NCBI RefSeq assembly: GCF_004217045.1
Contig: NZ_SGXM01000001.1
Span: 682,001 to 746,000 of the forward strand
DNA length: 64,000 nucleotides
From: Cupriavidus agavae
Lineage (GTDB): Bacteria > Pseudomonadota > Gammaproteobacteria > Burkholderiales > Burkholderiaceae
Reading direction: 5' to 3'
Shown piece after piece: positions 1 to 64,000 of this stretch. Each line of letters opens with the position of its first letter. The stretch's first letter is position 1. A program made the translations under genes and the position numbers. A model generated the notes under the pieces. It saw only the letters and a program-made list of their open reading frames with translations. It was not told the origin of the DNA and did no database searches.

Positions 1-1
1 A

Positions 2-664
2 ATGGGTCAGGCTCATAAGCAGTCGGTTCATGTAATGGAAGCAGCGGAGCAGATCTCGGTCCTGATGGACGGTGAGCTTGCTGCGCACGAAGTCGACGAG
101 GCGCTCGGCATCGCCAAGGGCGAGGCCGGCATGGGCGACTGGTCGATGTACCAGTTGATCGGCGACACGCTGCGCTCGGAAGACCTGACGCATGTCGGCT
201 CGACCGGCGACTTTCTCTCGCGCTTCTCGGCGCAACTCGAAGCAGAACCGCACGTGCTGGTGCCCGCCGTGGCAGCTGCCGCCGCCGGACGCCAGCGACT
301 GCTGGTGCGCCCGTCGTGGGTCCGCCGCGTGGTGCCGGGCACGGCAATCGCCGCCGCCGTGGCTGCGGTGAGCTGGGTGGTGGTGCCGCAGATGCGTGGC
401 ACGACCGATGGCGGCGCGCCCGATGCGATCGTGGCGCGTATCGACCAGCAACCGGGTGCCACCGTCAAGGCCGGCGCGCCGGCAGCGGCTACCTCGGGTG
501 CCATCGTCGCCGTCTCCGCGGACAGCGCGCAGATGATCCGCGACCCGCGCCTGGACGAGTACCTGCGCGCGCATCGCACGTCCGTGGCCACCGATGCCTT
601 CGTGCCGACCATGCGCACGGTGGCCAATGGTGCCAACTTCTCCCAGGATAATTCGCAGGAATAA
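2..664 (+). CDS. rseA: RseA/MucA-type anti-sigma-E factor
   Basis: Inner-membrane anti-sigma factor that should hold the envelope-stress sigma factor RpoE inactive until regulated proteolysis. The N-terminal cytoplasmic part (about residues 12-70) has the RseA pattern ISVLMDGEL followed by a WSMYQLIGDTLR helix. One hydrophobic segment at about 109-130 is the membrane anchor, and the rest is an Ala/Thr-rich periplasmic tail. The family assignment is supported by the next two genes, rseB and a mucD-type protease. The stop overlaps the rseB start (TAATG), so translation is coupled. The ATG at position 35 (MEAAEQ) is an alternative start; too little upstream sequence is present to decide. rpoE is expected just outside the window. 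Confidence 0.88.
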   Translation: MGQAHKQSVHVMEAAEQISVLMDGELAAHEVDEALGIAKGEAGMGDWSMYQLIGDTLRSEDLTHVGSTGDFLSRFSAQLEAEPHVLVPAVAAAAAGRQRLLVRPSWVRRVVPGTAIAAAVAAVSWVVVPQMRGTTDGGAPDAIVARIDQQPGATVKAGAPAAATSGAIVAVSADSAQMIRDPRLDEYLRAHRTSVATDAFVPTMRTVANGANFSQDNSQE

Positions 665-1755
665 TGCCGGACATGCAGAAAGGACGGTCGTCCGCCAACG
701 GAGCGGGCGTACGCGGAAAGAAGGGCCTGAGCAGGTCCTTTTTTCTGGCCTTGTGCCTGACCGCTGCCGCCGCAACCGCGCAGCCGCAGTCGTCTGAGAA
801 TACGCTGAACCGGCGCGATGCCACGGCGTGGCTGAACAAGATTCATCGCGCGGCGCAGCGCGAAAACTACGTTGGCACGCTGATCTATCAGCGTGGCAGC
901 GTGATGCACGCGTCGCGGATCCAGCACTACAGCGATCTGACGAATAACGAGTACGAACGCCTGGAAACGCTCGACGGCAAGCCGCGCGAGGTGTTGCGGC
1001 AGAACGATGTCGTGCACAGCCTGATTCCCGAAGCGAAGCTCGTGGTCGTGGAGAAGCAGGAAGCCAAGGATCGGTTCCCGGCGCTGCTGGCGACGAACAA
1101 GGGCGACGTGCTCGATCTCTACGACATGCGCAAGCTGGCTGCCGAACGCGTGGCCGGCGTGGAGTGCGAAGTCTTCGCGCTGGAACCGCATGACACGGCG
1201 CGCTATGCCGTGCGGCTCTGGGCCGACCGCAACTCGGGCCTGCTGATGCGTGCCCAGACGCTGGGCGAGGGCGGCAAGGTACTCGAACAGGTTGCGTTCT
1301 CGCAGGTCGATATCGGCGTGCCGTCGGACAAGCAGCGGATTCTGAGCGCCATCAAGGGTGCCGGTTCGTGGAACCGCTACGAGGTGACCTACCAGCCGGC
1401 CAACATCGCCGACGAAGGCTGGACGATCCATACGCCGCTCAAGGGTTTTCAGAAGATCCGCGAAGTCCGCCGCCCGCTCGGCGAACTCCGTGCGCCGGCG
1501 CAGGGCAACAAGCCCGGTGCCGTGTTCGAGGTCCTGCAGATCGTGTACAGCGACGGCCTGACCGGCCTGTCGGTGTTCATCGAGCCGGTCTCGGAGCAGC
1601 GCGCCCGCCGCGAAGGCGTGGCGTCGCTCGGTGCCACCCAGGTGGTGGTACGGCGCGTCAATGATTTCTGGGTGACCGTAGTGGGCGAGGTGCCTGCCGC
1701 CACGGTGAAGCAGTTTGCCGCCGGCGTGGAGTACCGCCCGCCCAAGGTACACTGA
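664..1755 (+). CDS. rseB: RseB/MucB periplasmic regulator of sigma-E
   Basis: Periplasmic protein that binds the RseA tail and shields it from cleavage. In the family it responds to mislocalised lipids or LPS. The 363-residue protein has a basic n-region and a hydrophobic stretch (about 18-33, LALCLTAAAATA) that reads as a signal peptide. The MucB/RseB N-terminal domain begins near WLNKIHRAAQRENYVGTLIY, and a C-terminal domain follows with the GLSVFIEP and VVGEVPAATVKQFA elements typical of the family. Its ATG overlaps the rseA stop by one base. The mucD-type gene follows after 132 bases. Confidence 0.93.
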   Translation: MPDMQKGRSSANGAGVRGKKGLSRSFFLALCLTAAAATAQPQSSENTLNRRDATAWLNKIHRAAQRENYVGTLIYQRGSVMHASRIQHYSDLTNNEYERLETLDGKPREVLRQNDVVHSLIPEAKLVVVEKQEAKDRFPALLATNKGDVLDLYDMRKLAAERVAGVECEVFALEPHDTARYAVRLWADRNSGLLMRAQTLGEGGKVLEQVAFSQVDIGVPSDKQRILSAIKGAGSWNRYEVTYQPANIADEGWTIHTPLKGFQKIREVRRPLGELRAPAQGNKPGAVFEVLQIVYSDGLTGLSVFIEPVSEQRARREGVASLGATQVVVRRVNDFWVTVVGEVPAATVKQFAAGVEYRPPKVH

Positions 1756-1887
1756 CCAGAATCTGGCCTGGCCGCGGAGGGCGGCGTACCCTCCGGCGGG
1801 CCGCCAGGCAGCACGCATCGCGGCCGCTTCGGCCTGAAGTCCGCCGCGACGCATTCGTTTCTCGCTGATTTCCCGGGAGTTCGTTCG

Positions 1888-3384
1888 ATGATTTCCAGAT
1901 CCCCAGCCCTGGCGCGGGCCATGGTCATGGCGGCCATGCTCGTGCTCGGCCCTGCCGTTTCCGAAGTTGGGTACGCCCAGGCGGCGGCCGCGAACTACAA
2001 CCTGCCTGATTTCACGGACCTGGTAGAGAAGGCCAGTCCTGCCGTCGTCAACATCCGGACGACCGAGCGCGTGCGATCGCGCGGCGGCAACTCGCCCGAA
2101 GACGACGAGATGGCGGAATTCTTCCGCCGCTTCTTCGGTGTGCCGATGCCGGGCGTGCCTACGCCGCCGCGCCGCGGCCAGCCGCCGCAGGGCCAGGGCC
2201 CGCAGGGTGAGGAGCAGAGCCGGGGCGTGGGCTCGGGCTTTATCACGAGCCAGGACGGCTATGTGATGACCAATGCACACGTTGTAGCCGATGCCGAGAC
2301 GATCTATGTCACGCTGCCCGACAAGCGCGAGTTCAAGGCCAAGCTGATCGGCACCGACAAGCGCACCGACGTGGCGTTGCTCAAGATCGAGGCGACCGGG
2401 CTGCCGCGCCTGACACTGGGCGATTCCGACAAGATCCGGCCCGGTGAGTGGGTGCTCGCCATCGGTTCGCCCTTCGGTCTGGACAACAGCGTGACCGCTG
2501 GCATCGTCTCGGCCAAGGGTCGGGATACCGGCGATTACCTGCCATTCATCCAGACCGACGTGGCGGTGAACCCCGGCAACTCGGGCGGGCCGCTGATCAA
2601 CCTGCGCGGCGAGGTCATCGGCATCAATTCGCAGATTTACAGCCGCAGCGGCGGCTACATGGGCATCTCGTTTGCGATTCCGATCGACGAGGCGCTGCGG
2701 GTGACCGAGCAACTGAAGGCCAGCGGCAAGGTGACGCGGGGCCGGATCGCAGTGGCGATCGGCGATGTGACCAAGGAAGTGGCGGATTCGCTGGGCCTGG
2801 GCCGTGCGCGTGGCGCGCTGGTCGGCAGTGTCGAGCCGGGCGGCCCCGCCGAGAAGGCTGGGATCGAGGCTGGCGACATCATCCTGAAGTTCAATGGCCG
2901 CGACATCGAAAAGGCATCGGATCTGCCGCGCATGGTCGGCGATACCAAGCCGGGTGCGCGCGTGCCGCTGCAGGTCTGGCGCAAGGGTCAGACGCGCGAT
3001 GTGCAGATTACCGTGGCCGAACTCGAGCCGGATGGCGCACGCACGGCGGCCCGCAAGGGTGACCGGCGCGGCAACGGTGCCGAGGAACAGCCGGGCACCA
3101 AGCCCAATGCCCTGGGGCTGATCGTCAACGACATCGCGGAAACGCGGCTGCGCGAGCTGAAGATCAAGTCCGGCGTCGAGGTCGAGGCCGCCGATGGCCC
3201 GGCGGCGCGGGCCGGCATTCGCCCCGGCGACATCATCCTGCGTCTGGGTGATGCGGATGTGGCCAACGCGAAGCAGTTCAACGAGATGGTCAAGGCACTC
3301 GACAAGAGCAAGATGGCTGCCGTGTTCGTGCGGCGTGGCGATGCCACGCAGGTGCTGACGCTGCGTCCGAGCCAGAACCGCTGA
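1888..3384 (+). CDS. mucD: DegQ/MucD-type periplasmic serine protease (Do family)
   Basis: Periplasmic HtrA-family protease and chaperone for misfolded envelope proteins. The 498-residue protein starts with a signal peptide ending near VGYAQA. The trypsin-like domain has His at about 130 (TNAHVV), Asp at about 160 (RTDVALLKI) and Ser at about 232 (NPGNSGGPL). Two PDZ domains follow, at about 285-380 and 410-495. The linker before the catalytic core is rich in Pro, Gly and Gln (about 85-110). Placement after rseA-rseB matches the MucD arrangement, so it probably belongs to the sigma-E regulon. Whether it should be called degP, degQ or mucD cannot be decided from sequence alone. Confidence 0.93.
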   Translation: MISRSPALARAMVMAAMLVLGPAVSEVGYAQAAAANYNLPDFTDLVEKASPAVVNIRTTERVRSRGGNSPEDDEMAEFFRRFFGVPMPGVPTPPRRGQPPQGQGPQGEEQSRGVGSGFITSQDGYVMTNAHVVADAETIYVTLPDKREFKAKLIGTDKRTDVALLKIEATGLPRLTLGDSDKIRPGEWVLAIGSPFGLDNSVTAGIVSAKGRDTGDYLPFIQTDVAVNPGNSGGPLINLRGEVIGINSQIYSRSGGYMGISFAIPIDEALRVTEQLKASGKVTRGRIAVAIGDVTKEVADSLGLGRARGALVGSVEPGGPAEKAGIEAGDIILKFNGRDIEKASDLPRMVGDTKPGARVPLQVWRKGQTRDVQITVAELEPDGARTAARKGDRRGNGAEEQPGTKPNALGLIVNDIAETRLRELKIKSGVEVEAADGPAARAGIRPGDIILRLGDADVANAKQFNEMVKALDKSKMAAVFVRRGDATQVLTLRPSQNR

Positions 3385-3417
3385 GGCCGGCCGGCGCGCC
3401 TGCCGGAGCCTGAGTCG

Positions 3418-3449
3418 CGCGCCGGGCCGGAGGGTCCGGCGCGTTTCGT
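3418..3449 (+). terminator. Hairpin terminator after mucD
   Basis: An 8-bp GC-only stem (CGCGCCGG at 3418-3425 with CCGGCGCG at 3436-3443) is followed by TTTCGTTT. It lies 34 bases after the mucD stop and separates that operon from lepA. Confidence 0.6.
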
Positions 3450-3642
3450 TTGGGCGGATGCACCGGCAGGCATGCCGCCGGCGCCGCCCGGCGGGGCTGC
3501 CGCCCTTATTTCATGTGCCGGAAGTCCTTGAAACTACGGTAAAATCGCGGATTGGCGCAAATCCTGCGTCCCACCATTCTTGCCGCGCCCGCTCGTCCTC
3601 CGTGATGCCGCCGGGCACCGCCTGCGTTTCCCTGAAGACTAG

Positions 3643-5436
3643 ATGGACCATATTCGTAATTTCTCGATCATCGCCCACATCGACCACGGCAAATCCACGC
3701 TGGCCGACCGGATCATTCAGCGCTGTGGCGGGCTGTCGGATCGGGAAATGGAGGCGCAGGTGCTCGACTCGATGGATATCGAGAAGGAGCGCGGCATCAC
3801 CATCAAGGCGCAGACCGCGGCCCTGAGCTACAAGGCGCGCGATGGCAAGGTCTACAACCTGAACCTGATCGACACGCCGGGGCACGTCGACTTCAGCTAC
3901 GAAGTCAGCCGCTCGCTGTCGGCTTGCGAGGGCGCGCTGCTGGTGGTGGACGCCTCGCAGGGTGTCGAGGCGCAGACCGTGGCCAACTGCTACACGGCCA
4001 TCGAACTGGGCGTGGAAGTGGTGCCTGTGCTCAACAAGATCGACCTGCCCTCGGCAGACCCCGACAACGCCAAGCAGGAAATCGAGGACGTCATCGGCAT
4101 CGATGCCAGCGACGCCACGTTGTGCTCGGCCAAGACCGGCCTGGGCGTGGAGGACGTGATCGAGGCGATGATTGCCCGCGTGCCGCCGCCCGAGGGCGAC
4201 CCGGCCGCGCCGCTGCAGGCGCTGATCATCGATTCGTGGTTCGACAACTACGTTGGCGTGGTGATGCTGGTGCGCGTGGTCAACGGCACGCTGCGTCCCA
4301 AGGACAAGATCCTGCTGATGGCCACGGGCGCGCAGCACCTGACCGAACAGGTGGGTGTGTTCTCGCCGAAGTCGATCCAGCGCGACGCGCTGACGGCCGG
4401 CGAGGTGGGTTTCGTGATCGCCGGCATCAAGGAACTGAAGGCCGCCAAGGTGGGGGATACGATCACCACGCTGACGCGCCGCGCCGAAGCGCCGCTGCCG
4501 GGCTTCAAGGAAGTCAAGCCGCAGGTGTTCGCTGGCCTGTATCCGGTGGAATCGAACCAGTACGAGGCGCTGCGCGAATCGCTGGAGAAACTGCGACTGA
4601 ACGACGCCTCGCTGATGTTCGAGCCGGAAGTGTCGCAGGCGCTGGGCTTCGGTTTCCGTTGCGGCTTCCTGGGCCTGCTGCATATGGAAATCGTGCAGGA
4701 GCGGCTTGAGCGCGAGTTCGACATGGACCTGATCACGACCGCGCCGACCGTGGTCTATCAGGTGCAGATGCGCGACGGGTCGATCATTACCGTGGAAAAC
4801 CCGGCCAAGATGCCGGACGCGACCCGGATCGAGGCCATCCTGGAGCCGATCGTCACGGTGAACCTGTACATGCCGCAGGATTATGTCGGCTCGGTGATCA
4901 CGCTGTGCACGCAGAAGCGCGGCACGCAGGTCAACATGAGCTACCACGGCAAGCAGGTGCAACTGACCTATGAAATTCCGATGGCGGAAATCGTGCTCGA
5001 TTTCTTCGATCGACTGAAGTCGGTGTCGCGCGGTTATGCGTCGATGGATTACGAATTCAAGGAATATCGTCCGTCCGACGTGGTCAAGGTCGACATCCTG
5101 ATCAACGGCGACAAGGTCGATGCACTGTCCGTCATCGTCCACCGTTCGAATTCGCAGTATCGCGGCCGCGAGGTGGCGGCCAAAATGCGCGAGATCATTC
5201 CGCGCCAGATGTACGACGTGGCGATCCAGGCGGCCATCGGCGTCAATATCATTGCCCGCGAGAACGTCAAGGCGCTGCGCAAGAACGTGCTGGCCAAGTG
5301 CTACGGCGGCGATATCTCGCGCAAGAAGAAACTGCTGGAAAAGCAGAAGGCCGGCAAGAAGCGCATGAAGCAGGTGGGCACCGTGGAAATCCCGCAGGAG
5401 GCTTTCCTGGCGATTCTGCAGGTGGACGACAAATAA
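3643..5436 (+). CDS. lepA: Elongation factor 4 (LepA), ribosome back-translocase GTPase
   Basis: Translational GTPase that acts on stalled or mistranslocated ribosomes. The 597-residue length is normal for the family. G1 is HIDHGKST near residue 12, G3 is DTPGHVDF near 77, and G4 is NKIDLP near 131. The C-terminal region has the EF4-specific Lys-rich end ([18 protein letters not shown]). It is followed 49 bases later by lepB, the classical lepA-lepB pair, and the rnc-era-recO genes follow in the same direction. Confidence 0.98.
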
Positions 5437-5485
5437 GGCGTGCCGCACCGGCGCTGACAACAATTCGACAACACTTCAAGCCGTC

Positions 5486-6385
5486 ATGAATTTTGCACTG
5501 ATCCTTTTTGTGCTGGTGGTCATTACGGGCATTGCCTGGGTTGCGGACAAGCTGGTTTTTGCGCGGCAGCGCCGCAGCAGCGCGGCACTGGCGCTGGCCG
5601 AGTTCGACGCCCAGCGCCAGCACCGGCAGGCGGTGTCGGGGCCTTCCGACCTGGACCGGTCGCGGGCCAAGCTCGCCGAGGAAAAACTCCGTCAGCCGTG
5701 GTGGCTGGAGTACTCGGCCAGCTTCTTCCCGGTCATCCTGGCGGTGTTCGTGCTGCGCTCGTTCGTGGTGGAGCCGTTCAAGATTCCGTCGGGTTCGATG
5801 ATCCCCACGCTGCTGATCGGCGATTTCATCCTGGTCAACAAGTACAACTACGGGATCCGGCTGCCGGTGGTGAACAAGAAGATCATGGACATCGGCGAGC
5901 CACAGCGCGGCGATGTCATGGTGTTCCGTTATCCGAAGGACGAGTCGCTCGATTACATCAAGCGCGTGATCGGCGTGCCCGGTGACGTGGTGCGCTACGA
6001 GAACAAGAAGCTGACGATCAACGGCAAGCCGGCCGAATACAAGCAATTGCCCGATTACCTCGACGAGGAACGGCTGGCGTATTCGAAGCATTATCTGGAG
6101 ACCCTGCCGGGCGGTGTCCAGCACGGGATTCTCAACGATTCCGACCGGCCCGCGTTCATCGCCGGCGCCGATCCCGATTTTCCGTTTCGGGATAACTGCA
6201 CTTACAATCAGCTGGGGCTGACCTGCAAGGTGCCGGAAGGTCACTATTTCGTCATGGGGGATAACCGTGACAATAGCCTGGATTCCCGTTACTGGGGTTT
6301 CGTGCCGGACAAGAACATCGTTGGCCGGGCCTTCATGATCTGGATGAATCTGGGCAATTTCGGGCGCGTGGGATCGTTCAAGTAA
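5486..6385 (+). CDS. lepB: Signal peptidase I
   Basis: Inner-membrane protease that removes signal peptides from secreted proteins. The 299-residue protein has two membrane segments: one at the N-terminus (FALILFVLVVITGIAWV) and one at about 75-95. The Ser-Lys dyad is visible: Ser at about 103 in PSGSMIPT and Lys at about 159 in YIKRVIGVPGD. The conserved GDNRDNSLDSRYWGFV box lies near the C-terminus. It follows lepA directly and precedes a DUF4845 gene and rnc. Confidence 0.97.
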   Translation: MNFALILFVLVVITGIAWVADKLVFARQRRSSAALALAEFDAQRQHRQAVSGPSDLDRSRAKLAEEKLRQPWWLEYSASFFPVILAVFVLRSFVVEPFKIPSGSMIPTLLIGDFILVNKYNYGIRLPVVNKKIMDIGEPQRGDVMVFRYPKDESLDYIKRVIGVPGDVVRYENKKLTINGKPAEYKQLPDYLDEERLAYSKHYLETLPGGVQHGILNDSDRPAFIAGADPDFPFRDNCTYNQLGLTCKVPEGHYFVMGDNRDNSLDSRYWGFVPDKNIVGRAFMIWMNLGNFGRVGSFK

Positions 6386-6434
6386 TTCCGCGGTACCACG
6401 CAGCGCAAAACACTCAAAAACGAGGGCAGCGCAG

Positions 6435-6827
6435 ATGGGTCAAAGGATTTTGGGAAGTGGGGGCGGCGTCCGTATAGGTGTGATTAAAAGATCACGCGGT
6501 TTTTCGATGGGGTCGCTGCTGGTGGTGGTCCTCATCGTGGTGGCGGTGGCATTGCCCGCGTTGAAATCGATTCCGAGCGTACTGGAGTATTTCTCGGTCA
6601 AACGCGCGATCAATTACGCCCGGGACAGTTCCGGCAACCGCAAGGAAGTGGCGGCCTTTTTCGACAAGCAGGCCCAGATCGACGATATCCGGTCGGTCCG
6701 GGGTGAAGACCTGGACATTACCGAGGACGAGACGGGGCGGATTCGCTCCGTGGGTTTCGAGTACCGGACCGAAGTGAAAATCTACGGTCCATTGAGCTTT
6801 TTGATTACCTATTCGGGAACGCAGTAA
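6435..6827 (+). CDS. DUF4845 family membrane-anchored protein
   Basis: A 130-residue protein with one N-terminal membrane helix (about 25-45, [20 protein letters not shown]) and a soluble, charged remainder probably on the periplasmic side. The helix after a short basic leader resembles a pilin-like N-terminus but lacks a clear GFTLIE prepilin cleavage motif. This family is regularly found between lepB and rnc in beta- and gammaproteobacteria; its function is not known. Its stop is 4 bases from the rnc start, so the two are probably translated together. Confidence 0.8.
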
Positions 6828-6831
6828 CGAC

Positions 6832-7602
6832 ATGACCCTCGACGCCCTGCAGCAACGTCTCGGCTACCGATTCAGCAAGCCCGAATTGCTGCAGCAGGCG
6901 CTCACGCATCGCAGCCATAGCGCCAACCACAACGAACGCCTGGAATTTCTTGGCGATTCGGTGCTGAACTGCGCGGTGGCGGACATGCTGTTCGGCATGT
7001 TCGGCAAGCTCGACGAGGGCGACCTGTCGCGCGTGCGGGCCAATCTGGTCAAGCAGCAGGCGCTGTACGAGATTGCCCAGATGCTGCAGTTGTCCGACGC
7101 GCTGCGCCTGGGCGAGGGTGAACTCAAGAGCGGCGGCTTCCGCCGCCCGTCGATCCTGGCCGATGCGCTCGAGGCCATCGTCGGCGCCGTGTTCCTGGAC
7201 GCCGGATTCGACGCCGCCCGGGCGCTGATCCGCAAGCTGTATATCCCCATCCTGGAGCAGGTGGATCCGCGTACGCTGGGCAAGGATGCCAAGACGCTGC
7301 TCCAGGAGTACCTGCAGGGCCACAAGATCGCCCTGCCGCAGTACAACGTCATCGCCACGCACGGTGCGGCTCACAGCCAGCAATTTGAAGTCGAGTGCAT
7401 CGTGCCTAAACTGGAGGTGCGTGTGTTCGGCACCGGCGCCTCGCGCCGCGCGGCCGAGCAGGCGGCGGCCAAGCTGGCGCTGGATGAAGTCCAGAAGCTC
7501 GTGCCCCAGCTGCTCAAGCGCAGCCGTGCCGAGCGGACGGGCAAGACGCGCAAGCAGCCGGTGCCGCCGGATCCCCAGTTGTCTCTCAGGTTGAAGGAAT
7601 GA
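6832..7602 (+). CDS. rnc: Ribonuclease III
   Basis: Double-strand-specific endoribonuclease for rRNA and mRNA processing. The signature [12 protein letters not shown] lies near residue 35, the second catalytic acidic patch is at [13 protein letters not shown], and a double-stranded-RNA-binding domain occupies about 155-225. A 30-residue basic tail follows, somewhat longer than in E. coli (226 aa; here 256). The stop overlaps the era start (ATGA), a standard rnc-era coupling. Confidence 0.97.
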
Positions 7603-8537
7603 CCGATTCTCTCCCTCCGTCGCAGGAAGCGGCGGAAACCTCCGGCGCCCCGGCTTTCCGCTGCGGCACCGTGGCCATCGTTGGCCGCCCCAATGTGGGC
7701 AAATCCACGCTGATGAACGCGCTGGTTGGCCAGAAGGTCAGCATCACGTCGCGCAAGGCGCAGACCACGCGCCACCGGATCGTGGGCATTCAGACCACGG
7801 AAGACGCGCAGTTCGTGTTCGTCGATACGCCCGGCTTCCAGACCCGCCATGCCAGCGCGCTGAACCGCACGCTGAACCGGGCGGTCACGTCCACGCTGTC
7901 TTCGGTGGATCTGGTGCTGTTCGTGGTCGAAGCCGGCTATTTCGGCGCCGATGACGAGAAGGTGCTGTCGCTGCTGCCGAAGAACACGCCCGTGCTGCTG
8001 GTCTGCAACAAGCTCGACCGCCTGGGCGAGGGCCGCACCGAAGTGATGATGCCGTTCCTGGAGCAGATGGGGCAGCGCTTTCCGTTCACGGAAGTGGTGC
8101 CGATGTCTGCCAAGACGCACGACCATATCGAGCGCCTGCTGGCCATCATCCGCCCGTACCTGCTCGAAGGCGAGCCGATGTACGACGTGGACGCGATGAC
8201 CGACCGCAGCGAGCGTTTCATGGCCTCGGAAATCATCCGCGAGAAGGTGTTTCGCTGGACTGGCGACGAATTGCCGTACACGAGCACCGTGATCATCGAC
8301 AAGTTCGAGACCGAAGGCCGCCTGCGCCGTATTTTCGCCACGATCCTGGTCGAGCGTGATGCCCACAAGGCCATGATCATCGGCAACAAGGGTGCCAAGC
8401 TCAAGACGATCTCCACCGAGGCGCGCCTCGACATGGAGAAGCTGTTCGACGGCAAGGTCTACCTGGAGATGTGGATCAAGGTCAAGAGCGGCTGGGCCGA
8501 CAACGAAGCCGGACTGCGTGCCTACGGGTACGAGTGA
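7599..8537 (+). CDS. era: GTPase Era
   Basis: Essential GTPase that binds 16S rRNA during 30S assembly. G1 is GRPNVGKST near residue 29, G3 is DTPGFQ, and G4 is NKLD. The C-terminal KH domain has the KGAKLKTI motif. The N-terminus carries about 20 extra residues compared with E. coli Era. It starts inside the rnc stop, and recO follows 5 bases after its stop. Confidence 0.97.
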
Positions 8538-8542
8538 GCAGG

Positions 8543-9424
8543 ATGCCTGACTTGCGCCGCGCCGCGCCGCGTGCGCGCAGTGCCGATCCCATCGCCGAGG
8601 AGGCCGCCGAGGTGCTGGAATCCGGCGTGGGCGGCACGCTGAGTCCAGCCGTGGCCGCCGGCCGCGAGATGATGGACCGCGCCATGCGCATCGTGCCGGC
8701 GCGTTCCGAACTGCGGGTCAGCAACGAGGCCGGCTTCGTGCTCCATGCCTACCCGTACCGTGAGACAAGTCTGATCCTGGACGTCTTCACGCGCGACCAC
8801 GGCCGCATGGCGATGGTGGCCAAGGGCGCCAAGCGGCCCCACTCGGCGCTGCGGCCGGTCCTTCAGCACTTCCACCCGATCTCGCTCTCGTGGACCGGGC
8901 GCGGCGAAGTCAAGACGCTGACCAAGGCCGAATACGTGGGCGGCATGCTGCCGCTGGCCGGCGATGCACTGCTGTCGGGCTTCTATCTCAACGAATTACT
9001 ATTGCGGTTCTGCCCGCGTGAGGACGCGCATCCGGCGCTGTTCAAGCACTACATGATCACGCTGACACGGCTGGCGCATGGCGAATCAGCCAGCCTGGTG
9101 CTGCGCAGCTTCGAGCGGGTACTGCTGCAGGAAACCGGCTTCGCGGTGGCGTTCGACCAGTGCGTCAAGAGCGGCGAGCGCGTGCAGCCGGGTCTCGACT
9201 ACGTGTACCAGCCCGAGCGCGGGGTGCGGCGCGCGCACGCCAGCGATCCGTCCAGCTGGCCCGTGGTGGCGGGGCAGACGCTGCTGGACATGGCGCAGGA
9301 CGACTACACGCGGACCCAGACCGTATCGCAGAGCCGTGCGCTGATGCGGTTCCTGCTGCATTATTATCTGCAGGGCGAGCCGCTCAAGACGCGGCAGATC
9401 CTGATCGATCTGCAGTACCTTTGA
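8543..9424 (+). CDS. recO: DNA repair protein RecO
   Basis: RecF-pathway mediator that helps load RecA on SSB-coated DNA. The recognisable OB-fold begins at about residue 66 ([25 protein letters not shown], written in part) and continues through KGAKRP; a helical C-terminal domain follows. The chosen ATG lies 5 bases after the era stop and gives 293 residues. That leaves about 60 N-terminal residues without RecO similarity, so one of the Met codons near [12 protein letters not shown] could be the true start. Confidence 0.92.
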
Positions 9425-9449
9425 TTTCATCCTTTCCGAGCAAGCCGGC

Positions 9450-10232
9450 ATGATCTTCCACGCGAATCCCGGGGTCATCGACCTGGGCATCAATATCGAT
9501 CACGTTGCCACGCTGCGCAATGCGCGCGGCACGGCCTATCCCGACCCGATCCTGGCTGCGCTGCAGGCCGAGGAAGCCGGCGCGGACCTGATTACGCTGC
9601 ATCTGCGCGAGGACCGCCGCCATATCCGCGACGCGGACGTGCGGGCGCTGCGCCCGAAACTGGCCACGCGCATGAACCTGGAGTGCGCGATCACGCCGGA
9701 AATGCTCGACATCGCCTGCGAGATCAAGCCGCAGGACGTCTGCCTGGTGCCCGAGAAGCGCGAGGAAGTGACCACCGAAGGCGGGCTCGACGTGCGCGGG
9801 CATTTCGAGCAGGTCAGCGCGGCGTGCCGCCAGCTGGCCGACGCGGGTATCCGGGTGTCGCTGTTCATCGACGCCGATCCGGAGCAGATTGCGGCGGCCG
9901 CCGCCTGCAAGGCGCCCGTGATCGAGATCCATACGGGCCGCTATGCCGACGCCCACTCGCCCGAGGAGCAGGAGGCGGAATTCCGTCGCGTGGCACAGGG
10001 CGTGGATGCCGGCCAGAAACACGGCCTGGTGGTGAACGCCGGCCACGGCCTGCACTACACCAACGTGCAGCCGATCGCCGCGCTGCCGGGCATCAGGGAG
10101 CTGAATATCGGCCATGCAGTGGTGGCCCATGCCGTCTTCGTGGGCTGGCAGAATGCCGTGCGCGAAATGAAGGCGATCATGGTGGCCGCGCGCCTGGGCA
10201 CGCGCTATCCGGTGCCGGGGCAGCCCGCGTGA
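9450..10232 (+). CDS. pdxJ: Pyridoxine 5'-phosphate synthase
   Basis: Condenses 3-amino-1-hydroxyacetone phosphate with deoxyxylulose 5-phosphate to pyridoxine 5'-phosphate, the last de novo step to vitamin B6. The 260-residue TIM barrel has the family motifs [17 protein letters not shown] near the start, HLREDRRHI, and [11 protein letters not shown] near the end. Its TGA overlaps the GTG start of acpS. The recO-pdxJ-acpS order is conserved in proteobacteria. Confidence 0.97.
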
Positions 10233-10657
10233 TCTACGGCGTCGGTACCGACATCATCCAGATCGATCGCGTGCAGGGCGTGATGGACCGCACGCGCGGT
10301 CGTTTTGCCGAGAAGGTGCTCGGTCCGCGCGAACTCAAGGTCTACCACGCGCGCAAGGCCCGCTCGGAGAAGCGCGGCCTGGCCTTCCTGGCCACGCGTT
10401 TCGCGGCCAAGGAGGCATTCTCCAAGGCCATCGGCCTGGGCATGCGCTGGCCGATGACGTGGCGCGCGATGGAGCTGCTGAACCTGCCGTCTGGCGAGCC
10501 CACGCCGCAGTGCACGGGCGAACTGGCCGACTGGGTGCGGGAACGCGGCCTGACCATCCGTGTCAGTGTCAGTGACGAACATGACTATGCGGTCGCCTTC
10601 GCGATCGCGGAGCGGACCGGCCAGCCCGGTCCGCTGCCTGAACCAGCCTCGAACTGA
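10229..10657 (+). CDS. acpS: Holo-[acyl-carrier-protein] synthase
   Basis: Transfers 4'-phosphopantetheine from CoA to apo-ACP. The 142-residue reading starts at a GTG that overlaps the pdxJ stop (GTGA), chosen because the conserved N-terminus [14 protein letters not shown] begins right there. The second signature [11 protein letters not shown] carries the metal-binding Glu. The nagZ start lies 6 bases downstream. Confidence 0.95.
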
Positions 10658-10663
10658 ATCGAT

Positions 10664-11713
10664 ATGAACAAGAAAGTGACCGGCAAGCGCCCGGGCCCGG
10701 TAGTGCTGGACGTGGTGGGCAAGCAGCTCAATGCCGAGGACGAGCGCCGCATCGCCCATCCGCTGACGGGGGGCGTGATCCTGTTCGCGCGCAATTTCGA
10801 GTCGCGCGCCCAGTTGACGGCGCTGACGCGGGCCATCCGCAATGTCCGCGACGATGTGTTGATCTGCATCGACCATGAAGGCGGCCGCGTGCAGCGCGCG
10901 AAGACCGACGGCTTCACGCACCTGCCGGCCATGGCCAGGCTTGGCGAACTGTGGGACCGCGATGTGCTGGTGGCGACCAAGGCCGCCATTGCCTGTGGCT
11001 ATGTGCTGGCCGCCGAGCTGCGCGCCTGCGACATCGACCTGAGCTTCACGCCGGTGCTGGACCTCGATTTCGGCCGCAGCGGGGTGATTGGCGACCGCGC
11101 CTTCCACGCCGATCCGCGCGTGGTCACGATGCTGGCCAACCACTTGGCGCACGGCCTGCTGCTGGCCGGCATGGCCAACTGTGGCAAGCATTTTCCGGGT
11201 CATGGCTACGTGGAAGCCGATTCGCACGTGGCGGTGCCGGTCGACGAGCGCACGCTGGACGAGATCCTGGCGCACGACGCGCGTCCGTATGACTGGATGG
11301 GACAGGCGCTGGCGTCGGTCATGCCGGCGCACGTGATCTACCCGAAGGTCGATCCGAACCCGGCCGGCTTCTCGCGCTTCTGGCTGCAGGACATCCTCCG
11401 GGCGCAACTGGGCTTCGAAGGGGTGATCTTCAGCGACGACCTCAGCATGGAAGGCGCCAGCGTGGCCGGCACGGTAACCGAAGGCGCGCGCGCCGCGCTC
11501 GAAGCCGGCTGTGACATGGTTTTGATCTGCAACAACCCCGACAAGGCCGACCAACTGCTGACCGAACTGGACACGGGAATCGGCAAGGCATCGCAGCGGC
11601 GCATCCGCAAGCTGTTCGGCCGCCGCAAGCCGCTGGACTGGAACAAGCTGGAGCAGGAGGGCGAGTATCGCGCCGCGCTGCGACTGCTCAGGGAGCTGTC
11701 GCTGATCGCCTGA
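10664..11713 (+). CDS. nagZ: Beta-N-acetylhexosaminidase (glycoside hydrolase family 3)
   Basis: Cytoplasmic enzyme of peptidoglycan recycling that removes GlcNAc from anhydro-muropeptides. The 349-residue length matches the single-domain NagZ type. Visible motifs are the substrate-binding DHEGGRVQR, the catalytic-loop KHFPGHG with its His-containing dyad near residue 175, and the nucleophile Asp in FSDDLSMEGA. It ends the plus-strand run and faces efp across a shared terminator. Confidence 0.96.
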   Translation: MNKKVTGKRPGPVVLDVVGKQLNAEDERRIAHPLTGGVILFARNFESRAQLTALTRAIRNVRDDVLICIDHEGGRVQRAKTDGFTHLPAMARLGELWDRDVLVATKAAIACGYVLAAELRACDIDLSFTPVLDLDFGRSGVIGDRAFHADPRVVTMLANHLAHGLLLAGMANCGKHFPGHGYVEADSHVAVPVDERTLDEILAHDARPYDWMGQALASVMPAHVIYPKVDPNPAGFSRFWLQDILRAQLGFEGVIFSDDLSMEGASVAGTVTEGARAALEAGCDMVLICNNPDKADQLLTELDTGIGKASQRRIRKLFGRRKPLDWNKLEQEGEYRAALRLLRELSLIA

Positions 11714-11731
11714 CCGGGGCGGCAGGAACGC

Positions 11732-11760
11732 AAAAAGGGCAGCCGAAGCTGCCCTTTTTA
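11732..11760. terminator. Bidirectional terminator between nagZ and efp
   Basis: A near-perfect hairpin has A5-GGGCAGC on the left arm and GCTGCCC-T5 on the right, with a 4-base CGAA loop. The A-tract and T-tract let it work for both convergent genes, nagZ (plus) and efp (minus). Confidence 0.9.
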
Positions 11761-11779
11761 TCGCGTGGCGCCGTGAAGC

Positions 11780-12340
11780 TTAGTTGGCGCGGCTGCGGTA
11801 TTCGCCGGTACGCGTGTCGATTTCGATCTTGTCGCCGATGTTGCAGAACAGCGGCACCTGCAGTTCGAAGCCGGTGTTGATCTTGGCGCCCTTGAGCACC
11901 TTGCCCGACGACGTGTCGCCCTTGACGGCCGGCTCGGTGTAGATGATTTCGCGGACCAGCGTGGTCGGCATATCCACCGAGATGGCCTTCTCGTTGTAGA
12001 ACACCACTTCCACGGCCATGCCGTCTTCGAGGTAGTTCAGCGCGTCGCCCATGCTGTCCTTCTCGACTTCGAACTGGTTGAAGTCGGCGTCCATGAACAC
12101 GTACATCGGGTCGGCGAAGTACGAGTAGGTGCATTCGCGGCGGTCGAGCATGACCACTTCGAACTTGTCGTCGGCCTTGAAGACGGACTCGCCCGGGGCT
12201 TCCGTCAGCAGGTTCTTGTACTTCATCTTGACGACGGCGGCGTTACGGCCCGACTTGTTGTACTCGGCCTTCTGAACCACCATCGGGTCGGAACCGATCA
12301 TGAACACGTTGCCGACGCGGAGTTCCTGTGCGATTTTCAT
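11780..12340 (-). CDS. efp: Elongation factor P, rhamnosylated-arginine type
   Basis: Helps ribosomes through polyproline stretches. The 186-residue, three-domain protein has the tip loop [10 protein letters not shown] with Arg at position 32 instead of the Lys modified by EpmA/EpmB. Arg32 EF-P is the substrate of EarP in betaproteobacteria and pseudomonads, and an EarP homologue is encoded just upstream (12469-13620), in agreement. Proline-rich clients inside the window include TonB and BcsE. Confidence 0.97.
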
Positions 12341-12468
12341 CTGAACTGTCTTCCTGAAAAAATTGGGTCCGGGTCCGATATCGGCCCGGAAAGCGGGTAT
12401 GGCGAAGGCGCGCAGCCGGCAGTTTGTTCTTGGGCTTGAAACCTGGGCCCGCCATCAAAATCAACCCG

Positions 12469-13620
12469 CTATTTTACCCGATTTTCGCCAAAGTCCACCA
12501 GATTCGCCGCGAGGTCGCCCAGGTGCTGCAACTGCCGCTGCCAGCGGTCCGCGCCGGCGCCCAGGGCTGGCAGCTGTGCCTGAAGCGCCGCCCAGTGCGG
12601 GGTGCCGCCATAGCCGTTCCATGCGTGCCAGAAATCGCGTAACGCCGCGAATGCCTCGGGCGTCACACCGGAGCGCGAAAAACGTGTCAGCCAGGCGTCG
12701 AGCTTGACGTGATGGGCGTCGTCATCCTGCGGATAGATCTGCCAGATCATCGGCCGCACGGCCCAATGCGCCCGCACGAAGGAGTCTTCGCCCCGCACGA
12801 AATTGACGTCGCAGGCCCAGAGCAGCTCGTCGTAGTGCTCCTGCCGCACGAACGGGATGCCGTGCAGCACGAGGTTGCCGCGCGCGTGCGACGTTCCCGG
12901 CTCCAGCGTGCTGCCGAGCCACTGCCCGACCTGCGTCGCGGCCAGCCCCTGCGGCACGAAACAATCCACGGGAACATCGCTGTTTCGCCATTGTTCGAGC
13001 AGCGCCGGCAGTGCCGGGTTGGCGTAGGCGAACAGGCTGGCCTTCACTGCCTGGGGCCGGGGACGGGCGCCGAGCCGGTGCCAGAGCGTGGCGTGGGCGG
13101 CCGGGCTCTCCAGGAACGCCTGGCGCGAGGCGCCGATCATCGATTCGCGCAGCAGGCCGCCAGTGCCCCGTGCAAAGCCGGGGAAGAAGAAATACTTGGT
13201 CAGCGGCAGGCGCGGGTGCGGCGAGGCCATGGCGTGGTGTTCGGCCACCCAGTCCTCGGCGCTCAGGTATTCAAGATTCAGCCATACGGGTTTGCGCGGC
13301 GCGGCGGCCATCGCCTGCAGGAACGGCTCGGGCAGATGGCAGGCGAAGGCTTCGATGACGGCGTCGTGCGGTGCCGGTGCCGTGAAGGGGGCGCCCGGCG
13401 CCGGCTGCCACGTGCGGATTTCCACGCCGGACAGGCGCTGGTGCGCGGCCCCGGTATCGAGTTCCGGAGCCAGCCGCGCAAAGCTCTGCAGATCGTCGAC
13501 CCAGAGCCGCACGGCGTGGCCGTGTTCCTGCGCCAACTGGCGCGCCAGGCGCCAGCAGACGCCGATATCGCCGAAGTTGTCGATGACGGTGCAGAAAATG
13601 TCCCAGGAACGGATAGGCAT
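12469..13620 (-). CDS. earP: EF-P arginine-32 rhamnosyltransferase EarP
   Basis: GT-B fold, inverting glycosyltransferase (formerly DUF2331) that moves rhamnose from dTDP-rhamnose to Arg32 of EF-P. The 383-residue protein opens with the family N-terminus SWDIFCTVIDNFGDIGVCWR, which carries the conserved Asp (NFGDIG) needed for catalysis. The donor-site stretch FVRGEDSFVRAHWA is near residue 275. It lies upstream of efp on the same strand with a 128-base gap, the usual earP-efp pairing. Confidence 0.95.
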   Translation of the reverse strand: MPIRSWDIFCTVIDNFGDIGVCWRLARQLAQEHGHAVRLWVDDLQSFARLAPELDTGAAHQRLSGVEIRTWQPAPGAPFTAPAPHDAVIEAFACHLPEPFLQAMAAAPRKPVWLNLEYLSAEDWVAEHHAMASPHPRLPLTKYFFFPGFARGTGGLLRESMIGASRQAFLESPAAHATLWHRLGARPRPQAVKASLFAYANPALPALLEQWRNSDVPVDCFVPQGLAATQVGQWLGSTLEPGTSHARGNLVLHGIPFVRQEHYDELLWACDVNFVRGEDSFVRAHWAVRPMIWQIYPQDDDAHHVKLDAWLTRFSRSGVTPEAFAALRDFWHAWNGYGGTPHWAALQAQLPALGAGADRWQRQLQHLGDLAANLVDFGENRVK

Positions 13621-13698
13621 GGCGGCGGAGGGCGGCCCGCTTGCGAAAAGGCTTGCGGGAGAATTGCTCTAAACTTGCGATTCTAGGCCAGCGCCAGC

Positions 13699-15819
13699 AT
13701 GGAGCGCGCCATATCCGTCCCCCGAACTCCCCCGATGCCCGAGCAGGAACCCGTCTCCCCGATTGATCCCGCGCAGATCGAAGCCATTCCGCCGACCGCC
13801 GACGTGCCCGCGCCGCCCGAGGCGCCCGAGCCCCCGGATGTGCCCGACTTCGATCCGCGTCCGATCCTGGCCCGCATGCCGGGCCTGCCGGGCGTCTACC
13901 GCTATTTCGACGCCGACGGCAATGTGCTCTATGTGGGCAAGGCGCGTGACCTGAAGAAGCGGGTGTCGAGCTATTTCACCAAGACCCAGTTGTCGCCGCG
14001 CATCGCGATGATGGTGGGCAAGATCGCGCGCATCGAGACCACCGTGGTGCGGACCGAGGCCGAGGCGCTGCTGCTTGAGAACAATCTCATCAAGGCCCTG
14101 GCGCCGCGCTACAACATCCTGTTCCGGGACGACAAGTCGTATCCGTTCCTGAAGCTGACCAGCCACGCGTATCCGCGCATGGCGTACTACCGGGGCGCCA
14201 CCGACCGCAAGCACCAGTATTTCGGCCCGTTCCCGAGCGCCCACGCGGTGCGCGAGAGCATGCAGATCCTGCAGAAGGTGTTCCAGTTGCGCACCTGCGA
14301 GGACACCGTGTTCAACAACCGCACCCGGCCGTGCCTGCTGCACCAGATCCACCGCTGTACGGCCCCGTGCGTGCAGGCGATCAGCGCCGACGACTACGCG
14401 CGCGACGTGGGCAACGCCGCGCGCTTCCTGCAGGGGCGCGAGAGCGAGGTGCTGGAGGGGCTGCAGGGCAAGATGGAATCGCACGCGATGCAACTCCAGT
14501 TCGAGCAGGCGGCGGCGGTGCGCGACCAGATTTCGGCGCTGTCCACCGTGCTCAAGCGCCAGGCCGTGGAGGAGGTGGGGCAGGCGCGCGACATCGACAT
14601 CCTCGCCGTGGCCGTGCAGGGCGGCCGCGCGTGCGTGAACCTGGCGATGGTGCGCGGCGGGCGCCATCTGGGCGACAAGGCTTATTTCCCGGCTCATGCC
14701 GACGAGGCCGCGATGATCGTCGAGGAAAGCGACGACAGCGGCGAAGGTGGCGAAGGTGGCGATGACGCCGTGATGCCCGAGGGCGAGGCCGCGCTGCCTG
14801 ACGCCGGCGTGCTGACCGTGGACCGCATCGCGGCCCGCGTGCTGTCGGCGTTCATGATCCAGCATTACCTGGACCAGACCGCGCCGCCGATCGTCGTGGT
14901 CAGCCACCTGCCCGCCGACAAGGCCGTGGTCGAGGCACTGTCGATGCAGGCCGGCCGCAAGGTGGCGCTGGTGCGCCAGCCGCAGGGGCAGCGCCGCATC
15001 TGGCTCGAAATGGCCACGCAGGGTGCCGGCCTCGCGCTGGCGCGGCGGCTGGCCGAGCAGGGCAGCCAGGAGGCGCGCACCCGGGCGCTGGCCGAGACCA
15101 TCGGCCTGGACATGGAAGACCTGGCGATGCTGCGCATCGAGTGCTTCGACATCAGCCACACGGCGGGTGAGGCCACGCAGGCGTCGTGCGTGGTGTTTCA
15201 CCACCACGAGATGCAGAACGGCGAATACCGGCGCTTCAACATCACCGACATCACGCCGGGCGACGACTACGCGGCCATGCGTCAGGTGCTGACGCGCCGC
15301 TACCAGAAGCTGGTCGAGCAGATCCAGGAAGAGGGCGGCGACCCGGGCGCCGAGGGCGCCGGCGGCGTGCCGCGAATGCCGCGCGTGGTGCTGATCGACG
15401 GCGGCAAGGGGCAGGTCGAGGTGGCGCGGCAGGTATTCGAGGAACTTGGCCTCGATATCGGCCTGCTGGTTGGCGTGGCCAAGGGCGAGGGGCGCAAGGT
15501 CGGGCTCGAGACGCTGATCTTCGCCGACGGGCGTCCGTCGCTCGAACTGGGGCAGGGCAGTGCCGCACTGATGCTGGTGGCGCAGATCCGCGACGAGGCG
15601 CACCGCTTTGCCATCACCGGCATGCGCGCCAGGCGGGCCAAGGCCCGCACCACGTCGCGCCTGGAGGAGATCGAGGGTATCGGCGCGCGCCGGCGCCAGA
15701 AGCTTCTGACCCGCTTTGGCGGCCTGCGCGGCGTGATGGCAGCCAGCATCGACGAACTGGCCAGCGTGGAGGGCATCTCGCGTACGCTGGCCGAGGAAAT
15801 CTACCGCCAACTGCATTGA
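13699..15819 (+). CDS. uvrC: Excinuclease ABC subunit C
   Basis: Makes both incisions in nucleotide excision repair. The GIY-YIG domain starts near residue 63 ([24 protein letters not shown]), a UVR motif lies near 260, the RNase H-like domain contains [11 protein letters not shown], and tandem helix-hairpin-helix motifs end the protein. At 706 residues it is about 90 longer than E. coli UvrC. The excess is a Pro-rich N-terminal extension (about residues 1-50) and an acidic Gly/Asp/Glu-rich insert at about 338-365. pgsA follows, the common uvrC-pgsA order. Confidence 0.96.
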
Positions 15820-15943
15820 GCGCCGGACCGGCAGGCCCGGAGGGTGCGCAGGGCCGAAATTAACGGGTTTGGACCGAAATCGGCGACAATCGCGCATCCG
15901 ACATCTCAGGCCGGCGCAACCGCCGGCCCAAGACCCACCGCTC

Positions 15944-16543
15944 ATGCCACTGAACATTCCCATTCTGCTGACCTGGCTACGCGTGGCCATGATCCCGCTG
16001 GTTGTCGGGGTCTACTACCTGCCGGAAGCCTGGTTGCCGATGCATACCAAGAACGTGACCGCTGCATCGTTCTTCATCATCGCGGCAGTCACGGACTGGC
16101 TCGATGGCTTCCTGGCCCGGCGCTGGAACCAGACCTCGGCGTTTGGCGCCTTCCTCGACCCGGTGGCGGACAAGCTCATGGTCACCGCCGCGCTGCTCTC
16201 CCTGCTGGCGCTGGGGCGGGTAGCCGACCTGATCGCGCTGGTGATCATTGGCCGCGAGATCACGATTTCGGCGCTGCGCGAGTGGATGGCGCAGATCGGC
16301 GCGTCCAAGAGCGTGGCGGTCAACTTCCTGGGCAAGCTGAAAACCACGGTGCAGATGGTGGCCATCCCGCTGCTGCTGTTCAATGACTCGCTGTTCGGCT
16401 TCGATGCATCGGTGCTGGGCGGCTGGATGATCTACCTTGCGGCGGTGCTCACGCTGTGGTCGATGATCTACTACATGAAGCTGGCGTGGCCGCAGATCCG
16501 CGAGCGTAGTGACGCCCTCAGCGGGGCGCGCACGCAAAAATGA
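15944..16543 (+). CDS. pgsA: CDP-diacylglycerol--glycerol-3-phosphate 3-phosphatidyltransferase
   Basis: Inner-membrane enzyme making phosphatidylglycerol phosphate. The CDP-alcohol phosphatidyltransferase signature is intact: DWLDGFLARR, then GAFLDPVADK. Several hydrophobic segments fit the family topology and the length is 199 residues. The start MPLNIPILLTWLR was chosen over an upstream in-frame ATG at 15869 because it matches the family N-terminus. It is the last protein gene before a tRNA cluster. Confidence 0.95.
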   Translation: MPLNIPILLTWLRVAMIPLVVGVYYLPEAWLPMHTKNVTAASFFIIAAVTDWLDGFLARRWNQTSAFGAFLDPVADKLMVTAALLSLLALGRVADLIALVIIGREITISALREWMAQIGASKSVAVNFLGKLKTTVQMVAIPLLLFNDSLFGFDASVLGGWMIYLAAVLTLWSMIYYMKLAWPQIRERSDALSGARTQK

Positions 16544-16562
16544 AAATCGGTGCAAAAAGTTG

Positions 16563-16592
16563 TTGACGAGCCGGTTCGTCTTTTGCAATAAT
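16563..16592 (+). promoter_or_regulatory. Probable sigma-70 promoter for the tRNA-Gly genes
   Basis: TTGACG at 16563-16568 and AATAAT at 16587-16592 are separated by 18 bases, in an AT-rich gap upstream of the first tRNA-Gly. This is a pattern match only. Confidence 0.5.
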
Positions 16593-16723
16593 CTCGTTCT
16601 CGCTGCTGACGACGAAAACGAAAGCAGCAAGATTAGCAGGTGTTAGCGCGAATTGCCGGCATAAAGCTGCGTAGTTAAAAGAAGTTGCGCGATAGTCTGC
16701 TTTTCGGTAGTATGCAGGACCCT

Positions 16724-16799
16724 GCGGGAGTAGCTCAGTTGGTAGAGCGCAACCTTGCCAAGGTTGAGGTCGCGAGTTCGAGACTCGTCTCCCGCTCCA
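16724..16799 (+). tRNA. tRNA-Gly (GCC), copy 1
   Basis: The 76-base cloverleaf has acceptor stem GCGGGAG/CTCCCGC, anticodon GCC in CTTGCCAAG, the T-loop GTTCGAGAC and an encoded CCA end. It is identical to the copy at 16877. Confidence 0.97.
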
Positions 16800-16876
16800 G
16801 GTTATGGCATCTGGTGATTCGGCTCCGCCGGGTCGGCAGATCGGCAGCACCAACTGCCAGGCAGTAAAAGTTGTAC

Positions 16877-16952
16877 GCGGGAGTAGCTCAGTTGGTAGAG
16901 CGCAACCTTGCCAAGGTTGAGGTCGCGAGTTCGAGACTCGTCTCCCGCTCCA
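16877..16952 (+). tRNA. tRNA-Gly (GCC), copy 2
   Basis: Exact 76-base duplicate of the tRNA-Gly 153 bases upstream, including the encoded CCA. A hairpin terminator follows directly. Confidence 0.97.
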
Positions 16953-16959
16953 AATCCCA

Positions 16960-16984
16960 AAGGGAAGCAGTGCTTCCCTTTTTC
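16960..16984 (+). terminator. Terminator after tandem tRNA-Gly
   Basis: The stem AAGGGAAGCA/TGCTTCCCTT is followed by a T-run, 8 bases after the second tRNA-Gly. Confidence 0.85.
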
Positions 16985-17055
16985 TTTCCCGGGATTGCCT
17001 CCGTGTCGCAAACAGGATCTGCGGCGAAAGCGGATACAATTCAGGATCGTCACCT

Positions 17056-17129
17056 GGCGGGGTGGCAGAGTGGTTATGCAGCGGCCTGCAAAGCCGTGTA
17101 CGCCGGTTCGATTCCGACCTCCGCCTCCA
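17056..17129 (+). tRNA. tRNA-Cys (GCA)
   Basis: The 74-base cloverleaf has acceptor GGCGGGG/CTCCGCC with one G-U pair, anticodon GCA in CCTGCAAAG, T-loop GTTCGATTC and an encoded CCA. Confidence 0.96.
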
Positions 17130-17140
17130 GTTTCAGCAAG

Positions 17141-17167
17141 ACGGCGCCCGATCAGGGCGCCGTTTTT
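17141..17167 (+). terminator. Terminator after tRNA-Cys
   Basis: The hairpin ACGGCGCCC/GGGCGCCGT with a GATCA loop is followed by T5. Confidence 0.9.
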
Positions 17168-17335
17168 GTTTTCCGCGCCACGGCTGCATACCGTGGATCG
17201 CGGACATTTCCCGCGGCATTCGTCCGAATTTCCTCCGGTTTTTGCGATTGTTCTCATCCTGCGTGGCCTGCGCTGCATGTTACATTCGTCCGGCTCCCCC
17301 ATTCCGAAACCGTCCCTCGAAGGAAACTCCGACGC

Positions 17336-18571
17336 ATGCAGCACGCCACCCCGCTCATCAGTACCATCGTCGGCGGCATCGTGCTGGCGTTCATCCTCGG
17401 TGCCATTGCCAATCGCTTCAAGCTGCCGCCGCTGATTGGCTATCTCTGCGCGGGAATTGCCGTGGGGCCGCATACGCCGGGCTACACGGCCGATCAGGCG
17501 CTGGCGCCCGAACTCGCCGAGCTGGGCGTGATCCTGCTGATGTTTGGCGTGGGGCTGCATTTCTCGATCAAGGACCTGATGGCGGTGAAGCGCATCGCCA
17601 TCCCGGGGGCCATTGTCCAGATCGGTATCGCCACCGCGCTCGGCATGCTGGTGGCGTGGGGCTTCGACTGGTCGTGGGGGCAGGGGCTGGTCTACGGGTT
17701 GGCTTTGTCCGTGGCCAGCACGGTGGTGCTGCTGCGCGCGCTGCAGGAGCGGGATCTGATCGAATCGCAGCAGGGCCGGATTGCGGTGGGCTGGCTGATC
17801 GTCGAGGACCTGGCGATGGTGCTGGCACTGGTGCTGCTGCCGGCCATGTCGGGGCTGATCGGCGGGGATGGCGATGCCGCGGGCGCAGCGCCGGCCACGA
17901 TGGACGTGCTGCTCGAAATCCTGGTCACGCTGGGCAAGGTGGCCGCATTCGTGGCCGTGATGCTCGTGATCGGCCGCCGCTTCATCCCGTGGATGCTCGA
18001 ACGCATCATCTGGACCGGCAGCCGGGAGCTGTTCCGGCTCGGCGTGCTGGCCACCGCGCTGGGCGTGGCGTTCGGCGCGTACTCGCTGTTCGGCGTGTCA
18101 TTCGCACTGGGCGCGTTCTTCGCCGGCATGGTGCTCGCCGAATCGGAATTCAGCCATCGCGCCGCCGAGGAATCGCTGCCGTTGCGCGATGCGTTCGCGG
18201 TGCTGTTCTTTGTCTCGGTGGGCATGCTGTTCGACCCGATGGTGCTCGTGAACGACCCGTGGGGGGTGCTGGCGACGCTGCTGATCATCGTGGTGGGCAA
18301 GTCGCTGGCGGCGCTGGCGATCGTGCGGGTCTTCGGCCACGACAACCGCGTGGGACTGACCATCGCCGTGAGTCTGGCGCAGATCGGCGAATTCTCGTTC
18401 ATCCTCGCCAGCCTGGGTGTCTACCTCAAGGTGCTGCCCGAGCGTGGGCAGGCGCTGATCCTGGCTGGCGCCTTGCTATCGATCCTGCTCAATCCGGTGC
18501 TGTTCCACCTGCTCGACCGCCACACGGCACGGCAGGATGCCGCCCGCAAGGCCCGGCCGCAGCTTGCCTAG
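17336..18571 (+). CDS. CPA2-family cation:proton antiporter (KefB/YbaL-like), lacking RCK domain
   Basis: A polytopic inner-membrane transporter of the monovalent cation:proton antiporter-2 family, probably moving K+ or Na+ against H+. The start MQHATPLISTIVGG follows AAGGAAACTCC and gives 411 residues with about 11-12 hydrophobic segments. Features include LPPLIGYLCAGIAVGP, LGVILLMFGVGLHFS and the Gln/Glu pair in SLAQIGEFSFIL. Close relatives such as YbaL and KefB carry a C-terminal RCK/TrkA-N domain of about 150 residues, but this one ends after the membrane part at RPQLA. The next gene converges 6 bases away. Confidence 0.87.
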   Translation: MQHATPLISTIVGGIVLAFILGAIANRFKLPPLIGYLCAGIAVGPHTPGYTADQALAPELAELGVILLMFGVGLHFSIKDLMAVKRIAIPGAIVQIGIATALGMLVAWGFDWSWGQGLVYGLALSVASTVVLLRALQERDLIESQQGRIAVGWLIVEDLAMVLALVLLPAMSGLIGGDGDAAGAAPATMDVLLEILVTLGKVAAFVAVMLVIGRRFIPWMLERIIWTGSRELFRLGVLATALGVAFGAYSLFGVSFALGAFFAGMVLAESEFSHRAAEESLPLRDAFAVLFFVSVGMLFDPMVLVNDPWGVLATLLIIVVGKSLAALAIVRVFGHDNRVGLTIAVSLAQIGEFSFILASLGVYLKVLPERGQALILAGALLSILLNPVLFHLLDRHTARQDAARKARPQLA

Positions 18572-18577
18572 GGCGGC

Positions 18578-19495
18578 TCAGGTGCCAAGCACGGGCGCGG
18601 CGCCGCGCAGGTACTCGCTGAAGGCCAGCAGGCCCTGCGTCGGAAACTTGTCCTGGTGGACGACCAGTTGCAGCGGCCGGATCACGCGCGGCAGGCCCTG
18701 CCGCAGCGCGACCAGTTGACCCCGTTCGATTTCATCGCGCACCACGTGCAATGACAGGCAACTGACGCCAAATCCGCTCATCACCGCGCGTTTGATGGCC
18801 TCGGCATTGCCCAGTTCGAGCGCAAAGCGCAGGGTGCCCAGCACCGGTACCAGCCGCTCCTCGATGATCTCCCGCGTGCCCGAGCCCGGCTCGCGCACAA
18901 TCCAGTCCGCGTCGCGCAGCATGGCATGGAGCGCGGCCGGCTGGTCCGCTGTTGCCGCCAATGGGTGGTCCGGCCCCACGATCACCACCATTTCGTCGTC
19001 GCACCAGTGCACGCTGCGCAGGTCGCGCTCGTGGCTCGTGCCCTCGATCAGCCCGATATCGGCTTCGAACTGCATCAGCGCGTTCAGCACGTCCTGGGTA
19101 TTGCCGATCCGCAGATCGAGCGTGCAGGGGCCAGGCTGGGCGTTCCGGAAGCCAGCCAGCAGTGCGGGCAGGATGTAGCTGCCAATCGTATTGCTGGCGG
19201 CGATGCGAAGCTGTACCCCAGCGGCGGAAGCGAAGCGCTCCAGTTCATAGGCCTGGTCCAGCAGCGAAAGGGCGCGCGGGAAGAACTGCCGGCCGGATTC
19301 GTTGATGGCCAGGCGTCGGGCCACGCGGTCGAACAGGGCGCCGTCCAGCGCACGTTCGAGTTCGGCCAGCGACGCACTGACCGCCGACTGCGACATGGCC
19401 AGCGCCTCGGCAGCCGCCATCGTGCTGCCATGCCGGACCACAGCGACGAAAACCTGCAGCTGGCGCAGTGTGAGGCGAAGCGGGCGCTGTTCCAT
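18578..19495 (-). CDS. LysR-family regulator divergent from yeiH-like gene
   Basis: A 305-residue LysR-type transcription regulator. The N-terminal winged helix-turn-helix (about 8-66) includes LRQLQVFVAVVRHGSTMAAA and SQSAVSASLAELE, and an effector-binding domain follows from about 95. It is divergent from the YeiH-family gene at 19600 with a 104-base gap. That arrangement mirrors yeiE-yeiH in enterobacteria, so it probably controls its neighbour. The effector cannot be told from sequence; the relation to sulfur metabolism is inference. Confidence 0.88.
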   Translation of the reverse strand: MEQRPLRLTLRQLQVFVAVVRHGSTMAAAEALAMSQSAVSASLAELERALDGALFDRVARRLAINESGRQFFPRALSLLDQAYELERFASAAGVQLRIAASNTIGSYILPALLAGFRNAQPGPCTLDLRIGNTQDVLNALMQFEADIGLIEGTSHERDLRSVHWCDDEMVVIVGPDHPLAATADQPAALHAMLRDADWIVREPGSGTREIIEERLVPVLGTLRFALELGNAEAIKRAVMSGFGVSCLSLHVVRDEIERGQLVALRQGLPRVIRPLQLVVHQDKFPTQGLLAFSEYLRGAAPVLGT

Positions 19496-19504
19496 GATCT
19501 ATCG

Positions 19505-19546
19505 GTAAAACAGTTAATACATAACGATATTACCCGTTTTACGGGT
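19505..19546. promoter_or_regulatory. Inverted repeats in the LysR/YeiH divergent promoter
   Basis: GTAAAAC (19505-19511) is inverted as GTTTTAC (19536-19542), and an overlapping perfect palindrome ACCCGT-TTT-ACGGGT sits at 19532-19546. Symmetric AT-rich sites between a LysR gene and its divergent target are the expected operator position. Confidence 0.6.
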
Positions 19547-19599
19547 TAGGGCGGGATGCGTACGCTTCGGGCAATCGTCAAGAACAAGCTGTCGCTGCC

Positions 19600-20691
19600 A
19601 TGTCCACGACTCCCGCTCCCCATGTAGTGTCCCCGCACCTTGCGCCGTCTGCCCTTGCCTTATGGCGCAAGCGGCTGCTGACCGTGGCGCCGCTCGGGTT
19701 CATTGCGTGGCTGGCACAGGTGCTGGCTGACCATCCGGCGATCTCCCACACGGGTCTTTCGGCGCTGACGCTGGCGATGTGTGCGGGCATGGTCGCCGCC
19801 AACACGATGCCAAGGCACTGGCTGGCGCCGCTGGCGCCGGGCATGCAGTTCGCCCGCCATCACCTGCTGCGCCTCGGCGTGGCGCTCTACGGCCTGCGCC
19901 TGACGTTCGGCGCGATGGCGGCGCTGGGCGCCGGCGGGGTAATCGTGCCGCTGGCGATGCTGGTGGCGACGCTGCTGTTCGGCACGTGGGCCGGCTCGCG
20001 GTTCTTTGGGTTGAGCCGGCGCGAGGCCATTCTGGTCAGCGCGGGCAGTGCTGTCTGCGGCGCGGCGGCGGCGATCGCCGTGGCATCGGTGGTGCGCACC
20101 GACGACCGCCAGACGGCAGTGGCGGTGGCCACGGTGGTGCTGTTCGGGACGGCCGGCATGCTGCTGTATCCGTGGATCCACGAGCTTCTGACCCAGCACT
20201 GGCATGTGGCGGTCAGTGACCGAGCCTTCGGCATCTTTACGGGAGCCACGCTGCACGAGGTGGCGCAGGTGATCGCGTCTGGCAAGATGGTCAGCGATGC
20301 CACGGCCGATGCAGCCGTGGTAGCGAAGATGGTCCGCGTGCTGGCGTTGGGGCCGCTGCTGCTGGTGATGGCACTGTGGCCGAATACGAGCTGGTCCCGG
20401 GAGGCTGGCGGCAGCCGCAACCTGAAGGGGCTGCTGCGCTCGGTGCCGTGGTTCGCGGTGGGCTTTGTGGCGGTGATGGCGCTGAACTCGGCGGCGTTGG
20501 TGCCCTCGGCCTGGAAGCCGGCGCTGATCGCCCTCGACAACTGGCTGCTGGCTTGCGCCATGCTGGCGATCGGCCTCTATACCCGGCTCGGCGATTTGCT
20601 GCGCGCCGGCCGCAAGCCGCTGGCCCTGGCGGGGCTGCTGTTCGTCTTCCTGATGGCAGCGGGCGCCGTGCTTTGCGCCTGGCTGGTCTGA
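19600..20691 (+). CDS. YeiH family putative sulfate/anion exporter (UPF0324)
   Basis: Polytopic membrane protein of 363 residues with about 10 hydrophobic segments. Motifs typical of the UPF0324/YeiH family are RHHLLRLGVALYGLRLTF, VSAGSAVCGAAAAIAVA, and TGATLHEVAQVIASG in the middle. The family is annotated as a putative sulfate exporter, but biochemical evidence is thin. The divergent LysR gene is its likely regulator. Confidence 0.88.
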   Translation: MSTTPAPHVVSPHLAPSALALWRKRLLTVAPLGFIAWLAQVLADHPAISHTGLSALTLAMCAGMVAANTMPRHWLAPLAPGMQFARHHLLRLGVALYGLRLTFGAMAALGAGGVIVPLAMLVATLLFGTWAGSRFFGLSRREAILVSAGSAVCGAAAAIAVASVVRTDDRQTAVAVATVVLFGTAGMLLYPWIHELLTQHWHVAVSDRAFGIFTGATLHEVAQVIASGKMVSDATADAAVVAKMVRVLALGPLLLVMALWPNTSWSREAGGSRNLKGLLRSVPWFAVGFVAVMALNSAALVPSAWKPALIALDNWLLACAMLAIGLYTRLGDLLRAGRKPLALAGLLFVFLMAAGAVLCAWLV

Positions 20692-20725
20692 GGGGAGTGT
20701 CCGAGGGGAGTGTGTGAGGGGAGGC

Positions 20726-20812
20726 TGGTGCGGCCGACGGGGGTCGAACCCGTAAGCCCGTAAGAGCGGCAGATTTTAAGTCTGCTGAGTCTACCAATTT
20801 CTCCACGGCCGC
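20726..20812 (-). tRNA. tRNA-Leu (TAA)
   Basis: The 87-base class II tRNA on the minus strand has acceptor GCGGCCG/CGGCCGC, anticodon TAA in ACTTAAAAT, a long variable arm, T-loop GTTCGACCC and an encoded CCA (TGG at 20726-20728). Confidence 0.96.
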
Positions 20813-20994
20813 ACGGCAAGCCCGGTATTGTGGTGGCTTCGCCAGCGGGAAGCAAGCCGAACCGTCATCGTGGCGACACTGCCCCATGTGATCCTGCTGT
20901 TACTGGCGGTAACAATGTCGATACCTCCGTTTCACCTGAAATGCAGCCGCCTCGTAAAATAGCGATATCAGATTCCCTGACTAGAGGCACGATC

Positions 20995-21372
20995 ATGAAA
21001 CGTTGGTTGTTCGCAGCATTCGGTGTGGCCGCCGCGCTGGCGTCTGGCGCTGCAATGGCGCGTGTGAACGTTGACGTCGCGATCGGCGTCCCTGGCGTGG
21101 TGGTGGGTGGTCCCGGCTACTATGGCCCGCCGCCCGCCTATTACGCGCCCCCGCCGCCGGTGGTGGTGGCTCCCGCGCCTGTCTATTACGGCCCGCCGCC
21201 GGTCGTGGTGCGTCCGGCGCCCGTGTATTACGGCCCGCCGCGTTATTACGGCGGTGGCCCGCGCTACTACGGTCCGCGCCCGTATTACGGTCCGGGCTGG
21301 CATGGTGGCCGTGGCCATGGCCATGGCCATGGCCACGGACATGCGCGCGGCCATTGGGACCGCCATCGCTGA
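20995..21372 (+). CDS. Small secreted Gly/Pro/Tyr-rich protein with His-Gly tail
   Basis: A 125-residue protein of unknown function. A signal peptide (about 1-22, RWLFAAFGVAAALASGAAMA) is followed by DVAIGVPGVVVGGPG. A low-complexity region follows, built of YYGPPP, PVVV and APVYYGPP units, and the tail is (HG)n-rich and ends HWDRHR. The short N-terminal part resembles small exported proteins common in Burkholderiales. The His-Gly tail could bind metal, which is inference. The start was chosen at MKRWLF because it opens the signal peptide; a longer upstream frame to 20830 has no such support. Confidence 0.75.
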   Translation: MKRWLFAAFGVAAALASGAAMARVNVDVAIGVPGVVVGGPGYYGPPPAYYAPPPPVVVAPAPVYYGPPPVVVRPAPVYYGPPRYYGGGPRYYGPRPYYGPGWHGGRGHGHGHGHGHARGHWDRHR

Positions 21373-21695
21373 TTGGTGAAGGTGGCCCAGTACCCTTTCG
21401 CTCGTTGAAAGGATTTCATGCAAAAAGCCCCGTTCCGGGGCTTTTTTGCTGGTGACGGCGCCTGACGGAAATGGTGGCTTCACACCGTCCTACAAGGGAT
21501 GGAAGGTCGTCCGCCGTATCGGTTCCCCAAGTTTCCGAGCCGTCAAAAATCTTGATAAGACGCGTCAACTCGGCTCAACGTCGGCCGAGGGTTTCCCCCT
21601 AATATGGATCACAAGGCGCCGCTCCCACAGCATGCCCCAGGCTTCATCGGCTGATGGCGTGGCGAATTGTCTGAAATTGGAAGAAGGGGACTCAA
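21373..21695. other. Intergenic region without a recognised gene
   Basis: A 323-base gap between two small secreted-protein genes. It contains the terminator at 21422-21446 and then about 250 bases with no convincing coding frame or RNA motif. A ribosome-binding sequence GAAGAAGGGG sits just before 21696. Confidence 0.6.
21422..21446 (+). terminator. Terminator after the Gly/Pro/Tyr-rich gene
   Basis: AAAAAGCCCCG/CGGGGCTTTTT with a TTC loop gives a strong hairpin with a T-run. Confidence 0.92.
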
Positions 21696-21965
21696 ATGGC
21701 TATCAAGCATCGCGTCGCAGCCCTGGCTGCAATCGGCGCCCTGACCGCAATCTCGACCTCGGCGTTCGCAGCGTCCCGCCCGTATGACATCTACAGCGGC
21801 GGCCAGCGTGTAGTAGACACGCGCGATACCTACTCCGATGGCGCCCGCGCGATCGACAAGCGCGACGTGTTCCTCGACGGCGCCCGTGCGGTGGACAAGC
21901 GCGATGTCTACCTCGATGGCGCCCGCGTCAATGACCGTCGTGACAGCTTCTCTGACGGTGCTTGA
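21696..21965 (+). CDS. Small exported protein built of 13-residue tandem repeats
   Basis: An 89-residue protein of unknown function. A signal peptide (about 1-25, ending STSAFA) is followed by four and a half copies of a 13-residue unit with consensus D-x-Y/F-x-D-G-A-R-x-x-D-K-R. Copies start at about residues 31, 44, 57 and 70, with a partial unit DSFSDGA at the end. The matching DNA period is 39 bases. Unit ends alternate acid and base, giving a highly charged, probably extended chain. A good ribosome-binding site and a terminator flank it. Confidence 0.75.
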   Translation: MAIKHRVAALAAIGALTAISTSAFAASRPYDIYSGGQRVVDTRDTYSDGARAIDKRDVFLDGARAVDKRDVYLDGARVNDRRDSFSDGA

Positions 21966-21988
21966 GTCGTCCGCATCCCGGACCGGAG

Positions 21989-22013
21989 AGACCCGCAGCT
22001 TGCGGGTCTTTTT
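21989..22013 (+). terminator. Terminator after repeat-protein gene
   Basis: The hairpin AGACCCGCA/TGCGGGTCT is followed by T5, 24 bases after the stop codon. Confidence 0.9.
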
Positions 22014-22144
22014 CATTGGACCGGAGGGTCGTCAAGCGGCGCCGAAGGTGAAGGACTTTCACCCGCCGTATGCGTCCCTTTCCGGTTTTCACGACCGAAT
22101 CGCGCGATATACTGCGACCTCACCCTGAACCGATGGAGAGAGGT

Positions 22145-22552
22145 ATGCAGCAAAAAACCGTACTGACGGCAGATGACGTGAAGAAGGTGCTGGTCGCTGC
22201 CGAGGCGGAAGCCAAGGCCAACAACTGGGCCGTCACGATTGTTGTCGTCGACGACGGTGGTCATCCGCTCGGCATGCAGCGCCTGGACGGCGTGGCACCG
22301 ATCTCGGCCTACATCGCCACGGAAAAGGCGCGTACCGCGTCGCTGGGTCGTCGTGAGTCGAAGATTTACGAGGACATGATCAACAACGGCCGTTATTCGT
22401 TCATGACGGCGCCGGTACTGCACGGCATGCTCGAGGGCGGCGTGCCCATCGTCGTGAACAACCAGGTGGTGGGCGCGGTGGGCGTGTCGGGCGTCAAGTC
22501 GACGGAAGACGCGCAGATCGCACGCGCTGGCATCGCCTCGCTGGGCATCTGA
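22145..22552 (+). CDS. GlcG/HbpS family (heme-binding-like) protein
   Basis: A 135-residue single-domain protein of the GlcG/HbpS family. It has the pattern NNWAVTIVVVDDGGHPLGMQRLDGV at about 25-50 (named in part), then AYIATEKARTA, and GGVPIVVNNQVVGAVGVSG near the end. Family members bind heme or cobalamin-like cofactors or occur with glycolate genes; the actual ligand here is unknown. The start MQQKTV follows a GAGAGAGG site. It sits next to the hemP-exbBD-tonB block, which favours an iron/heme link but does not prove one. Confidence 0.85.
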   Translation: MQQKTVLTADDVKKVLVAAEAEAKANNWAVTIVVVDDGGHPLGMQRLDGVAPISAYIATEKARTASLGRRESKIYEDMINNGRYSFMTAPVLHGMLEGGVPIVVNNQVVGAVGVSGVKSTEDAQIARAGIASLGI

Positions 22553-22583
22553 TTTTCGTTCCGGGCTGCGTCCCAAACGAAAA

Positions 22584-22612
22584 GCCCCGCAGGCGCAATG
22601 CCTGCGGGGCGC
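22584..22612 (+). terminator. Terminator after the GlcG-like gene
   Basis: An 11-bp perfect stem GCCCCGCAGGC/GCCTGCGGGGC has a GCAAT loop. The downstream tract is AT-rich (GCAATAAAAA) rather than a pure T-run. Confidence 0.75.
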
Positions 22613-22754
22613 AATAAAAAGGTGGCATGGCTGGCATCGGCCGGTGGGCAAGGGGTTTGGAAAACTTGCCGTCCCGCTGTATCCGATCGTCTGGCTACTG
22701 CCTAACACCCCGCGAAGGGGTGGTCCCCACAAAAGTCTGTACAGGCCCGGCCAG

Positions 22755-23078
22755 TTACTTGGTCAGGATCAGCTTGCCGTAGCGCGTCACGCGCAGCGTG
22801 TAGACATCGCCGTTGTGCAGGATCGGCAGCGTCGTGGCGCCCTGCATGATGGCGTCGAGCGGCACTGCCGGCGTATCGGCCTGGTTGGCCGGCGCCTGGC
22901 GCATCAGGGCCTCGAGGCGGGCGGGCAGGGCGGCCACGGCCGACTTGACCGATTCGAGCGCCGAGGGAGCCGCGGATGCTTCGCGCCGCGCCTGCGGTGC
23001 CACTTCGACGCGGCGCAGGGAAAGGCGGCGGCGCGTGACTTCACGCGGTTGCGACATCGGCAGGCTCAGGGTGCTCAT
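22755..23078 (-). CDS. hemP: Hemin uptake protein HemP/HmuP family
   Basis: Small cytoplasmic protein associated with heme uptake loci; HmuP/HemP proteins are needed for expression of heme receptors in rhizobia and Burkholderia. The diagnostic part is the C-terminal 45 residues: ALMQGATTL-like core (here DAIMQGATTLPILHNGDVY), then LRVTRYGKLILTK. The N-terminal 55 residues are basic and then Ala-rich, making it (107 aa) longer than typical 60-80-residue members. MSQPRE is a possible shorter start. GGAG lies upstream of the chosen ATG, and a Fur-box-like palindrome lies at 23165. Confidence 0.88.
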   Translation of the reverse strand: MSTLSLPMSQPREVTRRRLSLRRVEVAPQARREASAAPSALESVKSAVAALPARLEALMRQAPANQADTPAVPLDAIMQGATTLPILHNGDVYTLRVTRYGKLILTK

Positions 23079-23164
23079 GGTCTTCTCCGTTCGAAGCGTT
23101 CAGCGGATTCGCTGGTGTCAGGTGGTGATCCGCAACGTTGCGAATCACGATGGAGATGATCTTA

Positions 23165-23183
23165 AATGAGAACCGTTATCATT
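23165..23183. promoter_or_regulatory. Fur box upstream of hemP
   Basis: A 19-base site reading AATGAGAAC-C-GTTATCATT is a 9-1-9 inverted repeat with one mismatch, matching the Fur consensus. It lies 86 bases before the hemP start codon, a fitting place for iron-dependent repression. Confidence 0.8.
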
Positions 23184-23261
23184 ACAAGCGTCTTCACGTC
23201 GACTTTGCATCCCGTTACATCTGCATCGTGAATGACGCGATTGCGGTCGCGTCCGCCATGC

Positions 23262-23290
23262 AAAAAGGGCACCCCGTCGGGGTGCCCTTT
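23262..23290 (-). terminator. Terminator after exbD
   Basis: AAAAAGGGCACCCC/GGGGTGCCCTTT forms a long hairpin. Read on the minus strand it ends in T5, 21 bases beyond the exbD stop. It separates exbD from hemP. Confidence 0.9.
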
Positions 23291-23311
23291 CGCCAGCCAG
23301 CGCTGGTGTGT

Positions 23312-23725
<414 letters not shown>

Positions 23726-23757
23726 GATGCTTTTCCTTCAGGCGCGCCGATCCGCGC

Positions 23758-24486
23758 TCAGTTCTTGACGGCCAGGCGCATCGACGCGTCGTCGCTGGCG
23801 CGGGACGTGGTCGGACGCAGGCGGGCGCCGGTCACGAAGTAGGCGTGCAGGTCGTGTGCGAAGCGGTTCAGCTTGCTGATGACGCCCTTGTTGCCACGGC
23901 TGAGGGCGTTGTAGCCCAGCACGGCGGGGATGGCCACGGCCAGGCCGAAGGCGGTCATGATCAGTGCTTCACCCACCGGGCCCGCCACCTTGTCGATCGT
24001 CGGCACGCCCGAGGCGCCAATGCCGATCAGCGCGTGGTAGATGCCCCAGACCGTGCCGAACAGGCCGACGAACGGAGCGGTGGAGCCCACCGAGGCCAGC
24101 ACGGCCAGGCCAGACTGCATGCGCGCCACGGCCTCGTCGATCGAGCTCTTCAGCGAGCGGGTCAGCCAGTCCGACATGTCGAGCGCGTCATGCAGTTGCG
24201 GGGCGCTGGCGCGATGGTGCTGGGCGGCTTCCTTGCCGGTCACGGCCAGGGTGCGGAACGGGTTGGCATCGCTGGCACCGAGCGTGTCGAGCGCGTGGTC
24301 GAAATCGTCCGAATGCCAGAAACGCTTCTCGGCGCCGTGCGCCATCTTCTTGAGGCGGACCAGATCCCACGCCTTGGTGAGAATCACGATCCACGACAAC
24401 AGCGACATCACCAGCAGAATGATGGCGGTCGCGCGCATGACGAAATCGCCTTGCGCCCATACGTGTGAGAGTCCGAGGTCCTGCAT
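23758..24486 (-). CDS. exbB: ExbB, TonB-system proton channel subunit
   Basis: MotA/TolQ/ExbB-type proton channel. The 242-residue protein has a first helix at about 16-37 (MRATAIILLVMSLLSWIVIL) and the family core LAVLASVGSTAPFVGLFGTVWGIYHA, named in part, at about 130-155. A third helix is in ALIMTAFGLAVAIPAVLGYN. It lies 51 bases downstream of tonB and directly before exbD, so all three are likely one transcript. Confidence 0.96.
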   Translation of the reverse strand: MQDLGLSHVWAQGDFVMRATAIILLVMSLLSWIVILTKAWDLVRLKKMAHGAEKRFWHSDDFDHALDTLGASDANPFRTLAVTGKEAAQHHRASAPQLHDALDMSDWLTRSLKSSIDEAVARMQSGLAVLASVGSTAPFVGLFGTVWGIYHALIGIGASGVPTIDKVAGPVGEALIMTAFGLAVAIPAVLGYNALSRGNKGVISKLNRFAHDLHAYFVTGARLRPTTSRASDDASMRLAVKN

Positions 24487-24537
24487 GGTGGTTCCTGAAA
24501 AAGTCAGTGTTTAGGTGTATCGGAAAAATCCGGGGGA

Positions 24538-25194
24538 TCAGTTCAGCTCGAACTTGATCGGCTGCTGCGCGGTGGCGGCCACCGCACGGCCATTTTCTGT
24601 ATAGGGCTTGCAGCGGATGTTCTTCGCCGCGGTCACGGCAGCCTCGTCGAGCCGCTCGGAACCGCTGGTCTTCGATACCACGGCGCGGATGACCTTGCCG
24701 GTATCGTCGAAATTCAGCCGTACCACGGTGGTGCCGGTCTCGCCCATGCGTTGCGACTGCCGAGGATACACGGGTGCCGGCGGCGAGCAGGCCATTTCGC
24801 CGATGCCAACCGCACGCGGGGCGGCGTTCGATGGCGCGGGCGGGGCGGGCGGCTCAGGCGCGGGCGGGGCCGGCGGTGCGGGCGGCGCCTCGATCGCGGT
24901 CGGGCTGGGCGGCAGCGTGGCGACCGGCTCGGGGGTCGGTTGCGGCTTGGGCGGCGTCGGACGCGGCGTCACCACCTTCACCTGCTTGGGCGGCGTCGGC
25001 TGCGGCTTGGGCGGGGTGGGGGCGGGCGGCTCGGGCGCCTTGGGCGGCTCCATCGGGATGATGCGGGCGATGATCTCGGGCGCGATGACGGCTTCGGTCA
25101 GCTTGCGGGCGAGTCCACTCTGGATCAGGTACAGCAGGCCCACGTGGAACAGCAGGACTGCTACGGTAATCTTGAGGAATCGTTGATCGAACAT
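24538..25194 (-). CDS. tonB: TonB energy transducer
   Basis: Spans the periplasm and drives outer-membrane receptors for iron chelates or heme. The start MFDQRF was chosen over one 12 codons upstream because it opens directly onto the anchor helix (about 6-25). A Pro-rich spacer runs from about 45 to 120, with repeats of the type PTPPKPQPTP and PAPPAP. The C-terminal TonB domain has PVYPRQSQRMGETGTTVV. Total length is 218 residues. Many PPP-like stretches make it a plausible EF-P client. Confidence 0.94.
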   Translation of the reverse strand: MFDQRFLKITVAVLLFHVGLLYLIQSGLARKLTEAVIAPEIIARIIPMEPPKAPEPPAPTPPKPQPTPPKQVKVVTPRPTPPKPQPTPEPVATLPPSPTAIEAPPAPPAPPAPEPPAPPAPSNAAPRAVGIGEMACSPPAPVYPRQSQRMGETGTTVVRLNFDDTGKVIRAVVSKTSGSERLDEAAVTAAKNIRCKPYTENGRAVAATAQQPIKFELN

Positions 25195-25230
25195 GAGGAA
25201 AACGGCAGGTCCACCCCGCATGGGGCGCAA

Positions 25231-25296
25231 TTACTTGCGGTAGAAGAGGATCAACGAGATGCCACATCCGACCAGCAGGCTCACTAGCAATTCCAT
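25231..25296 (-). CDS. Putative 21-residue membrane peptide upstream of tonB
   Basis: A short frame ATG..TAA encodes 21 residues: an acidic start (MEL), one hydrophobic helix (LVSLLVGCGISLILF) and a basic end (YRK). GGAG lies about 10 bases before the ATG, and the tonB start is 36 bases after its stop. The composition is that of a small single-pass membrane protein or leader peptide. It is a prediction only; no family was recognised. Confidence 0.4.
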   Translation of the reverse strand: MELLVSLLVGCGISLILFYRK

Positions 25297-25656
25297 GATG
25301 ATAACGCTCCAAAAAGTACATCCTGCGAAACAGGTCCACTGGGGAGCGCCACTCTTGGGTAGCGTATCAGCCCGGGAGTATAAACGATAATGATTCTTAT
25401 TTGTTTCACATCGTGCAATGCATGACGAATCATTAAATTTCTTCAGTGAGATTTAATCTGCACTTTTCGTACGGCAAGTGCCTCGTGGCCATGACATTTG
25501 CAGGGCGTGATGGGGCGCGGTGTAGGCGCCATGTCCGATACCCGGCCGGGAAAAACCGCGCTACGATAAACAGAAAACCCCGCTTGCGGCAGACACGGCA
25601 CAGGCTCAGGCGCTCCCCGCGGTCCGGAGGCCTGCCCTGCGCGAAGGGACCCAGCC
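25297..25656. other. Intergenic region between tonB operon and AAA+ gene
   Basis: 360 bases separate the minus-strand iron genes from the plus-strand ATPase. It holds the Fur-like site at 25386 and AT-rich sequence to about 25480, suited to promoters. Nothing coding is supported in the rest. Confidence 0.6.
25386..25403. promoter_or_regulatory. Fur-box-like site upstream of tonB operon
   Basis: GATAATGATTCTTATTTG matches the first half of the Fur consensus perfectly (GATAATGAT) and the second half poorly. It lies 192 bases before the tonB start and 90 before the 21-residue frame. Confidence 0.6.
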
Positions 25657-27972
25657 ATGGACTTCACCCGTTTTGCTGAAGACGACCGCACGATGGACGA
25701 CCGCAGCACGCTGCTGCGTGCATCGACTGGCGCGCCCGGCACCTCGGCGCTCGACTGGATGTGCGCGCAGTTCGCGCTGCGCGTGGTCTGCGCGCTCGGC
25801 CCGCGTTTCAACCTGCGCAGCAATATCAATGACGTGCTGACCGTCAGCGCGCAGGAGATGGTCTGGCCGTACGGCGTGGTGCTGCGCGTGCAGCGGTTCC
25901 TGTCCGCCCGATGCGCCGACATGCCGGCCTGGAAGGGCGCCGCGCGCCTGACGCCCGAAGCGTTCCTGGAACGACATGGCCAGTGGAACAGCGCATTCGA
26001 CGAAAGTGCGCTGTTTTACTATCTCGACGAGTACGTGAAGCACCAGGCCAAGGACATGTTCGCGGTGTTTGCGGCCTCGTCGGCTGCCATTGCGGCGCGG
26101 CTCGATGGCGAGCGTGTGCTGCTGGTGCGCAACATCGACATGCTCAGCCACGTGCTGAACCTGCCAGACCACGAGCGCAAGCTGCTGCTCTACGCCGCGC
26201 TGGCCAAGTACAAGCGCGACCTGCGCGCCGTGATGGTGGATTGCAAGGTGGCGCACAGCCAGGAGGCGTTCCAGATCCTGGGCGGGCTGACCGGGGCGAG
26301 CCCGGGCGATATCGCGGCGTCCCTGCGGCCCGGTTCGCGGCTCGAAACGCTGAACCTGATCGAGCAGCCCCTGCCCGAGAACAGCGTCACGGACCTGGGC
26401 GACCTGATGCGCCTGTCCGACCGCCTGCTGCACGTGCTGCTCGGCAACTATGCGAGCGAGGCCGAGATGATGGCCGTGTTCACGCGCCCGGCCGCGCCGC
26501 CGACGCTGGGCGTGGGCGACTATCCCCATGTGGAGACTGACGCACGTTACCTGACCGCGCTGCTCGGCAATGCCACGCGGCAGAATGCGCCGGGCGTCAA
26601 CGTGCTGATCTACGGCCCGCCTGGCACTGGCAAGACCGAATTTGCGCGGCTGCTGGCGCGCGAGGCCGGCTGCGAACTCTATGAGGTGGACTGCCTGGAC
26701 CGCGATGGCAACAGCCTGTCCGGCCGGGACCGCTATCGTTCGCTGCAGGTGTCGCAGGCGTTTTTGCGCGGCCGGCCGCGTACGGCGCTGCTCTTCGACG
26801 AGGTCGAGGACGTGTTCCCGGGCAGCGCGCGCGAACTGATGAGCCTGTTCGGGCAGGAAGATACGCGGGCCTCGGTCAATGGCAAGGCGTGGGTCAACCA
26901 GACGCTGGAGCAGAACCCGGTGCCGGTGATCTGGATCTCGAATTCGATCCGGCAGATCGACCCGGCCTACCTGCGGCGCTTCCAGTTCCACCTCGAACTC
27001 AAGATCCCGCCGCCGCTGGTGCGCGAGAACATCATCCGCAAGCATCTGGGCAGCCTTGACGTTGGAGACACGTTCGTCGCCACGCTTGCCGCCCGCAAGA
27101 CGCTGACGCCGGCGCAGGTGCAGTCGGCCGCGCGGTTCGTCGAACTGGCGCGGCCCGATGTGGACGAGCCCGTGGAGGCGCTGATCCTGCGCCAGCTCGA
27201 ACATGCCGACCGCGCCATGGGGCTGCGCCCCGAGGCCGAGGCGCGGCCCGTGGTCACGCGCTACCGGCTCGACAATCTCCATCTGGAGACGCGGTATGCG
27301 GTGGAGAAGATCGTGCAGGCGCTGGGCGCCCGGCAGCGTGGCACGCTGTGCTTCTATGGACCACCGGGCACCGGCAAGACCGCGCTGGCCGAGCACATTG
27401 CAGCCGCGCTGGACCTGCCGCTGATGATCCGGCGCGCGTCCGACCTGATGAGCAAGTACGTGGGCGAGACCGAGCAGCAGATCGCCGCGATGTTCGCGCG
27501 GGCCGAGGAGGATGGGGCGGTGCTGTTGCTCGACGAGGCCGACAGCTTCATGCAGAGCCGCCAGCAGGCGGTGCGCAACTACGAGGTGTCCGAGGTCAAC
27601 GAGATGCTGCAGGGCATGGAGCGCTTCAACGGCATCTTCATCTGCACGACCAATCTGTTCGACCGCATCGACGAGGCCGCGCTGCGGCGGTTCTCGTTCA
27701 AGATCCGCTTCCTGGCGCTCAAGCCGGACCAGCGCGCCACGATGTTCGTCGACGAGGCGCTCGACGGCGATGCCGCGCGGCTGACCGATGCCATCCGCCG
27801 CGAACTCGACGGCATGGACTGCCTTACGCCTGGCGATTTTGCTACGGTGAAGCGGCAGTCAGTCGTGCTCGGCGAGGCGCTGACGCCCGACGAGTTCCTG
27901 GCGCAACTGCGGCAGGAGCATGCGGTCAAGCCCGAGGTCCGGCATCACCGGACCGTTGGATTCACGCAGTAG
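25657..27972 (+). CDS. Two-module AAA+ ATPase of unknown function
   Basis: A 771-residue protein with two AAA+ modules. Module 1 has Walker A GPPGTGKTEFA at about 320 and Walker B ALLFDEVEDVF at about 380, then SNSIRQIDPAYLRRF. Module 2 has Walker A GPPGTGKTALAE at about 567, Walker B VLLLDEADSF at about 625, and a sensor-like CTTNLFDRIDEAALRRF. The first 300 residues form a helical region with no recognised domain. Tandem AAA modules suggest a ring-forming remodelling enzyme of the Cdc48/SpoVK kind, but the substrate is unknown. It stands alone, converging with murI 3 bases away. The role is not inferable from its neighbours. Confidence 0.85.
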   Translation: MDFTRFAEDDRTMDDRSTLLRASTGAPGTSALDWMCAQFALRVVCALGPRFNLRSNINDVLTVSAQEMVWPYGVVLRVQRFLSARCADMPAWKGAARLTPEAFLERHGQWNSAFDESALFYYLDEYVKHQAKDMFAVFAASSAAIAARLDGERVLLVRNIDMLSHVLNLPDHERKLLLYAALAKYKRDLRAVMVDCKVAHSQEAFQILGGLTGASPGDIAASLRPGSRLETLNLIEQPLPENSVTDLGDLMRLSDRLLHVLLGNYASEAEMMAVFTRPAAPPTLGVGDYPHVETDARYLTALLGNATRQNAPGVNVLIYGPPGTGKTEFARLLAREAGCELYEVDCLDRDGNSLSGRDRYRSLQVSQAFLRGRPRTALLFDEVEDVFPGSARELMSLFGQEDTRASVNGKAWVNQTLEQNPVPVIWISNSIRQIDPAYLRRFQFHLELKIPPPLVRENIIRKHLGSLDVGDTFVATLAARKTLTPAQVQSAARFVELARPDVDEPVEALILRQLEHADRAMGLRPEAEARPVVTRYRLDNLHLETRYAVEKIVQALGARQRGTLCFYGPPGTGKTALAEHIAAALDLPLMIRRASDLMSKYVGETEQQIAAMFARAEEDGAVLLLDEADSFMQSRQQAVRNYEVSEVNEMLQGMERFNGIFICTTNLFDRIDEAALRRFSFKIRFLALKPDQRATMFVDEALDGDAARLTDAIRRELDGMDCLTPGDFATVKRQSVVLGEALTPDEFLAQLRQEHAVKPEVRHHRTVGFTQ

Positions 27973-27975
27973 CGA

Positions 27976-28791
27976 TCAGGCCGGGAGCGGCGGGGCCGGT
28001 TCGATGGCGACCGTTTCGGCGCGGGCGTCGACCTGGAGCAGCGCGGCGGCCATGTCGTGCAGATGCGCGGCGTCCTTGGTCGACAGGTAGCGCACTTCGG
28101 GGTGGGCGTCGGGGCTGGCCGCGAGGTCAAACTCGGCCAGCTTGCGCGACAGCTGGCGCGCGATGGCGAGGCCGGTATCGATCAGGTCGAGCCGGTTGCC
28201 GACCATGTCGCGGATCGTCTCCGACAGGAACGGGTAGTGGGTGCAGCCGAGCACCAGGGTATCGGCACCGTCGGCGAGCATCGGCTGCAGGTAGGCGGCG
28301 AGCTTCTCGCGGATTGCCGGACCCGACACGTCGCCCTGTTCGATCAATCCCACCAGGCCATGGCCGGCGGCGCAGAGATAGCGGCTTTCGCCGTCGAGCG
28401 CGCCGAGCAGCCGGTTGAACTTGGCGCTCTTGAGCGTGTTGGCCGTGGCCAGCACCCCCACCACCTTGCTGCGGCTGCGTGCGGCGGCGGGTTTCAGGCC
28501 CGGTTCCACGCCGATGATCGGCACGGCCAGCCGTTCGCGCAGCGTCTGCACCGCGTGCATCGTGGCCGTGTTGCAGGCAATGACGAGCGCCTTGCACCCC
28601 TGCGCGGCCAGCCACTCGCACACCTGGAGCGTACGCGCTTCGACAAACGCTTCCGGTTTGTCGCCGTACGGCGCGTAACGTGAATCGGCGAAGTAGATCA
28701 GTGGCTCGTGCGGCAACATCGCGCGGACTTCGCGCAGGACCGACAGTCCGCCCAGGCCGGAGTCGAAGATGCCGATGGGGGAGGGGTTCAC
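27976..28791 (-). CDS. murI: Glutamate racemase
   Basis: Supplies D-glutamate for peptidoglycan. The 271-residue protein has the N-terminal IFDSGLGGLSVLREV, and both catalytic cysteines are visible: Cys73 in IACNTATMH and Cys183 in LGCTHYPFL. The start is a GTG at 28789-28791; no ATG precedes the conserved region closely. It lies downstream of the fumarase gene, separated by 73 bases that contain a GCCCCTCT/AGAGGGGC hairpin (about 28821-28850) without a T-run. Confidence 0.94.
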   Translation of the reverse strand: MNPSPIGIFDSGLGGLSVLREVRAMLPHEPLIYFADSRYAPYGDKPEAFVEARTLQVCEWLAAQGCKALVIACNTATMHAVQTLRERLAVPIIGVEPGLKPAAARSRSKVVGVLATANTLKSAKFNRLLGALDGESRYLCAAGHGLVGLIEQGDVSGPAIREKLAAYLQPMLADGADTLVLGCTHYPFLSETIRDMVGNRLDLIDTGLAIARQLSRKLAEFDLAASPDAHPEVRYLSTKDAAHLHDMAAALLQVDARAETVAIEPAPPLPA

Positions 28792-28864
28792 GAGGTGGGA
28801 GGAAGAGAGGAGGGTTTTCGCCCCTCTCCCGCGATGCGGAAGAGGGGCGCACTGCCCAAGCAGC

Positions 28865-30388
28865 TTAAGCCGCGGCGACCGGAATCTTGCCGATCTTGGC
28901 TTGCCATTCCGCCGGGCCGGTCTTGTGGACCGAGGTGCCAGAGCTGTCCACGGCCACCGTCACAGGCATGTCCTTGACGTCGAACTCGTAGATCGCTTCC
29001 ATGCCCAGGTCTTCGAAGGCCAGCACCTTGGCGTCGTGGATGGCTTTCGACACCAGGTAGGCGGCGCCGCCCACGGCCATCAGATAGGCCGACTTGTGCT
29101 TCTGGATCGATTCGATCGCCACCGGGCCGCGCTCGGCCTTGCCGATCATCGCGATCAGGCCGGTCTGCGACAGCATCGTCTCGGTGAACTTGTCCATGCG
29201 GGTGGCGGTGGTGGGGCCGGCCGGGCCAACCACTTCGTCGCGCACCGGATCGACCGGGCCCACGTAGTAGATCACGCGGTTCGTGAAGTCGATCGGCAGC
29301 TTTTCGCCCTTGGCCAGCATGTCGGCGATGCGCTTGTGGGCGGCGTCGCGGCCGGTCAGCATCTTGCCGTTCAGCAGCAGCGTCTGGCCCGGCTTCCAGG
29401 CGGCAACCTGTTCCGGGGTCAGCGTGTTCAGGTCCACGCGCTGCGACTTCTCGGTGTCCGGTGCCCATTCCACCTTCGGCCAGGCGTTCAGGTCCGGCGC
29501 TTCCAGCACGGCCGGGCCGCTGCCGTCGAGCACGAAGTGCACGTGGCGCGTGGCCGCGCAGTTCGGGATCATGGCAACCGGCTTCGACGCGGCGTGCGTC
29601 GGCGAGGCCATGATCTTGATGTCGAGCACCGTGGCCAGGCCGCCCAGGCCCTGCGCGCCGATACCCAGCGCGTTGACCTTCTCGTACAGCTCGACGCGCA
29701 TTTCCTCGATCCAGTCTTTCGGGCCGCGCGCGATGATGTCCTGGATGTCGATGTGTTCCATCAACGATTCCTTGGCCATGACCATTGCCTTCTCGGCGGT
29801 GCCGCCGATGCCGATGCCGAGCATGCCGGGCGGGCACCAGCCGGCGCCCATCGTCGGCACGGTCTTCAGCACCCAGTCCACGATCGAGTCGGACGGGTTC
29901 AGCATCACGAACTTCGACTTGTTCTCGGAGCCGCCGCCCTTGGCCGCCACCTGGATGTCGACGGTGTTGCCCGGCACGATCTCGTAGTGGATCACGGCCG
30001 GGGTGTTGTCCTTGGTGTTCTTGCGGGCGCCTTCGGGCGGGCTGACGATCGAGGCGCGCAGCACGTTGTCCGGGTGCGTGTAACCACGGCGCACGCCCTC
30101 GTTGATCATGTCGGTCAGGCCCATCGTGGCGCCATCCCAGCGCACGTCCATGCCCACCTTGACGAAGATCGTGACGATGCCGGTGTCCTGGCACAGCGGA
30201 CGCTTGCCTTCGGCGCACATGCGGCTATTGGTCAGGATCTGCGCGATCGCATCCTTGGCGGCCGGACTCTGCTCCAGCTCGTAGGCACGGCCCAGGCTGG
30301 TGATGTAGTCCATCGGGTGGTAATAGCTGATGTACTGCAGCGAGTCGGCGACGCTCTGGATGAGGTCTTCTTGCTTGATGACTGTCAT
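28865..30388 (-). CDS. fumA: Class I (iron-sulfur) fumarate hydratase
   Basis: TCA-cycle enzyme interconverting fumarate and malate with an oxygen-sensitive [4Fe-4S] cluster. The 507-residue protein is of the FumA/FumB type with fused alpha and beta regions. Cluster cysteines are expected in RPLCQDTG (about 65), PNCAATRH and GWCPPGMLGIGIGGT. The C-terminal swivelling domain contains GPVDPVRDEVVGPAGPTT. The start MTVIKQED was chosen over a long upstream extension because it fits the family N-terminus. Confidence 0.95.
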   Translation of the reverse strand: MTVIKQEDLIQSVADSLQYISYYHPMDYITSLGRAYELEQSPAAKDAIAQILTNSRMCAEGKRPLCQDTGIVTIFVKVGMDVRWDGATMGLTDMINEGVRRGYTHPDNVLRASIVSPPEGARKNTKDNTPAVIHYEIVPGNTVDIQVAAKGGGSENKSKFVMLNPSDSIVDWVLKTVPTMGAGWCPPGMLGIGIGGTAEKAMVMAKESLMEHIDIQDIIARGPKDWIEEMRVELYEKVNALGIGAQGLGGLATVLDIKIMASPTHAASKPVAMIPNCAATRHVHFVLDGSGPAVLEAPDLNAWPKVEWAPDTEKSQRVDLNTLTPEQVAAWKPGQTLLLNGKMLTGRDAAHKRIADMLAKGEKLPIDFTNRVIYYVGPVDPVRDEVVGPAGPTTATRMDKFTETMLSQTGLIAMIGKAERGPVAIESIQKHKSAYLMAVGGAAYLVSKAIHDAKVLAFEDLGMEAIYEFDVKDMPVTVAVDSSGTSVHKTGPAEWQAKIGKIPVAAA

Positions 30389-30531
30389 TTTTGTGGGGAG
30401 GGGCAGCGGTGAAACACAGCCCGGGATGATACCGCATGGCGACGACGGCCGTACGCATTGCATACAGCCGTCCACAGCTTTGGTCGGGTATTGCGATGAG
30501 GCGAAAAGATCACCTTTGGTTGGGCGAGCCC

Positions 30532-31104
30532 TCAGTGTGTCTGCTGCGTCGCACCATTGGCGGAGCCATGGCCGGCACCCGGTGCCGGATGCGGGTGGTG
30601 GCTCACCATGCGGTCCACCCATGCCATGGCCAGCGCGGAGGCCAGGAAGGCCACGTGGATGATGACCTGCCACATGATCGTGTGCGAACTGCGCTGCTCG
30701 GCATCGATGAAGGTCTTCAGCAGGTGGATCGACGAAATGCCGATCAGCGCCATCGACAACTTGACCTTGAGCACGCCGGCGTTGACGTGATCGAGCCACT
30801 CGGGTTCGTCGGGATGGTTGTCGATGCCCAGCCGCGACACGAAGGTCTCGTAGCCGCCCACGATCACCATGATCAGCAGGTTCGAGATCATCACCACGTC
30901 AATCAGGCCCAGGACGACCAGCATGATCTTGGTCTCGTCGTAGGTGGTCACGTGCGACAGCAGGTGCCAGACCTCGACCAGGAAGTGGTAGACGTAGACG
31001 CCCTGCGCGACGATCAGGCCAAGGTAGAGCGGCAACTGCAGCCAGCGCGAGGCGAAGATGACACGGGGAATCGGACGGAGCGGGCGGTAGGGAGTGTCGG
31101 CCAT
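30532..31104 (-). CDS. YqhA family (UPF0114) membrane protein
   Basis: A 190-residue inner-membrane protein of the TIGR00645/YqhA family, function unknown. Features include [20 protein letters not shown] near the start and [20 protein letters not shown] in the middle. A last helix follows before a Gly/His-rich tail ([12 protein letters not shown]). About four hydrophobic segments are seen. The start MADTPYRP was chosen because upstream codons are not conserved in character. The gene sits upstream of the fumarase gene on the same strand, 143 bases away. Confidence 0.88.
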
Positions 31105-31492
31105 GGGCGTGCGAAACAATGTGAATGTCAGCAGACAATTGAAACGGGTGCAGATTGTACCGTGCGGCACATGACATCCAGCGCGCCGGACTGGTAACGG
31201 AGTGTGAAAGCCGGGGCGCGTGCTACTGCCACAGCGCGGTACCACTGCCTATCGCCGTATCGCCAAAAAGCTGTGCGCCCCGTTCGGGTATTGCGCACTA
31301 TCAAGAGATAGCTGTGCTAACTTAGTAGAGCCGACTGCACTTGTGCCCCCAGTCTCCCGCGTCCGGCCCTGTTCCTGCTGTTGCAATGCACCACCGTCCG
31401 CGCGGTTGGCGGTGCCTGTGGACCGTCAGGTTTGAGTAAGCCGCCGGGCGTACCTTGCGCCAAAGCAGTCAAAAGCCAACAGGAGACAAACC
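31105..31492. other. Intergenic region upstream of acs
   Basis: 388 bases between the divergent yqhA-like and acs genes must hold both promoters. No clear operator, sigma-54 site or small RNA could be recognised by eye. A ribosome-binding site CAGGAGAC precedes the acs ATG. Confidence 0.5.
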
Positions 31493-33475
31493 ATGTCCGC
31501 CATCGAGTCGGTGATGCAGGAGCATCGCGTTTTCAATCCCCCCGAAGCCTTCGTGAAGGATGCGGCGATCCCTGGCATGGAGGCGTACAACGCCCTGTGC
31601 GCCGAGGCCGAGCGCGACTATGAAGGCTTTTGGGCGCGCCACGCCCGTGAGCTGCTGCACTGGGACAAGCCGTTTACCAAGGTACTCGACGAGAGCAACG
31701 CGCCGTTCTACAAGTGGTTCGAAGACGGCCAGCTCAACGCGTCGTACAACTGCCTCGAACGCAATATCGAGAAGGGCAACGGCGGCAAGACCGCCATCGT
31801 CTTCGAAGCCGACGACGGCACCGTCTCGCACGTCAGCTACGACGAACTGCTGGCCCGCGTCAGCCGCTTTGCCAACGGCCTGAAGGCCCTTGGCATCAAG
31901 AAGGGCGACCGCGTGGTCATCTACATGCCGATGTCGGTCGAAGGCGTGGTGGCGATGCAGGCCTGCGCGCGGATCGGCGCGACCCACTCGGTGGTGTTCG
32001 GCGGCTTCTCGGCCAAATCGCTGCAGGAGCGGCTGGTGGACGTGGGCGCCGTGGCGCTGATCACGGCCGACGAGCAGATGCGCGGCGGCAAGGCGCTGCC
32101 GCTCAAGGCCATTGCCGACGAGGCGCTGGCGCTGGGCGGCTGCGAGGCGGTCAGGCACGTGGTGGTGTATCGCCGCACCGGCAACAACGTGGCCTGGACC
32201 GAGGGCCGCGACCGCTGGATGGAGGAAGTCTCCGCCGGCCAGCCGGACCACTGCGCACCGGAACCGGTGGGCGCCGAGCATCCGCTGTTCGTGCTCTACA
32301 CCTCGGGATCGACCGGCAAGCCCAAGGGCGTGCAGCACAGCACGGGCGGCTACCTGCTGTGGGCGCTGATGACGATGCGCTGGACCTTCGACATCAAGCC
32401 TGATGACCTGTTCTGGTGTACGGCCGATATCGGCTGGGTCACCGGCCATACTTATATTGCGTATGGCCCGCTGGCGGCTGGCGCGACCCAGGTGGTTTTT
32501 GAAGGAATTCCGACGTTCCCGAACGCCGGCCGGTTCTGGGAAATGATCCAGCGCCACAAGGTCAGCATCTTCTACACCGCACCCACGGCGATCCGTTCGC
32601 TGATCAAGGCTGCCGAGGCCGACGAGAAGGTGCACCCGAAGCAGTACGACCTGTCGAGCCTGCGCCTGCTGGGCACGGTGGGCGAGCCGATCAATCCGGA
32701 AGCGTGGATGTGGTACTACAAGAACATCGGCGGCGAGCGCTGCCCGGTGGTCGACACGTTCTGGCAGACCGAGACCGGCGGCCACGTGATCACGCCGCTG
32801 CCGGGCGCCACGCCGCTGGTGCCGGGCTCGTGCACGCTGCCGCTGCCGGGCATCATGGCGGCCATCGTCGACGAGACCGGCCAGGACGTTCCGAACGGTA
32901 GCGGTGGCATCCTGGTCATCAAGCGTCCGTGGCCGTCGATGATCCGCACCATCTGGGGTGATCCGGAGCGTTTCAAGAAGAGCTACTTCCCCGAGGAACT
33001 GGGCGGCACGCTGTACCTGGCCGGCGACGGCTCGATCCGCGACAAGGACACGGGCTATTTCACGATCATGGGCCGTATCGACGACGTGCTGAACGTGTCG
33101 GGCCACCGCATGGGCACGATGGAGATCGAATCGGCGCTGGTGTCGAACCCGCTGGTGGCCGAGGCCGCCGTGGTGGGCCGCCCGGACGACACGACCGGCG
33201 AAGCCATCTGCGCGTTCGTGGTGCTCAAGCGCTCGCGGCCGACCGGCGACGAGGCGAGCAAGATCGCCGCCGACCTGCGCAACTGGGTGGGCAAGGAGAT
33301 TGGCCCGATTGCCAAGCCGAAGGACATCCGCTTCGGCGACAACCTGCCCAAGACCCGTTCGGGCAAGATCATGCGCCGCCTGCTGCGGTCGCTGGCCAAG
33401 AACGAAGAAATCACGCAGGACACCTCGACGCTTGAAAATCCGGCTATCCTCGACCAGTTGAAGCAAGGGCAATAA
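31493..33475 (+). CDS. acs: Acetyl-CoA synthetase
   Basis: Activates acetate to acetyl-CoA through acetyl-AMP. The 660-residue length is typical. The AMP-binding motif [11 protein letters not shown] is near residue 268, [11 protein letters not shown] near 420, and the C-terminal [13 protein letters not shown] contains the lysine that is reversibly acetylated in the family. A symporter gene of the acetate-permease superfamily follows after a terminator, so acetate uptake and activation may be linked. Confidence 0.97.
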
Positions 33476-33526
33476 GCGCGTCCTGAACGCGGATCTGGCC
33501 GCCGCCGTGCCGCCGATCCGAGCCGT

Positions 33527-33558
33527 GCCCGTCCCGACGCCGCTCGGGACGGGCATTT
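33527..33558 (+). terminator. Terminator after acs
   Basis: An 11-bp stem GCCCGTCCCGA/TCGGGACGGGC has a 6-base loop and is followed by ATTTTC. Confidence 0.85.
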
Positions 33559-33591
33559 TCTTGCCACCGTCTCCTGTCTCCCGTTGCGCCG

Positions 33592-35643
33592 ATGCCTGAC
33601 GCCCAGTCGCGTTTCCGCCGCCGGCTGATGCTGTACTACGGCCTGTTCACACTGGGCCTGTTCGCGTTCGTCGGCATGATGGGGCTGCTCGAGCGTTCCA
33701 ACGCCGACGCGCTCTGGCTCGGCTATGTGTTCCTGTTCGTCACCATCGCCATCTATGCGTGCATCGGACTGATCTGCCGTACGTCGGACCTCAACGAGTA
33801 CTACGTGGCGGGGCGGCGGGTGCCGGCGATGTTCAACGGCATGGCCATTGCCGCGGACTGGATGAGCGCCGCGTCGTTCATCGGCCTGGCGGGCATCATC
33901 TTCGCCTCGGGCTACGAAGGGCTGGCCTATGTGATGGGCTGGACCGGCGGCTATTGCCTGGTGGCATTCCTGCTTGCGCCATATCTGCGCAAATATGGCG
34001 GATATACGATTCCCGACTTCCTGGCCGCGCGTTATGGCAATGGCAAGCCGGGCGGCAACATCCCGGTGCGGGCGATTGCCGTGCTGGCCGCTTCGCTGTG
34101 TTCGTTCGTCTATCTGGTGGCCCAGATCCAGGGGGTAGGGCTGATCGTCACGCGTTTTATCGGCGTGGAATTCGCGGTCGGGGTGTTTTTCGGGCTGGCG
34201 GGCATTCTGGTCTGCTCGTTCCTGGGCGGCATGCGCGCCGTGACGTGGACCCAGGTGGCGCAGTACATCATGCTGATCGTGGCGTTTTTACTAGCTGTCT
34301 CGCTGATCGCCTGGAAACATCATCAGCAGGTGGTGCCGCAGGTGGGCTATGGGGGGCTGCTGAGCCAGATCGAAACGGCCGAGCGCCGGCTGGAGAAGGA
34401 CCCGGCCGAGCAGCAGGTGCGCGCCATGTTCCGTCAGCAGGCCATCGACCTGCAGGACCGCATCGCCCGACTGCCGCAATCGTTCGACGAGGAGCGCAAC
34501 GCGCTCGATGCGCGGCTGCTGGAACTGCGGGCGCGCAATGCGCCGCTGCGCGAGATCAAGACCGTGGAGCGGGAGCGGCAGGCGTTTCCCGTGGACGCGG
34601 TGGACGCCCAGCAGCAGTGGAACCAGATGCGCGAGGAGGCGCTGGCGCGCAGCCAGCCCGCCACGCCATCGACCGAACCCTATCCCGCTGCCAGCGAGGA
34701 AGAGCGCAAGACGCGCCGGCTCAATTTCGTGCTGCTGGTGTTCTGCCTGATGGTGGGGACGGCCAGCCTGCCCCATATCCTGACCCGGCTCTACACGACG
34801 CCTTCGGTCAAGGAGACCCGCAATTCGGTGGCCTGGGCGGTGTTCTGCATCGCCTTGCTCTATGTCTCGGCGCCCACGCTGGCGGCGCTCGTCAAGGCGG
34901 AATTCTTCCAGCATCTGGTGGGCACGTCATACACCGACCTGCCGCAGTGGGTGGTGCAATGGCGCAAGGTTGACCCGCCGGTTTTCGGTATCCGGGATAT
35001 CAACGGCGACGGCATCGTGCAGTGGGCCGAGATCCTGATCCAGCCCGACATGATCGTGCTGGCCGCCCCGGAAATCGCTGGCCTGCCGTACGTGATTTCC
35101 GGACTCGTGGCGGCCGGGGCCCTGGCCGCGGCGCTTTCCACCGCCGACGGGTTGCTGCTGACGATTGCCAATGCGCTTTCGCACGACGTCTACTATCACA
35201 TGATCGACCGGAAGGCGAGCCACCAGCGGCGCGTGACCACGGCCAAGATCGTGTTGCTCGCCGTGGCGCTGTTCGCGTCGTATGTCACGTCGCTGCGCCC
35301 CGGCAATATCCTGTTCCTGGTGGGGGCGGCGTTCTCGCTGGCCGCTTCAAGCTTCTTCCCGGTGCTGGTGCTGGCGATCTTCTGGCGCCGGACCACGGCC
35401 GCCGGCGCGGTGGCAGGCATGGCCACCGGCCTCTCGGTCGCCGTCTATTACATATTTGTCAATTACCCGTTCTTCACCCGCATGACGGGGATCTTCGGTA
35501 ACCGCTGGTTCGGCGTAGACCCGATCGCCTCGGGCGCGTTCGGCGTCCCGGCCGGCTTCGCGGCGGCGATACTGGTCAGCCTGATCACACCGAGAAACGC
35601 CCCGGTGATCGACCGGTTGGTGAATTATTTGCGGAAGGGGTGA
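33592..35643 (+). CDS. Sodium:solute symporter (VC_2705/ActP-like) with hydrophilic insert
   Basis: A 683-residue polytopic transporter of the SSS superfamily. SSS features include LNEYYVAGRRVPAMFNGMAIAADWMSAASF (named in part), TIPDFLAARYG, and GTASLPHILTRLYTTPSVKETRNSV (in part). Between two helices lies a roughly 135-residue charged insert (about 240-375), rich in Glu, Arg and Gln and probably helical. The substrate is unknown; acetate or another short monocarboxylate is suggested by acs upstream. Members of the VC_2705 group are often preceded by a small DUF4212 subunit gene; none is seen here. Confidence 0.85.
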   Translation: MPDAQSRFRRRLMLYYGLFTLGLFAFVGMMGLLERSNADALWLGYVFLFVTIAIYACIGLICRTSDLNEYYVAGRRVPAMFNGMAIAADWMSAASFIGLAGIIFASGYEGLAYVMGWTGGYCLVAFLLAPYLRKYGGYTIPDFLAARYGNGKPGGNIPVRAIAVLAASLCSFVYLVAQIQGVGLIVTRFIGVEFAVGVFFGLAGILVCSFLGGMRAVTWTQVAQYIMLIVAFLLAVSLIAWKHHQQVVPQVGYGGLLSQIETAERRLEKDPAEQQVRAMFRQQAIDLQDRIARLPQSFDEERNALDARLLELRARNAPLREIKTVERERQAFPVDAVDAQQQWNQMREEALARSQPATPSTEPYPAASEEERKTRRLNFVLLVFCLMVGTASLPHILTRLYTTPSVKETRNSVAWAVFCIALLYVSAPTLAALVKAEFFQHLVGTSYTDLPQWVVQWRKVDPPVFGIRDINGDGIVQWAEILIQPDMIVLAAPEIAGLPYVISGLVAAGALAAALSTADGLLLTIANALSHDVYYHMIDRKASHQRRVTTAKIVLLAVALFASYVTSLRPGNILFLVGAAFSLAASSFFPVLVLAIFWRRTTAAGAVAGMATGLSVAVYYIFVNYPFFTRMTGIFGNRWFGVDPIASGAFGVPAGFAAAILVSLITPRNAPVIDRLVNYLRKG

Positions 35644-35710
35644 GCGAAATGGAAATGCCCGCTGGCGCCACGCAAGCCAAACTGTTGGCTTGCTTCTCTC
35701 CGGAAATGAA

Positions 35711-35735
35711 AATGCCCGCTGGCGCGGGCATTTGA
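35711..35735 (+). terminator. Terminator-like hairpin after the symporter gene
   Basis: AATGCCCGC/GCGGGCATT with a short TGGC loop lies just before tRNA-Ser. A degenerate copy of its left half (GGAAATGCCCGCTGGCGC) occurs at 35650-35668, so the site looks partly duplicated. Confidence 0.65.
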
Positions 35736-35739
35736 ATTC

Positions 35740-35830
35740 TGGCGGAGAGAGGGGGATTCGAACCCCCGATAGGCTATTAACCTATACACGCTTTCCAGGC
35801 GTGCGACTTAAACCACTCATCCATCTCTCC
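35740..35830 (-). tRNA. tRNA-Ser (GGA)
   Basis: The 91-base class II tRNA on the minus strand has acceptor GGAGAGA/TCTCTCC, anticodon GGA in CTGGAAAGC, a long variable arm, T-loop GTTCGAATC and an encoded CCA (TGG at 35740-35742). Confidence 0.96.
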
Positions 35831-35904
35831 GAGAAGTCCGCGATTATAGCAGAGTCGGGACGGGTGTCCAGCGGGTTGCGAACGACCACGGATTCCCTGC
35901 CGCG

Positions 35905-36747
35905 CTACAACGCGCCTCCCGTGAGCGCCCTTCTCAGCAAGGCGCCGGCCGAGATCGATTTCGTGCGGTTGTCAGTCGTGGCCGCCATGTTGCGCCCCGA
36001 CTCGAACGCGCTGATGATGTTCGACGAAATCGTGGCGTTCAGCGTGGCCAGCCCGATGACTGTGCCGCAAGCTGCCATCCAGATGTTCCACTTCAGGGAC
36101 CGGAAGTCCTTGCGGATCTCCGCCATCTCGACCTTCATGGCCCGGAAGTCCTCCTTGAGGTCGCGGACCAGGGCGTCGGTGCGCTTGTAATGCTCGGCAT
36201 TGCGGGCGTCCATGGCGCCGAACATTTCCCGCATGTGCGCCTGGTGTTCCTGTCGCCGGCGCTCGATGTCCAGTTTGAGTCCGCGCTGCCAGCGTGCATG
36301 GTCAATCCTTCCTGCTTCCTGCCAGCGAGCGTGCTCTGCCTTCCGCTCCGCCTCCCGGCGTTCGTACTCGGCCTTCCGTTCGGCTTCTCGACGTTCGTAC
36401 TCGGCTTTCTCCCGGGCCTTCTGCTCCTCCTGCTTCCGTTCGTAGGCGGCTTGCTCGTCGGCCATCCGCTTCGCATGCTCGGCCGCCCGCCGCTCGCACG
36501 CAGCCCGCTCGTCGGCCATCCGCTTCGCATGTTCGGCCGCCCGCCGCTCGCACGCAGCCCGCTCTTCGGCCATGCGCCGGTCGGACTCCGCCTTCCATTC
36601 GCGGCGTCGTTCGTCGTCCAGTTTGGCCTGGGCGGCGATTCTGGCGTCGACGTCGGTCCTCGATCTCTCGAAGCGTGACAGGTGGGCATCGAACTCGCCC
36701 CGGCCGACCGGGCCGGGGCGCCGTCTTCGTCCTCTGCGCTTTTCCAT
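35905..36747 (-). CDS. Coiled-coil protein with internal repeats and C-terminal membrane helix
   Basis: A 280-residue protein of unknown function. A very basic start (MEKRRGRRRRPG) is followed by about 130 residues of Glu/Arg/Ala-rich helix. This contains an 18-residue repeat (ADERAACERRAAEHAKRM, two and a half copies near 60-110) and an 11-residue repeat (AEYERREAERK, twice). A second amphipathic stretch (LVRDLKEDFRAMKVEMAEIR) leads to one hydrophobic helix at about 219-240 and a short polar tail. The architecture, a long coiled coil then a membrane anchor, recalls DUF1640-like proteins, but the match is not certain. The start MEKRRG has GAGGGG upstream. Confidence 0.6.
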   Translation of the reverse strand: MEKRRGRRRRPGPVGRGEFDAHLSRFERSRTDVDARIAAQAKLDDERRREWKAESDRRMAEERAACERRAAEHAKRMADERAACERRAAEHAKRMADEQAAYERKQEEQKAREKAEYERREAERKAEYERREAERKAEHARWQEAGRIDHARWQRGLKLDIERRRQEHQAHMREMFGAMDARNAEHYKRTDALVRDLKEDFRAMKVEMAEIRKDFRSLKWNIWMAACGTVIGLATLNATISSNIISAFESGRNMAATTDNRTKSISAGALLRRALTGGAL

Positions 36748-36892
36748 GTTTGACCCCTCGTGTGTTGAAGTGGCTTGAGCCAATACTGTCCACAAAAAGG
36801 TCCGGCAAAGATATGAGACGATTCGCAAAATGGCCGGCGTTTGACTACGCTACAGGCTGGTCTGCTACTTAAACTCGTGAGGGAGTCCACCT

Positions 36893-37018
36893 ATGTCGAA
36901 GGAAAACTCGGGCATCGCCTTTCCCACCCTGATCGCGTTTGCCGTGGCCGGCATGGCGTTCACGGCGTCGCTGGTGCTGGCGTACTACGCCACGCACCCG
37001 AACCGGATCGAACGATAG
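36893..37018 (+). CDS. 41-residue single-pass membrane peptide
   Basis: Frame MSKENSG...RIER with one hydrophobic helix (about 8-31, AFPTLIAFAVAGMAFTASLV) and a basic end. A ribosome-binding site GAGGGAG lies 7 bases before the ATG. It is divergent from the coiled-coil gene and convergent with the siaD-like gene. Third-position G/C use is high, as in its neighbours, which supports coding. The function is unknown. Confidence 0.6.
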   Translation: MSKENSGIAFPTLIAFAVAGMAFTASLVLAYYATHPNRIER

Positions 37019-37045
37019 AAGGAGAGGGGCGGCGAGGGCGACGAA

Positions 37046-37759
37046 TCAGGCGAACGCCTGTTCCACGCGGTTGCGGCCGGCGCGCTTGGCCCGGTAGAGC
37101 GCTTCGTCGGCGCGGCCGTAGGCGTGAGCGAAGGTGCGGCCCTGCGCCGACCAGCTCACGCCGAAGCTTGCCGTGATGGCCCGTTCCACGGGCGCGGCGC
37201 AGCGGTAGTCGGCGATGGCCGCGCGCATGCGCTCGGCCAGGGCCATCGCGTCATCGAGCGCGAAATCCGGCAGCAGGGCCGCGAATTCCTCGCCACCCAC
37301 GCGTCCGATCGCGCCTTCCGCGCAGACCGTGTCCTTGAGGCAGGCGGTCACGCCGCAGATCACCGCATCGCCCACCGGGTGGCCGAACTCGTCGTTGAGC
37401 CGCTTGAAGTGGTCGATGTCGAGCACGATCAGCGCCAGGCTGCCGCGCGCCAATGCGGCGGTGGCCAGGTCGATCACGGCGCCCCGGTTCAGTGCGCCGG
37501 TCAGGGTGTCGTGGGTGGCGCGGTACTCCAGCTCCTGCGCCAGTTCCTGGAGCCGGTGGTTGAGCCGGTTCATCTCCAGTTCCTCGCGGTCGCTGCGCCG
37601 GATCAGGCGCCGGGTCTCGCGCATCAGCCGTTCGTAGTAGCTGATCAACTGGCCCAGCGTATGGCGATACGCCTCCTCGCCGGCGTCCACGTCGCAGAAG
37701 ACGGCCTTGGCGTGCGCCAGCACGCTGTTCTCGGATTCGAACAGGTCGGGCTCGGCCAT
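37046..37759 (-). CDS. siaD: SiaD-like diguanylate cyclase
   Basis: A 237-residue soluble enzyme making c-di-GMP. A helical N-terminus (about 20-80) precedes the GGDEF domain, which has DTLTGALNRGA, DIDHFKRLND and an active-site RVGGEEF. No RxxD inhibitory site is seen at the usual place, five residues before GGEEF, so product feedback may be absent. It is the last gene of a four-gene set with SiaA-, SiaB- and SiaC-like proteins; in Pseudomonas, SiaC binds and activates SiaD. The start MAEPDLF lies 32 bases beyond the siaC stop. Confidence 0.85.
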   Translation of the reverse strand: MAEPDLFESENSVLAHAKAVFCDVDAGEEAYRHTLGQLISYYERLMRETRRLIRRSDREELEMNRLNHRLQELAQELEYRATHDTLTGALNRGAVIDLATAALARGSLALIVLDIDHFKRLNDEFGHPVGDAVICGVTACLKDTVCAEGAIGRVGGEEFAALLPDFALDDAMALAERMRAAIADYRCAAPVERAITASFGVSWSAQGRTFAHAYGRADEALYRAKRAGRNRVEQAFA

Positions 37760-37791
37760 GCTGGCGGCGGGAAGGTTGTCGCGGGGAGCGT

Positions 37792-38181
37792 TCAACTGCT
37801 GGCGGTCACTTCGTCGACGAAATCGATGGCCGGAAAGTCGGCGTGCAGCTCCTGGCCGAACTCCAGGATCGTGTCGTCGTCCTCGTCGTGGAACCAGTGC
37901 AGGCGAACGTGGTTGCCGCGCTCGGCGGCCTCGTTGAGCGCGTCGAACATGCTGAACAGCATCTTGGTGCTGGAGCTGTTGAAATAGGTCAGCGCGACGT
38001 TGACGGTGACCGAGGCGTCCTCGCAGTCGGCCAGGTACTTGCGCAGGCGTGCGATGGCCTCGCCGTAAAAGACGGCGGCGTTCTCCGGATAGGATTCGCC
38101 CTTGAGCGAAAGTGTGTGCCGCGCGAAGTCGAAGCTCAGCTCGGGCGAGCTTGGCGTGGCGGCGATGAACAGGTTTTCCAT
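37792..38181 (-). CDS. siaC: SiaC-like regulator (DUF1987)
   Basis: A 129-residue protein of the SiaC/DUF1987 family, an anti-anti-sigma-like partner switched by phosphorylation. Visible features are KGESYPENAAVFYGEAI at about 27-43 and the conserved strand and loop VALTYFNSSSTKMLFSMFD at about 62-80. The phosphoacceptor Ser/Thr is expected in NSSST (residues 68-72). By Pseudomonas SiaABCD work, the unphosphorylated form activates the cyclase. It lies between siaB and siaD. Confidence 0.88.
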   Translation of the reverse strand: MENLFIAATPSSPELSFDFARHTLSLKGESYPENAAVFYGEAIARLRKYLADCEDASVTVNVALTYFNSSSTKMLFSMFDALNEAAERGNHVRLHWFHDEDDDTILEFGQELHADFPAIDFVDEVTASS

Positions 38182-38205
38182 GGCTGGCTCTGTGCGATCG
38201 GCGGG

Positions 38206-38778
38206 TCAGATGGTGGCGACGAGCTGGAACATCGTCGAGACCGGGTCCGTATCGATCGGCTGAAAATTGTACTCGAGGGGCGCGCTGGCGTCGCGTGCCA
38301 TCGTCAGGAATCCCAGGCCGGCGCCCTTGCTGCCTTCCGGCGTCTCGGCGCGCAGCGTCTGCTTGTAGGCGACCTTGATCTCGTCCAGCGTCATCGTGCG
38401 CACCTTCTCGAGCGCGCCGCGCAGTTGCTCCACGCGCATCGACGAGACGGGGTTCGAGCACATCAGGCGGTAGTGCTCGTCCACCATGCTGATGCAGACC
38501 GAGCCATGGCGCAACTGGCCGTCCGACTGCGAATCGGCGGTCAGCGAGTCCGACGAGTAATGCACGATGTTCTGCGCCATCTCCACGAACGAAGAGAACA
38601 GCTTGCGTCGCGTGGCGCCGTCCACGCCGCTCACCGTGAGCTGCAGGCGCACGGCGTCGGACATGGCGGCGATGATGTTCTGCGAGAAATAGCCGACGTA
38701 GTAGAAGATCACGTTGCGTTCCCGAGCCATCTGGAAGAACGGCTCATATTCCTTGTCAATCGAATGTGCGGCGGTCAT
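38206..38778 (-). CDS. siaB: SiaB-like protein kinase (DUF6272)
   Basis: A 190-residue GHKL-type ATPase fold expected to phosphorylate SiaC. An N-box-like EMAQNIVHYS (about 67-76) and a Gly-rich GAGLGFLTMARDA (about 152-164) would form the ATP site. There is no receiver or membrane part. It lies 24 bases upstream of siaC and 30 downstream of the phosphatase gene, so one transcript is likely. Confidence 0.86.
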   Translation of the reverse strand: MTAAHSIDKEYEPFFQMARERNVIFYYVGYFSQNIIAAMSDAVRLQLTVSGVDGATRRKLFSSFVEMAQNIVHYSSDSLTADSQSDGQLRHGSVCISMVDEHYRLMCSNPVSSMRVEQLRGALEKVRTMTLDEIKVAYKQTLRAETPEGSKGAGLGFLTMARDASAPLEYNFQPIDTDPVSTMFQLVATI

Positions 38779-38808
38779 GTGCGGGGGGGTGTTGTGCTGC
38801 CATGCGGC

Positions 38809-40056
38809 CTATTGCGCACGGAAGCAGAAGAAGGTCAGGTCGTCGCGGCGGCGCTGCTCGCCTTGCCAGGCGCGGTGGGCGTCGAGCACCGCCTCGCTGA
38901 TCCGCGCGGCCGGCGCGTCGCCAACGGCGCCAATCGCCTCGCGCATGCGCCGCTTGCCGAACGCGATCTCGCGCGGACCGCCGATCTGGTCGATCAGCCC
39001 GTCCGTGGTCACGAAGACGAGCGTGCCCGGTTGCGTGGCTACCGTGGCATTCTGCCAGGCGTAATCCATGGCTGTGTCGACATAGCCCACGCCCATGCGC
39101 GCGCCGTTGACCATCTCGCCATCGGCATCGCCGGGCTGGCGCACGAACAGCGACGACTTGGCGCCCGCGAAGGTCAGCGCGCGCGTGTCGTTGTCGAACC
39201 AGAAGAAGGCGGCGTCCATGCCATCGTCCGACGCCGAGGCGTCCGGCACCAGGCGCGGCTCGCTGTCGTTCTGGCCCAGCATCTGCTTGATGCCGCGGTT
39301 CACGGCCGCCAGCAGCGCGCCGGGGTCGCGGGGTCCGAGCTGGTCCAGCGCCTGGCCCAGCAGCGACGACGCGATCAGCGTCATGAAGGCGCCCGGCACG
39401 CCGTGGCCGGTGCAGTCGGCCAGCGCCGCGAACCAGCCGTCGTCGTACGCGGCGAAGTGATAGAAGTCGCCGCCCACCACGTCGCGCGGCTCCCAGACCA
39501 GCGCGGCGTCGGGCAGCGTGGCGGCCAGCGATTCGCGCGAGGTGCGCAGCATGGCCCGCTGGATCGTGCTGGCGTAGTCGATGCTGTGCATGATCTGGCG
39601 GTTGCGCTCGGCCTGCATGTCGGCCACCACGCGCATCAGCTGCAGGCCCTGTCCCAGGCCGATGTACTGCCCGTCACGCGCGATGATGAAGCCGTCAGCC
39701 AGCGCCTTTTCGCCGTATTCCACGGTGCGGAACGTCAGGGCATCGATGCTCATGGCCGCGTCCACCACCAGCGGCTCCTTGTCCATGAACGCGATGCAGC
39801 TCTTCCGGTTGTAGAGTTCGCGGTGATACGGCTTGCTCATCTGCGACATGAAAATGGCGCGGTTGATCAGGCCGATCGGTTTGCCCTGCTCGGTCACGGG
39901 CAGGCAGTTGAGGTCGCGGTGCACCCCGAAGACGTCGAGCACATCCTGGTTCGTATGGTCCGTGTTCACCGACGGCGTCGGCACGGCAAGATCCTCCGCG
40001 CAGGGCTGCCGGAAGCGCGGTCGGGCAGCCATTGGATCCACCAGAAAGCCGGACAT
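38809..40056 (-). CDS. siaA: SiaA-like PP2C (SpoIIE) phosphatase with N-terminal CBS-like region
   Basis: A 415-residue protein with a C-terminal PP2C/SpoIIE domain. Metal-site residues are visible in VVGGDFYHF, DCTGHGVPGAF and TTDGLIDQ. The N-terminal 140 residues lack membrane helices and look like a CBS pair: LPVTEQGKPIGLINR, then FIIARDGQYIGLGQG. Pseudomonas SiaA instead has a membrane-bound sensor and HAMP domain, so the input signal here is probably cytoplasmic. It would dephosphorylate SiaC. The start MSGFLVD was chosen; an upstream frame to 40158 is less likely. Confidence 0.84.
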   Translation of the reverse strand: MSGFLVDPMAARPRFRQPCAEDLAVPTPSVNTDHTNQDVLDVFGVHRDLNCLPVTEQGKPIGLINRAIFMSQMSKPYHRELYNRKSCIAFMDKEPLVVDAAMSIDALTFRTVEYGEKALADGFIIARDGQYIGLGQGLQLMRVVADMQAERNRQIMHSIDYASTIQRAMLRTSRESLAATLPDAALVWEPRDVVGGDFYHFAAYDDGWFAALADCTGHGVPGAFMTLIASSLLGQALDQLGPRDPGALLAAVNRGIKQMLGQNDSEPRLVPDASASDDGMDAAFFWFDNDTRALTFAGAKSSLFVRQPGDADGEMVNGARMGVGYVDTAMDYAWQNATVATQPGTLVFVTTDGLIDQIGGPREIAFGKRRMREAIGAVGDAPAARISEAVLDAHRAWQGEQRRRDDLTFFCFRAQ

Positions 40057-40176
40057 GACGAGAGAGACCAGGGTGTTGGAAGGTGGCCCAGAGTCTAGGC
40101 AGCGATTATGTCGAATCCGTGACGCGAACGTGCGCCGCACGCGGTTTTCCGGCCCCACTGGCGAGGGGTGGCGGCA

Positions 40177-40413
40177 TTAGGGATTCGGGGCGGTGCCGGA
40201 GCCGTCCGGCGCCTCGGGCGCCGGGGGCAGGCCGAGCCCCCGCGCCAGCATCGGCCAGCGCCGGATGGCGGCCTGCGTCTCCACCTCGCCCTGCTGGTCG
40301 AAATAGTGGGTCGCGTCGAAACCATCGACGTGCCGGGCCAGCGCGTCGATGTCGTTGTAGGCGATGCCGGCCTTGCGCGAGGTGATGGGCCGGCTCAGGG
40401 CGGGCTTGCTCAT
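40177..40413 (-). CDS. bcsR: BcsR-like small cellulose-biosynthesis protein
   Basis: A 78-residue cytoplasmic protein. The BcsR pattern is visible in the middle: NDIDALARHVDGFDATHYFD then AAIRRWPMLARGLG, matching the short helix and RWPLL-type end of E. coli BcsR. BcsR forms a complex with BcsQ and stabilises the synthase. Its ATG overlaps the bcsG stop (ATGA). Unlike E. coli, where bcsR is first, it is the last bcs gene here. The Pro-rich tail (about 62-78) is extra. Confidence 0.8.
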   Translation of the reverse strand: MSKPALSRPITSRKAGIAYNDIDALARHVDGFDATHYFDQQGEVETQAAIRRWPMLARGLGLPPAPEAPDGSGTAPNP

Positions 40414-41969
40414 TTCTGCTCCACCCAGACGCCGTCGGGCGTGTGGATGACATAGCCTTCGGTGCGCTTCATCGTGACGGTGCCCTCGTTCTCGCCCACC
40501 ATCGCGGTCTGCGGCAGGTCCTCGGCGTAGTGGGCGGCGGCGGGGGCGCCGGTCCGGAACGGGCTGTCGGCCACGAGGTTGAACAGCAGTTGCGACAGGC
40601 CCAGGAAGCTCATCGGCGCGTCGATGGTCACCGGCTCGGGTTTCTGTCCCGCCGGCAGGCCGACGAGCTTGACGCCTACCGGCACGTGGATGATGTTGGG
40701 CGTGGGAATCTCGCGCAGCCCCGAGATCTGGTTCTTGTCGCCGCGCAGCGCCGCGCCGTGCTCGGGCACGAAGATCACCACGGCGCGGCGGCCGGACTTT
40801 TCGATCGAGTCGATGATCCGGTCCACATCGTCCAGCAGTGCCTTGAGCCGCAGCGGATACGATTCCAGGCTGGTCAGCCGCTTGCCGGGCAGGCGGTTGC
40901 CGTCGTGCAGCGTCACGGTGTTGTAGTAGAGCGCCACCGGCTTGCGGTCCCTGGCCAGCCGACCGTACCAGTGGTCGAAGGTGGCGTAGTCGCCCAGCAC
41001 CGGCGAGTCGTCGAACGAACGCATCGCCACGGGCACGCCGTCCGTGGCCTCGGGCTGGATGCCGGGGATACCGATTTCCTTCTCCACCAGCGTGCGGAAG
41101 TTGTCGAAGCGCCCGTCATGGTTCATCAGGACATGCGGCGCAAAGCCGGCCTGGGCCAGGTCGGCGAACAGGTGGCATTCGGCGTTTTCGGGATCGTAGA
41201 GATTCTTGTGTGGCTGCTGGCCGCACGCGGCGCGCATCACGCGGATGGCGGCCGGGCCGCTGTAGCTGGCCGCCGAACTGAAGTTCTTGAACAGGTAGTC
41301 GAAACGCGACAGCAGCGGGTGGTTGGTGCTCTTGGCCGCATCGAGATCGTCCCACGACAGCGAGCAGATGTGCAGCATGATCACGTCGAACTGGGCGTCC
41401 GGCGTGGCCGTCAGCGGCGCCACGGTGGCGCTGCGCTGGGCTTCCTTCTCGCGGAAGGCGGCCAGGATGGCGTCGTAGTTGCCGGTGGCGTCGATATCGG
41501 CGCGCGGACTGTCTGCGGCGCGTGCCGCGGCCTGGCGCGCGGCGGCGCCCGGCAGCGTGATGCCGGGACCGTACCAGAACGGCATCGCCAGCAGCGCAAT
41601 CAGCACGAAGGTGGTGGTGCGCACCCAGCGGTTGATCAGCAGGAAGACCACCAGCACCAGCAGCACGGCCACCACCAGCTGGATCGAGATGAAGCGCTGC
41701 AGCAGCTCGACCAGGTAGGCCGGCGTGAACTCGCGGATATTGGTGAACTGCGACACCACGCGCTCGAACGGCGGCAGCGTCGATTCGCGCCACGCCAGCG
41801 CCGCCCCGAAGCCGATCGCCAGGACCTGGCGCACCACGCGCAGCGGCCGCGACTCCATCGGCGCCACCAGCAGCAGCGCGAACGCCAGGTTGGCCAGCCA
41901 GATCGGCTTCATCTGCCCGGTGTGGAACAGGTAGAGCTTGGCGAGGAAGTAGAGGTTCCAGAGTCCCAT
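40410..41969 (-). CDS. bcsG: Cellulose phosphoethanolamine transferase BcsG
   Basis: Inner-membrane enzyme that decorates nascent cellulose with phosphoethanolamine. Four hydrophobic segments (about 25-130) precede a periplasmic alkaline-phosphatase-fold domain. The expected nucleophile Ser237 lies in AASYSGPAAIRVMRA, and metal-site residues are expected around MLHICSLSWDD and VPEHGAALRGD. The 519-residue length is close to E. coli BcsG. Presence with bcsE and bcsF argues for a modified cellulose rather than plain cellulose. Confidence 0.94.
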   Translation of the reverse strand: MGLWNLYFLAKLYLFHTGQMKPIWLANLAFALLLVAPMESRPLRVVRQVLAIGFGAALAWRESTLPPFERVVSQFTNIREFTPAYLVELLQRFISIQLVVAVLLVLVVFLLINRWVRTTTFVLIALLAMPFWYGPGITLPGAAARQAAARAADSPRADIDATGNYDAILAAFREKEAQRSATVAPLTATPDAQFDVIMLHICSLSWDDLDAAKSTNHPLLSRFDYLFKNFSSAASYSGPAAIRVMRAACGQQPHKNLYDPENAECHLFADLAQAGFAPHVLMNHDGRFDNFRTLVEKEIGIPGIQPEATDGVPVAMRSFDDSPVLGDYATFDHWYGRLARDRKPVALYYNTVTLHDGNRLPGKRLTSLESYPLRLKALLDDVDRIIDSIEKSGRRAVVIFVPEHGAALRGDKNQISGLREIPTPNIIHVPVGVKLVGLPAGQKPEPVTIDAPMSFLGLSQLLFNLVADSPFRTGAPAAAHYAEDLPQTAMVGENEGTVTMKRTEGYVIHTPDGVWVEQK

Positions 41970-41996
41970 GAGGTCTCGCTTGGGTGCCGTGCGGTG

Positions 41997-44609
41997 TCAG
42001 GGCTGCCGGGCGCGGCGCCGCGCCAGGATGACGTCGGCCGCGTCCACGAAGGCGTCGTAGAGCCGCAGCAGGCCCTGGTAGCCCATCTCGATCACTTCCT
42101 TGAGGCTGCGCAGCGGCGCGTCCACGCGCTCGTCGTCGAGCCAGTCGATCCACGCGTCGGCCCGGCCGAACGTGCACTGGATCAGCTGCGTTTCGCGCTC
42201 CACCGTCAGGTCTTCCATGCGCACGCCGAGGTGGCGGTTCACGTTGCGCGTGACCACGGCGGGAAAGTGGTAGGTGCGCGGCCCGCGCGACAGGCACACG
42301 CCCACGCGCGCCCCTTCGTCGAGCGGCACGTCCATCGGCAGCACCACCCCGAGGCCGCCCATCGAGTAGTTCTCGGTCTTGCAGGCCAGCGTGCGGCCGT
42401 CGGGCAGCAGCAGCGTGGCCGGCACGCGCATCGGGATGCGGTGTGAGACGCGCACCTGCCGCGCCTCGCGCGCCACGCCCACCGCCGCGCCCAGCATCAT
42501 CAGGTTGAACAGCGCCCAGGCCATGTTCATCAGCACCGTGGCGGGCTCCTCGGTGCCCATGAACAGCAGCCGGCCGATGCCGGCACCCAGGCCGATGATG
42601 TTCAGCGCCAGCAGGAACAGGTAGGGCTTGGAGATCGTCCAGTCGAGGTAATCGTCGGCGATCTGCCCACCCTTGGCCGTGACGTTGAACTTGCCGGCGC
42701 GCGGGTTGATGAACGCCACGGTGGTGGGCAGCACGATGTACCAGGCCAGCACCGATTCATAGACCTCGGCCCAGAACGAATGCCGGAAGCGCCCCTGCAG
42801 CCGCGAGTTGGTCACGTTGGCGATCATCAGGTAGGGCACCACGTACGCCGTGATCAGCAGCGCCGAGGTGTTGATGACGTGCAGCCCGAAGTACAGGTAG
42901 GCGATCGGCATCGTCAGGAAGATCAGCCGGGGGATGCCGTAGAAGAAGTGCATCATCGCGTTGCTGTAGCACAGGCGCTGGAAGACACTCAGGCCCCGCC
43001 CCAGCATCGGATTGTCGAGCCGGAAGATCTGCGCCATGCCGCGCGCCCAGCGGATGCGCTGGCCGATATGGCCGGACAGGCTCTCGGTGGCCAGCCCGGC
43101 GGCCTGCACCGTGCGCAGGTAGGCGCTGTTGTAGCCGCGCCGGTGCAGCTTGAGCGCGGTGTGGGCGTCCTCGGTGACGGTCTCCACGGCAATGCCGCCC
43201 ACTTCCAGCAGCGGGCCGCGCTTGATGACCGCGCACGAGCCGCAGAAGAACGTGGCGTTCCAGAAATCGTTGCCGTCCTGGATCAGGCCGTAGAACAGGC
43301 TGCCCTCATTGGGCACGCGGCGGAACGTGTCGAAGTTGCGCTCGAACGGGTCAGGCGAGAAGAAGTGATGGGGCGTCTGCACCAGCGCGCAGGCGGGGTC
43401 GGTGATGAACTCGCCCATCGTCATCTGCAGGAACGAGCGTGTCGGGATGTGGTCGCAGTCGAAGATCGCCACGTACTCGCCGTTGGTCTTCGGCAGCGCC
43501 GCGTTGATGTTGCCGGCCTTGGCGTGGCGGTTGTCGGTGCGCGTCAGGTAGCCCACGCCGGCCGCGGCGGCGAAGGCCTCGATATGCGGCCGGCGGCCGT
43601 CGTCGAGGATGTAGACGCGCAGCTTATGCGCCGGCCAGTCCATGCTGCGCGCCGCGAACACCGTGGGCTGGATGACGTTGAGCGCCTCGTTGTAGGTGGG
43701 GATGAACACGTCCACGGTGGGCCACTGTTCGGGGTCCGCCGGCAGCGGCTTGGGCCGGCGGTGCAGCGGCCAGGCCGTCTGCAGGTATCCCAGCGCCAGC
43801 ACGATCCAGGTGTAGATCTCGGCGGCAAACAGCACGTAGCCCACCGCCGCCTCGGTGGGCGTGGCGAACTGCAGCGTCTGGGTGGAGCGCCACCAAATAT
43901 AGCGCCCGGCCATCAGCGTGGACAGCGCGATCATCGTGATCGTGGCAAGCCGTCCCGGCACGCGGCGCACCACCGACAGCACTACCCAGATCACCGCGAA
44001 CATCAGTACCTGGTCCGCCAGCGGCAGCGGCGTGGTGCTGACCGCCAGCACGGCGATGGCAGCCAGCACCAGAGACACCGGCAGCACGAACGGAATCCTG
44101 CCGATCCGGGCCGAGACCGATTCCGTGGCGTAGGCCACCCGGTTCCAGTCCGGGTGCGGCAGCGTTTTCAGCAGCTTGTGGCGCAGCCGCGAGGCAGCGT
44201 GCCAGATCGGCTCGAACACGCGATCGAGCGCGCGGCGCAGCCAGCCCGTGCGTTCGGGCTCGGCCATGCCGCTGCGCGCCCGGCGCGGATCGGCGGCCAG
44301 CCGCACGCGCGGGCGCGGCGGACGGACGAACAGCCGCCACAGCCACGTGCCGGCATGGGGTTTGCCGCCCGCCTTCGCACCGGGGCCGATGCCCACGCCG
44401 AGCCGTGCCATGGCACGCCGGTAGAGCAGCGCGGCCCATTCGGCCGGGATGTCGGGCTTGCCCGGACGCGGCGGCCTGAAGAACACGCGCAGCAGCCAGT
44501 CGCCGAAGTGGGGCGGGGCGCCCGTGCGCGAGCGTACGCCGAGCTGGCGCGAGAGCCAGTCGCGCGTGGCGGCGAGCCGGGTGCCCATGGCGGGCAGACG
44601 CGCGCTCAT
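41997..44609 (-). CDS. bcsA: Cellulose synthase catalytic subunit with PilZ domain
   Basis: UDP-glucose-dependent processive glycosyltransferase (GT2), 870 residues. Catalytic motifs are DDG near 345, DCD (FDCDHIP) near 383, TED near 478 and QRIRWARG near 517; about eight membrane segments flank them. The PilZ domain near 720-800 keeps the c-di-GMP ligands HRIPMR and NYSMGGLG. A roughly 150-residue soluble N-terminus contains two related motifs, WLLRVFFRPPRP and WLWRLFVRPPRP. The start MSARLP overlaps the bcsQ stop (ATGA). It is separated from bcsB by four other genes, which is unusual. Confidence 0.97.
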   Translation of the reverse strand: MSARLPAMGTRLAATRDWLSRQLGVRSRTGAPPHFGDWLLRVFFRPPRPGKPDIPAEWAALLYRRAMARLGVGIGPGAKAGGKPHAGTWLWRLFVRPPRPRVRLAADPRRARSGMAEPERTGWLRRALDRVFEPIWHAASRLRHKLLKTLPHPDWNRVAYATESVSARIGRIPFVLPVSLVLAAIAVLAVSTTPLPLADQVLMFAVIWVVLSVVRRVPGRLATITMIALSTLMAGRYIWWRSTQTLQFATPTEAAVGYVLFAAEIYTWIVLALGYLQTAWPLHRRPKPLPADPEQWPTVDVFIPTYNEALNVIQPTVFAARSMDWPAHKLRVYILDDGRRPHIEAFAAAAGVGYLTRTDNRHAKAGNINAALPKTNGEYVAIFDCDHIPTRSFLQMTMGEFITDPACALVQTPHHFFSPDPFERNFDTFRRVPNEGSLFYGLIQDGNDFWNATFFCGSCAVIKRGPLLEVGGIAVETVTEDAHTALKLHRRGYNSAYLRTVQAAGLATESLSGHIGQRIRWARGMAQIFRLDNPMLGRGLSVFQRLCYSNAMMHFFYGIPRLIFLTMPIAYLYFGLHVINTSALLITAYVVPYLMIANVTNSRLQGRFRHSFWAEVYESVLAWYIVLPTTVAFINPRAGKFNVTAKGGQIADDYLDWTISKPYLFLLALNIIGLGAGIGRLLFMGTEEPATVLMNMAWALFNLMMLGAAVGVAREARQVRVSHRIPMRVPATLLLPDGRTLACKTENYSMGGLGVVLPMDVPLDEGARVGVCLSRGPRTYHFPAVVTRNVNRHLGVRMEDLTVERETQLIQCTFGRADAWIDWLDDERVDAPLRSLKEVIEMGYQGLLRLYDAFVDAADVILARRRARQP

Positions 44610-45376
44610 GCCGGAACCTCCGTGGCCGTATCGGCATGGCTGGACGCCAGCCACGCCGACAGCCAGGACGCCACGCCATTCAGATCATGGGCGGCCTGCG
44701 AGTGCGGCGTACTGCGGGTAAAGCACTCGCTGCGTGCCAGCGCGTCGGGCACGCTGCTGTCCTCGTGCACGTGGTACGGCAGCATGGCGGGGCCCAGCAT
44801 CGCCTGCAGCATGGCGATGATGTCGACATGGAGCTGGCGCGCCGGATGCAGCCGGGTGGCCAGGTAACGCACGGTCTTGCCGCGCATGGCGAGGCTGTCG
44901 ACGAGCCGGCGCAGCGTGAGGCAAGTTTCCGGCTGGGCGGCTACGAGCACCAGCACGAGGTCCGCCGCATCGATGGCCTGTTCCGCGTGAGGCGAGGGCC
45001 ACGGCGGGGTGTCGATCAGGATCGCGCTGCCTGCCGGCAGATCCACGGCGTCGAATTGCCGGGCCAGCCAGTTCGCGGGCAGGCGCTCCATCGCGCCGGC
45101 TTCGATACTGTCGCCCCACGGCACGAACAGCGCGCCATCGTCGCTGCGGCGGCCCGCCGCGGCCCATGCCCCCGGCGCGGTGGCGTGCAGGCTGCTCCCC
45201 AACCCGTCGGCCGCCGCGTCGCGCAGGCCGAAGTGGAAGCCGAGAACATTGCGCGGATCGCACTCGACGGCCAGCACCGCGTGCTTGCGCCAGGCCAGCA
45301 GCGACGCCAGTTCGGCGGCGAGCGTCGTGCGTCCGGCGCCGCCCGTGGCCGAGACGATCGCCACCGTGCCGCTCAT
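44606..45376 (-). CDS. bcsQ: BcsQ, MinD-like cellulose biosynthesis protein
   Basis: A 256-residue ParA/MinD-family protein that in E. coli forms an ATP-bound dimer with BcsR and localises the synthase. The P-loop reads ATGGAGRTTLA: both signature lysines are missing, Arg standing where the main Lys would be. E. coli BcsQ also departs from the consensus at this point. Other parts are ECDPRNVLG, ILIDTPPWP and LVLVLVAAQPETCL. It overlaps bcsF upstream and bcsA downstream by four bases each. Confidence 0.9.
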   Translation of the reverse strand: MSGTVAIVSATGGAGRTTLAAELASLLAWRKHAVLAVECDPRNVLGFHFGLRDAAADGLGSSLHATAPGAWAAAGRRSDDGALFVPWGDSIEAGAMERLPANWLARQFDAVDLPAGSAILIDTPPWPSPHAEQAIDAADLVLVLVAAQPETCLTLRRLVDSLAMRGKTVRYLATRLHPARQLHVDIIAMLQAMLGPAMLPYHVHEDSSVPDALARSECFTRSTPHSQAAHDLNGVASWLSAWLASSHADTATEVPA

Positions 45377-45573
45377 GGCCGCTCTCCCCGTACTGCCTGC
45401 CGCTTGCCGCGGATCACCAGCGCCTGCACCTGGGGCGGCAGCCGTACCGCGCGACGCGGGCGCGGTGCGGTCCAGCGTGGCAGCCAGCGCAGCAGGTCGA
45501 AGCGCCACGTCAGCCACGCCAGCGGTGCGGCGAGGATCAGGCCCCAGACAAAGTAGCCGAGAAAGATGGGCAT
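45373..45573 (-). CDS. bcsF: BcsF, small single-pass membrane protein
   Basis: A 66-residue protein with one membrane helix (about 5-25, LGYFVWGLILAAPLAWLTW) and a basic cytoplasmic tail (PRPRRAVRLPP). Size, topology and position directly after bcsE match BcsF, which recruits BcsE to the membrane in E. coli. Sequence identity to BcsF was not judged beyond this. It starts 2 bases after the bcsE stop and overlaps bcsQ by ATGA. Confidence 0.82.
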   Translation of the reverse strand: MPIFLGYFVWGLILAAPLAWLTWRFDLLRWLPRWTAPRPRRAVRLPPQVQALVIRGKRQAVRGERP

Positions 45574-45575
45574 GG

Positions 45576-47327
45576 TCAGTCCTGAGGTTTGAGCGGCACG
45601 GGATGGTGGTCGGGCAGCGCGCGCGGGCCGGCGCCGGGCGCGGTACGGCGTGGGGCGACCAGCGGCAGGGTCGGCGCCGGAGCCGGTTCCGGGGCTCGCG
45701 CTGCATCGGGCGCCCCGGCCGGGGGCGGCGCGCTGGCGTCGCGCTGGGCCGGCAGCCAGGTGCTGTAGTCGGGTGGCGGATGCGTGGCCACTTCGGCCGC
45801 GAAGCCGTTCAGCACCGACGTGATCGATTCGCTGTCGCCGCTGCGCAGGTCGCCCTGGAACAGGTCGGCCATCGGCCGGCGGAACACGCGCTGGCAGACC
45901 GCATCCACATCGTCCATGCGGCAGGCGAAGAAGAACACATAGAGGCTGTCGCTGCCCGCCGTACAGAGGTCGCCCGCGCGGTTCATCCGGCACGCCTGCA
46001 GCGCATCCACATGGGCCACCTCGGGCAGCAGCGGCAACTGCAGCAGCACATGGGGCAGGCGGATCATGCGGCTGCGGTCCACGGCGTCGCGCACCAGCGC
46101 GATGAAGGTGGACGGGGCCACGTAGCCGCTTGCCGTGGTCGTCAGCACCGCCGACAGCGCCTCGTGGTAATCCGCCAGGATCGGCCGCGAGAAGACCTGT
46201 CCCTGCAGGCCGTCGATCATCGCCTGCATGCGCGCGAATGGCGTGCGCTGCGCCACCACCGCGTTGGCGCCGAGGTTCAGCATCAGCAGTTCGTAGTGCT
46301 GCCGCATCGCCTCGCGGTCCTCGCGGACCACGATCTTCAGCGCGCGTCCGGCGCTGCGGCGCAGGCGGTGCACCTGCCCGGCCAGCATTTCCAGGTCGCG
46401 GCTGCCGGCATAGTGCAGGATGACCGTGGCCGCCACGGACTTGCTGGCGGTGGCCACGGCAGCTTCGTTGCTGTCCACCACGCGCCAGGACTCGGGAATG
46501 AAGCGTTCGCGCAGCACCGCATCGCGACTGGCAATCACGCGGTCCTCGTCGGGCGCCAGCAGGCCCGCGTCTTCCACGGCGCCCTGGTAGGTCTCGGCGG
46601 CCACCATGAGCCGCTGCTCGTTGGGCGCAAAGCGCAGGCGGATCACCTCGCCGGCCACCACGGCCTGATTGTCGCGCCAGAACGCCACCTCCCACGTGTA
46701 CTGGCCCTGCTGCTGCGAAAGCTGCACGGCGCCGGCAAAGCGGCCGTGGAAGCCCTGCAGGTCGGGCGGTGGCTGGCCGGATTCGAACTCGGGTGGCGCC
46801 ATCACCAGCAGCAGCGCGCAGCGCTCCTGCGCGCACCAGTCGCCGAGCCGTACGCCGGCCTGCGCCAGCGCCGTGGGGTCGCGCCAGTCGAGGAACGCTT
46901 CCGCGCCCTCCACCAGGAACGGGGTGCCGCGTGCTCCGCACTGGTCCACCAGCGCGCCAAGTGCCTCCATCAGCGCGTCGATGCCCGCGCGACCGGTCTG
47001 CGGCTGCAGCGCGCACAGGTTGGCCCGTGCGTGCAGCGCGCGGTTCACGTCGATATCGAGCCCGTGCTCGCGCAGCGCACCGGCGATGGCGGCCGGGCTG
47101 CGCGCCGCGAGCACGCAGGCAGGGCCGCGCAGCGCCGCGGCGGCGGTCTGCCAGAACAGCGCGTCGCGGGCGGGCGAGGGGCGCGCATAGACCACGTGGG
47201 CGCGGCCCGGTGTCAGCGAGGCCAGCGCCGGTGCCAGGCCCTCGATCTGCAGCATGCTGCGCGCCTGCAGCCGCGCGAGCAGCGGCGCGCGCGGGGCGGT
47301 GGCGGGTTGGCGTGCGAGGTCGTTCAT
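45576..47327 (-). CDS. bcsE: BcsE, c-di-GMP-binding cellulose regulator
   Basis: A 583-residue cytoplasmic protein required for full cellulose output in enterobacteria. It has degenerate RecA-like and receiver-like domains and a degenerate GGDEF-like (GIL) domain. The c-di-GMP I-site RxGD is visible as DLRSGDSES near residue 495. A Pro/Ala-rich tail of about 65 residues (PAPTLPLVAPRR) follows. It lies 10 bases after bcsC and 2 before bcsF. Confidence 0.9.
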   Translation of the reverse strand: MNDLARQPATAPRAPLLARLQARSMLQIEGLAPALASLTPGRAHVVYARPSPARDALFWQTAAAALRGPACVLAARSPAAIAGALREHGLDIDVNRALHARANLCALQPQTGRAGIDALMEALGALVDQCGARGTPFLVEGAEAFLDWRDPTALAQAGVRLGDWCAQERCALLLVMAPPEFESGQPPPDLQGFHGRFAGAVQLSQQQGQYTWEVAFWRDNQAVVAGEVIRLRFAPNEQRLMVAAETYQGAVEDAGLLAPDEDRVIASRDAVLRERFIPESWRVVDSNEAAVATASKSVAATVILHYAGSRDLEMLAGQVHRLRRSAGRALKIVVREDREAMRQHYELLMLNLGANAVVAQRTPFARMQAMIDGLQGQVFSRPILADYHEALSAVLTTTASGYVAPSTFIALVRDAVDRSRMIRLPHVLLQLPLLPEVAHVDALQACRMNRAGDLCTAGSDSLYVFFFACRMDDVDAVCQRVFRRPMADLFQGDLRSGDSESITSVLNGFAAEVATHPPPDYSTWLPAQRDASAPPPAGAPDAARAPEPAPAPTLPLVAPRRTAPGAGPRALPDHHPVPLKPQD

Positions 47328-47337
47328 GGGGGCGCGC

Positions 47338-50300
47338 TCAATAGGCCGAATAGGGTCGCACCGGCGTGGGCGGGAACGGCACCGGCATCTGCCGCTTGTC
47401 GAACAGGTAGCGCAGCCACGCCATGGCGCGGTTCGGCGCGTAGTCGCGCGAGCGGTCGATCGAGAAGCCGGCGCCCACCACCCAGTGCGGCGCGAAGGTG
47501 TACTCGATCGTCGCCCCCAGCGTGTAGCTGAAGCCGCCGCCGGAGCCGCCGCCGTACCTGGCGTCGCCGCTCAGCGCCTGCAGGTCGGGGCGGGTGGGGA
47601 AGTACGGGGCTTCGTCCTCGTACGTGAACGACCAGCCAGCCGAGCCGATGAAGCGCCACGACCACTTTGCGTACCGGCCGGTCCAGTCCAGCGGGATGCC
47701 GAACGAGACATAGCGCTGCGGGCTGTAGTAGCCGCCATGGCCGAACGTGTAGTAGCGCTGGTTCTCGGCATAGCGCCAGTAGTTGACTACCAGCCCGCTG
47801 GTCACGCGCTGGTCGCGCCGGGCGTAGACCGGTACGTCGAAGCCGGTGCGCACGGTCACCTCGCGGTTGGTCTTCACGTTGTCCCCAGTGTAGAGGCCGT
47901 AGCCGACGTCGGCAAACAGGCCCACCCGGCCCACGTCGCGCGCATAGCGCACATGCACGCCGTTGCGCACGATGCCGCCCCAGGTCTCGCCGGTCACCGG
48001 GTCGCGCGCGCCGGCGTACGAGATCAGCGAACTGGTCTGCGCCCGGCGCGAGACATCGACGGTCACGGCCTGCGCGCCGAGGTCCGCGCGGTACCGGAAG
48101 CCGCCCACCACCGTGGACTCCAGGAAGCCCAGCGGCGTGGTGCCGAGATCGGCGCGCCAGCTGTTGTAGGCGCCGTCGTACTCGTAGCCGGCCGCCAGCG
48201 CCACGCCCTTGTCGTTCTCGCCGATATTGCCGAGGCCGGCGTTGCCGAGCGCGGGAATCTTGCCGAAGGGCAGGTTGCCTACGCTGCTGCTGCCGCGTAG
48301 CGTCCCGGCGTCGAGCAGTACCGTGTCGGCGTGGAAAAACGCGTGGCCGGCGTAGCCGTGCGGCATCCGCACGTAGAGCGGGATCTCGGTGGCGTGAAGC
48401 TTCGAGATGCCGTCGTCGCCGGACTTGTTCGACTGCATCACCGCCGTGGCCACCTCGCCCTGGCGGCGCGCTTCGAGCCCGGCCAGTGCACGCTGCGCCG
48501 GCGTGCCGTCAGGGCCCGCGGCCACGCTCTCGCGCTGCTCCAGCCCGCGTGCGGAACGATAGATCGCGGCGGCCTCGTTGAAATCGCCGCGCGACTGGGC
48601 GATGCGCCCGCGCTGCACGGTGATGTCGGCCCGGTCCGGAAAGCGCGTATCCAGCGCGGCCACCACGTCGGCGGCCTCGTCCTCGCGCCGCATCGCCGTG
48701 AAGCGCCGCGCCACCGAGAGCCGCGTGTCGATGTCGTCCTCGGGCGTTTCAGCCAGCACCGTGCGGACGAGGTCGAGGGCCTGCCCGGTGTCGCCCATGC
48801 GCTCGTATTGCCGGGCGAGGGTCAGCCGTGCCCCGGCGTCGGCGGGCTGGGTGGCGAGCACGCGGCGCGCGGCGTCGGCAGCGCCCCGGTAGTCGCCGCC
48901 GGCCTCGCGCAGGTCGGCCAGCGTCAGCAGCCAGCGCCGGTCGGCCTGCTGGGCGGCGGGCACTGCGTCGAGCGTGCGTTGCGCCTGCGCCAGTTCGCCG
49001 TCATCGATCTGCCGGCCGGTCTCGCGCAACGCCAGCCGCAGCGACTGGTCGGCGAAGTCATGGCGCTGTTCGGCCGTGATGCCCGGCAGCGTGGTCGAGT
49101 CGGCGATCCACTGGCGCAGCGCGGCATCGCGCTCGGCGGCGGCCAGCAGTTCGCCGTAGCGCAGCCGGATGTCGATGTGCGGATCGCCGGGATGCGCGGC
49201 CAGCCAGTCCTGCACGAGCGAGAGCCCCTTGTCTGTCTCGCCCAGCGCAATCCACTCGCGGCCGATCGACGCCAGCATGTGGCCGTCGTCCTTCGCTTCC
49301 ACGGCGGCCTGGTCCAGCAAGTGGCGCGCCTCGGCATCGCGGCCCTCGGCCACGCGCTGGCGTGCAACGCGCAGCAGTTGCTGGGCCACCAGGTTGTGGG
49401 CCAGGTTGCGCATGCCTTCGGAACGCCCGGCCGGCGGCACGGCGGCCAGCACCGTGGCGGCGGTGTCGATATCGTCGACGCTGTTCAGGTACAGCGCGGC
49501 CGCGTAGCGCATCTCGCTGGTGGGCGCGGCGCGCAGGCCGTCGTCGATGACGCTGCGGCCCAGCGCAGGCAGGTTCAGGTCGCGGTAGACGCGCGCCAGC
49601 GTGAACCGAGTCCACGGCGCGTCGGGCTGCAGGCGGATGGCATCTTCGAGATGCTGGATGGCCGGGCTGCGCTTCTGCAGGGCCAGCAGGCGGTCCGCAC
49701 GCGCCGACAGCAAATCCGCCCGCATCGCCCGCAGTTCGCTGTCCGAGCCCCGCAGGCGCGCCTCCTGGCTGGCGATCAGCGGTCCCACCTCGTCGTCGCG
49801 GCCCTGCTTCTGCAGCAGCTCGGCCAGCGTGCGCAGCGTGCCGACGTCTGGCTTGGGCCGCGCCAGCATCTGGCGCAGCAGCGTCTCGGCCTCGGCATCC
49901 TTGTTCTGTGCCACGAGCGCGTCGGCGAGCACCGCCTGCGCGTTTTCGTTGCCGGGCTGCTGGGCCAGCGCCTGGCGGGCCAGCGTCTCGGCGTCGGCGG
50001 GCCGGCCCTGCGCGTTGGCCTCGCGCGCCTTGCCCACCGTGCCCCAGAACGTGGCCGTGGCGATCAGGCTGCGCCATTTGCTGGACGGATCGATCCGCTC
50101 GGCGCGCGTGAATAGTTCGCGCGCCTCGTCGTGGCGACCCTCGCGCAGCCGCACCAGCCCCAGCCCGCCCACCACCTCGGCGTCGTTGCGGCGCTTCTGG
50201 TAGGCCCGCTGGAGCGCGATATCGGCGTCGCGGGTGTTGCCGCGTTCGAGCTGGGCCAGACCGCGCTGCCGGGCCAGCCGGGCCGGGTCCCTGGTCTGCT

Positions 50301-51144
50301 TCTGCTCCGCCGTGGCGACCTTGCCGAGCGCGGCCAGCGTCTCCTGCGCCGCCTTGTCGTCGGGCACCTCCTTGATATAGCGCTCGAACCAGACGTAGTA
50401 GGCCGGGTCCGTGGTCACGCGGTACAGCGTGCGGCGCCAGATGTCGAGCGCGGCGCGCCGGTCGCCGTCGGGCCGCTGGCTGACGCGGTAGAGGATGTCG
50501 ATGCCTTCCTGGCGGGTACCCTCGCGGTCGGTCAGCAGGTCGCCGAGTGCCAGTTGCAGGGCCATGTCGTCGGGATGCTCGCGGGTGCGGCGGCGCAGTT
50601 CGGCGATTGCCTCGGGACGTCCGTCCGGCGTGCCGGACAGGATGCGGTAGTACTCGCGCGCCAGATCGCCAGAGGGTGCGCCGCGCGGGAACAGCTTGCG
50701 CAGCCGTGCCACGGCCTCCTCGTCCTTGCCGCTGCGCGACAGCAGCCGGATATTGGCCATCTCGCGCTTGTCGCGCGTGGCGATGCGGTAGGCGTCGTCG
50801 AGTTCCAGCGCGGCGGCGCTGCCCGGCGCGGCGGCCTGCAACTGCTTCAGGCGCTTCTCGGCCTCGGCAAGACGGTTCGAGCGGATCTCGATCAGCCCCA
50901 TCAGCCTGAGCGCCTCGGGCTGGTTCGGATCGATCAGCAGCGCCTTCTCCAGGATGCCGCGTGCCATGTCGGCGCGGTTCCTGGCCTCCCACAGCCGCGC
51001 GGCCGCGAGCAGTTGCGCCATCTGGGCCGAGGGCGCGGCCTGCGGCGCCGGGGCGGCAGCGGCGGAGGGGTTGGCGGCGGGGGCGGACATGGCGGGCGTG
51101 GCCAGCAGCAGCGCCAGCGTGGGCGCTAGCGCGTGGCGGGGCAT
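47338..51144 (-). CDS. bcsC: BcsC, cellulose export TPR scaffold and outer-membrane barrel
   Basis: A 1268-residue exporter. A signal peptide (about 1-20, ending TPAMSAPA) is followed by about 850 residues of TPR-type helical repeats (ARGILEKALLIDPNQPEALR is a typical unit). A BcsC-type outer-membrane barrel forms the last 350 residues, ending with YLFDKRQMPVPFPP. It forms the periplasmic bridge and outer-membrane pore for the glucan. The start MPRHALAP lies inside the end of bcsZ (19-base overlap). The reading frame remains open far upstream, but that part is a shadow of bcsZ. Confidence 0.95.
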   Translation of the reverse strand: MPRHALAPTLALLLATPAMSAPAANPSAAAAPAPQAAPSAQMAQLLAAARLWEARNRADMARGILEKALLIDPNQPEALRLMGLIEIRSNRLAEAEKRLKQLQAAAPGSAAALELDDAYRIATRDKREMANIRLLSRSGKDEEAVARLRKLFPRGAPSGDLAREYYRILSGTPDGRPEAIAELRRRTREHPDDMALQLALGDLLTDREGTRQEGIDILYRVSQRPDGDRRAALDIWRRTLYRVTTDPAYYVWFERYIKEVPDDKAAQETLAALGKVATAEQKQTRDPARLARQRGLAQLERGNTRDADIALQRAYQKRRNDAEVVGGLGLVRLREGRHDEARELFTRAERIDPSSKWRSLIATATFWGTVGKAREANAQGRPADAETLARQALAQQPGNENAQAVLADALVAQNKDAEAETLLRQMLARPKPDVGTLRTLAELLQKQGRDDEVGPLIASQEARLRGSDSELRAMRADLLSARADRLLALQKRSPAIQHLEDAIRLQPDAPWTRFTLARVYRDLNLPALGRSVIDDGLRAAPTSEMRYAAALYLNSVDDIDTAATVLAAVPPAGRSEGMRNLAHNLVAQQLLRVARQRVAEGRDAEARHLLDQAAVEAKDDGHMLASIGREWIALGETDKGLSLVQDWLAAHPGDPHIDIRLRYGELLAAAERDAALRQWIADSTTLPGITAEQRHDFADQSLRLALRETGRQIDDGELAQAQRTLDAVPAAQQADRRWLLTLADLREAGGDYRGAADAARRVLATQPADAGARLTLARQYERMGDTGQALDLVRTVLAETPEDDIDTRLSVARRFTAMRREDEAADVVAALDTRFPDRADITVQRGRIAQSRGDFNEAAAIYRSARGLEQRESVAAGPDGTPAQRALAGLEARRQGEVATAVMQSNKSGDDGISKLHATEIPLYVRMPHGYAGHAFFHADTVLLDAGTLRGSSSVGNLPFGKIPALGNAGLGNIGENDKGVALAAGYEYDGAYNSWRADLGTTPLGFLESTVVGGFRYRADLGAQAVTVDVSRRAQTSSLISYAGARDPVTGETWGGIVRNGVHVRYARDVGRVGLFADVGYGLYTGDNVKTNREVTVRTGFDVPVYARRDQRVTSGLVVNYWRYAENQRYYTFGHGGYYSPQRYVSFGIPLDWTGRYAKWSWRFIGSAGWSFTYEDEAPYFPTRPDLQALSGDARYGGGSGGGFSYTLGATIEYTFAPHWVVGAGFSIDRSRDYAPNRAMAWLRYLFDKRQMPVPFPPTPVRPYSAY

Positions 51145-52292
51145 GTGGATTCCCAGGCCGGCACCAGCGTGCCGTCCGCCTCGAAGCGGAAGTGTCCTGC
51201 CAGATGGCCGAGTCCGAACAGCGCCAGCACCTGGCTGTAGTAGCCGAACGGCGCCTGCGCCGCGAGCGTGCGGGCGCGGCTGACCTGCGCGGCGGCGGCT
51301 GCGTCCTGGCCCAGCGCGGCCAGGTAGGGCGCCAGCGCGGCCGAGAAGCCGCCGTTGCCGGCGTTCGGGCCGAACGTGCCGGTTTGCGTATCCACGTGTT
51401 CGGGGGGGTGGCCGCGCGTGGCCACGTAGTCGGCCATCGGGCGGAACGCCTGCAGCACCGTGGTGCGCAGCGGATCGCGTGGCGCCATCATGCCGGCCCA
51501 CAGGTAGACCCGGATCGCGTTGTAGGAGCCATCGGCCCGGCTCTGCGTGTCGGCCACGAAGCCGCGCCCCTTGCGGTAGCCCGCCCAGTCCGGCGAGAAG
51601 CCTTGCGGGGCGGTATCGACGATGAGCCGCGCCGAACTGTCGACCAGCGCCTTCCAGCCGCTGTCCTCGGTCAGTACCGCGGCAAGGCGCCGCATCACCG
51701 GCAGCGGCACGTAGCTGGGATTGAGCCGCCAGAGGTCCGGTTCGGGATGGAAGCCCACCGGTCCGGGCAGCAGCGTGCGGCCCAGCCCCGGCAGCACGGC
51801 GGTTTCCTCGCGCAGCACGCGCCGCGCCACCAGCGTGCCCAGCGCCGTATAACGGCGCTCGTTCCAGAGCCGGCCCGCTTCGAGCAGCGTGTAGGCGATC
51901 CACAGGTCGGCATCGGACGCCGGGTTGGCGTCGATCACCCCCCAGGTGCCGGCCTGCCCGCCCTCGCTGCGCCGGCCCCAGATCCAGGCAGGCAGGTGCG
52001 CCGCAAGGTCGCCTTGCGCGAGGTTGTTCTCGGTCCACGCCAGCAGCCGGTCGAACGTGGCGCGGTCGTTGGCGGCCAGCGCGAAGAACAGGCCATAGGC
52101 CTGCCCCTCGGAGACGGTGACCTGTTGCGGCGTGCTGGCGTCGATGACGCGGCCGTCCTGGCTGATCGTGGTGCGGCGGAACGCCTCCCAGTCCGGCCAG
52201 GGGCAGGTGGCCGCGGCGGCCGGCACCGCGCCGGCGAGCGCGCCCGCCAGCAGGCACCACCGGCCCAGGCGCCGCAGCCAGGGCGTGGCCAT
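51126..52292 (-). CDS. bcsZ: BcsZ periplasmic endo-1,4-beta-glucanase (GH8)
   Basis: Periplasmic cellulase needed for proper cellulose assembly. The 388-residue protein has a signal peptide (about 1-27, ending AAAATC). GH8 catalytic-region motifs are VSEGQAYGLFFALAA near residue 60 (Glu as acid) and QSRADGSYNAIRVYLWAGM near 245. The start MATPWL was chosen because it opens the signal peptide. Its start is 1 base from the bcsB stop. Confidence 0.95.
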   Translation of the reverse strand: MATPWLRRLGRWCLLAGALAGAVPAAAATCPWPDWEAFRRTTISQDGRVIDASTPQQVTVSEGQAYGLFFALAANDRATFDRLLAWTENNLAQGDLAAHLPAWIWGRRSEGGQAGTWGVIDANPASDADLWIAYTLLEAGRLWNERRYTALGTLVARRVLREETAVLPGLGRTLLPGPVGFHPEPDLWRLNPSYVPLPVMRRLAAVLTEDSGWKALVDSSARLIVDTAPQGFSPDWAGYRKGRGFVADTQSRADGSYNAIRVYLWAGMMAPRDPLRTTVLQAFRPMADYVATRGHPPEHVDTQTGTFGPNAGNGGFSAALAPYLAALGQDAAAAAQVSRARTLAAQAPFGYYSQVLALFGLGHLAGHFRFEADGTLVPAWESTCPATR

Positions 52293-52293
52293 G

Positions 52294-54636
52294 TCAGCCC
52301 CCGTTGCGCCGCGCCGCAAGCCGGCCCAGCGCCCAGAACAGCGTCAACGCCACCAGCAGCCCGGCCACGATGCCGGCAATGGCCAGCAGCGCGGGGTGCG
52401 CGGACATCGTCATCCACAGCCGGGCATACCAGGGCAGGTTGCCGACGTAGTAGGTGTCGCCCAGGCGCAGCCCTTCCAGTTCGCGCTGGCGGATGACGGT
52501 CAGGTCGCCACGGATCTGCGACACCTTGCCCGGGTCTTCGAGCACGTCGAGCACGTCGCGCACGCGCTCGTCGCTCGACGCGGTCAGCGCCACCACGCTG
52601 CGCCGCTCGCCGTACGGCGATTCGAAGCCGATCAGCGCGGCCATCGGCCCGTCGGCGCTGAGGATCGCGCGGCCGGCCGGCGAGATATTTTCCTCGTCGA
52701 TGCCGCTGAGCCAGTTCGACCATGCGTGCGTGCGCTGGTCGCGCAGCGTGATCTCGGTCTTGCCCTGCTCGATCAGCAGCGGCAGCGACTTGCCCCAGCG
52801 CTGCAGCACCTGCGCCGCGCTGCCGGTGCCGATGACCACGAGGTTGCGGTCCTTGACCGAATCGATCGACCTGGCCGGCGCCACGGTCACGCGCAGCGAC
52901 GGCAGGCCGGTCCACTTGCCCATGTGGCCGAGCACGGTCAGCAGGGCCTCCTGGTCGACCGGGGTCGGGGCGTCGGGAATCACGATCGCCGTGTCCGACA
53001 GGTCGGCCATGCGCGTGAACGGGTAGCCGCTGTTGGCGAAGAACGCCAGGTTAGGCAGCGCCGCGTAGTGCAGGAAGCCGCTGAAATCGATCGACGAATC
53101 AGGGTCCACCGCCGCCCGTGCCACGTTGGCGGCCGACGACGCGCACAGCCCGGTCTTCTGCGAATCGATATGGAAGCGGAACTGCATCTGGTTGTTGCTG
53201 CCCACGCGGAACGCCGGAATCAGGATCGAGCTGCTGACCGTGGCGCTGCCGCCCGACAGCAGCGGCACGGCCACCACGTTCTCGTCGGTCTGCACGGTCA
53301 GCGGCTTGAGCCGGTACGAGCGCACGAGCTGGTCGTTGACGTCGACGCTCAGCACCGAATCGTTGTACGTGGACGGGGCCGTGTAGCGGTACTTCATGCT
53401 CAGCGGCACCGAACGGTCGTTCCAGCCGAACAGGTCGGCCGGCACCTTCAGGTTCACGCGGATGGCGTCCGGGTTGGCGCCCGAGACCTGCAGTTGCTGG
53501 GGATCGGTGACCAGTTCCCTGAACAGCACCGGCCGGTCCACCGGCGCCCAGGCCGGTGCGTCGTACGGCCGGCGTGGGCGGCCCAGGTCCACGGACTGCA
53601 CGGCGGCGCGCGGACCGGCCATGGCGGCCTTGCCGAGCACCACCGCGTTGGCGGCAATCTCCAGTTCCTGCGGCGTGCGGCCGGCCAGCACCAGCAGCTT
53701 GCGGGCCGGGTTGGCCGGATTCGGCATCACGCTGACCGAGGGGCCTTCGATCTTCTCGATCCGGATGCCGTCCGGCTGGGCGTTGGGCAGTACCAGGGCG
53801 ATGGCGTGGGCGTCGGCGGGCGCGCCGCTCGCCACCGGAAAGCGCAGTTCGCGGTAGCTGGCCAGCCCGCCGAGCCACGACGCCACCACGCCGGCCGCCC
53901 GCAGCGTGAGCGGATCGGCGTTGGCGGGCAGCATGAACGGCACGGTCACGCGCCGGTTGTCGCGGCGGTCGAAGAACGGGGCCGGCAGCAGCGCCAGGCT
54001 GTCCGGCAGCGTGATGGCGGCCTTGGTCAGCGTCAGCGAGCTGGTCGGGCTGATATCGGTCCAGAGCGTGGAATGGTAGGGGTCTTCGCAGTGGTCGAGC
54101 GTGTAGTGCGCGATCAACTGCACGTTGATGCGGTTGAAGTCGGTGAAGAAGCGCGGGTCCAGGTCGATTTCGCGCGAGACCTGCTGGCCGGCATGTTCCT
54201 TGTCGAGCGGCAGCGTGGCCACCACCTCGTCATTGAGCCGCACCTTCAGGTGCGAGAGCGGGAAGATCAGCGCCGGCGAGTAGGTGAAGACCAGCTTGAG
54301 CCGCGCCGCCGTCACCACCTCGTCCAGCCGCACACCGACATTGACCGTGCGGTCCGGGTCCAGGCCGCGCAGCGGGATCGTGTAGTTGGCGCCCATCTGG
54401 GCGAAGGTCACGGTCTGGGCGCGCCCCACGGGCGGGGCGGCCGGAGCGGGAGCGGCGGCCGGGGCGTCCGGAACGGCGGGCGCCGCCGGCGGGGAAGGCG
54501 CCGGCTGGGCTGCCGCGCGTGGCAATTCCGCCAGGCATAACAGGGCGGGGAGAAGCGCCGTCAGCAGGACCGGCCGGGCATTCCGCCTGAGCCGGAATTG
54601 CCCGATGTGTCGCAGGCCTGACAGGAGTTCCCTCAT
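52294..54636 (-). CDS. bcsB: BcsB, periplasmic cellulose synthase subunit
   Basis: A 780-residue membrane-anchored periplasmic protein that binds BcsA and guides the glucan. A signal peptide (about 1-43, ending RAAAQ) and a Pro/Ala-rich linker precede carbohydrate-binding and flavodoxin-like domains (from QTVTFAQMGANYTIPLRG onward). A C-terminal membrane anchor (about 752-775, LLAIAGIVAGLLVALTLFWA) ends the protein. It is the first gene of the minus-strand bcs run, which makes it the likely promoter-proximal gene. Confidence 0.95.
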   Translation of the reverse strand: MRELLSGLRHIGQFRLRRNARPVLLTALLPALLCLAELPRAAAQPAPSPPAAPAVPDAPAAAPAPAAPPVGRAQTVTFAQMGANYTIPLRGLDPDRTVNVGVRLDEVVTAARLKLVFTYSPALIFPLSHLKVRLNDEVVATLPLDKEHAGQQVSREIDLDPRFFTDFNRINVQLIAHYTLDHCEDPYHSTLWTDISPTSSLTLTKAAITLPDSLALLPAPFFDRRDNRRVTVPFMLPANADPLTLRAAGVVASWLGGLASYRELRFPVASGAPADAHAIALVLPNAQPDGIRIEKIEGPSVSVMPNPANPARKLLVLAGRTPQELEIAANAVVLGKAAMAGPRAAVQSVDLGRPRRPYDAPAWAPVDRPVLFRELVTDPQQLQVSGANPDAIRVNLKVPADLFGWNDRSVPLSMKYRYTAPSTYNDSVLSVDVNDQLVRSYRLKPLTVQTDENVVAVPLLSGGSATVSSSILIPAFRVGSNNQMQFRFHIDSQKTGLCASSAANVARAAVDPDSSIDFSGFLHYAALPNLAFFANSGYPFTRMADLSDTAIVIPDAPTPVDQEALLTVLGHMGKWTGLPSLRVTVAPARSIDSVKDRNLVVIGTGSAAQVLQRWGKSLPLLIEQGKTEITLRDQRTHAWSNWLSGIDEENISPAGRAILSADGPMAALIGFESPYGERRSVVALTASSDERVRDVLDVLEDPGKVSQIRGDLTVIRQRELEGLRLGDTYYVGNLPWYARLWMTMSAHPALLAIAGIVAGLLVALTLFWALGRLAARRNGG

Positions 54637-54937
54637 ATGGCGCCCTGTGAAGATTGCGCAGCAAATGACTGCGTGTCGAAGATACTGCGTGGCGAATATA
54701 GCACGCGGAAAACGGCCAGCAGCAAGGGTTTCCGGTCGATGGGCAGTGAATTAAGAAAGATTCAATTCATACCACCGTACATTTTCAAATAATTGAATTG
54801 GCTATTTGAAAAATGACAGAAGTGCGGAACATTCGACACACTTCGCATGCAAGATTTGCATAATGGCGGCGCGCAGGGTGTGAAAGAATCCGAACTTGCA
54901 GAGACATTTCCTCCGATTCCTCCCCACTGCCACCGCC
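54637..54937. other. AT-rich divergent promoter region of bcsB and the transaminase gene
   Basis: About 300 bases, clearly more AT-rich than the surroundings between 54740 and 54830. It must hold the promoter of the nine-gene bcs run. The nested inverted repeats at 54763-54808 are the only structured element seen. Confidence 0.6.
54763..54808. promoter_or_regulatory. Nested inverted repeats upstream of bcsB
   Basis: CAATTCA (54763-54769) is perfectly inverted as TGAATTG (54794-54800). A second perfect pair CAAATA (54786-54791) / TATTTG (54803-54808) overlaps it. The location, 127-172 bases before bcsB, suits an operator. Confidence 0.5.
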
Positions 54938-55810
54938 ATGCCTGATACCGCCGTGACCACGCCCGCCGAGCCTGTCGTCTCCCTGAACGCAGACCTGCTG
55001 CCCATCTCCGAAGCCCGCATCCCGGTGCTCGACCGGGGCTTCATCTTCGGCGACGGCATCTACGAGGTGATCCCGATCTATCACGGCAAGGCGCTGCGCG
55101 GCGCCCAGCATCTGGCCCGGCTCGGCCGCAGCCTGGACGGCATCGGCATCCCGAATCCCCATACCGAAGCCGAATGGCTGGCGCAGATCGACCGCGTGAT
55201 TGCCGCCAACGGGCTGGCGGACCAGATGATCTACATCCAGGTCACGCGCGGCGTGGCCAAGCGGATGCACGCCTTCCCGAAGGACATTACCCCGACAGTG
55301 CTGATCATGACCAACCCGATGGCGCTGCCCCCGGCTGCCGCCGTGCAGCAGGGCGTGGCGTGCGTGACGATGGAAGACCGCCGCTGGCTGAATTGCCAGA
55401 TCAAGTCCACCTCGCTGCTCGGCAACGTGCTGGCCGCCCAGGTGGCTGCCGAGGCCGGCGTGACCGAGGCGATCCAGTTCCGCGACGGCTTCCTGACCGA
55501 GGCTTCGGCCTCGAACGTCTGGGTGGTCAGCCAGGGACGCATGGCCGCGCCGCCCAAGGACAACCTGATTCTCGAAGGCATCCGCTACGGGCTGATGGAG
55601 GAACTGTGCGCGGCGATGGATATCTCGCTGACGGCCCGCCGCATCACGCGCGACGAAGTGTTCGCCGCCGATGAGGTGATCATCTCGTCGGCCAGCAAGG
55701 AACTGCTGCCGGTGGTGACGATCGACGGCAAGGCCATCGGCAGCGGCAAGCCGGGCCCGGTGTTCGAGCGGCTGTACGGCGCCTACCAGGCGGCCAAGGC
55801 GGCGCTGTAG
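54938..55810 (+). CDS. dat: D-amino acid aminotransferase (class IV PLP enzyme)
   Basis: A 290-residue PLP-dependent transaminase of fold IV. Features are VLDRGFIFGDGIYEVIP near residue 28, the catalytic Lys in NCQIKSTSLLGNVLA near 155, and TEASASNVWVV near 187. These resemble D-alanine/D-glutamate transaminases more than branched-chain ones, but the specificity is uncertain. The start MPDTAV was chosen over 54896 because the extra residues look random. It is divergent from the bcs run. Confidence 0.85.
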   Translation: MPDTAVTTPAEPVVSLNADLLPISEARIPVLDRGFIFGDGIYEVIPIYHGKALRGAQHLARLGRSLDGIGIPNPHTEAEWLAQIDRVIAANGLADQMIYIQVTRGVAKRMHAFPKDITPTVLIMTNPMALPPAAAVQQGVACVTMEDRRWLNCQIKSTSLLGNVLAAQVAAEAGVTEAIQFRDGFLTEASASNVWVVSQGRMAAPPKDNLILEGIRYGLMEELCAAMDISLTARRITRDEVFAADEVIISSASKELLPVVTIDGKAIGSGKPGPVFERLYGAYQAAKAAL

Positions 55811-55882
55811 GCACCTGGGACGCCCGCCGGCGGACCTGCGTGCTACGATGGCCGCGGACGAACCACCGACGGGAGGCGGCCC

Positions 55883-56158
55883 ATGGCCAAGCGCGAGCGC
55901 AGCCGGCGTGTCATCAAGGAAGAGGTGAGCCGGCGCATCCAGCAGATCGACGAGATCGCGGACGAGGGGATGCGGGTCCGCGTGCCGGACCCGACGCCCC
56001 ATCCCCGCGATGCCCGCGGGCGGAACTGGGACATGGGCCGCTTCGGCAATGCGCGCGGCTACGAGCAGGCCATCCGGGCCGTCGTGGACGATGTGCGCGA
56101 CGAGTTCGATCTCGGCGACGATCCGCCCAGTGCGGTGCCGAACCCGTTCGGCAACTGA
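55883..56158 (+). CDS. Small hydrophilic protein of unknown function
   Basis: A 91-residue, highly charged protein with a basic helical start (RSRRVIKEEVSRRIQQIDEI) and a middle reading RGRNWDMGRFGNARGYEQAI. The C-terminus is acidic and Pro-rich (DDPPSAVPNPFGN). A strong ribosome-binding site GGGAGG precedes the ATG. No membrane segment or known motif was recognised. The DMGRFGNARGYEQAIR stretch looks conserved in character but could not be assigned. Confidence 0.6.
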   Translation: MAKRERSRRVIKEEVSRRIQQIDEIADEGMRVRVPDPTPHPRDARGRNWDMGRFGNARGYEQAIRAVVDDVRDEFDLGDDPPSAVPNPFGN

Positions 56159-56165
56159 GCCGCGC

Positions 56166-58073
56166 TCAGAGCGGCAGGCCGGTCCAGGCCGGCTGCGGCC
56201 GCCAGCCCGCGATGCCGGCGGCCGGCAGCGGCTGCGAGAACAGGAAGCCCTGCCCGACATGGCAGCCCTGTTCGAGCAGGAAGCGGCGCTGGAACGCGCT
56301 GGTCACCCCCTCGGCCACCACGGTCAGGTTGCGCGCACGGCCGATGCGGATCACCGCTTCCACCAGCGTGCGCGTGGCCTCGCTGGTTTCAAGGTCCACC
56401 AGGAAGCTGCGGTCGAGCTTGATCTCCTCCACAGGCAGCCGCGTCAGCCGGCTCAGGCTGGAAAACCCCGTGCCGAAATCGTCGATCGACAGCCGCACGC
56501 CGAGGCGGCGCAGCGCGGCGATCGTCGCCAGCGCGCTCTCGGCTTCCGAGGCCTGGTCGAGGAACACCCCTTCGGTAATCTCGATGGTCAGCATGCCCGG
56601 CGGCAGGTCGTTGGCCTGCAATGCCTGCGCCACCACGTCGGCCAGCCCCGGATCGCGGATCGACAGCGGCGAGAGGTTGACCGACATCGCCGGCACGGTC
56701 ACCCCGTCGCGCCGCCATTGCGCCAGCTGCGCGCACGCCTCGCGCACGGCCCAGCAGCCCAGTTCCACGATCAGCCCCGATTCCTCGGCCAGCGGCACGA
56801 ACACCGATGGCGCCACGTCGCCGCGGCGCGGATGCGGCCAGCGGGCCAGCGCCTCCACGGCGTGCAGCGTGTCGGAACCAAGGTTGACCTGCGGCTGGTA
56901 GTGCATGCGCAGCGCGCCGTCGCCGATGGCGTCGCGCAGTTCGAGTTCGAGCGCGCGGCGGTCGCCGAGCCGGCGCGCCAGCGTGGCATCGTAGACGCAG
57001 ACCTGGTTGCCGCGCTCGCGCAGGCGTCGCCGCTTGGCCTGGTAGACGGCCAGGTCGGCGTGGTGCAGCAGCGTGGCGCGGTCGCGCAACTGCTCGCCGA
57101 GCACGCTGATGCCGATGCTGGCGGTGGGCGTCAGGCGCTGGCCCGGCGCCAGCGAGACCGGCGCCGAGAGCGCCACCAGCAGCGCCTGTGCGGCGGCCAT
57201 GGCGGCCTCCTGCGCATGGTCCGGCAGCAGCACGGCAAATTCGTCGCCGGAGAGCCGGCCGGTCACGGCGTCGGGGTGGCAGGCCAGCGCCACGTGCTGG
57301 AGCCGCGCGGCCACTTCAGTCAGGAAGCGGTCGCCCGCGCCGTGGCCCTGCACGTCATTGACCTGCTTGAAATCGTTGAGATCGATGAACAGCATCGCCA
57401 GCGGCTGCCGCGCGGCATTGGCGCGCGCCACGGCCTCGTCGGTGCGGGCCAGCAGCAACTGGCGGTTGGGCAGGCCGGTCAGCGCGTCGTAGCTGGCCAG
57501 CCGGTGGATGCGGTCCTGCGCCTGGTCGCGCGCCAGCGCCAGCGCGCAAAGGTCGGCGGCCATGGCCACCAGGTGCTCGTGGAAGGCGTCGGGCAGGCGT
57601 GGCTCGGCAAAGCACAGCGCGAAGGTGCCGAGCACGCGGCCATCGGCGGCGCGCACCGGCGTGGACCAGCTGGCGGCCAGCCCGGCGGCGCGTGCGGCGT
57701 CGCGCAGCGGTTCCCAGCGCGGATCGCGGGCGATATCGGCCACCGCCACGGGTTGGCCCAGGAAGGCGGCGGCGCCACAGGAGCCCGACTGCAGCCCCAC
57801 CGGCAAATCGCGGAACGGGGCGAGCGCGGCGGGGTCCGCCGACGGCATCGCCACGAGCCTGAGCCGGCCGTCCTCCACGCGCATCACGGCCGCCACGGCG
57901 CCCGGCGACATGCGCTCCACGCGGCGGCAGAGGCCGGCCATGATCTGGTGCGTGGGAAGGTCGCGTGCCAGCGCCGCCACCGCCTCTGACGCGGCGGCCA
58001 ACAGGGGGTCCTGGTTGCGCGCGTTGACGGCGACCACGGCGTCGATCGCCTGTTCCAGCGCCTGGGTACGCAT
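56166..58073 (-). CDS. GAF-GGDEF-EAL protein, probable c-di-GMP phosphodiesterase
   Basis: A 635-residue cytoplasmic protein. An N-terminal GAF-like domain (about 20-165, with SGSCGAAAFLGQPVAVADIARDP, in part) is followed by a GGDEF domain with a variant SGDEF active site (RLSGDEFAVLLPD) and no RxxD I-site. The C-terminal EAL domain keeps all expected metal and catalytic residues: EALARW, SVNLSP, TIEITEG, IDDFGTGFSSL, EIKLDRSF, VVAEGV and a Gln in LFSQPL. Breakdown of c-di-GMP is the likelier activity. The signal for the GAF domain is unknown. It lies between the bcs cluster and the yfi operon. Confidence 0.9.
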   Translation of the reverse strand: MRTQALEQAIDAVVAVNARNQDPLLAAASEAVAALARDLPTHQIMAGLCRRVERMSPGAVAAVMRVEDGRLRLVAMPSADPAALAPFRDLPVGLQSGSCGAAAFLGQPVAVADIARDPRWEPLRDAARAAGLAASWSTPVRAADGRVLGTFALCFAEPRLPDAFHEHLVAMAADLCALALARDQAQDRIHRLASYDALTGLPNRQLLLARTDEAVARANAARQPLAMLFIDLNDFKQVNDVQGHGAGDRFLTEVAARLQHVALACHPDAVTGRLSGDEFAVLLPDHAQEAAMAAAQALLVALSAPVSLAPGQRLTPTASIGISVLGEQLRDRATLLHHADLAVYQAKRRRLRERGNQVCVYDATLARRLGDRRALELELRDAIGDGALRMHYQPQVNLGSDTLHAVEALARWPHPRRGDVAPSVFVPLAEESGLIVELGCWAVREACAQLAQWRRDGVTVPAMSVNLSPLSIRDPGLADVVAQALQANDLPPGMLTIEITEGVFLDQASEAESALATIAALRRLGVRLSIDDFGTGFSSLSRLTRLPVEEIKLDRSFLVDLETSEATRTLVEAVIRIGRARNLTVVAEGVTSAFQRRFLLEQGCHVGQGFLFSQPLPAAGIAGWRPQPAWTGLPL

Positions 58074-58349
58074 GCTTTCTAGACTTTCTCTTATTTTGGG
58101 GAATACGGGTGGCGCGCTCCCGGCGATCTCCCTCGAATCGTCGTACCACCGCGCGCCCCCGGAGTGTACGGCCCCGGCCGCACGCCCGAAGGCAGGGTTT
58201 GCCCGCGCTTTCCTGGCAACGCGGGCGCGGTCAACCCCACTTCCCGGGGTGTACCGGCATGCGGCCCTTTAAATACGCGGCAAGGCGCCGGGCGGCGCCG
58301 GTGCAGGCGCGATCTAGAGGTTTTACTCAGGTTCGGGCAAAAGGCCGGC

Positions 58350-58862
58350 TCAGTCGACCGTCACGATGATCGCCACGCGGCGGTTCTCGGCGCGGCCGGC
58401 GGCGGTGCCGTTGTCGGCGATGGGTCGGGTCTTGCCCAGTCCACGCACTTCGAGGTGCTCGCGCACAAAGCCGCAGGCGCCCATCACGCGGGCCACCGCT
58501 TCGGCGCGGCGCACCGACAGCTGCTGGTTGTACTCCGCGCTGCCGGCGTTGTCGGTGTGGCCGTCGATGCGCAGGCGGTCGATGCCGGCGTCACGCAGCA
58601 CCCGGCCAATGCGCACCACCGCAAGCTGGCGCTCGGGCGTGATCACATCCTCGTCGAAGCTGAACAGCACCTTGTCCGGCAGGCCCAGTTCCCAGCCGTT
58701 GTCGGTGCGCTCGAACCCCTGGCTCTGCAGCGCGGCCACCTGGGCTGGCGTCAGCCCGCGTGGGGGTTCGGGCGTCGCACAGCCCGCCAGCAGCGCGGCG
58801 GCGGCCAGCGTGGGAGCCAGCAGGGCATGGCACAGCAGGGCGCGGCGCGAGAGCGGCGGCAT
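58350..58862 (-). CDS. yfiB: YfiB-like OmpA-family outer-membrane lipoprotein
   Basis: A 170-residue lipoprotein with lipobox LLAGC (Cys at about 28) and an OmpA C-terminal domain. That domain has VLFSFDEDVITPE, then LRIDGHTDNAGSAEYNQQLS and RRVAII, the peptidoglycan-binding fold. In Pseudomonas, YfiB sequesters YfiR and so releases the cyclase YfiN. It lies 5 bases downstream of the yfiN-like gene in the order yfiR-yfiN-yfiB. Confidence 0.88.
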   Translation of the reverse strand: MPPLSRRALLCHALLAPTLAAAALLAGCATPEPPRGLTPAQVAALQSQGFERTDNGWELGLPDKVLFSFDEDVITPERQLAVVRIGRVLRDAGIDRLRIDGHTDNAGSAEYNQQLSVRRAEAVARVMGACGFVREHLEVRGLGKTRPIADNGTAAGRAENRRVAIIVTVD

Positions 58863-58867
58863 GGCGG

Positions 58868-60145
58868 TCAGGCCTGGCGTTCCGGCGGCGCCGCTTCGGC
58901 GCTGTGCCAGGTGGCGCCCGAGTGCCGCTTGGCGCCGTACATGGCCGCGTCGGCGGCATGCAGCAGCGCCGCGCCGTTGCGGGCGTGGACCGGGAAGACG
59001 GCCAGGCCGATGCTGAGCGGCGCCACCACGGTGCCGCCATCGGGCAGGGCGATCGGCGCGGCCATGGCGTCGAGGATGGCCTCGGCGGCGCGCACCGCGT
59101 CCTCGGGCTGGCGCAGTGTGTCGATCAGCACGGCAAATTCGTCGCCGCCCAGGCGGGCCACGGTGTCCGATTCGCGCAGGCAGCCCCGGATGCGGTCGGC
59201 GATGCCAACCAGCACCCGATCGCCCGCCGCGTGGCCGTGGCGGTCGTTGATCCCCTTGAAGTCGTCACTGTCGAGATAGAGCACGGCGGCGTAGTGGTTG
59301 CGGGCGGCCGCGTTGCGCAGCGCCAGGTCGAGCGCTTCGGTGAATGCGGCACGGTTGAGCAATCCTGTCAGGCTGTCGTGCGTGGCGCGGTGCGCCAGCG
59401 AACGGTTCTCGCGCTGCAGCTGCTTCTGCCATGCTTCCAGTTCGTCGAGCAGCACGTTGAAGTCCTCGGACAGCGCGTTCAGCTCTTCGATCCGGGCTGG
59501 CGGCATGCGCTGGCCGAACGCGCGCTCGGAGCGCACCGCGTGGGCCACCCGCATCAGGTTGCGCAGCGGATCGACGATGTCGCCGAGCATCCGGCTCGAC
59601 ATGTAGTGCGCGCCGACCGCCGTCAGCAACAGGCAGGCGATCAGCCCCAGCGTGCCCTGCAGCAGGAAGTGCAGCAGCGCGACAGGGTCTCCCGACACCT
59701 GCACGCTGCCCACCTGCTGCGCCTCGTGGACGATCGGCTGCTCGGCCGGGCCGGAGGTCAGCAGCCTGCCCGCGATGCGGCGCAGCGCCGGAAAGCGCTC
59801 CTGGCCGGGGCGCTGCCACGAGGCCAGCAACTGCCGGTCGCGGTCGTAGACGGTCACGGTGGCCAGGTCCTCGGCGGCGGCAATGGCCGAAAGCGCGTCG
59901 GCCGCGGCCGCCTGGTCGCCGAAGACGACTGGCGCCTCGACCGTGTAGGCGATGGAGCGCGCCACGAGCCGCAGGTTGTGGTCGGCGTGGGCCCGCAGCG
60001 CGGTCAGGCCGAAGAACGTCAGCGAGATCCCGGCGGTCAGCACGGCAATCAGCGCCACGCTCAGGTGGATGCGCCGCAGTGTGCCGTACAGCGTGGGCCG
60101 GACGGGTGCGGGCGTGGCGGAGGGGCGGCGGCCGGGCAGGTTCAT
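58868..60145 (-). CDS. yfiN: YfiN/TpbB-like membrane diguanylate cyclase
   Basis: A 425-residue protein with a first membrane helix at about 27-50, a periplasmic CHASE8-like domain (about 51-160), a second helix at about 163-183 and a HAMP region. A GGDEF domain follows, with DSLTGLLNRAAF, DSDDFKGIND and active-site RLGGDEF. An I-site RESD precedes GGDEF by five residues, so product inhibition is likely. Repression by periplasmic YfiR is expected by homology. Its start overlaps the yfiR stop (ATGA). Confidence 0.9.
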   Translation of the reverse strand: MNLPGRRPSATPAPVRPTLYGTLRRIHLSVALIAVLTAGISLTFFGLTALRAHADHNLRLVARSIAYTVEAPVVFGDQAAAADALSAIAAAEDLATVTVYDRDRQLLASWQRPGQERFPALRRIAGRLLTSGPAEQPIVHEAQQVGSVQVSGDPVALLHFLLQGTLGLIACLLLTAVGAHYMSSRMLGDIVDPLRNLMRVAHAVRSERAFGQRMPPARIEELNALSEDFNVLLDELEAWQKQLQRENRSLAHRATHDSLTGLLNRAAFTEALDLALRNAAARNHYAAVLYLDSDDFKGINDRHGHAAGDRVLVGIADRIRGCLRESDTVARLGGDEFAVLIDTLRQPEDAVRAAEAILDAMAAPIALPDGGTVVAPLSIGLAVFPVHARNGAALLHAADAAMYGAKRHSGATWHSAEAAPPERQA

Positions 60146-60747
60146 GGCGCCGGCGCCTTGCGGCGTCCCAGTTGCAGCACGCCCGGGTGCACGTGAATGC
60201 CGCTGCGGGCGATGGCGTCGAGGTTGATCCGGAACGACACCTGGTTCTCGCGGATGCTCAGGCAGAACATGCTTCCGCCTTCACACTCGAAATCTTCTTC
60301 CGCGATGACCAGCACCGGCTTGCCCACGTAGGTGGCGGTCAGCCTGCGGCGCCGGGCCTCGTCCATCGTGCCGATGTAGAGTGCGTCGCACGCGCCGGCC
60401 AGCGGGTCGGCCAGCATGTCCACGCGGCGCGCCTCCACCAGCCGGCCCGTCGACAGCGTGCCGCCTTCCAGCAGCTTGCCGGCGTAGCGGGCCCCGCTGT
60501 CCACGCACAGCCGTACCGACTCCCGCTCCTCGGGCCAGCGCGCATAGCTCAGCAGGCTCATGACCACGCGGGCCACGGCTTCGGGGCGCGAGGGCGGGGC
60601 CGGCTGCGCGGTGGCGGGAGCGCCGGCTCCCGCCGTGGAGGCGGCCGCGTAGCCCGGCCACGCCGCCAGCAGCGCCAGCAGCGTCGGCAGGGCCGGGCGC
60701 GCAAGGCGGCACGCGAGAGAGGATAGGCGAAACGCAGGACGCGGCAA
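60142..60747 (-). CDS. yfiR: YfiR-like periplasmic repressor of YfiN (DUF4154)
   Basis: A small periplasmic protein of the YfiR/DUF4154 family. A signal-peptide-like stretch (ARPALPTLLALLAAWPGYAAA) precedes the domain, which begins VARVVMSLLSYARWPEERESVRLCVD. Cysteines in RLCVD, GACDALYIG and FECEGGSMFCLSI could form the two disulfides known to matter for YfiR stability. No ATG lies before the signal peptide in frame. A TTG at 60747 gives a normal-looking signal peptide; another TTG at 60939 would add 64 residues. The start is therefore unsure. Confidence 0.82.
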   Translation of the reverse strand: MPRPAFRLSSLACRLARPALPTLLALLAAWPGYAAASTAGAGAPATAQPAPPSRPEAVARVVMSLLSYARWPEERESVRLCVDSGARYAGKLLEGGTLSTGRLVEARRVDMLADPLAGACDALYIGTMDEARRRRLTATYVGKPVLVIAEEDFECEGGSMFCLSIRENQVSFRINLDAIARSGIHVHPGVLQLGRRKAPAP

Positions 60748-61021
60748 TTGGGCGGCGGGCGTGGATTGGGGGAGTCCGGCGGACGGGGCGGGTGGATGAC
60801 TCCATTGGAGTGTCGGCTTGATCTGCAGAAACTGTAGCCACAAACCGCTACGCCCGCAGTGGTCCAGATGCCCTAGTGCGCCGGGCTGAACCTGGGCTGA
60901 GCCGGGCTGAACATGGCGATCGCGCGTTTGCGGTGACAAGGGCGCCTGCCGCCATGCTAGGATTTCCGGGCCCCGCCGCTCCAGCCACCCACTTCAGCCG
61001 ATCCCTTCCGGAGACACCTTC

Positions 61022-61258
61022 ATGGCAAAGCAGGTCTTCTCGCGTACGCAATACCTGGACATCCTCAACGACAGCCTGCGGCGCCATCCCGGCTTCCAGC
61101 CCGGCATGGCGTTCGTGTTCCTGCCGCCCGGCGCCGCCGCCGGCCAGGCTTCGGGCGTCGGTTGCACCGGCCCGATGGACGCGCTGCCGGTCTACTGCGA
61201 GATCGAGCGCGTGGCGTCCGGCCTGATCGAGGTGGCGGAGCCCGCCGCCAAGGCATGA
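61022..61258 (+). CDS. Small protein of unknown function
   Basis: A 78-residue protein starting MAKQVFSRTQYLDILNDSLR with a helical charged N-terminus. A hydrophobic middle FQPGMAFVFLPPGAAAG and a C-terminal stretch DALPVYCEIERVASGLIEVAE follow. It ends just before a strong terminator. No motif was recognised, but composition and third-position G/C support coding. Confidence 0.6.
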   Translation: MAKQVFSRTQYLDILNDSLRRHPGFQPGMAFVFLPPGAAAGQASGVGCTGPMDALPVYCEIERVASGLIEVAEPAAKA

Positions 61259-61259
61259 A

Positions 61260-61286
61260 AAAACGCACCCCGCGGGGTGCGTTTCT
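61260..61286. terminator. Bidirectional terminator
   Basis: The hairpin AAACGCACCCC/GGGGTGCGTTT has an almost loopless CG centre and is flanked by A- and T-rich ends. It lies between the plus-strand small gene and the minus-strand gene at 61319. Confidence 0.85.
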
Positions 61287-61318
61287 CGTGCCAGCCGATG
61301 GCGCAGGCGCGCAGGCGC

Positions 61319-61702
61319 TCAGTCCTCGTCTTCCTCGTCGTCGAGGAAGGCGCGGCGCAGCAGCCAGTTGGCAATGGCCTCGTCGCAGACATTCTTGAGC
61401 TTGCCTTTTTCCGGCAGCTTGTCGAATAGCTGGAAATTGACCAGCGCCAGGCCCGCGTCGGTGATGTAGAACAGGCGGTCGGGATCGTCGTAGTGCACGA
61501 TGCGTCCGTCGATGTCCGTATCGTCGCCGTCGGCGGGCATGTCCTCGAGTTCCACCACGCGGCACGTGAAGCGCGGGCTGCGCGTGTGGGTCAGATACTC
61601 GAATTCGTCGTGCGACACATTGCCGCTCTTGTCGGTGACGACGGCGAAGCCCCAGACGAAGCGGGGCATCGGCAGATCGGACAGATCGTCAATCTCGTCC
61701 AT
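61319..61702 (-). CDS. Acidic protein of unknown function
   Basis: A 127-residue, strongly acidic cytoplasmic protein: MDEIDDLSDLPMPRFVWGFAV at the start (in part) and LDDEEDED at the end. The middle DDPDRLFYITDAGLALVNF is well structured. The start MDEIDD is preceded by GGAGAA and was chosen over an upstream frame. It lies 64 bases beyond the 3' end of glpD. No family was recognised with confidence. Confidence 0.65.
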   Translation of the reverse strand: MDEIDDLSDLPMPRFVWGFAVVTDKSGNVSHDEFEYLTHTRSPRFTCRVVELEDMPADGDDTDIDGRIVHYDDPDRLFYITDAGLALVNFQLFDKLPEKGKLKNVCDEAIANWLLRRAFLDDEEDED

Positions 61703-61779
61703 GGTGTTCTCCGTGATGCAACAGCCGGCATTATCGCCGAAGTCCCGCCCCGGGGGGGTGACCGCGGCACGCGCGACGC

Positions 61780-63384
61780 TCAATCAAGCATGTAACCCCT
61801 GGCCAGCGTGCCAAAATCCTCGCGTTCGCGGGCCTGCCAGGCAGCATCGTGCCCCAGTTCCTCGGCCAGGATCTCGGCCACGCGCGGCGCGCCGGCCAGC
61901 GCGGCCCGGGCGTCGAGGAACAGCGCCCGGTTGCGGCGGCCCAGCACGTCCTCGACCCGGCGCGCCAGTTCGTGGCGGGCGGCGAAGCGCACATGGGCCT
62001 CGGTCAGCCCCGAGGCCGGCACGATCACGGCGTCAGCCCCCGGCAGCGCCTGCACCAGTGGCAGGTCGGCGCCGTAATAGCGGTCGGGCGAGCCGGACCG
62101 GGCCGGCGGCAGGTTCTCGGGCACCCCGGCGGCGCCGTGCAGCGGCAGGTCGGCCGTCCGGCACGGCGCGGCGCGCACCAGCTGGCGCTGGATGGCCGTG
62201 TCCATCACGTCCTCGGCCATCTTGCGGTAGGTGGTCCACTTGCCGCCCGTCACGGTGATCAGGCCGGCCTTGGAGACCAGGATCGTGTGCTCGCGCGACA
62301 GCGACGCGGTGGATGCCTCGCCCGTGGCCTTGACCAGCGGCCGCAGCCCGGCCCAGACGCTGGTCACGTCGGCGCGGGACGGATCGCGCGCCAGGTAGCG
62401 GGCGGCGGTTTCCAGGATGAAGTCGATATCGTCGCTGGCCGCGCGCGGCTCCAGCGGCAGGTCCTTGCGCGGGGTGTCGGTGGTGCCCACGATCACATGG
62501 CCGTTCCAGGGCACCAGGAACAGCACCCGGCCGTCGTCGGTCTTCGGGATCAGGATGGCGCGGTCGCCGGGCAGGAAGCTGCGCGGAATCGTCAGGTGCA
62601 CGCCCTGGCTTGGCGCCACCATCGTGCGGGCCTGGCTGTCTTCCATCTGGCGCACCGCGTCCACCCAGACACCGGTGGCGTTGATCACGCAGTCGGCGCG
62701 CAGCGTGAAGGTGGCATCGCCCAGCGCGTCCTGCGCCGTGACGCCCGTGACCACGCCGTTCGACTGCGTCAGCCCGGTCACCCGCACGTAGTTGACCGCC
62801 GTGCCGCCCACGTCGAACAGCGTGCGCATCAGCGCCATGGCCAGCCGCGCGTCATCGAACTGGCCGTCGAAATAGAGATTGCCGCCGCGCAGCGGCCGTC
62901 CGCCCACGTGCTCGGCCAGCGTGGGGGCGGCTTCGAGCGTCTCGCGGTGGTTCAGCCAGCGGCTGCCGGAAAGGTTCAGCCCGCCGGCCAGCATGTCGTA
63001 GACCTTGAGGCCGATCCCGTAGAACGGCTGGTCGAACATCTGGTAGGCCGGCACCACGAAGCCCAGCGGCCAGACCACGTGCGGCGCGTTGCGGGCCAGC
63101 AGGCCGCGTTCGTGCAGCGCCTCGCGCACCAGGCCGATGTTGCCCTGGGCCAGGTAGCGCACGCCGCCGTGCACGAGCTTGGTGGCCTTGCTCGATGTGC
63201 CCTTGGCAAAGTCCGCCGCTTCGAGCAGCAGGGTGCGGTAGCCGCGCGCCGCGGCGTCCAGCGCGGTGCCCAGGCCCGTGGCGCCGCCGCCGATGACGAT
63301 CACATCCCAGCGCGCCTCGCGCGACAGCGTGTTGAGCAGTTCGCCGCGCGAGGGCGGCTGGACCGGAGGTACGTTGATTGGCAT
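61780..63384 (-). CDS. glpD: Glycerol-3-phosphate dehydrogenase (aerobic, FAD)
   Basis: Membrane-associated flavoenzyme that oxidises glycerol 3-phosphate to dihydroxyacetone phosphate and feeds quinones. The FAD-binding start WDVIVIGGGATGLGTALDAA is near residue 27, with GTSSKATKLVHGGVRYL after it and VTGGKWTTYRKMAEDV near 400. The 534-residue length is normal. The start MPINVP was chosen; upstream residues are not family-like. It lies 13 bases after glpK, an operon arrangement for glycerol use. Confidence 0.96.
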   Translation of the reverse strand: MPINVPPVQPPSRGELLNTLSREARWDVIVIGGGATGLGTALDAAARGYRTLLLEAADFAKGTSSKATKLVHGGVRYLAQGNIGLVREALHERGLLARNAPHVVWPLGFVVPAYQMFDQPFYGIGLKVYDMLAGGLNLSGSRWLNHRETLEAAPTLAEHVGGRPLRGGNLYFDGQFDDARLAMALMRTLFDVGGTAVNYVRVTGLTQSNGVVTGVTAQDALGDATFTLRADCVINATGVWVDAVRQMEDSQARTMVAPSQGVHLTIPRSFLPGDRAILIPKTDDGRVLFLVPWNGHVIVGTTDTPRKDLPLEPRAASDDIDFILETAARYLARDPSRADVTSVWAGLRPLVKATGEASTASLSREHTILVSKAGLITVTGGKWTTYRKMAEDVMDTAIQRQLVRAAPCRTADLPLHGAAGVPENLPPARSGSPDRYYGADLPLVQALPGADAVIVPASGLTEAHVRFAARHELARRVEDVLGRRNRALFLDARAALAGAPRVAEILAEELGHDAAWQAREREDFGTLARGYMLD

Positions 63385-63397
63385 GAGGCTTGTCTGT

Positions 63398-64000
63398 TTA
63401 ATGTGCGGTGGAATCGTCGTCGCGCGCCCAGTCACGGGCGCGATCCACGGCGCGATGCCAGCGCGCGATGCGGTGGCTGCGTTCGTCTGCCGACAACTTC
63501 GGCTCGAAGCGCTGCTCCACCTGCCACTGGTGGGTGATCTCCCCGGCGCTGGTCCAGTAGCCGGTGGCCAGGCCCGCCAGGTAGGCGGCGCCCAGCGCGG
63601 TGGTCTCGGTGACGCGCGGACGAACCACCACGGTGCCGAGCAGGTCGGCCTGCATCTGCATCAGCAGGTCGCTGCGCGAGGCGCCGCCGTCCACGCGCAG
63701 CTCGGCCAGCGAGATGCCGGCGTCCTTCTGCATGGCGTCGAGCACGTCCACGCTCTGCAGCGCGATCGATTCCAGCGCGGCGCGGGCGATATGCGGCCCG
63801 CCCGTGCCCCGCGTGATGCCGACCAGCGTGCCGCGTGCGAACGGGTCCCAGTGCGGCGCGCCGAGCCCGGCGAAGGCGGGCACCAGCACCACGCCGCCGG
63901 TGTCCGCGCACTGGCGCGCCAGCGGATCGACTTCGGGCGCGCTGTGGATCAGCTTGAGCCCGTCGCGCAGCCACTGGATCGTGGCGCCGCCCATGAACAC
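63398..64000 (-). CDS. glpK: Glycerol kinase, 3' part only
   Basis: The C-terminal 200 residues of glycerol kinase; the 5' part lies beyond the window edge, so this is an edge truncation and not a pseudogene. FGGY-kinase features are [29 protein letters not shown] and the signature [20 protein letters not shown]. It phosphorylates glycerol ahead of glpD in the same operon. Confidence 0.95.

Follow-up and report, generated by a model that had tools for sequence, protein, structure and literature searches.

Cellulose clusters of the E. coli type, which include BcsE and BcsG, make phosphoethanolamine cellulose. In Pseudomonas aeruginosa, SiaA, SiaB, SiaC and SiaD operate as a partner switch, and a FleQ consensus site has been reported for siaABCD in the available part of one study (PMC8125075). 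Phosphate shortage has been connected with c-di-GMP in two other systems, for both of which PhoR/PhoB is named in the accessible passages of one article (PMC4018554). In the accessible text, RapA of P. fluorescens is a PhoB-controlled phosphodiesterase that lowers c-di-GMP (PMC3032545), and a PhoB-dependent rise in c-di-GMP has been suggested for Agrobacterium attachment, the enzyme not being named in the passages available (PMC4018554). Among the matches listed for the open-access literature, neither regulation of SiaABCD by phosphate nor a bcs-sia linkage was seen, and in the accessible passages of P. aeruginosa papers among those listed for SiaD and PhoB, PhoB was not named as a regulator of siaD.

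The locus described here lies in a 64,000-nucleotide stretch of Cupriavidus agavae DNA (the window, to which all positions refer). The original prediction was that nine bcs genes are followed on one strand by siaA-siaB-siaC-siaD and that the cyclase is hard-wired to the cellulose machine. Our best reading is a SiaABCD-like switch that has its own predicted PhoB-type promoter and sits beside exchangeable cellulose operons, a reading that we give an even chance of being right.

The cellulose cluster

The predicted gene order on the minus strand stood, and eight of the nine bcs genes (those for BcsB, BcsZ, BcsC, BcsE, BcsQ, BcsA with a PilZ domain, BcsG and a BcsR-like protein) were confirmed by family matches (Table 1). 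The ninth, a 66-residue ORF with a single hydrophobic stretch, is a bcsF candidate by its position; it gave no Pfam match at an E value of 0.001 in a scan that started one codon inside the ORF. BcsG scored 729 bits against the TIGR03368 cut-off of 410 and BcsE 415 bits against the TIGR03369 cut-off of 245, as expected of an E. coli-type cluster. The bcsG product is presumably a member of the phosphoethanolamine transferase family, and we take the gene order to be unlike that of E. coli. The c-di-GMP receptor motifs are intact in both BcsA (RxxxR and NxSxxG) and BcsE (RxGD); the cyclase does lie beside two c-di-GMP receptors, as predicted. The ATG codons at 52292 and 51144 were assumed to be the starts of bcsZ and bcsC, respectively, and a longer TTG start at 52319 is possible for bcsZ.

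Table 1. Genes and predicted elements of the C. agavae bcs-sia locus
Feature	Position	Strand	Evidence
bcsB	52294..54636	-	PF03170, E 9.1e-218
bcsZ, GH8 endoglucanase	51126..52292	-	PF01270; PRK11097 above cut-off
bcsC	47338..51144	-	BCSC_C, E 4.3e-112
bcsE, c-di-GMP receptor family	45576..47327	-	PF10995, E 1e-141; TIGR03369 above cut-off; RxGD
66-aa ORF, bcsF position	45373..45573	-	Position alone
bcsQ	44606..45376	-	TIGR03371 above cut-off
bcsA with PilZ	41997..44609	-	PRK11498 above cut-off; RxxxR...NxSxxG
bcsG	40410..41969	-	TIGR03368 above cut-off
bcsR-like gene	40177..40413	-	PF10945, 32.8 bits vs. cut-off 25.2; under NCBIfam BcsR cut-off
Pho-box-like element and -10-like hexamer, predicted siaABCD promoter	40092..40123	-	Conservation, own-genome pattern, external PhoB matrix
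siaA-like, CBS-type N-terminal domain and SpoIIE/PP2C phosphatase	38809..40056	-	Family and structure matches, hydropathy
siaB-family kinase	38206..38778	-	NF038262 above cut-off; DUF6272; 6kko
siaC	37792..38181	-	PF09345; 6kko/6k4f
siaD-like diguanylate cyclase	37046..37759	-	GGEEF, SDR stalk motif

The Sia proteins

All four sia products were upheld as homologues by family matches: the SpoIIE phosphatase for SiaA (E 8.8e-20), the DUF6272 kinase for SiaB (E 9.1e-41), PF09345 for SiaC (E 2.1e-39) and GGDEF for SiaD (E 2.2e-34). Each also matched a solved P. aeruginosa protein of this system (6k4e, 6kko, 6kko/6k4f and 7e6g, respectively), SiaA at an E value of 7.2e-49; with SiaD, the score of 7e6g is equalled or exceeded by several other GGDEF structures. 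SiaB scored 208.7 bits against the NF038262 cut-off of 85 and carries the motifs EMAQN and GAGLG. None of the four reached its NCBIfam equivalog cut-off (SiaA 198 of 700 bits, SiaB 72 of 225, SiaC 86 of 150, SiaD 149 of 290), and the module is therefore filed as SiaABCD-like rather than SiaABCD.

SiaA contains GGDF, DCTGHG, TTDG and RRDD, which we take to be the PP2C metal-site motifs. The membrane and HAMP part of the Pseudomonas protein was not found, the highest 19-residue hydropathy being 1.34, which corrects the original prediction on this point. Instead, a CBS-type domain occupies the N-terminus, as it does in all 36 SiaA N-termini scanned. Ser69 of SiaC stands where the P. aeruginosa protein has its phosphorylated Thr68, and the motif is NSSS in 128, NTSS in 5 and NSAS in 3 of the 140 rows from fetched loci (duplicates included; 4 unparsed). 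SiaD has GGEEF at 155 and keeps S-D-R of the proximal stalk motif with Gln replaced by Glu; the second SiaC-binding stalk motif was not seen in its sequence. The RxxD product-inhibition I-site is missing from this protein and from 118 of 129 rows, duplicates included, and present in 11. Judged by these features, the module is a SiaABCD-like variant with a soluble CBS-type SiaA, a serine on SiaC and a SiaD that lacks the I-site.

Distribution of the bcs-sia linkage

Of the 60 Cupriavidus genomes examined, 24 bear sia. The sia genes lie 3' of a BcsE/G-type bcs cluster in 13 of these 24, and in 3 the cluster preceding them is of another kind, a total of 16 with two kinds of cluster; no bcs genes were found near sia in the other 8. 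Outside the genus, the linkage was seen in none of 22 loci of the family (drawn from 20 of the family's 36 SiaC-bearing genomes that are not Cupriavidus, the other 16 being compared by SiaC and BcsE coordinates only), in none of 62 loci among the best 80 of 245 named relatives and in none of 11 loci from 9 genomes of the class; of six plasmid records, three carried no annotation and the other three showed no annotated bcs gene near sia. Flanks were read over about 7-10 kb or as far as the contig end, and the proteins of this locus were the only queries for bcs genes. The linkage is thus conserved but narrow, being seen only inside the genus among the loci read, and the survey that the original prediction proposed bears it out within Cupriavidus and not in the loci read beyond it.

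The possibility was considered that the neighbourhood has no function: a site marked by an aminotransferase gene and tRNA-Ser would gain and lose cassettes, sia would stay by chance and SiaD would feed the general c-di-GMP pool. At this site sia keeps one flank and persists, while the bcs genes are of the BcsE/G type, of another type or absent. Furthermore, 15 genomes of the genus have BcsE without SiaC, and in the other Burkholderiales loci that were read, sia stands apart from bcs. A tRNA-Ser was within the fetched stretch of 5 of the 17 bcs loci scanned, all five from genomes without sia. However, within a single genus two clearly different cellulose clusters are placed alike with respect to sia, and we regard a chance neighbourhood as doubtful.

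The bcsR-siaA gap

The stop of bcsR (40177) and the ATG of siaA (40056) are separated by 120 bases, and a pattern scan for terminator-like sites was negative on the coding strand, both as predicted; the two matches in the scan are on the opposite strand, and shuffled sequences give a mean of 2.6. A GC-rich inverted repeat 3' of bcsR was rejected as a bcs terminator because the stem is short or absent in most of eight folded loci, a clear T-run is lacking and the repeat also occurs in strain YR651 (L018), which has no bcs genes there. A generic sigma-70 scan found no promoter.

The gap is not empty, a point missed in the original prediction along with the CBS-type SiaA, the SiaC serine and the loss of the I-site. 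It contains an element of two GTCA-type half-sites 11 bp apart, located 10 nt ahead of the -10-like hexamer TAGACT; in this locus the second half-site is GACAT instead of GTCAT and the first base is C. A 13-point score was derived from Cupriavidus loci, by which the element has 12 points. At least 11 points were reached in 111 of 123 siaA upstream regions, a count that includes genome duplicates and related rows that share ancestry and are not independent, and that enters as a miss L053, where no element was found and the siaA start was wrongly extrapolated. Among shuffles 0.4% attained this score, and among 731 regions upstream of long ORFs other than siaA, 10 did. No such element is present upstream of bcsB (score 8; 5.5% of background by the external matrix described below).

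These observations bear on whether siaABCD forms the last, 3' part of the cellulose operon, read from one long bcs-sia transcript, so that the cyclase would rise and fall with the machine. The shared strand, the short gap without a coding-strand terminator-like site and the adjacency to both kinds of bcs cluster fit a single transcript. However, the gap varies from 96 to 271 bases among loci and contains the conserved promoter-like block close to the siaA end. Moreover, the element is found not only in the 13 BcsE/G-linked loci but in YR651, where sia is at the same site with no bcs upstream, and in C. basilensis-like loci with sia elsewhere. A single operon as the whole story is weakened by this block, and we consider it unlikely, although such a transcript, or read-through from bcs across a gap in which no terminator was found, could coexist with a separate siaA promoter. 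Hard-wiring in the sense of one operon finds no support in the element kept without bcs or in the genomes with BcsE and no SiaC; what survives of the claim is the adjacency within the genus, qualified by a promoter-like element of siaA's own.

Evidence for a possible PhoB site

The element pattern has nine matches in the C. agavae genome and its reverse has none. Four of the eight matches other than siaA precede pstS, ppx (divergent from ppk), a phospholipase C gene and phoX; the remaining four are not at known phosphate genes. A PhoB orthologue (345.9 bits against a cut-off of 296.2) is encoded 3.7 kb past the pstS match. E. coli phoA shares the layout of the element, spacing included, and reaches the full 13 points, and in the available part of its report the P. 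aeruginosa PhoB ChIP motif reads GTCAT N6 GTCAT on the opposite strand, again with the spacing of the siaA element (PMC6610081).

Since the 13-point score came from Cupriavidus loci, an external matrix built from 59 sites mapped by ChIP of E. coli PhoB was employed to avoid circularity (leaving out L053, L063, L109, L122, L161 and duplicate loci). By this matrix 97 of 103 siaA upstream regions are in the top 5% of background and 52 in the top 1%. The site of this locus is in the top 2.7%, and its score of 12.4 is under those of all five own-genome comparison genes (13.6 to 23.2). None of the 16 bcs-linked rows is in the top 1%, YR651 is the weakest row and outside the top 5%, and Chitinimonas is mostly without the element (of 4 rows, 1 is in the top 5%).

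The element might instead serve another regulator of the OmpR/PhoB family. In loci of the Duganella type and of Janthinobacterium the half-sites shift to GTAAT/GTAAC, the C. agavae genome encodes many response regulators that resemble PhoB but score below its cut-off, and the siaA site is modest by the external matrix. However, GTAAT and GACAC half-sites occur among E. coli PhoB ChIP sites in the portion of that study available (PMC10294691), and standard phosphate genes are among the own-genome matches; another regulator appears improbable. Taken as sequence evidence, the comparisons point weakly to a Pho box upstream of siaA, and siaABCD probably carries its own PhoB-type promoter.

Proposed mechanism

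By homology with P. aeruginosa, in which this logic has been demonstrated, SiaB would phosphorylate SiaC, predicted at Ser69, and keep it off the cyclase; SiaA would strip the phosphate, and unphosphorylated SiaC would bind the SiaD stalk and turn SiaD on. CBS domains often bind adenine nucleotides, and a soluble SiaA with a CBS-type domain should respond to a ligand inside the cell and not to the membrane. A SiaD without an I-site should not be braked there by its product. Supply may be a main control, with a start of siaABCD's own inside the gap driven by the Pho-box-like element, in which case more of the module would be made when phosphate is short. The resulting c-di-GMP would act on the adjoining cellulose machine through the BcsA PilZ domain, plus BcsE where present. 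Homology, motifs, linkage and the conserved element are computed results; PhoB binding, a phosphate response, its direction and the action on cellulose are inferred. Transcription from this start and delivery of c-di-GMP to the machine under phosphate shortage seem to us as probable as their opposite.

Phosphate hunger may therefore tune, through the siaABCD start signal, the messenger that prompts cellulose synthesis. Phosphoethanolamine cellulose made in phosphate hunger would cost phosphate, which counts against the phosphate reading, and it is a puzzle why a phosphate-short cell would run cellulose synthesis with a BcsG that attaches phosphoethanolamine. Across much of Burkholderiales the soluble CBS-type SiaABCD may belong, so far unnoticed, to the phosphate-starvation regulon, in which PhoB turns on an I-site-less cyclase, the CBS phosphatase is a second gate and, in Cupriavidus, phosphate hunger leads to cellulose, including phosphate-bearing cellulose; our confidence in this broader proposal is evenly divided. 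If true, a soluble form of the SiaABCD switch, its promoter controlled by a nutrient, joins the known one, and a named cyclase module becomes a route by which a lack of phosphate could increase c-di-GMP.

Comparison with known systems

With the E. coli-type BcsE/G cluster the locus shares, by family matches, BcsB, Z, C, E, Q, A and G and an R-like gene; it differs in the cyclase module at its 3' end and in a BcsF candidate identified by position alone. With P. aeruginosa SiaABCD, as described in the available portions of three articles (PMC7647112, PMC8457831, PMC12834913), it has in common the gene order, a PP2C phosphatase, a SiaB-family kinase, a DUF1987 phosphoprotein and a GGDEF cyclase with a stalk motif. 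As far as those portions go, SiaA is soluble with a CBS-type domain here, whereas it has membrane segments and HAMP there; Thr68 of SiaC is replaced by Ser; a single SDR stalk motif can be recognised in SiaD, which lacks the I-site; and a predicted Pho-box-like promoter and adjacency to bcs are added. The RapA and Agrobacterium cases, from the passages at hand, share a change in c-di-GMP upon phosphate shortage (predicted here), but in this locus it is the cyclase module that carries the predicted site. HsbD/HsbA and BgrR/BgrV, in the accessible part of their description, likewise have a cyclase governed by a phospho-switched partner; their partners are STAS proteins, whereas the partner here is a DUF1987 protein (PMC8457831).

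Gene content of the locus

The original prediction placed nine bcs (cellulose) genes ahead of sia genes on one strand, with two c-di-GMP receptors among the neighbours. The order bcsB, bcsZ, bcsC, bcsE, small ORF, bcsQ, bcsA, bcsG, bcsR-like, then 120 bases, then siaA, siaB, siaC and siaD was confirmed, all on the minus strand, and all but one of the nine bcs genes match a known family. The BcsF identity was not confirmed; the small ORF at the bcsF position has no family match. Both receptors have intact motifs, the PilZ c-di-GMP motif in BcsA and RxGD in BcsE. The genome carries one SiaC copy, closest to Cupriavidus among the named relatives in the matches listed. A gene for a GAF-GGDEF-EAL protein lies upstream, with two plus-strand genes between it and bcsB.

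Linkage of bcs and sia across genomes

The genus survey comprised 60 genomes, 24 with SiaC and 30 with BcsE, 15 having BcsE without SiaC. The neighbourhood of each of the 24 sia loci was examined; the named loci L053, L056 and L054 were equated with genomes G717, G718 and G721 by position on the contig. In 13 of the 24, sia lies 3' of a BcsE/G-type cluster, the kind present in the window, although in two of these (G069 and G725) the contig ends inside bcsA and BcsE itself is out of sight. In three more (G152, G243, G720) it lies 3' of BcsQ-BcsA-BcsB-BcsZ-BcsC of a different cluster, with 40-42% identity in BcsB and about 30% in BcsC; the one locus of this type tested (L148 of G720) has a confirmed BcsD gene. 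The remaining 8/24 showed no bcs genes in the flanks examined. Linkage across Burkholderiaceae was thus borne out inside the genus (16/24 sia-bearing genomes) and not outside it, where bcs accompanied sia in 0 of 22 family loci, 0 of 62 named loci among the matches listed and 0 of 11 class loci. In G291 (L139) the bcs cluster is apparently split and partly inverted: bcsC and bcsE face the other way from bcsR, G, A and Q, and a GGDEF-EAL-like match lies between.

Upstream flanks were compared for the window, the three loci with the different cluster and Cupriavidus sp. YR651 (L018). The window and the three loci have in common an aminotransferase gene, at 75-79% identity, and the small gene next to it; a GGDEF match further upstream in the three is only 39-40% identical and partial, and was therefore not counted as shared. 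YR651 has the same two genes, a GGDEF-EAL gene (75%) and then siaABCD directly, with no bcs between; its bcsE is on another contig. Downstream, YR651 and 10 of the 13 BcsE/G-linked loci have a tRNA-Ser gene; the window is one of the ten, and of the three loci where none was found, two are short stretches. The gene also occurs in 5/17 bcs loci scanned, all five from genomes without sia. The sia tree groups the loci of the other bcs type together (100/100) and places YR651 among the BcsE/G-linked loci. Since the aminotransferase site holds either of two bcs types or none, the cellulose cassette varies while the sia flank is constant. This is compatible with a functional pairing, and also with simple inertia of the site.

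A predicted promoter upstream of siaA

When the gap was aligned, a block just 5' of siaA proved conserved in YR651 and all 13 BcsE/G-linked loci. It can still be recognised in loci of C. numazuensis and of the C. basilensis-like type, whose sia genes lie elsewhere. The block contains a Pho-box-like element, two half-sites and a -10-like hexamer, of the pattern GTCA(C/T), 6 nt, G(T/A)CA(C/T), 10 nt, TAnnnT.

Positions of noncoding elements and an upstream gene in the window
Feature	Position	Strand	Basis
Pho-box-like element	40123-40092	minus	gap alignment
GC-rich, partly palindromic block	40151-40175	minus	
GAF-GGDEF-EAL protein gene	56166-58073	minus	

An exact pattern occurs in 46/123 siaA upstream regions vs. 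2/12,300 shuffles. A 13-point score drawn from Cupriavidus loci was at least 11 in 111/123 (duplicates included) vs. 0.4% of shuffles, the background being 39/18,739 stretches drawn at random from these loci and 10/731 upstream regions of other long ORFs. All five Herbaspirillum loci reached 13 of 13 points, as did the control, E. coli phoA, with identical spacing. No such element precedes bcsB.

Nine matches to a close form of the pattern occur in the window's genome, and none to its reverse. Besides siaA, the matches precede pstS, ppx (divergent from ppk), a phosphocholine phospholipase C gene and phoX, and also genes for a phasin, a DeoR/GlpR-type regulator, a periplasmic binding protein and a protein without family match; four of these eight we take to be standard phosphate-starvation genes. 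A PhoB orthologue lies 3.7 kb beyond the pstS match. The P. aeruginosa PhoB ChIP motif of PMC6610081 reads GTCAT N6 GTCAT on the opposite strand.

As an external check, a matrix was built from 59 PhoB ChIP sites of E. coli (from the accessible part of PMC10294691). Of 103 siaA upstream regions, related rather than independent rows, 97 fell within the top 5% of background by this matrix, and 52 within the top 1%. The window site reached only the top 2.7%, below five comparison genes of its own genome; none of the 16 bcs-linked rows reached the top 1%, and YR651 fell outside the top 5%. Scores at the aminotransferase site (group medians of 12.4 and 11.2, and 7.8 for YR651), vs. 18.9 for six other Cupriavidus rows, indicate that the element is weaker across this lineage, with or without bcs. 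Taken together, siaABCD probably has its own promoter of the PhoB type, as predicted from these matches.

Several further observations were made. The GC-rich block, a candidate operator or terminator upstream of the element, is recognisable at the same place in L003, L006, L011, L018 and L057, sia loci of the aminotransferase site including those without bcs. Three family genomes (L039, L040, L041) have siaA, siaB and siaC, no siaD match nearby, and Pho-box-like matches about 170 bases 5' of siaA. In Chitinimonas (L088, L093, L098, L099) the order is siaA-siaC-siaB, again with no siaD match nearby, and the element is mostly absent. The phasin gene with the same pattern (L175, C1:1538239 of the window's genome) would, if the match is true, tie storage granules to phosphate shortage.

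Proposed mechanism and comparison with known systems

Supply of the SiaABCD-like switch would be set by its own promoter, its activity by SiaA and SiaB, and the resulting c-di-GMP would reach the neighbouring BcsA and BcsE. The promoter step has computational support; the remaining steps are supported by homology. Either sign of a phosphate effect may be envisaged, since in the parts of the sources available low phosphate decreases c-di-GMP via RapA in P. fluorescens (PMC3032545) and is suggested to increase it in Agrobacterium (PMC4018554). The open-access literature, among the matches listed, gave no account of SiaABCD under phosphate control or of bcs linked to sia, and the P. aeruginosa passages available name siaD regulators other than PhoB, or none.

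The predicted SiaABCD-type module was upheld, as each of the four proteins has a match in the solved P. aeruginosa system. None reaches its NCBIfam equivalog cut-off, and SiaB is above its subfamily cut-off. By sequence comparison they are a variant of SiaABCD. A CBS match was present at the SiaA N-terminus in 36/36 relatives scanned, and the profile of this region found one solved protein, 5g5r, named a site-2 protease, whose chain we take to be a CBS domain; a CBS fold is predicted accordingly for the region. According to the accessible passages, P. aeruginosa SiaA reportedly senses membrane perturbation (PMC12834913), and SiaC has its phosphosite at Thr68 and binds two motifs in the stalk of SiaD, which is product-inhibited via its I-site (PMC7647112, PMC8457831). 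In contrast, no membrane-like segment was found in SiaA of the window, which has the CBS match, SiaC has a Ser aligned to Thr68, and SiaD is without the RxxD I-site.
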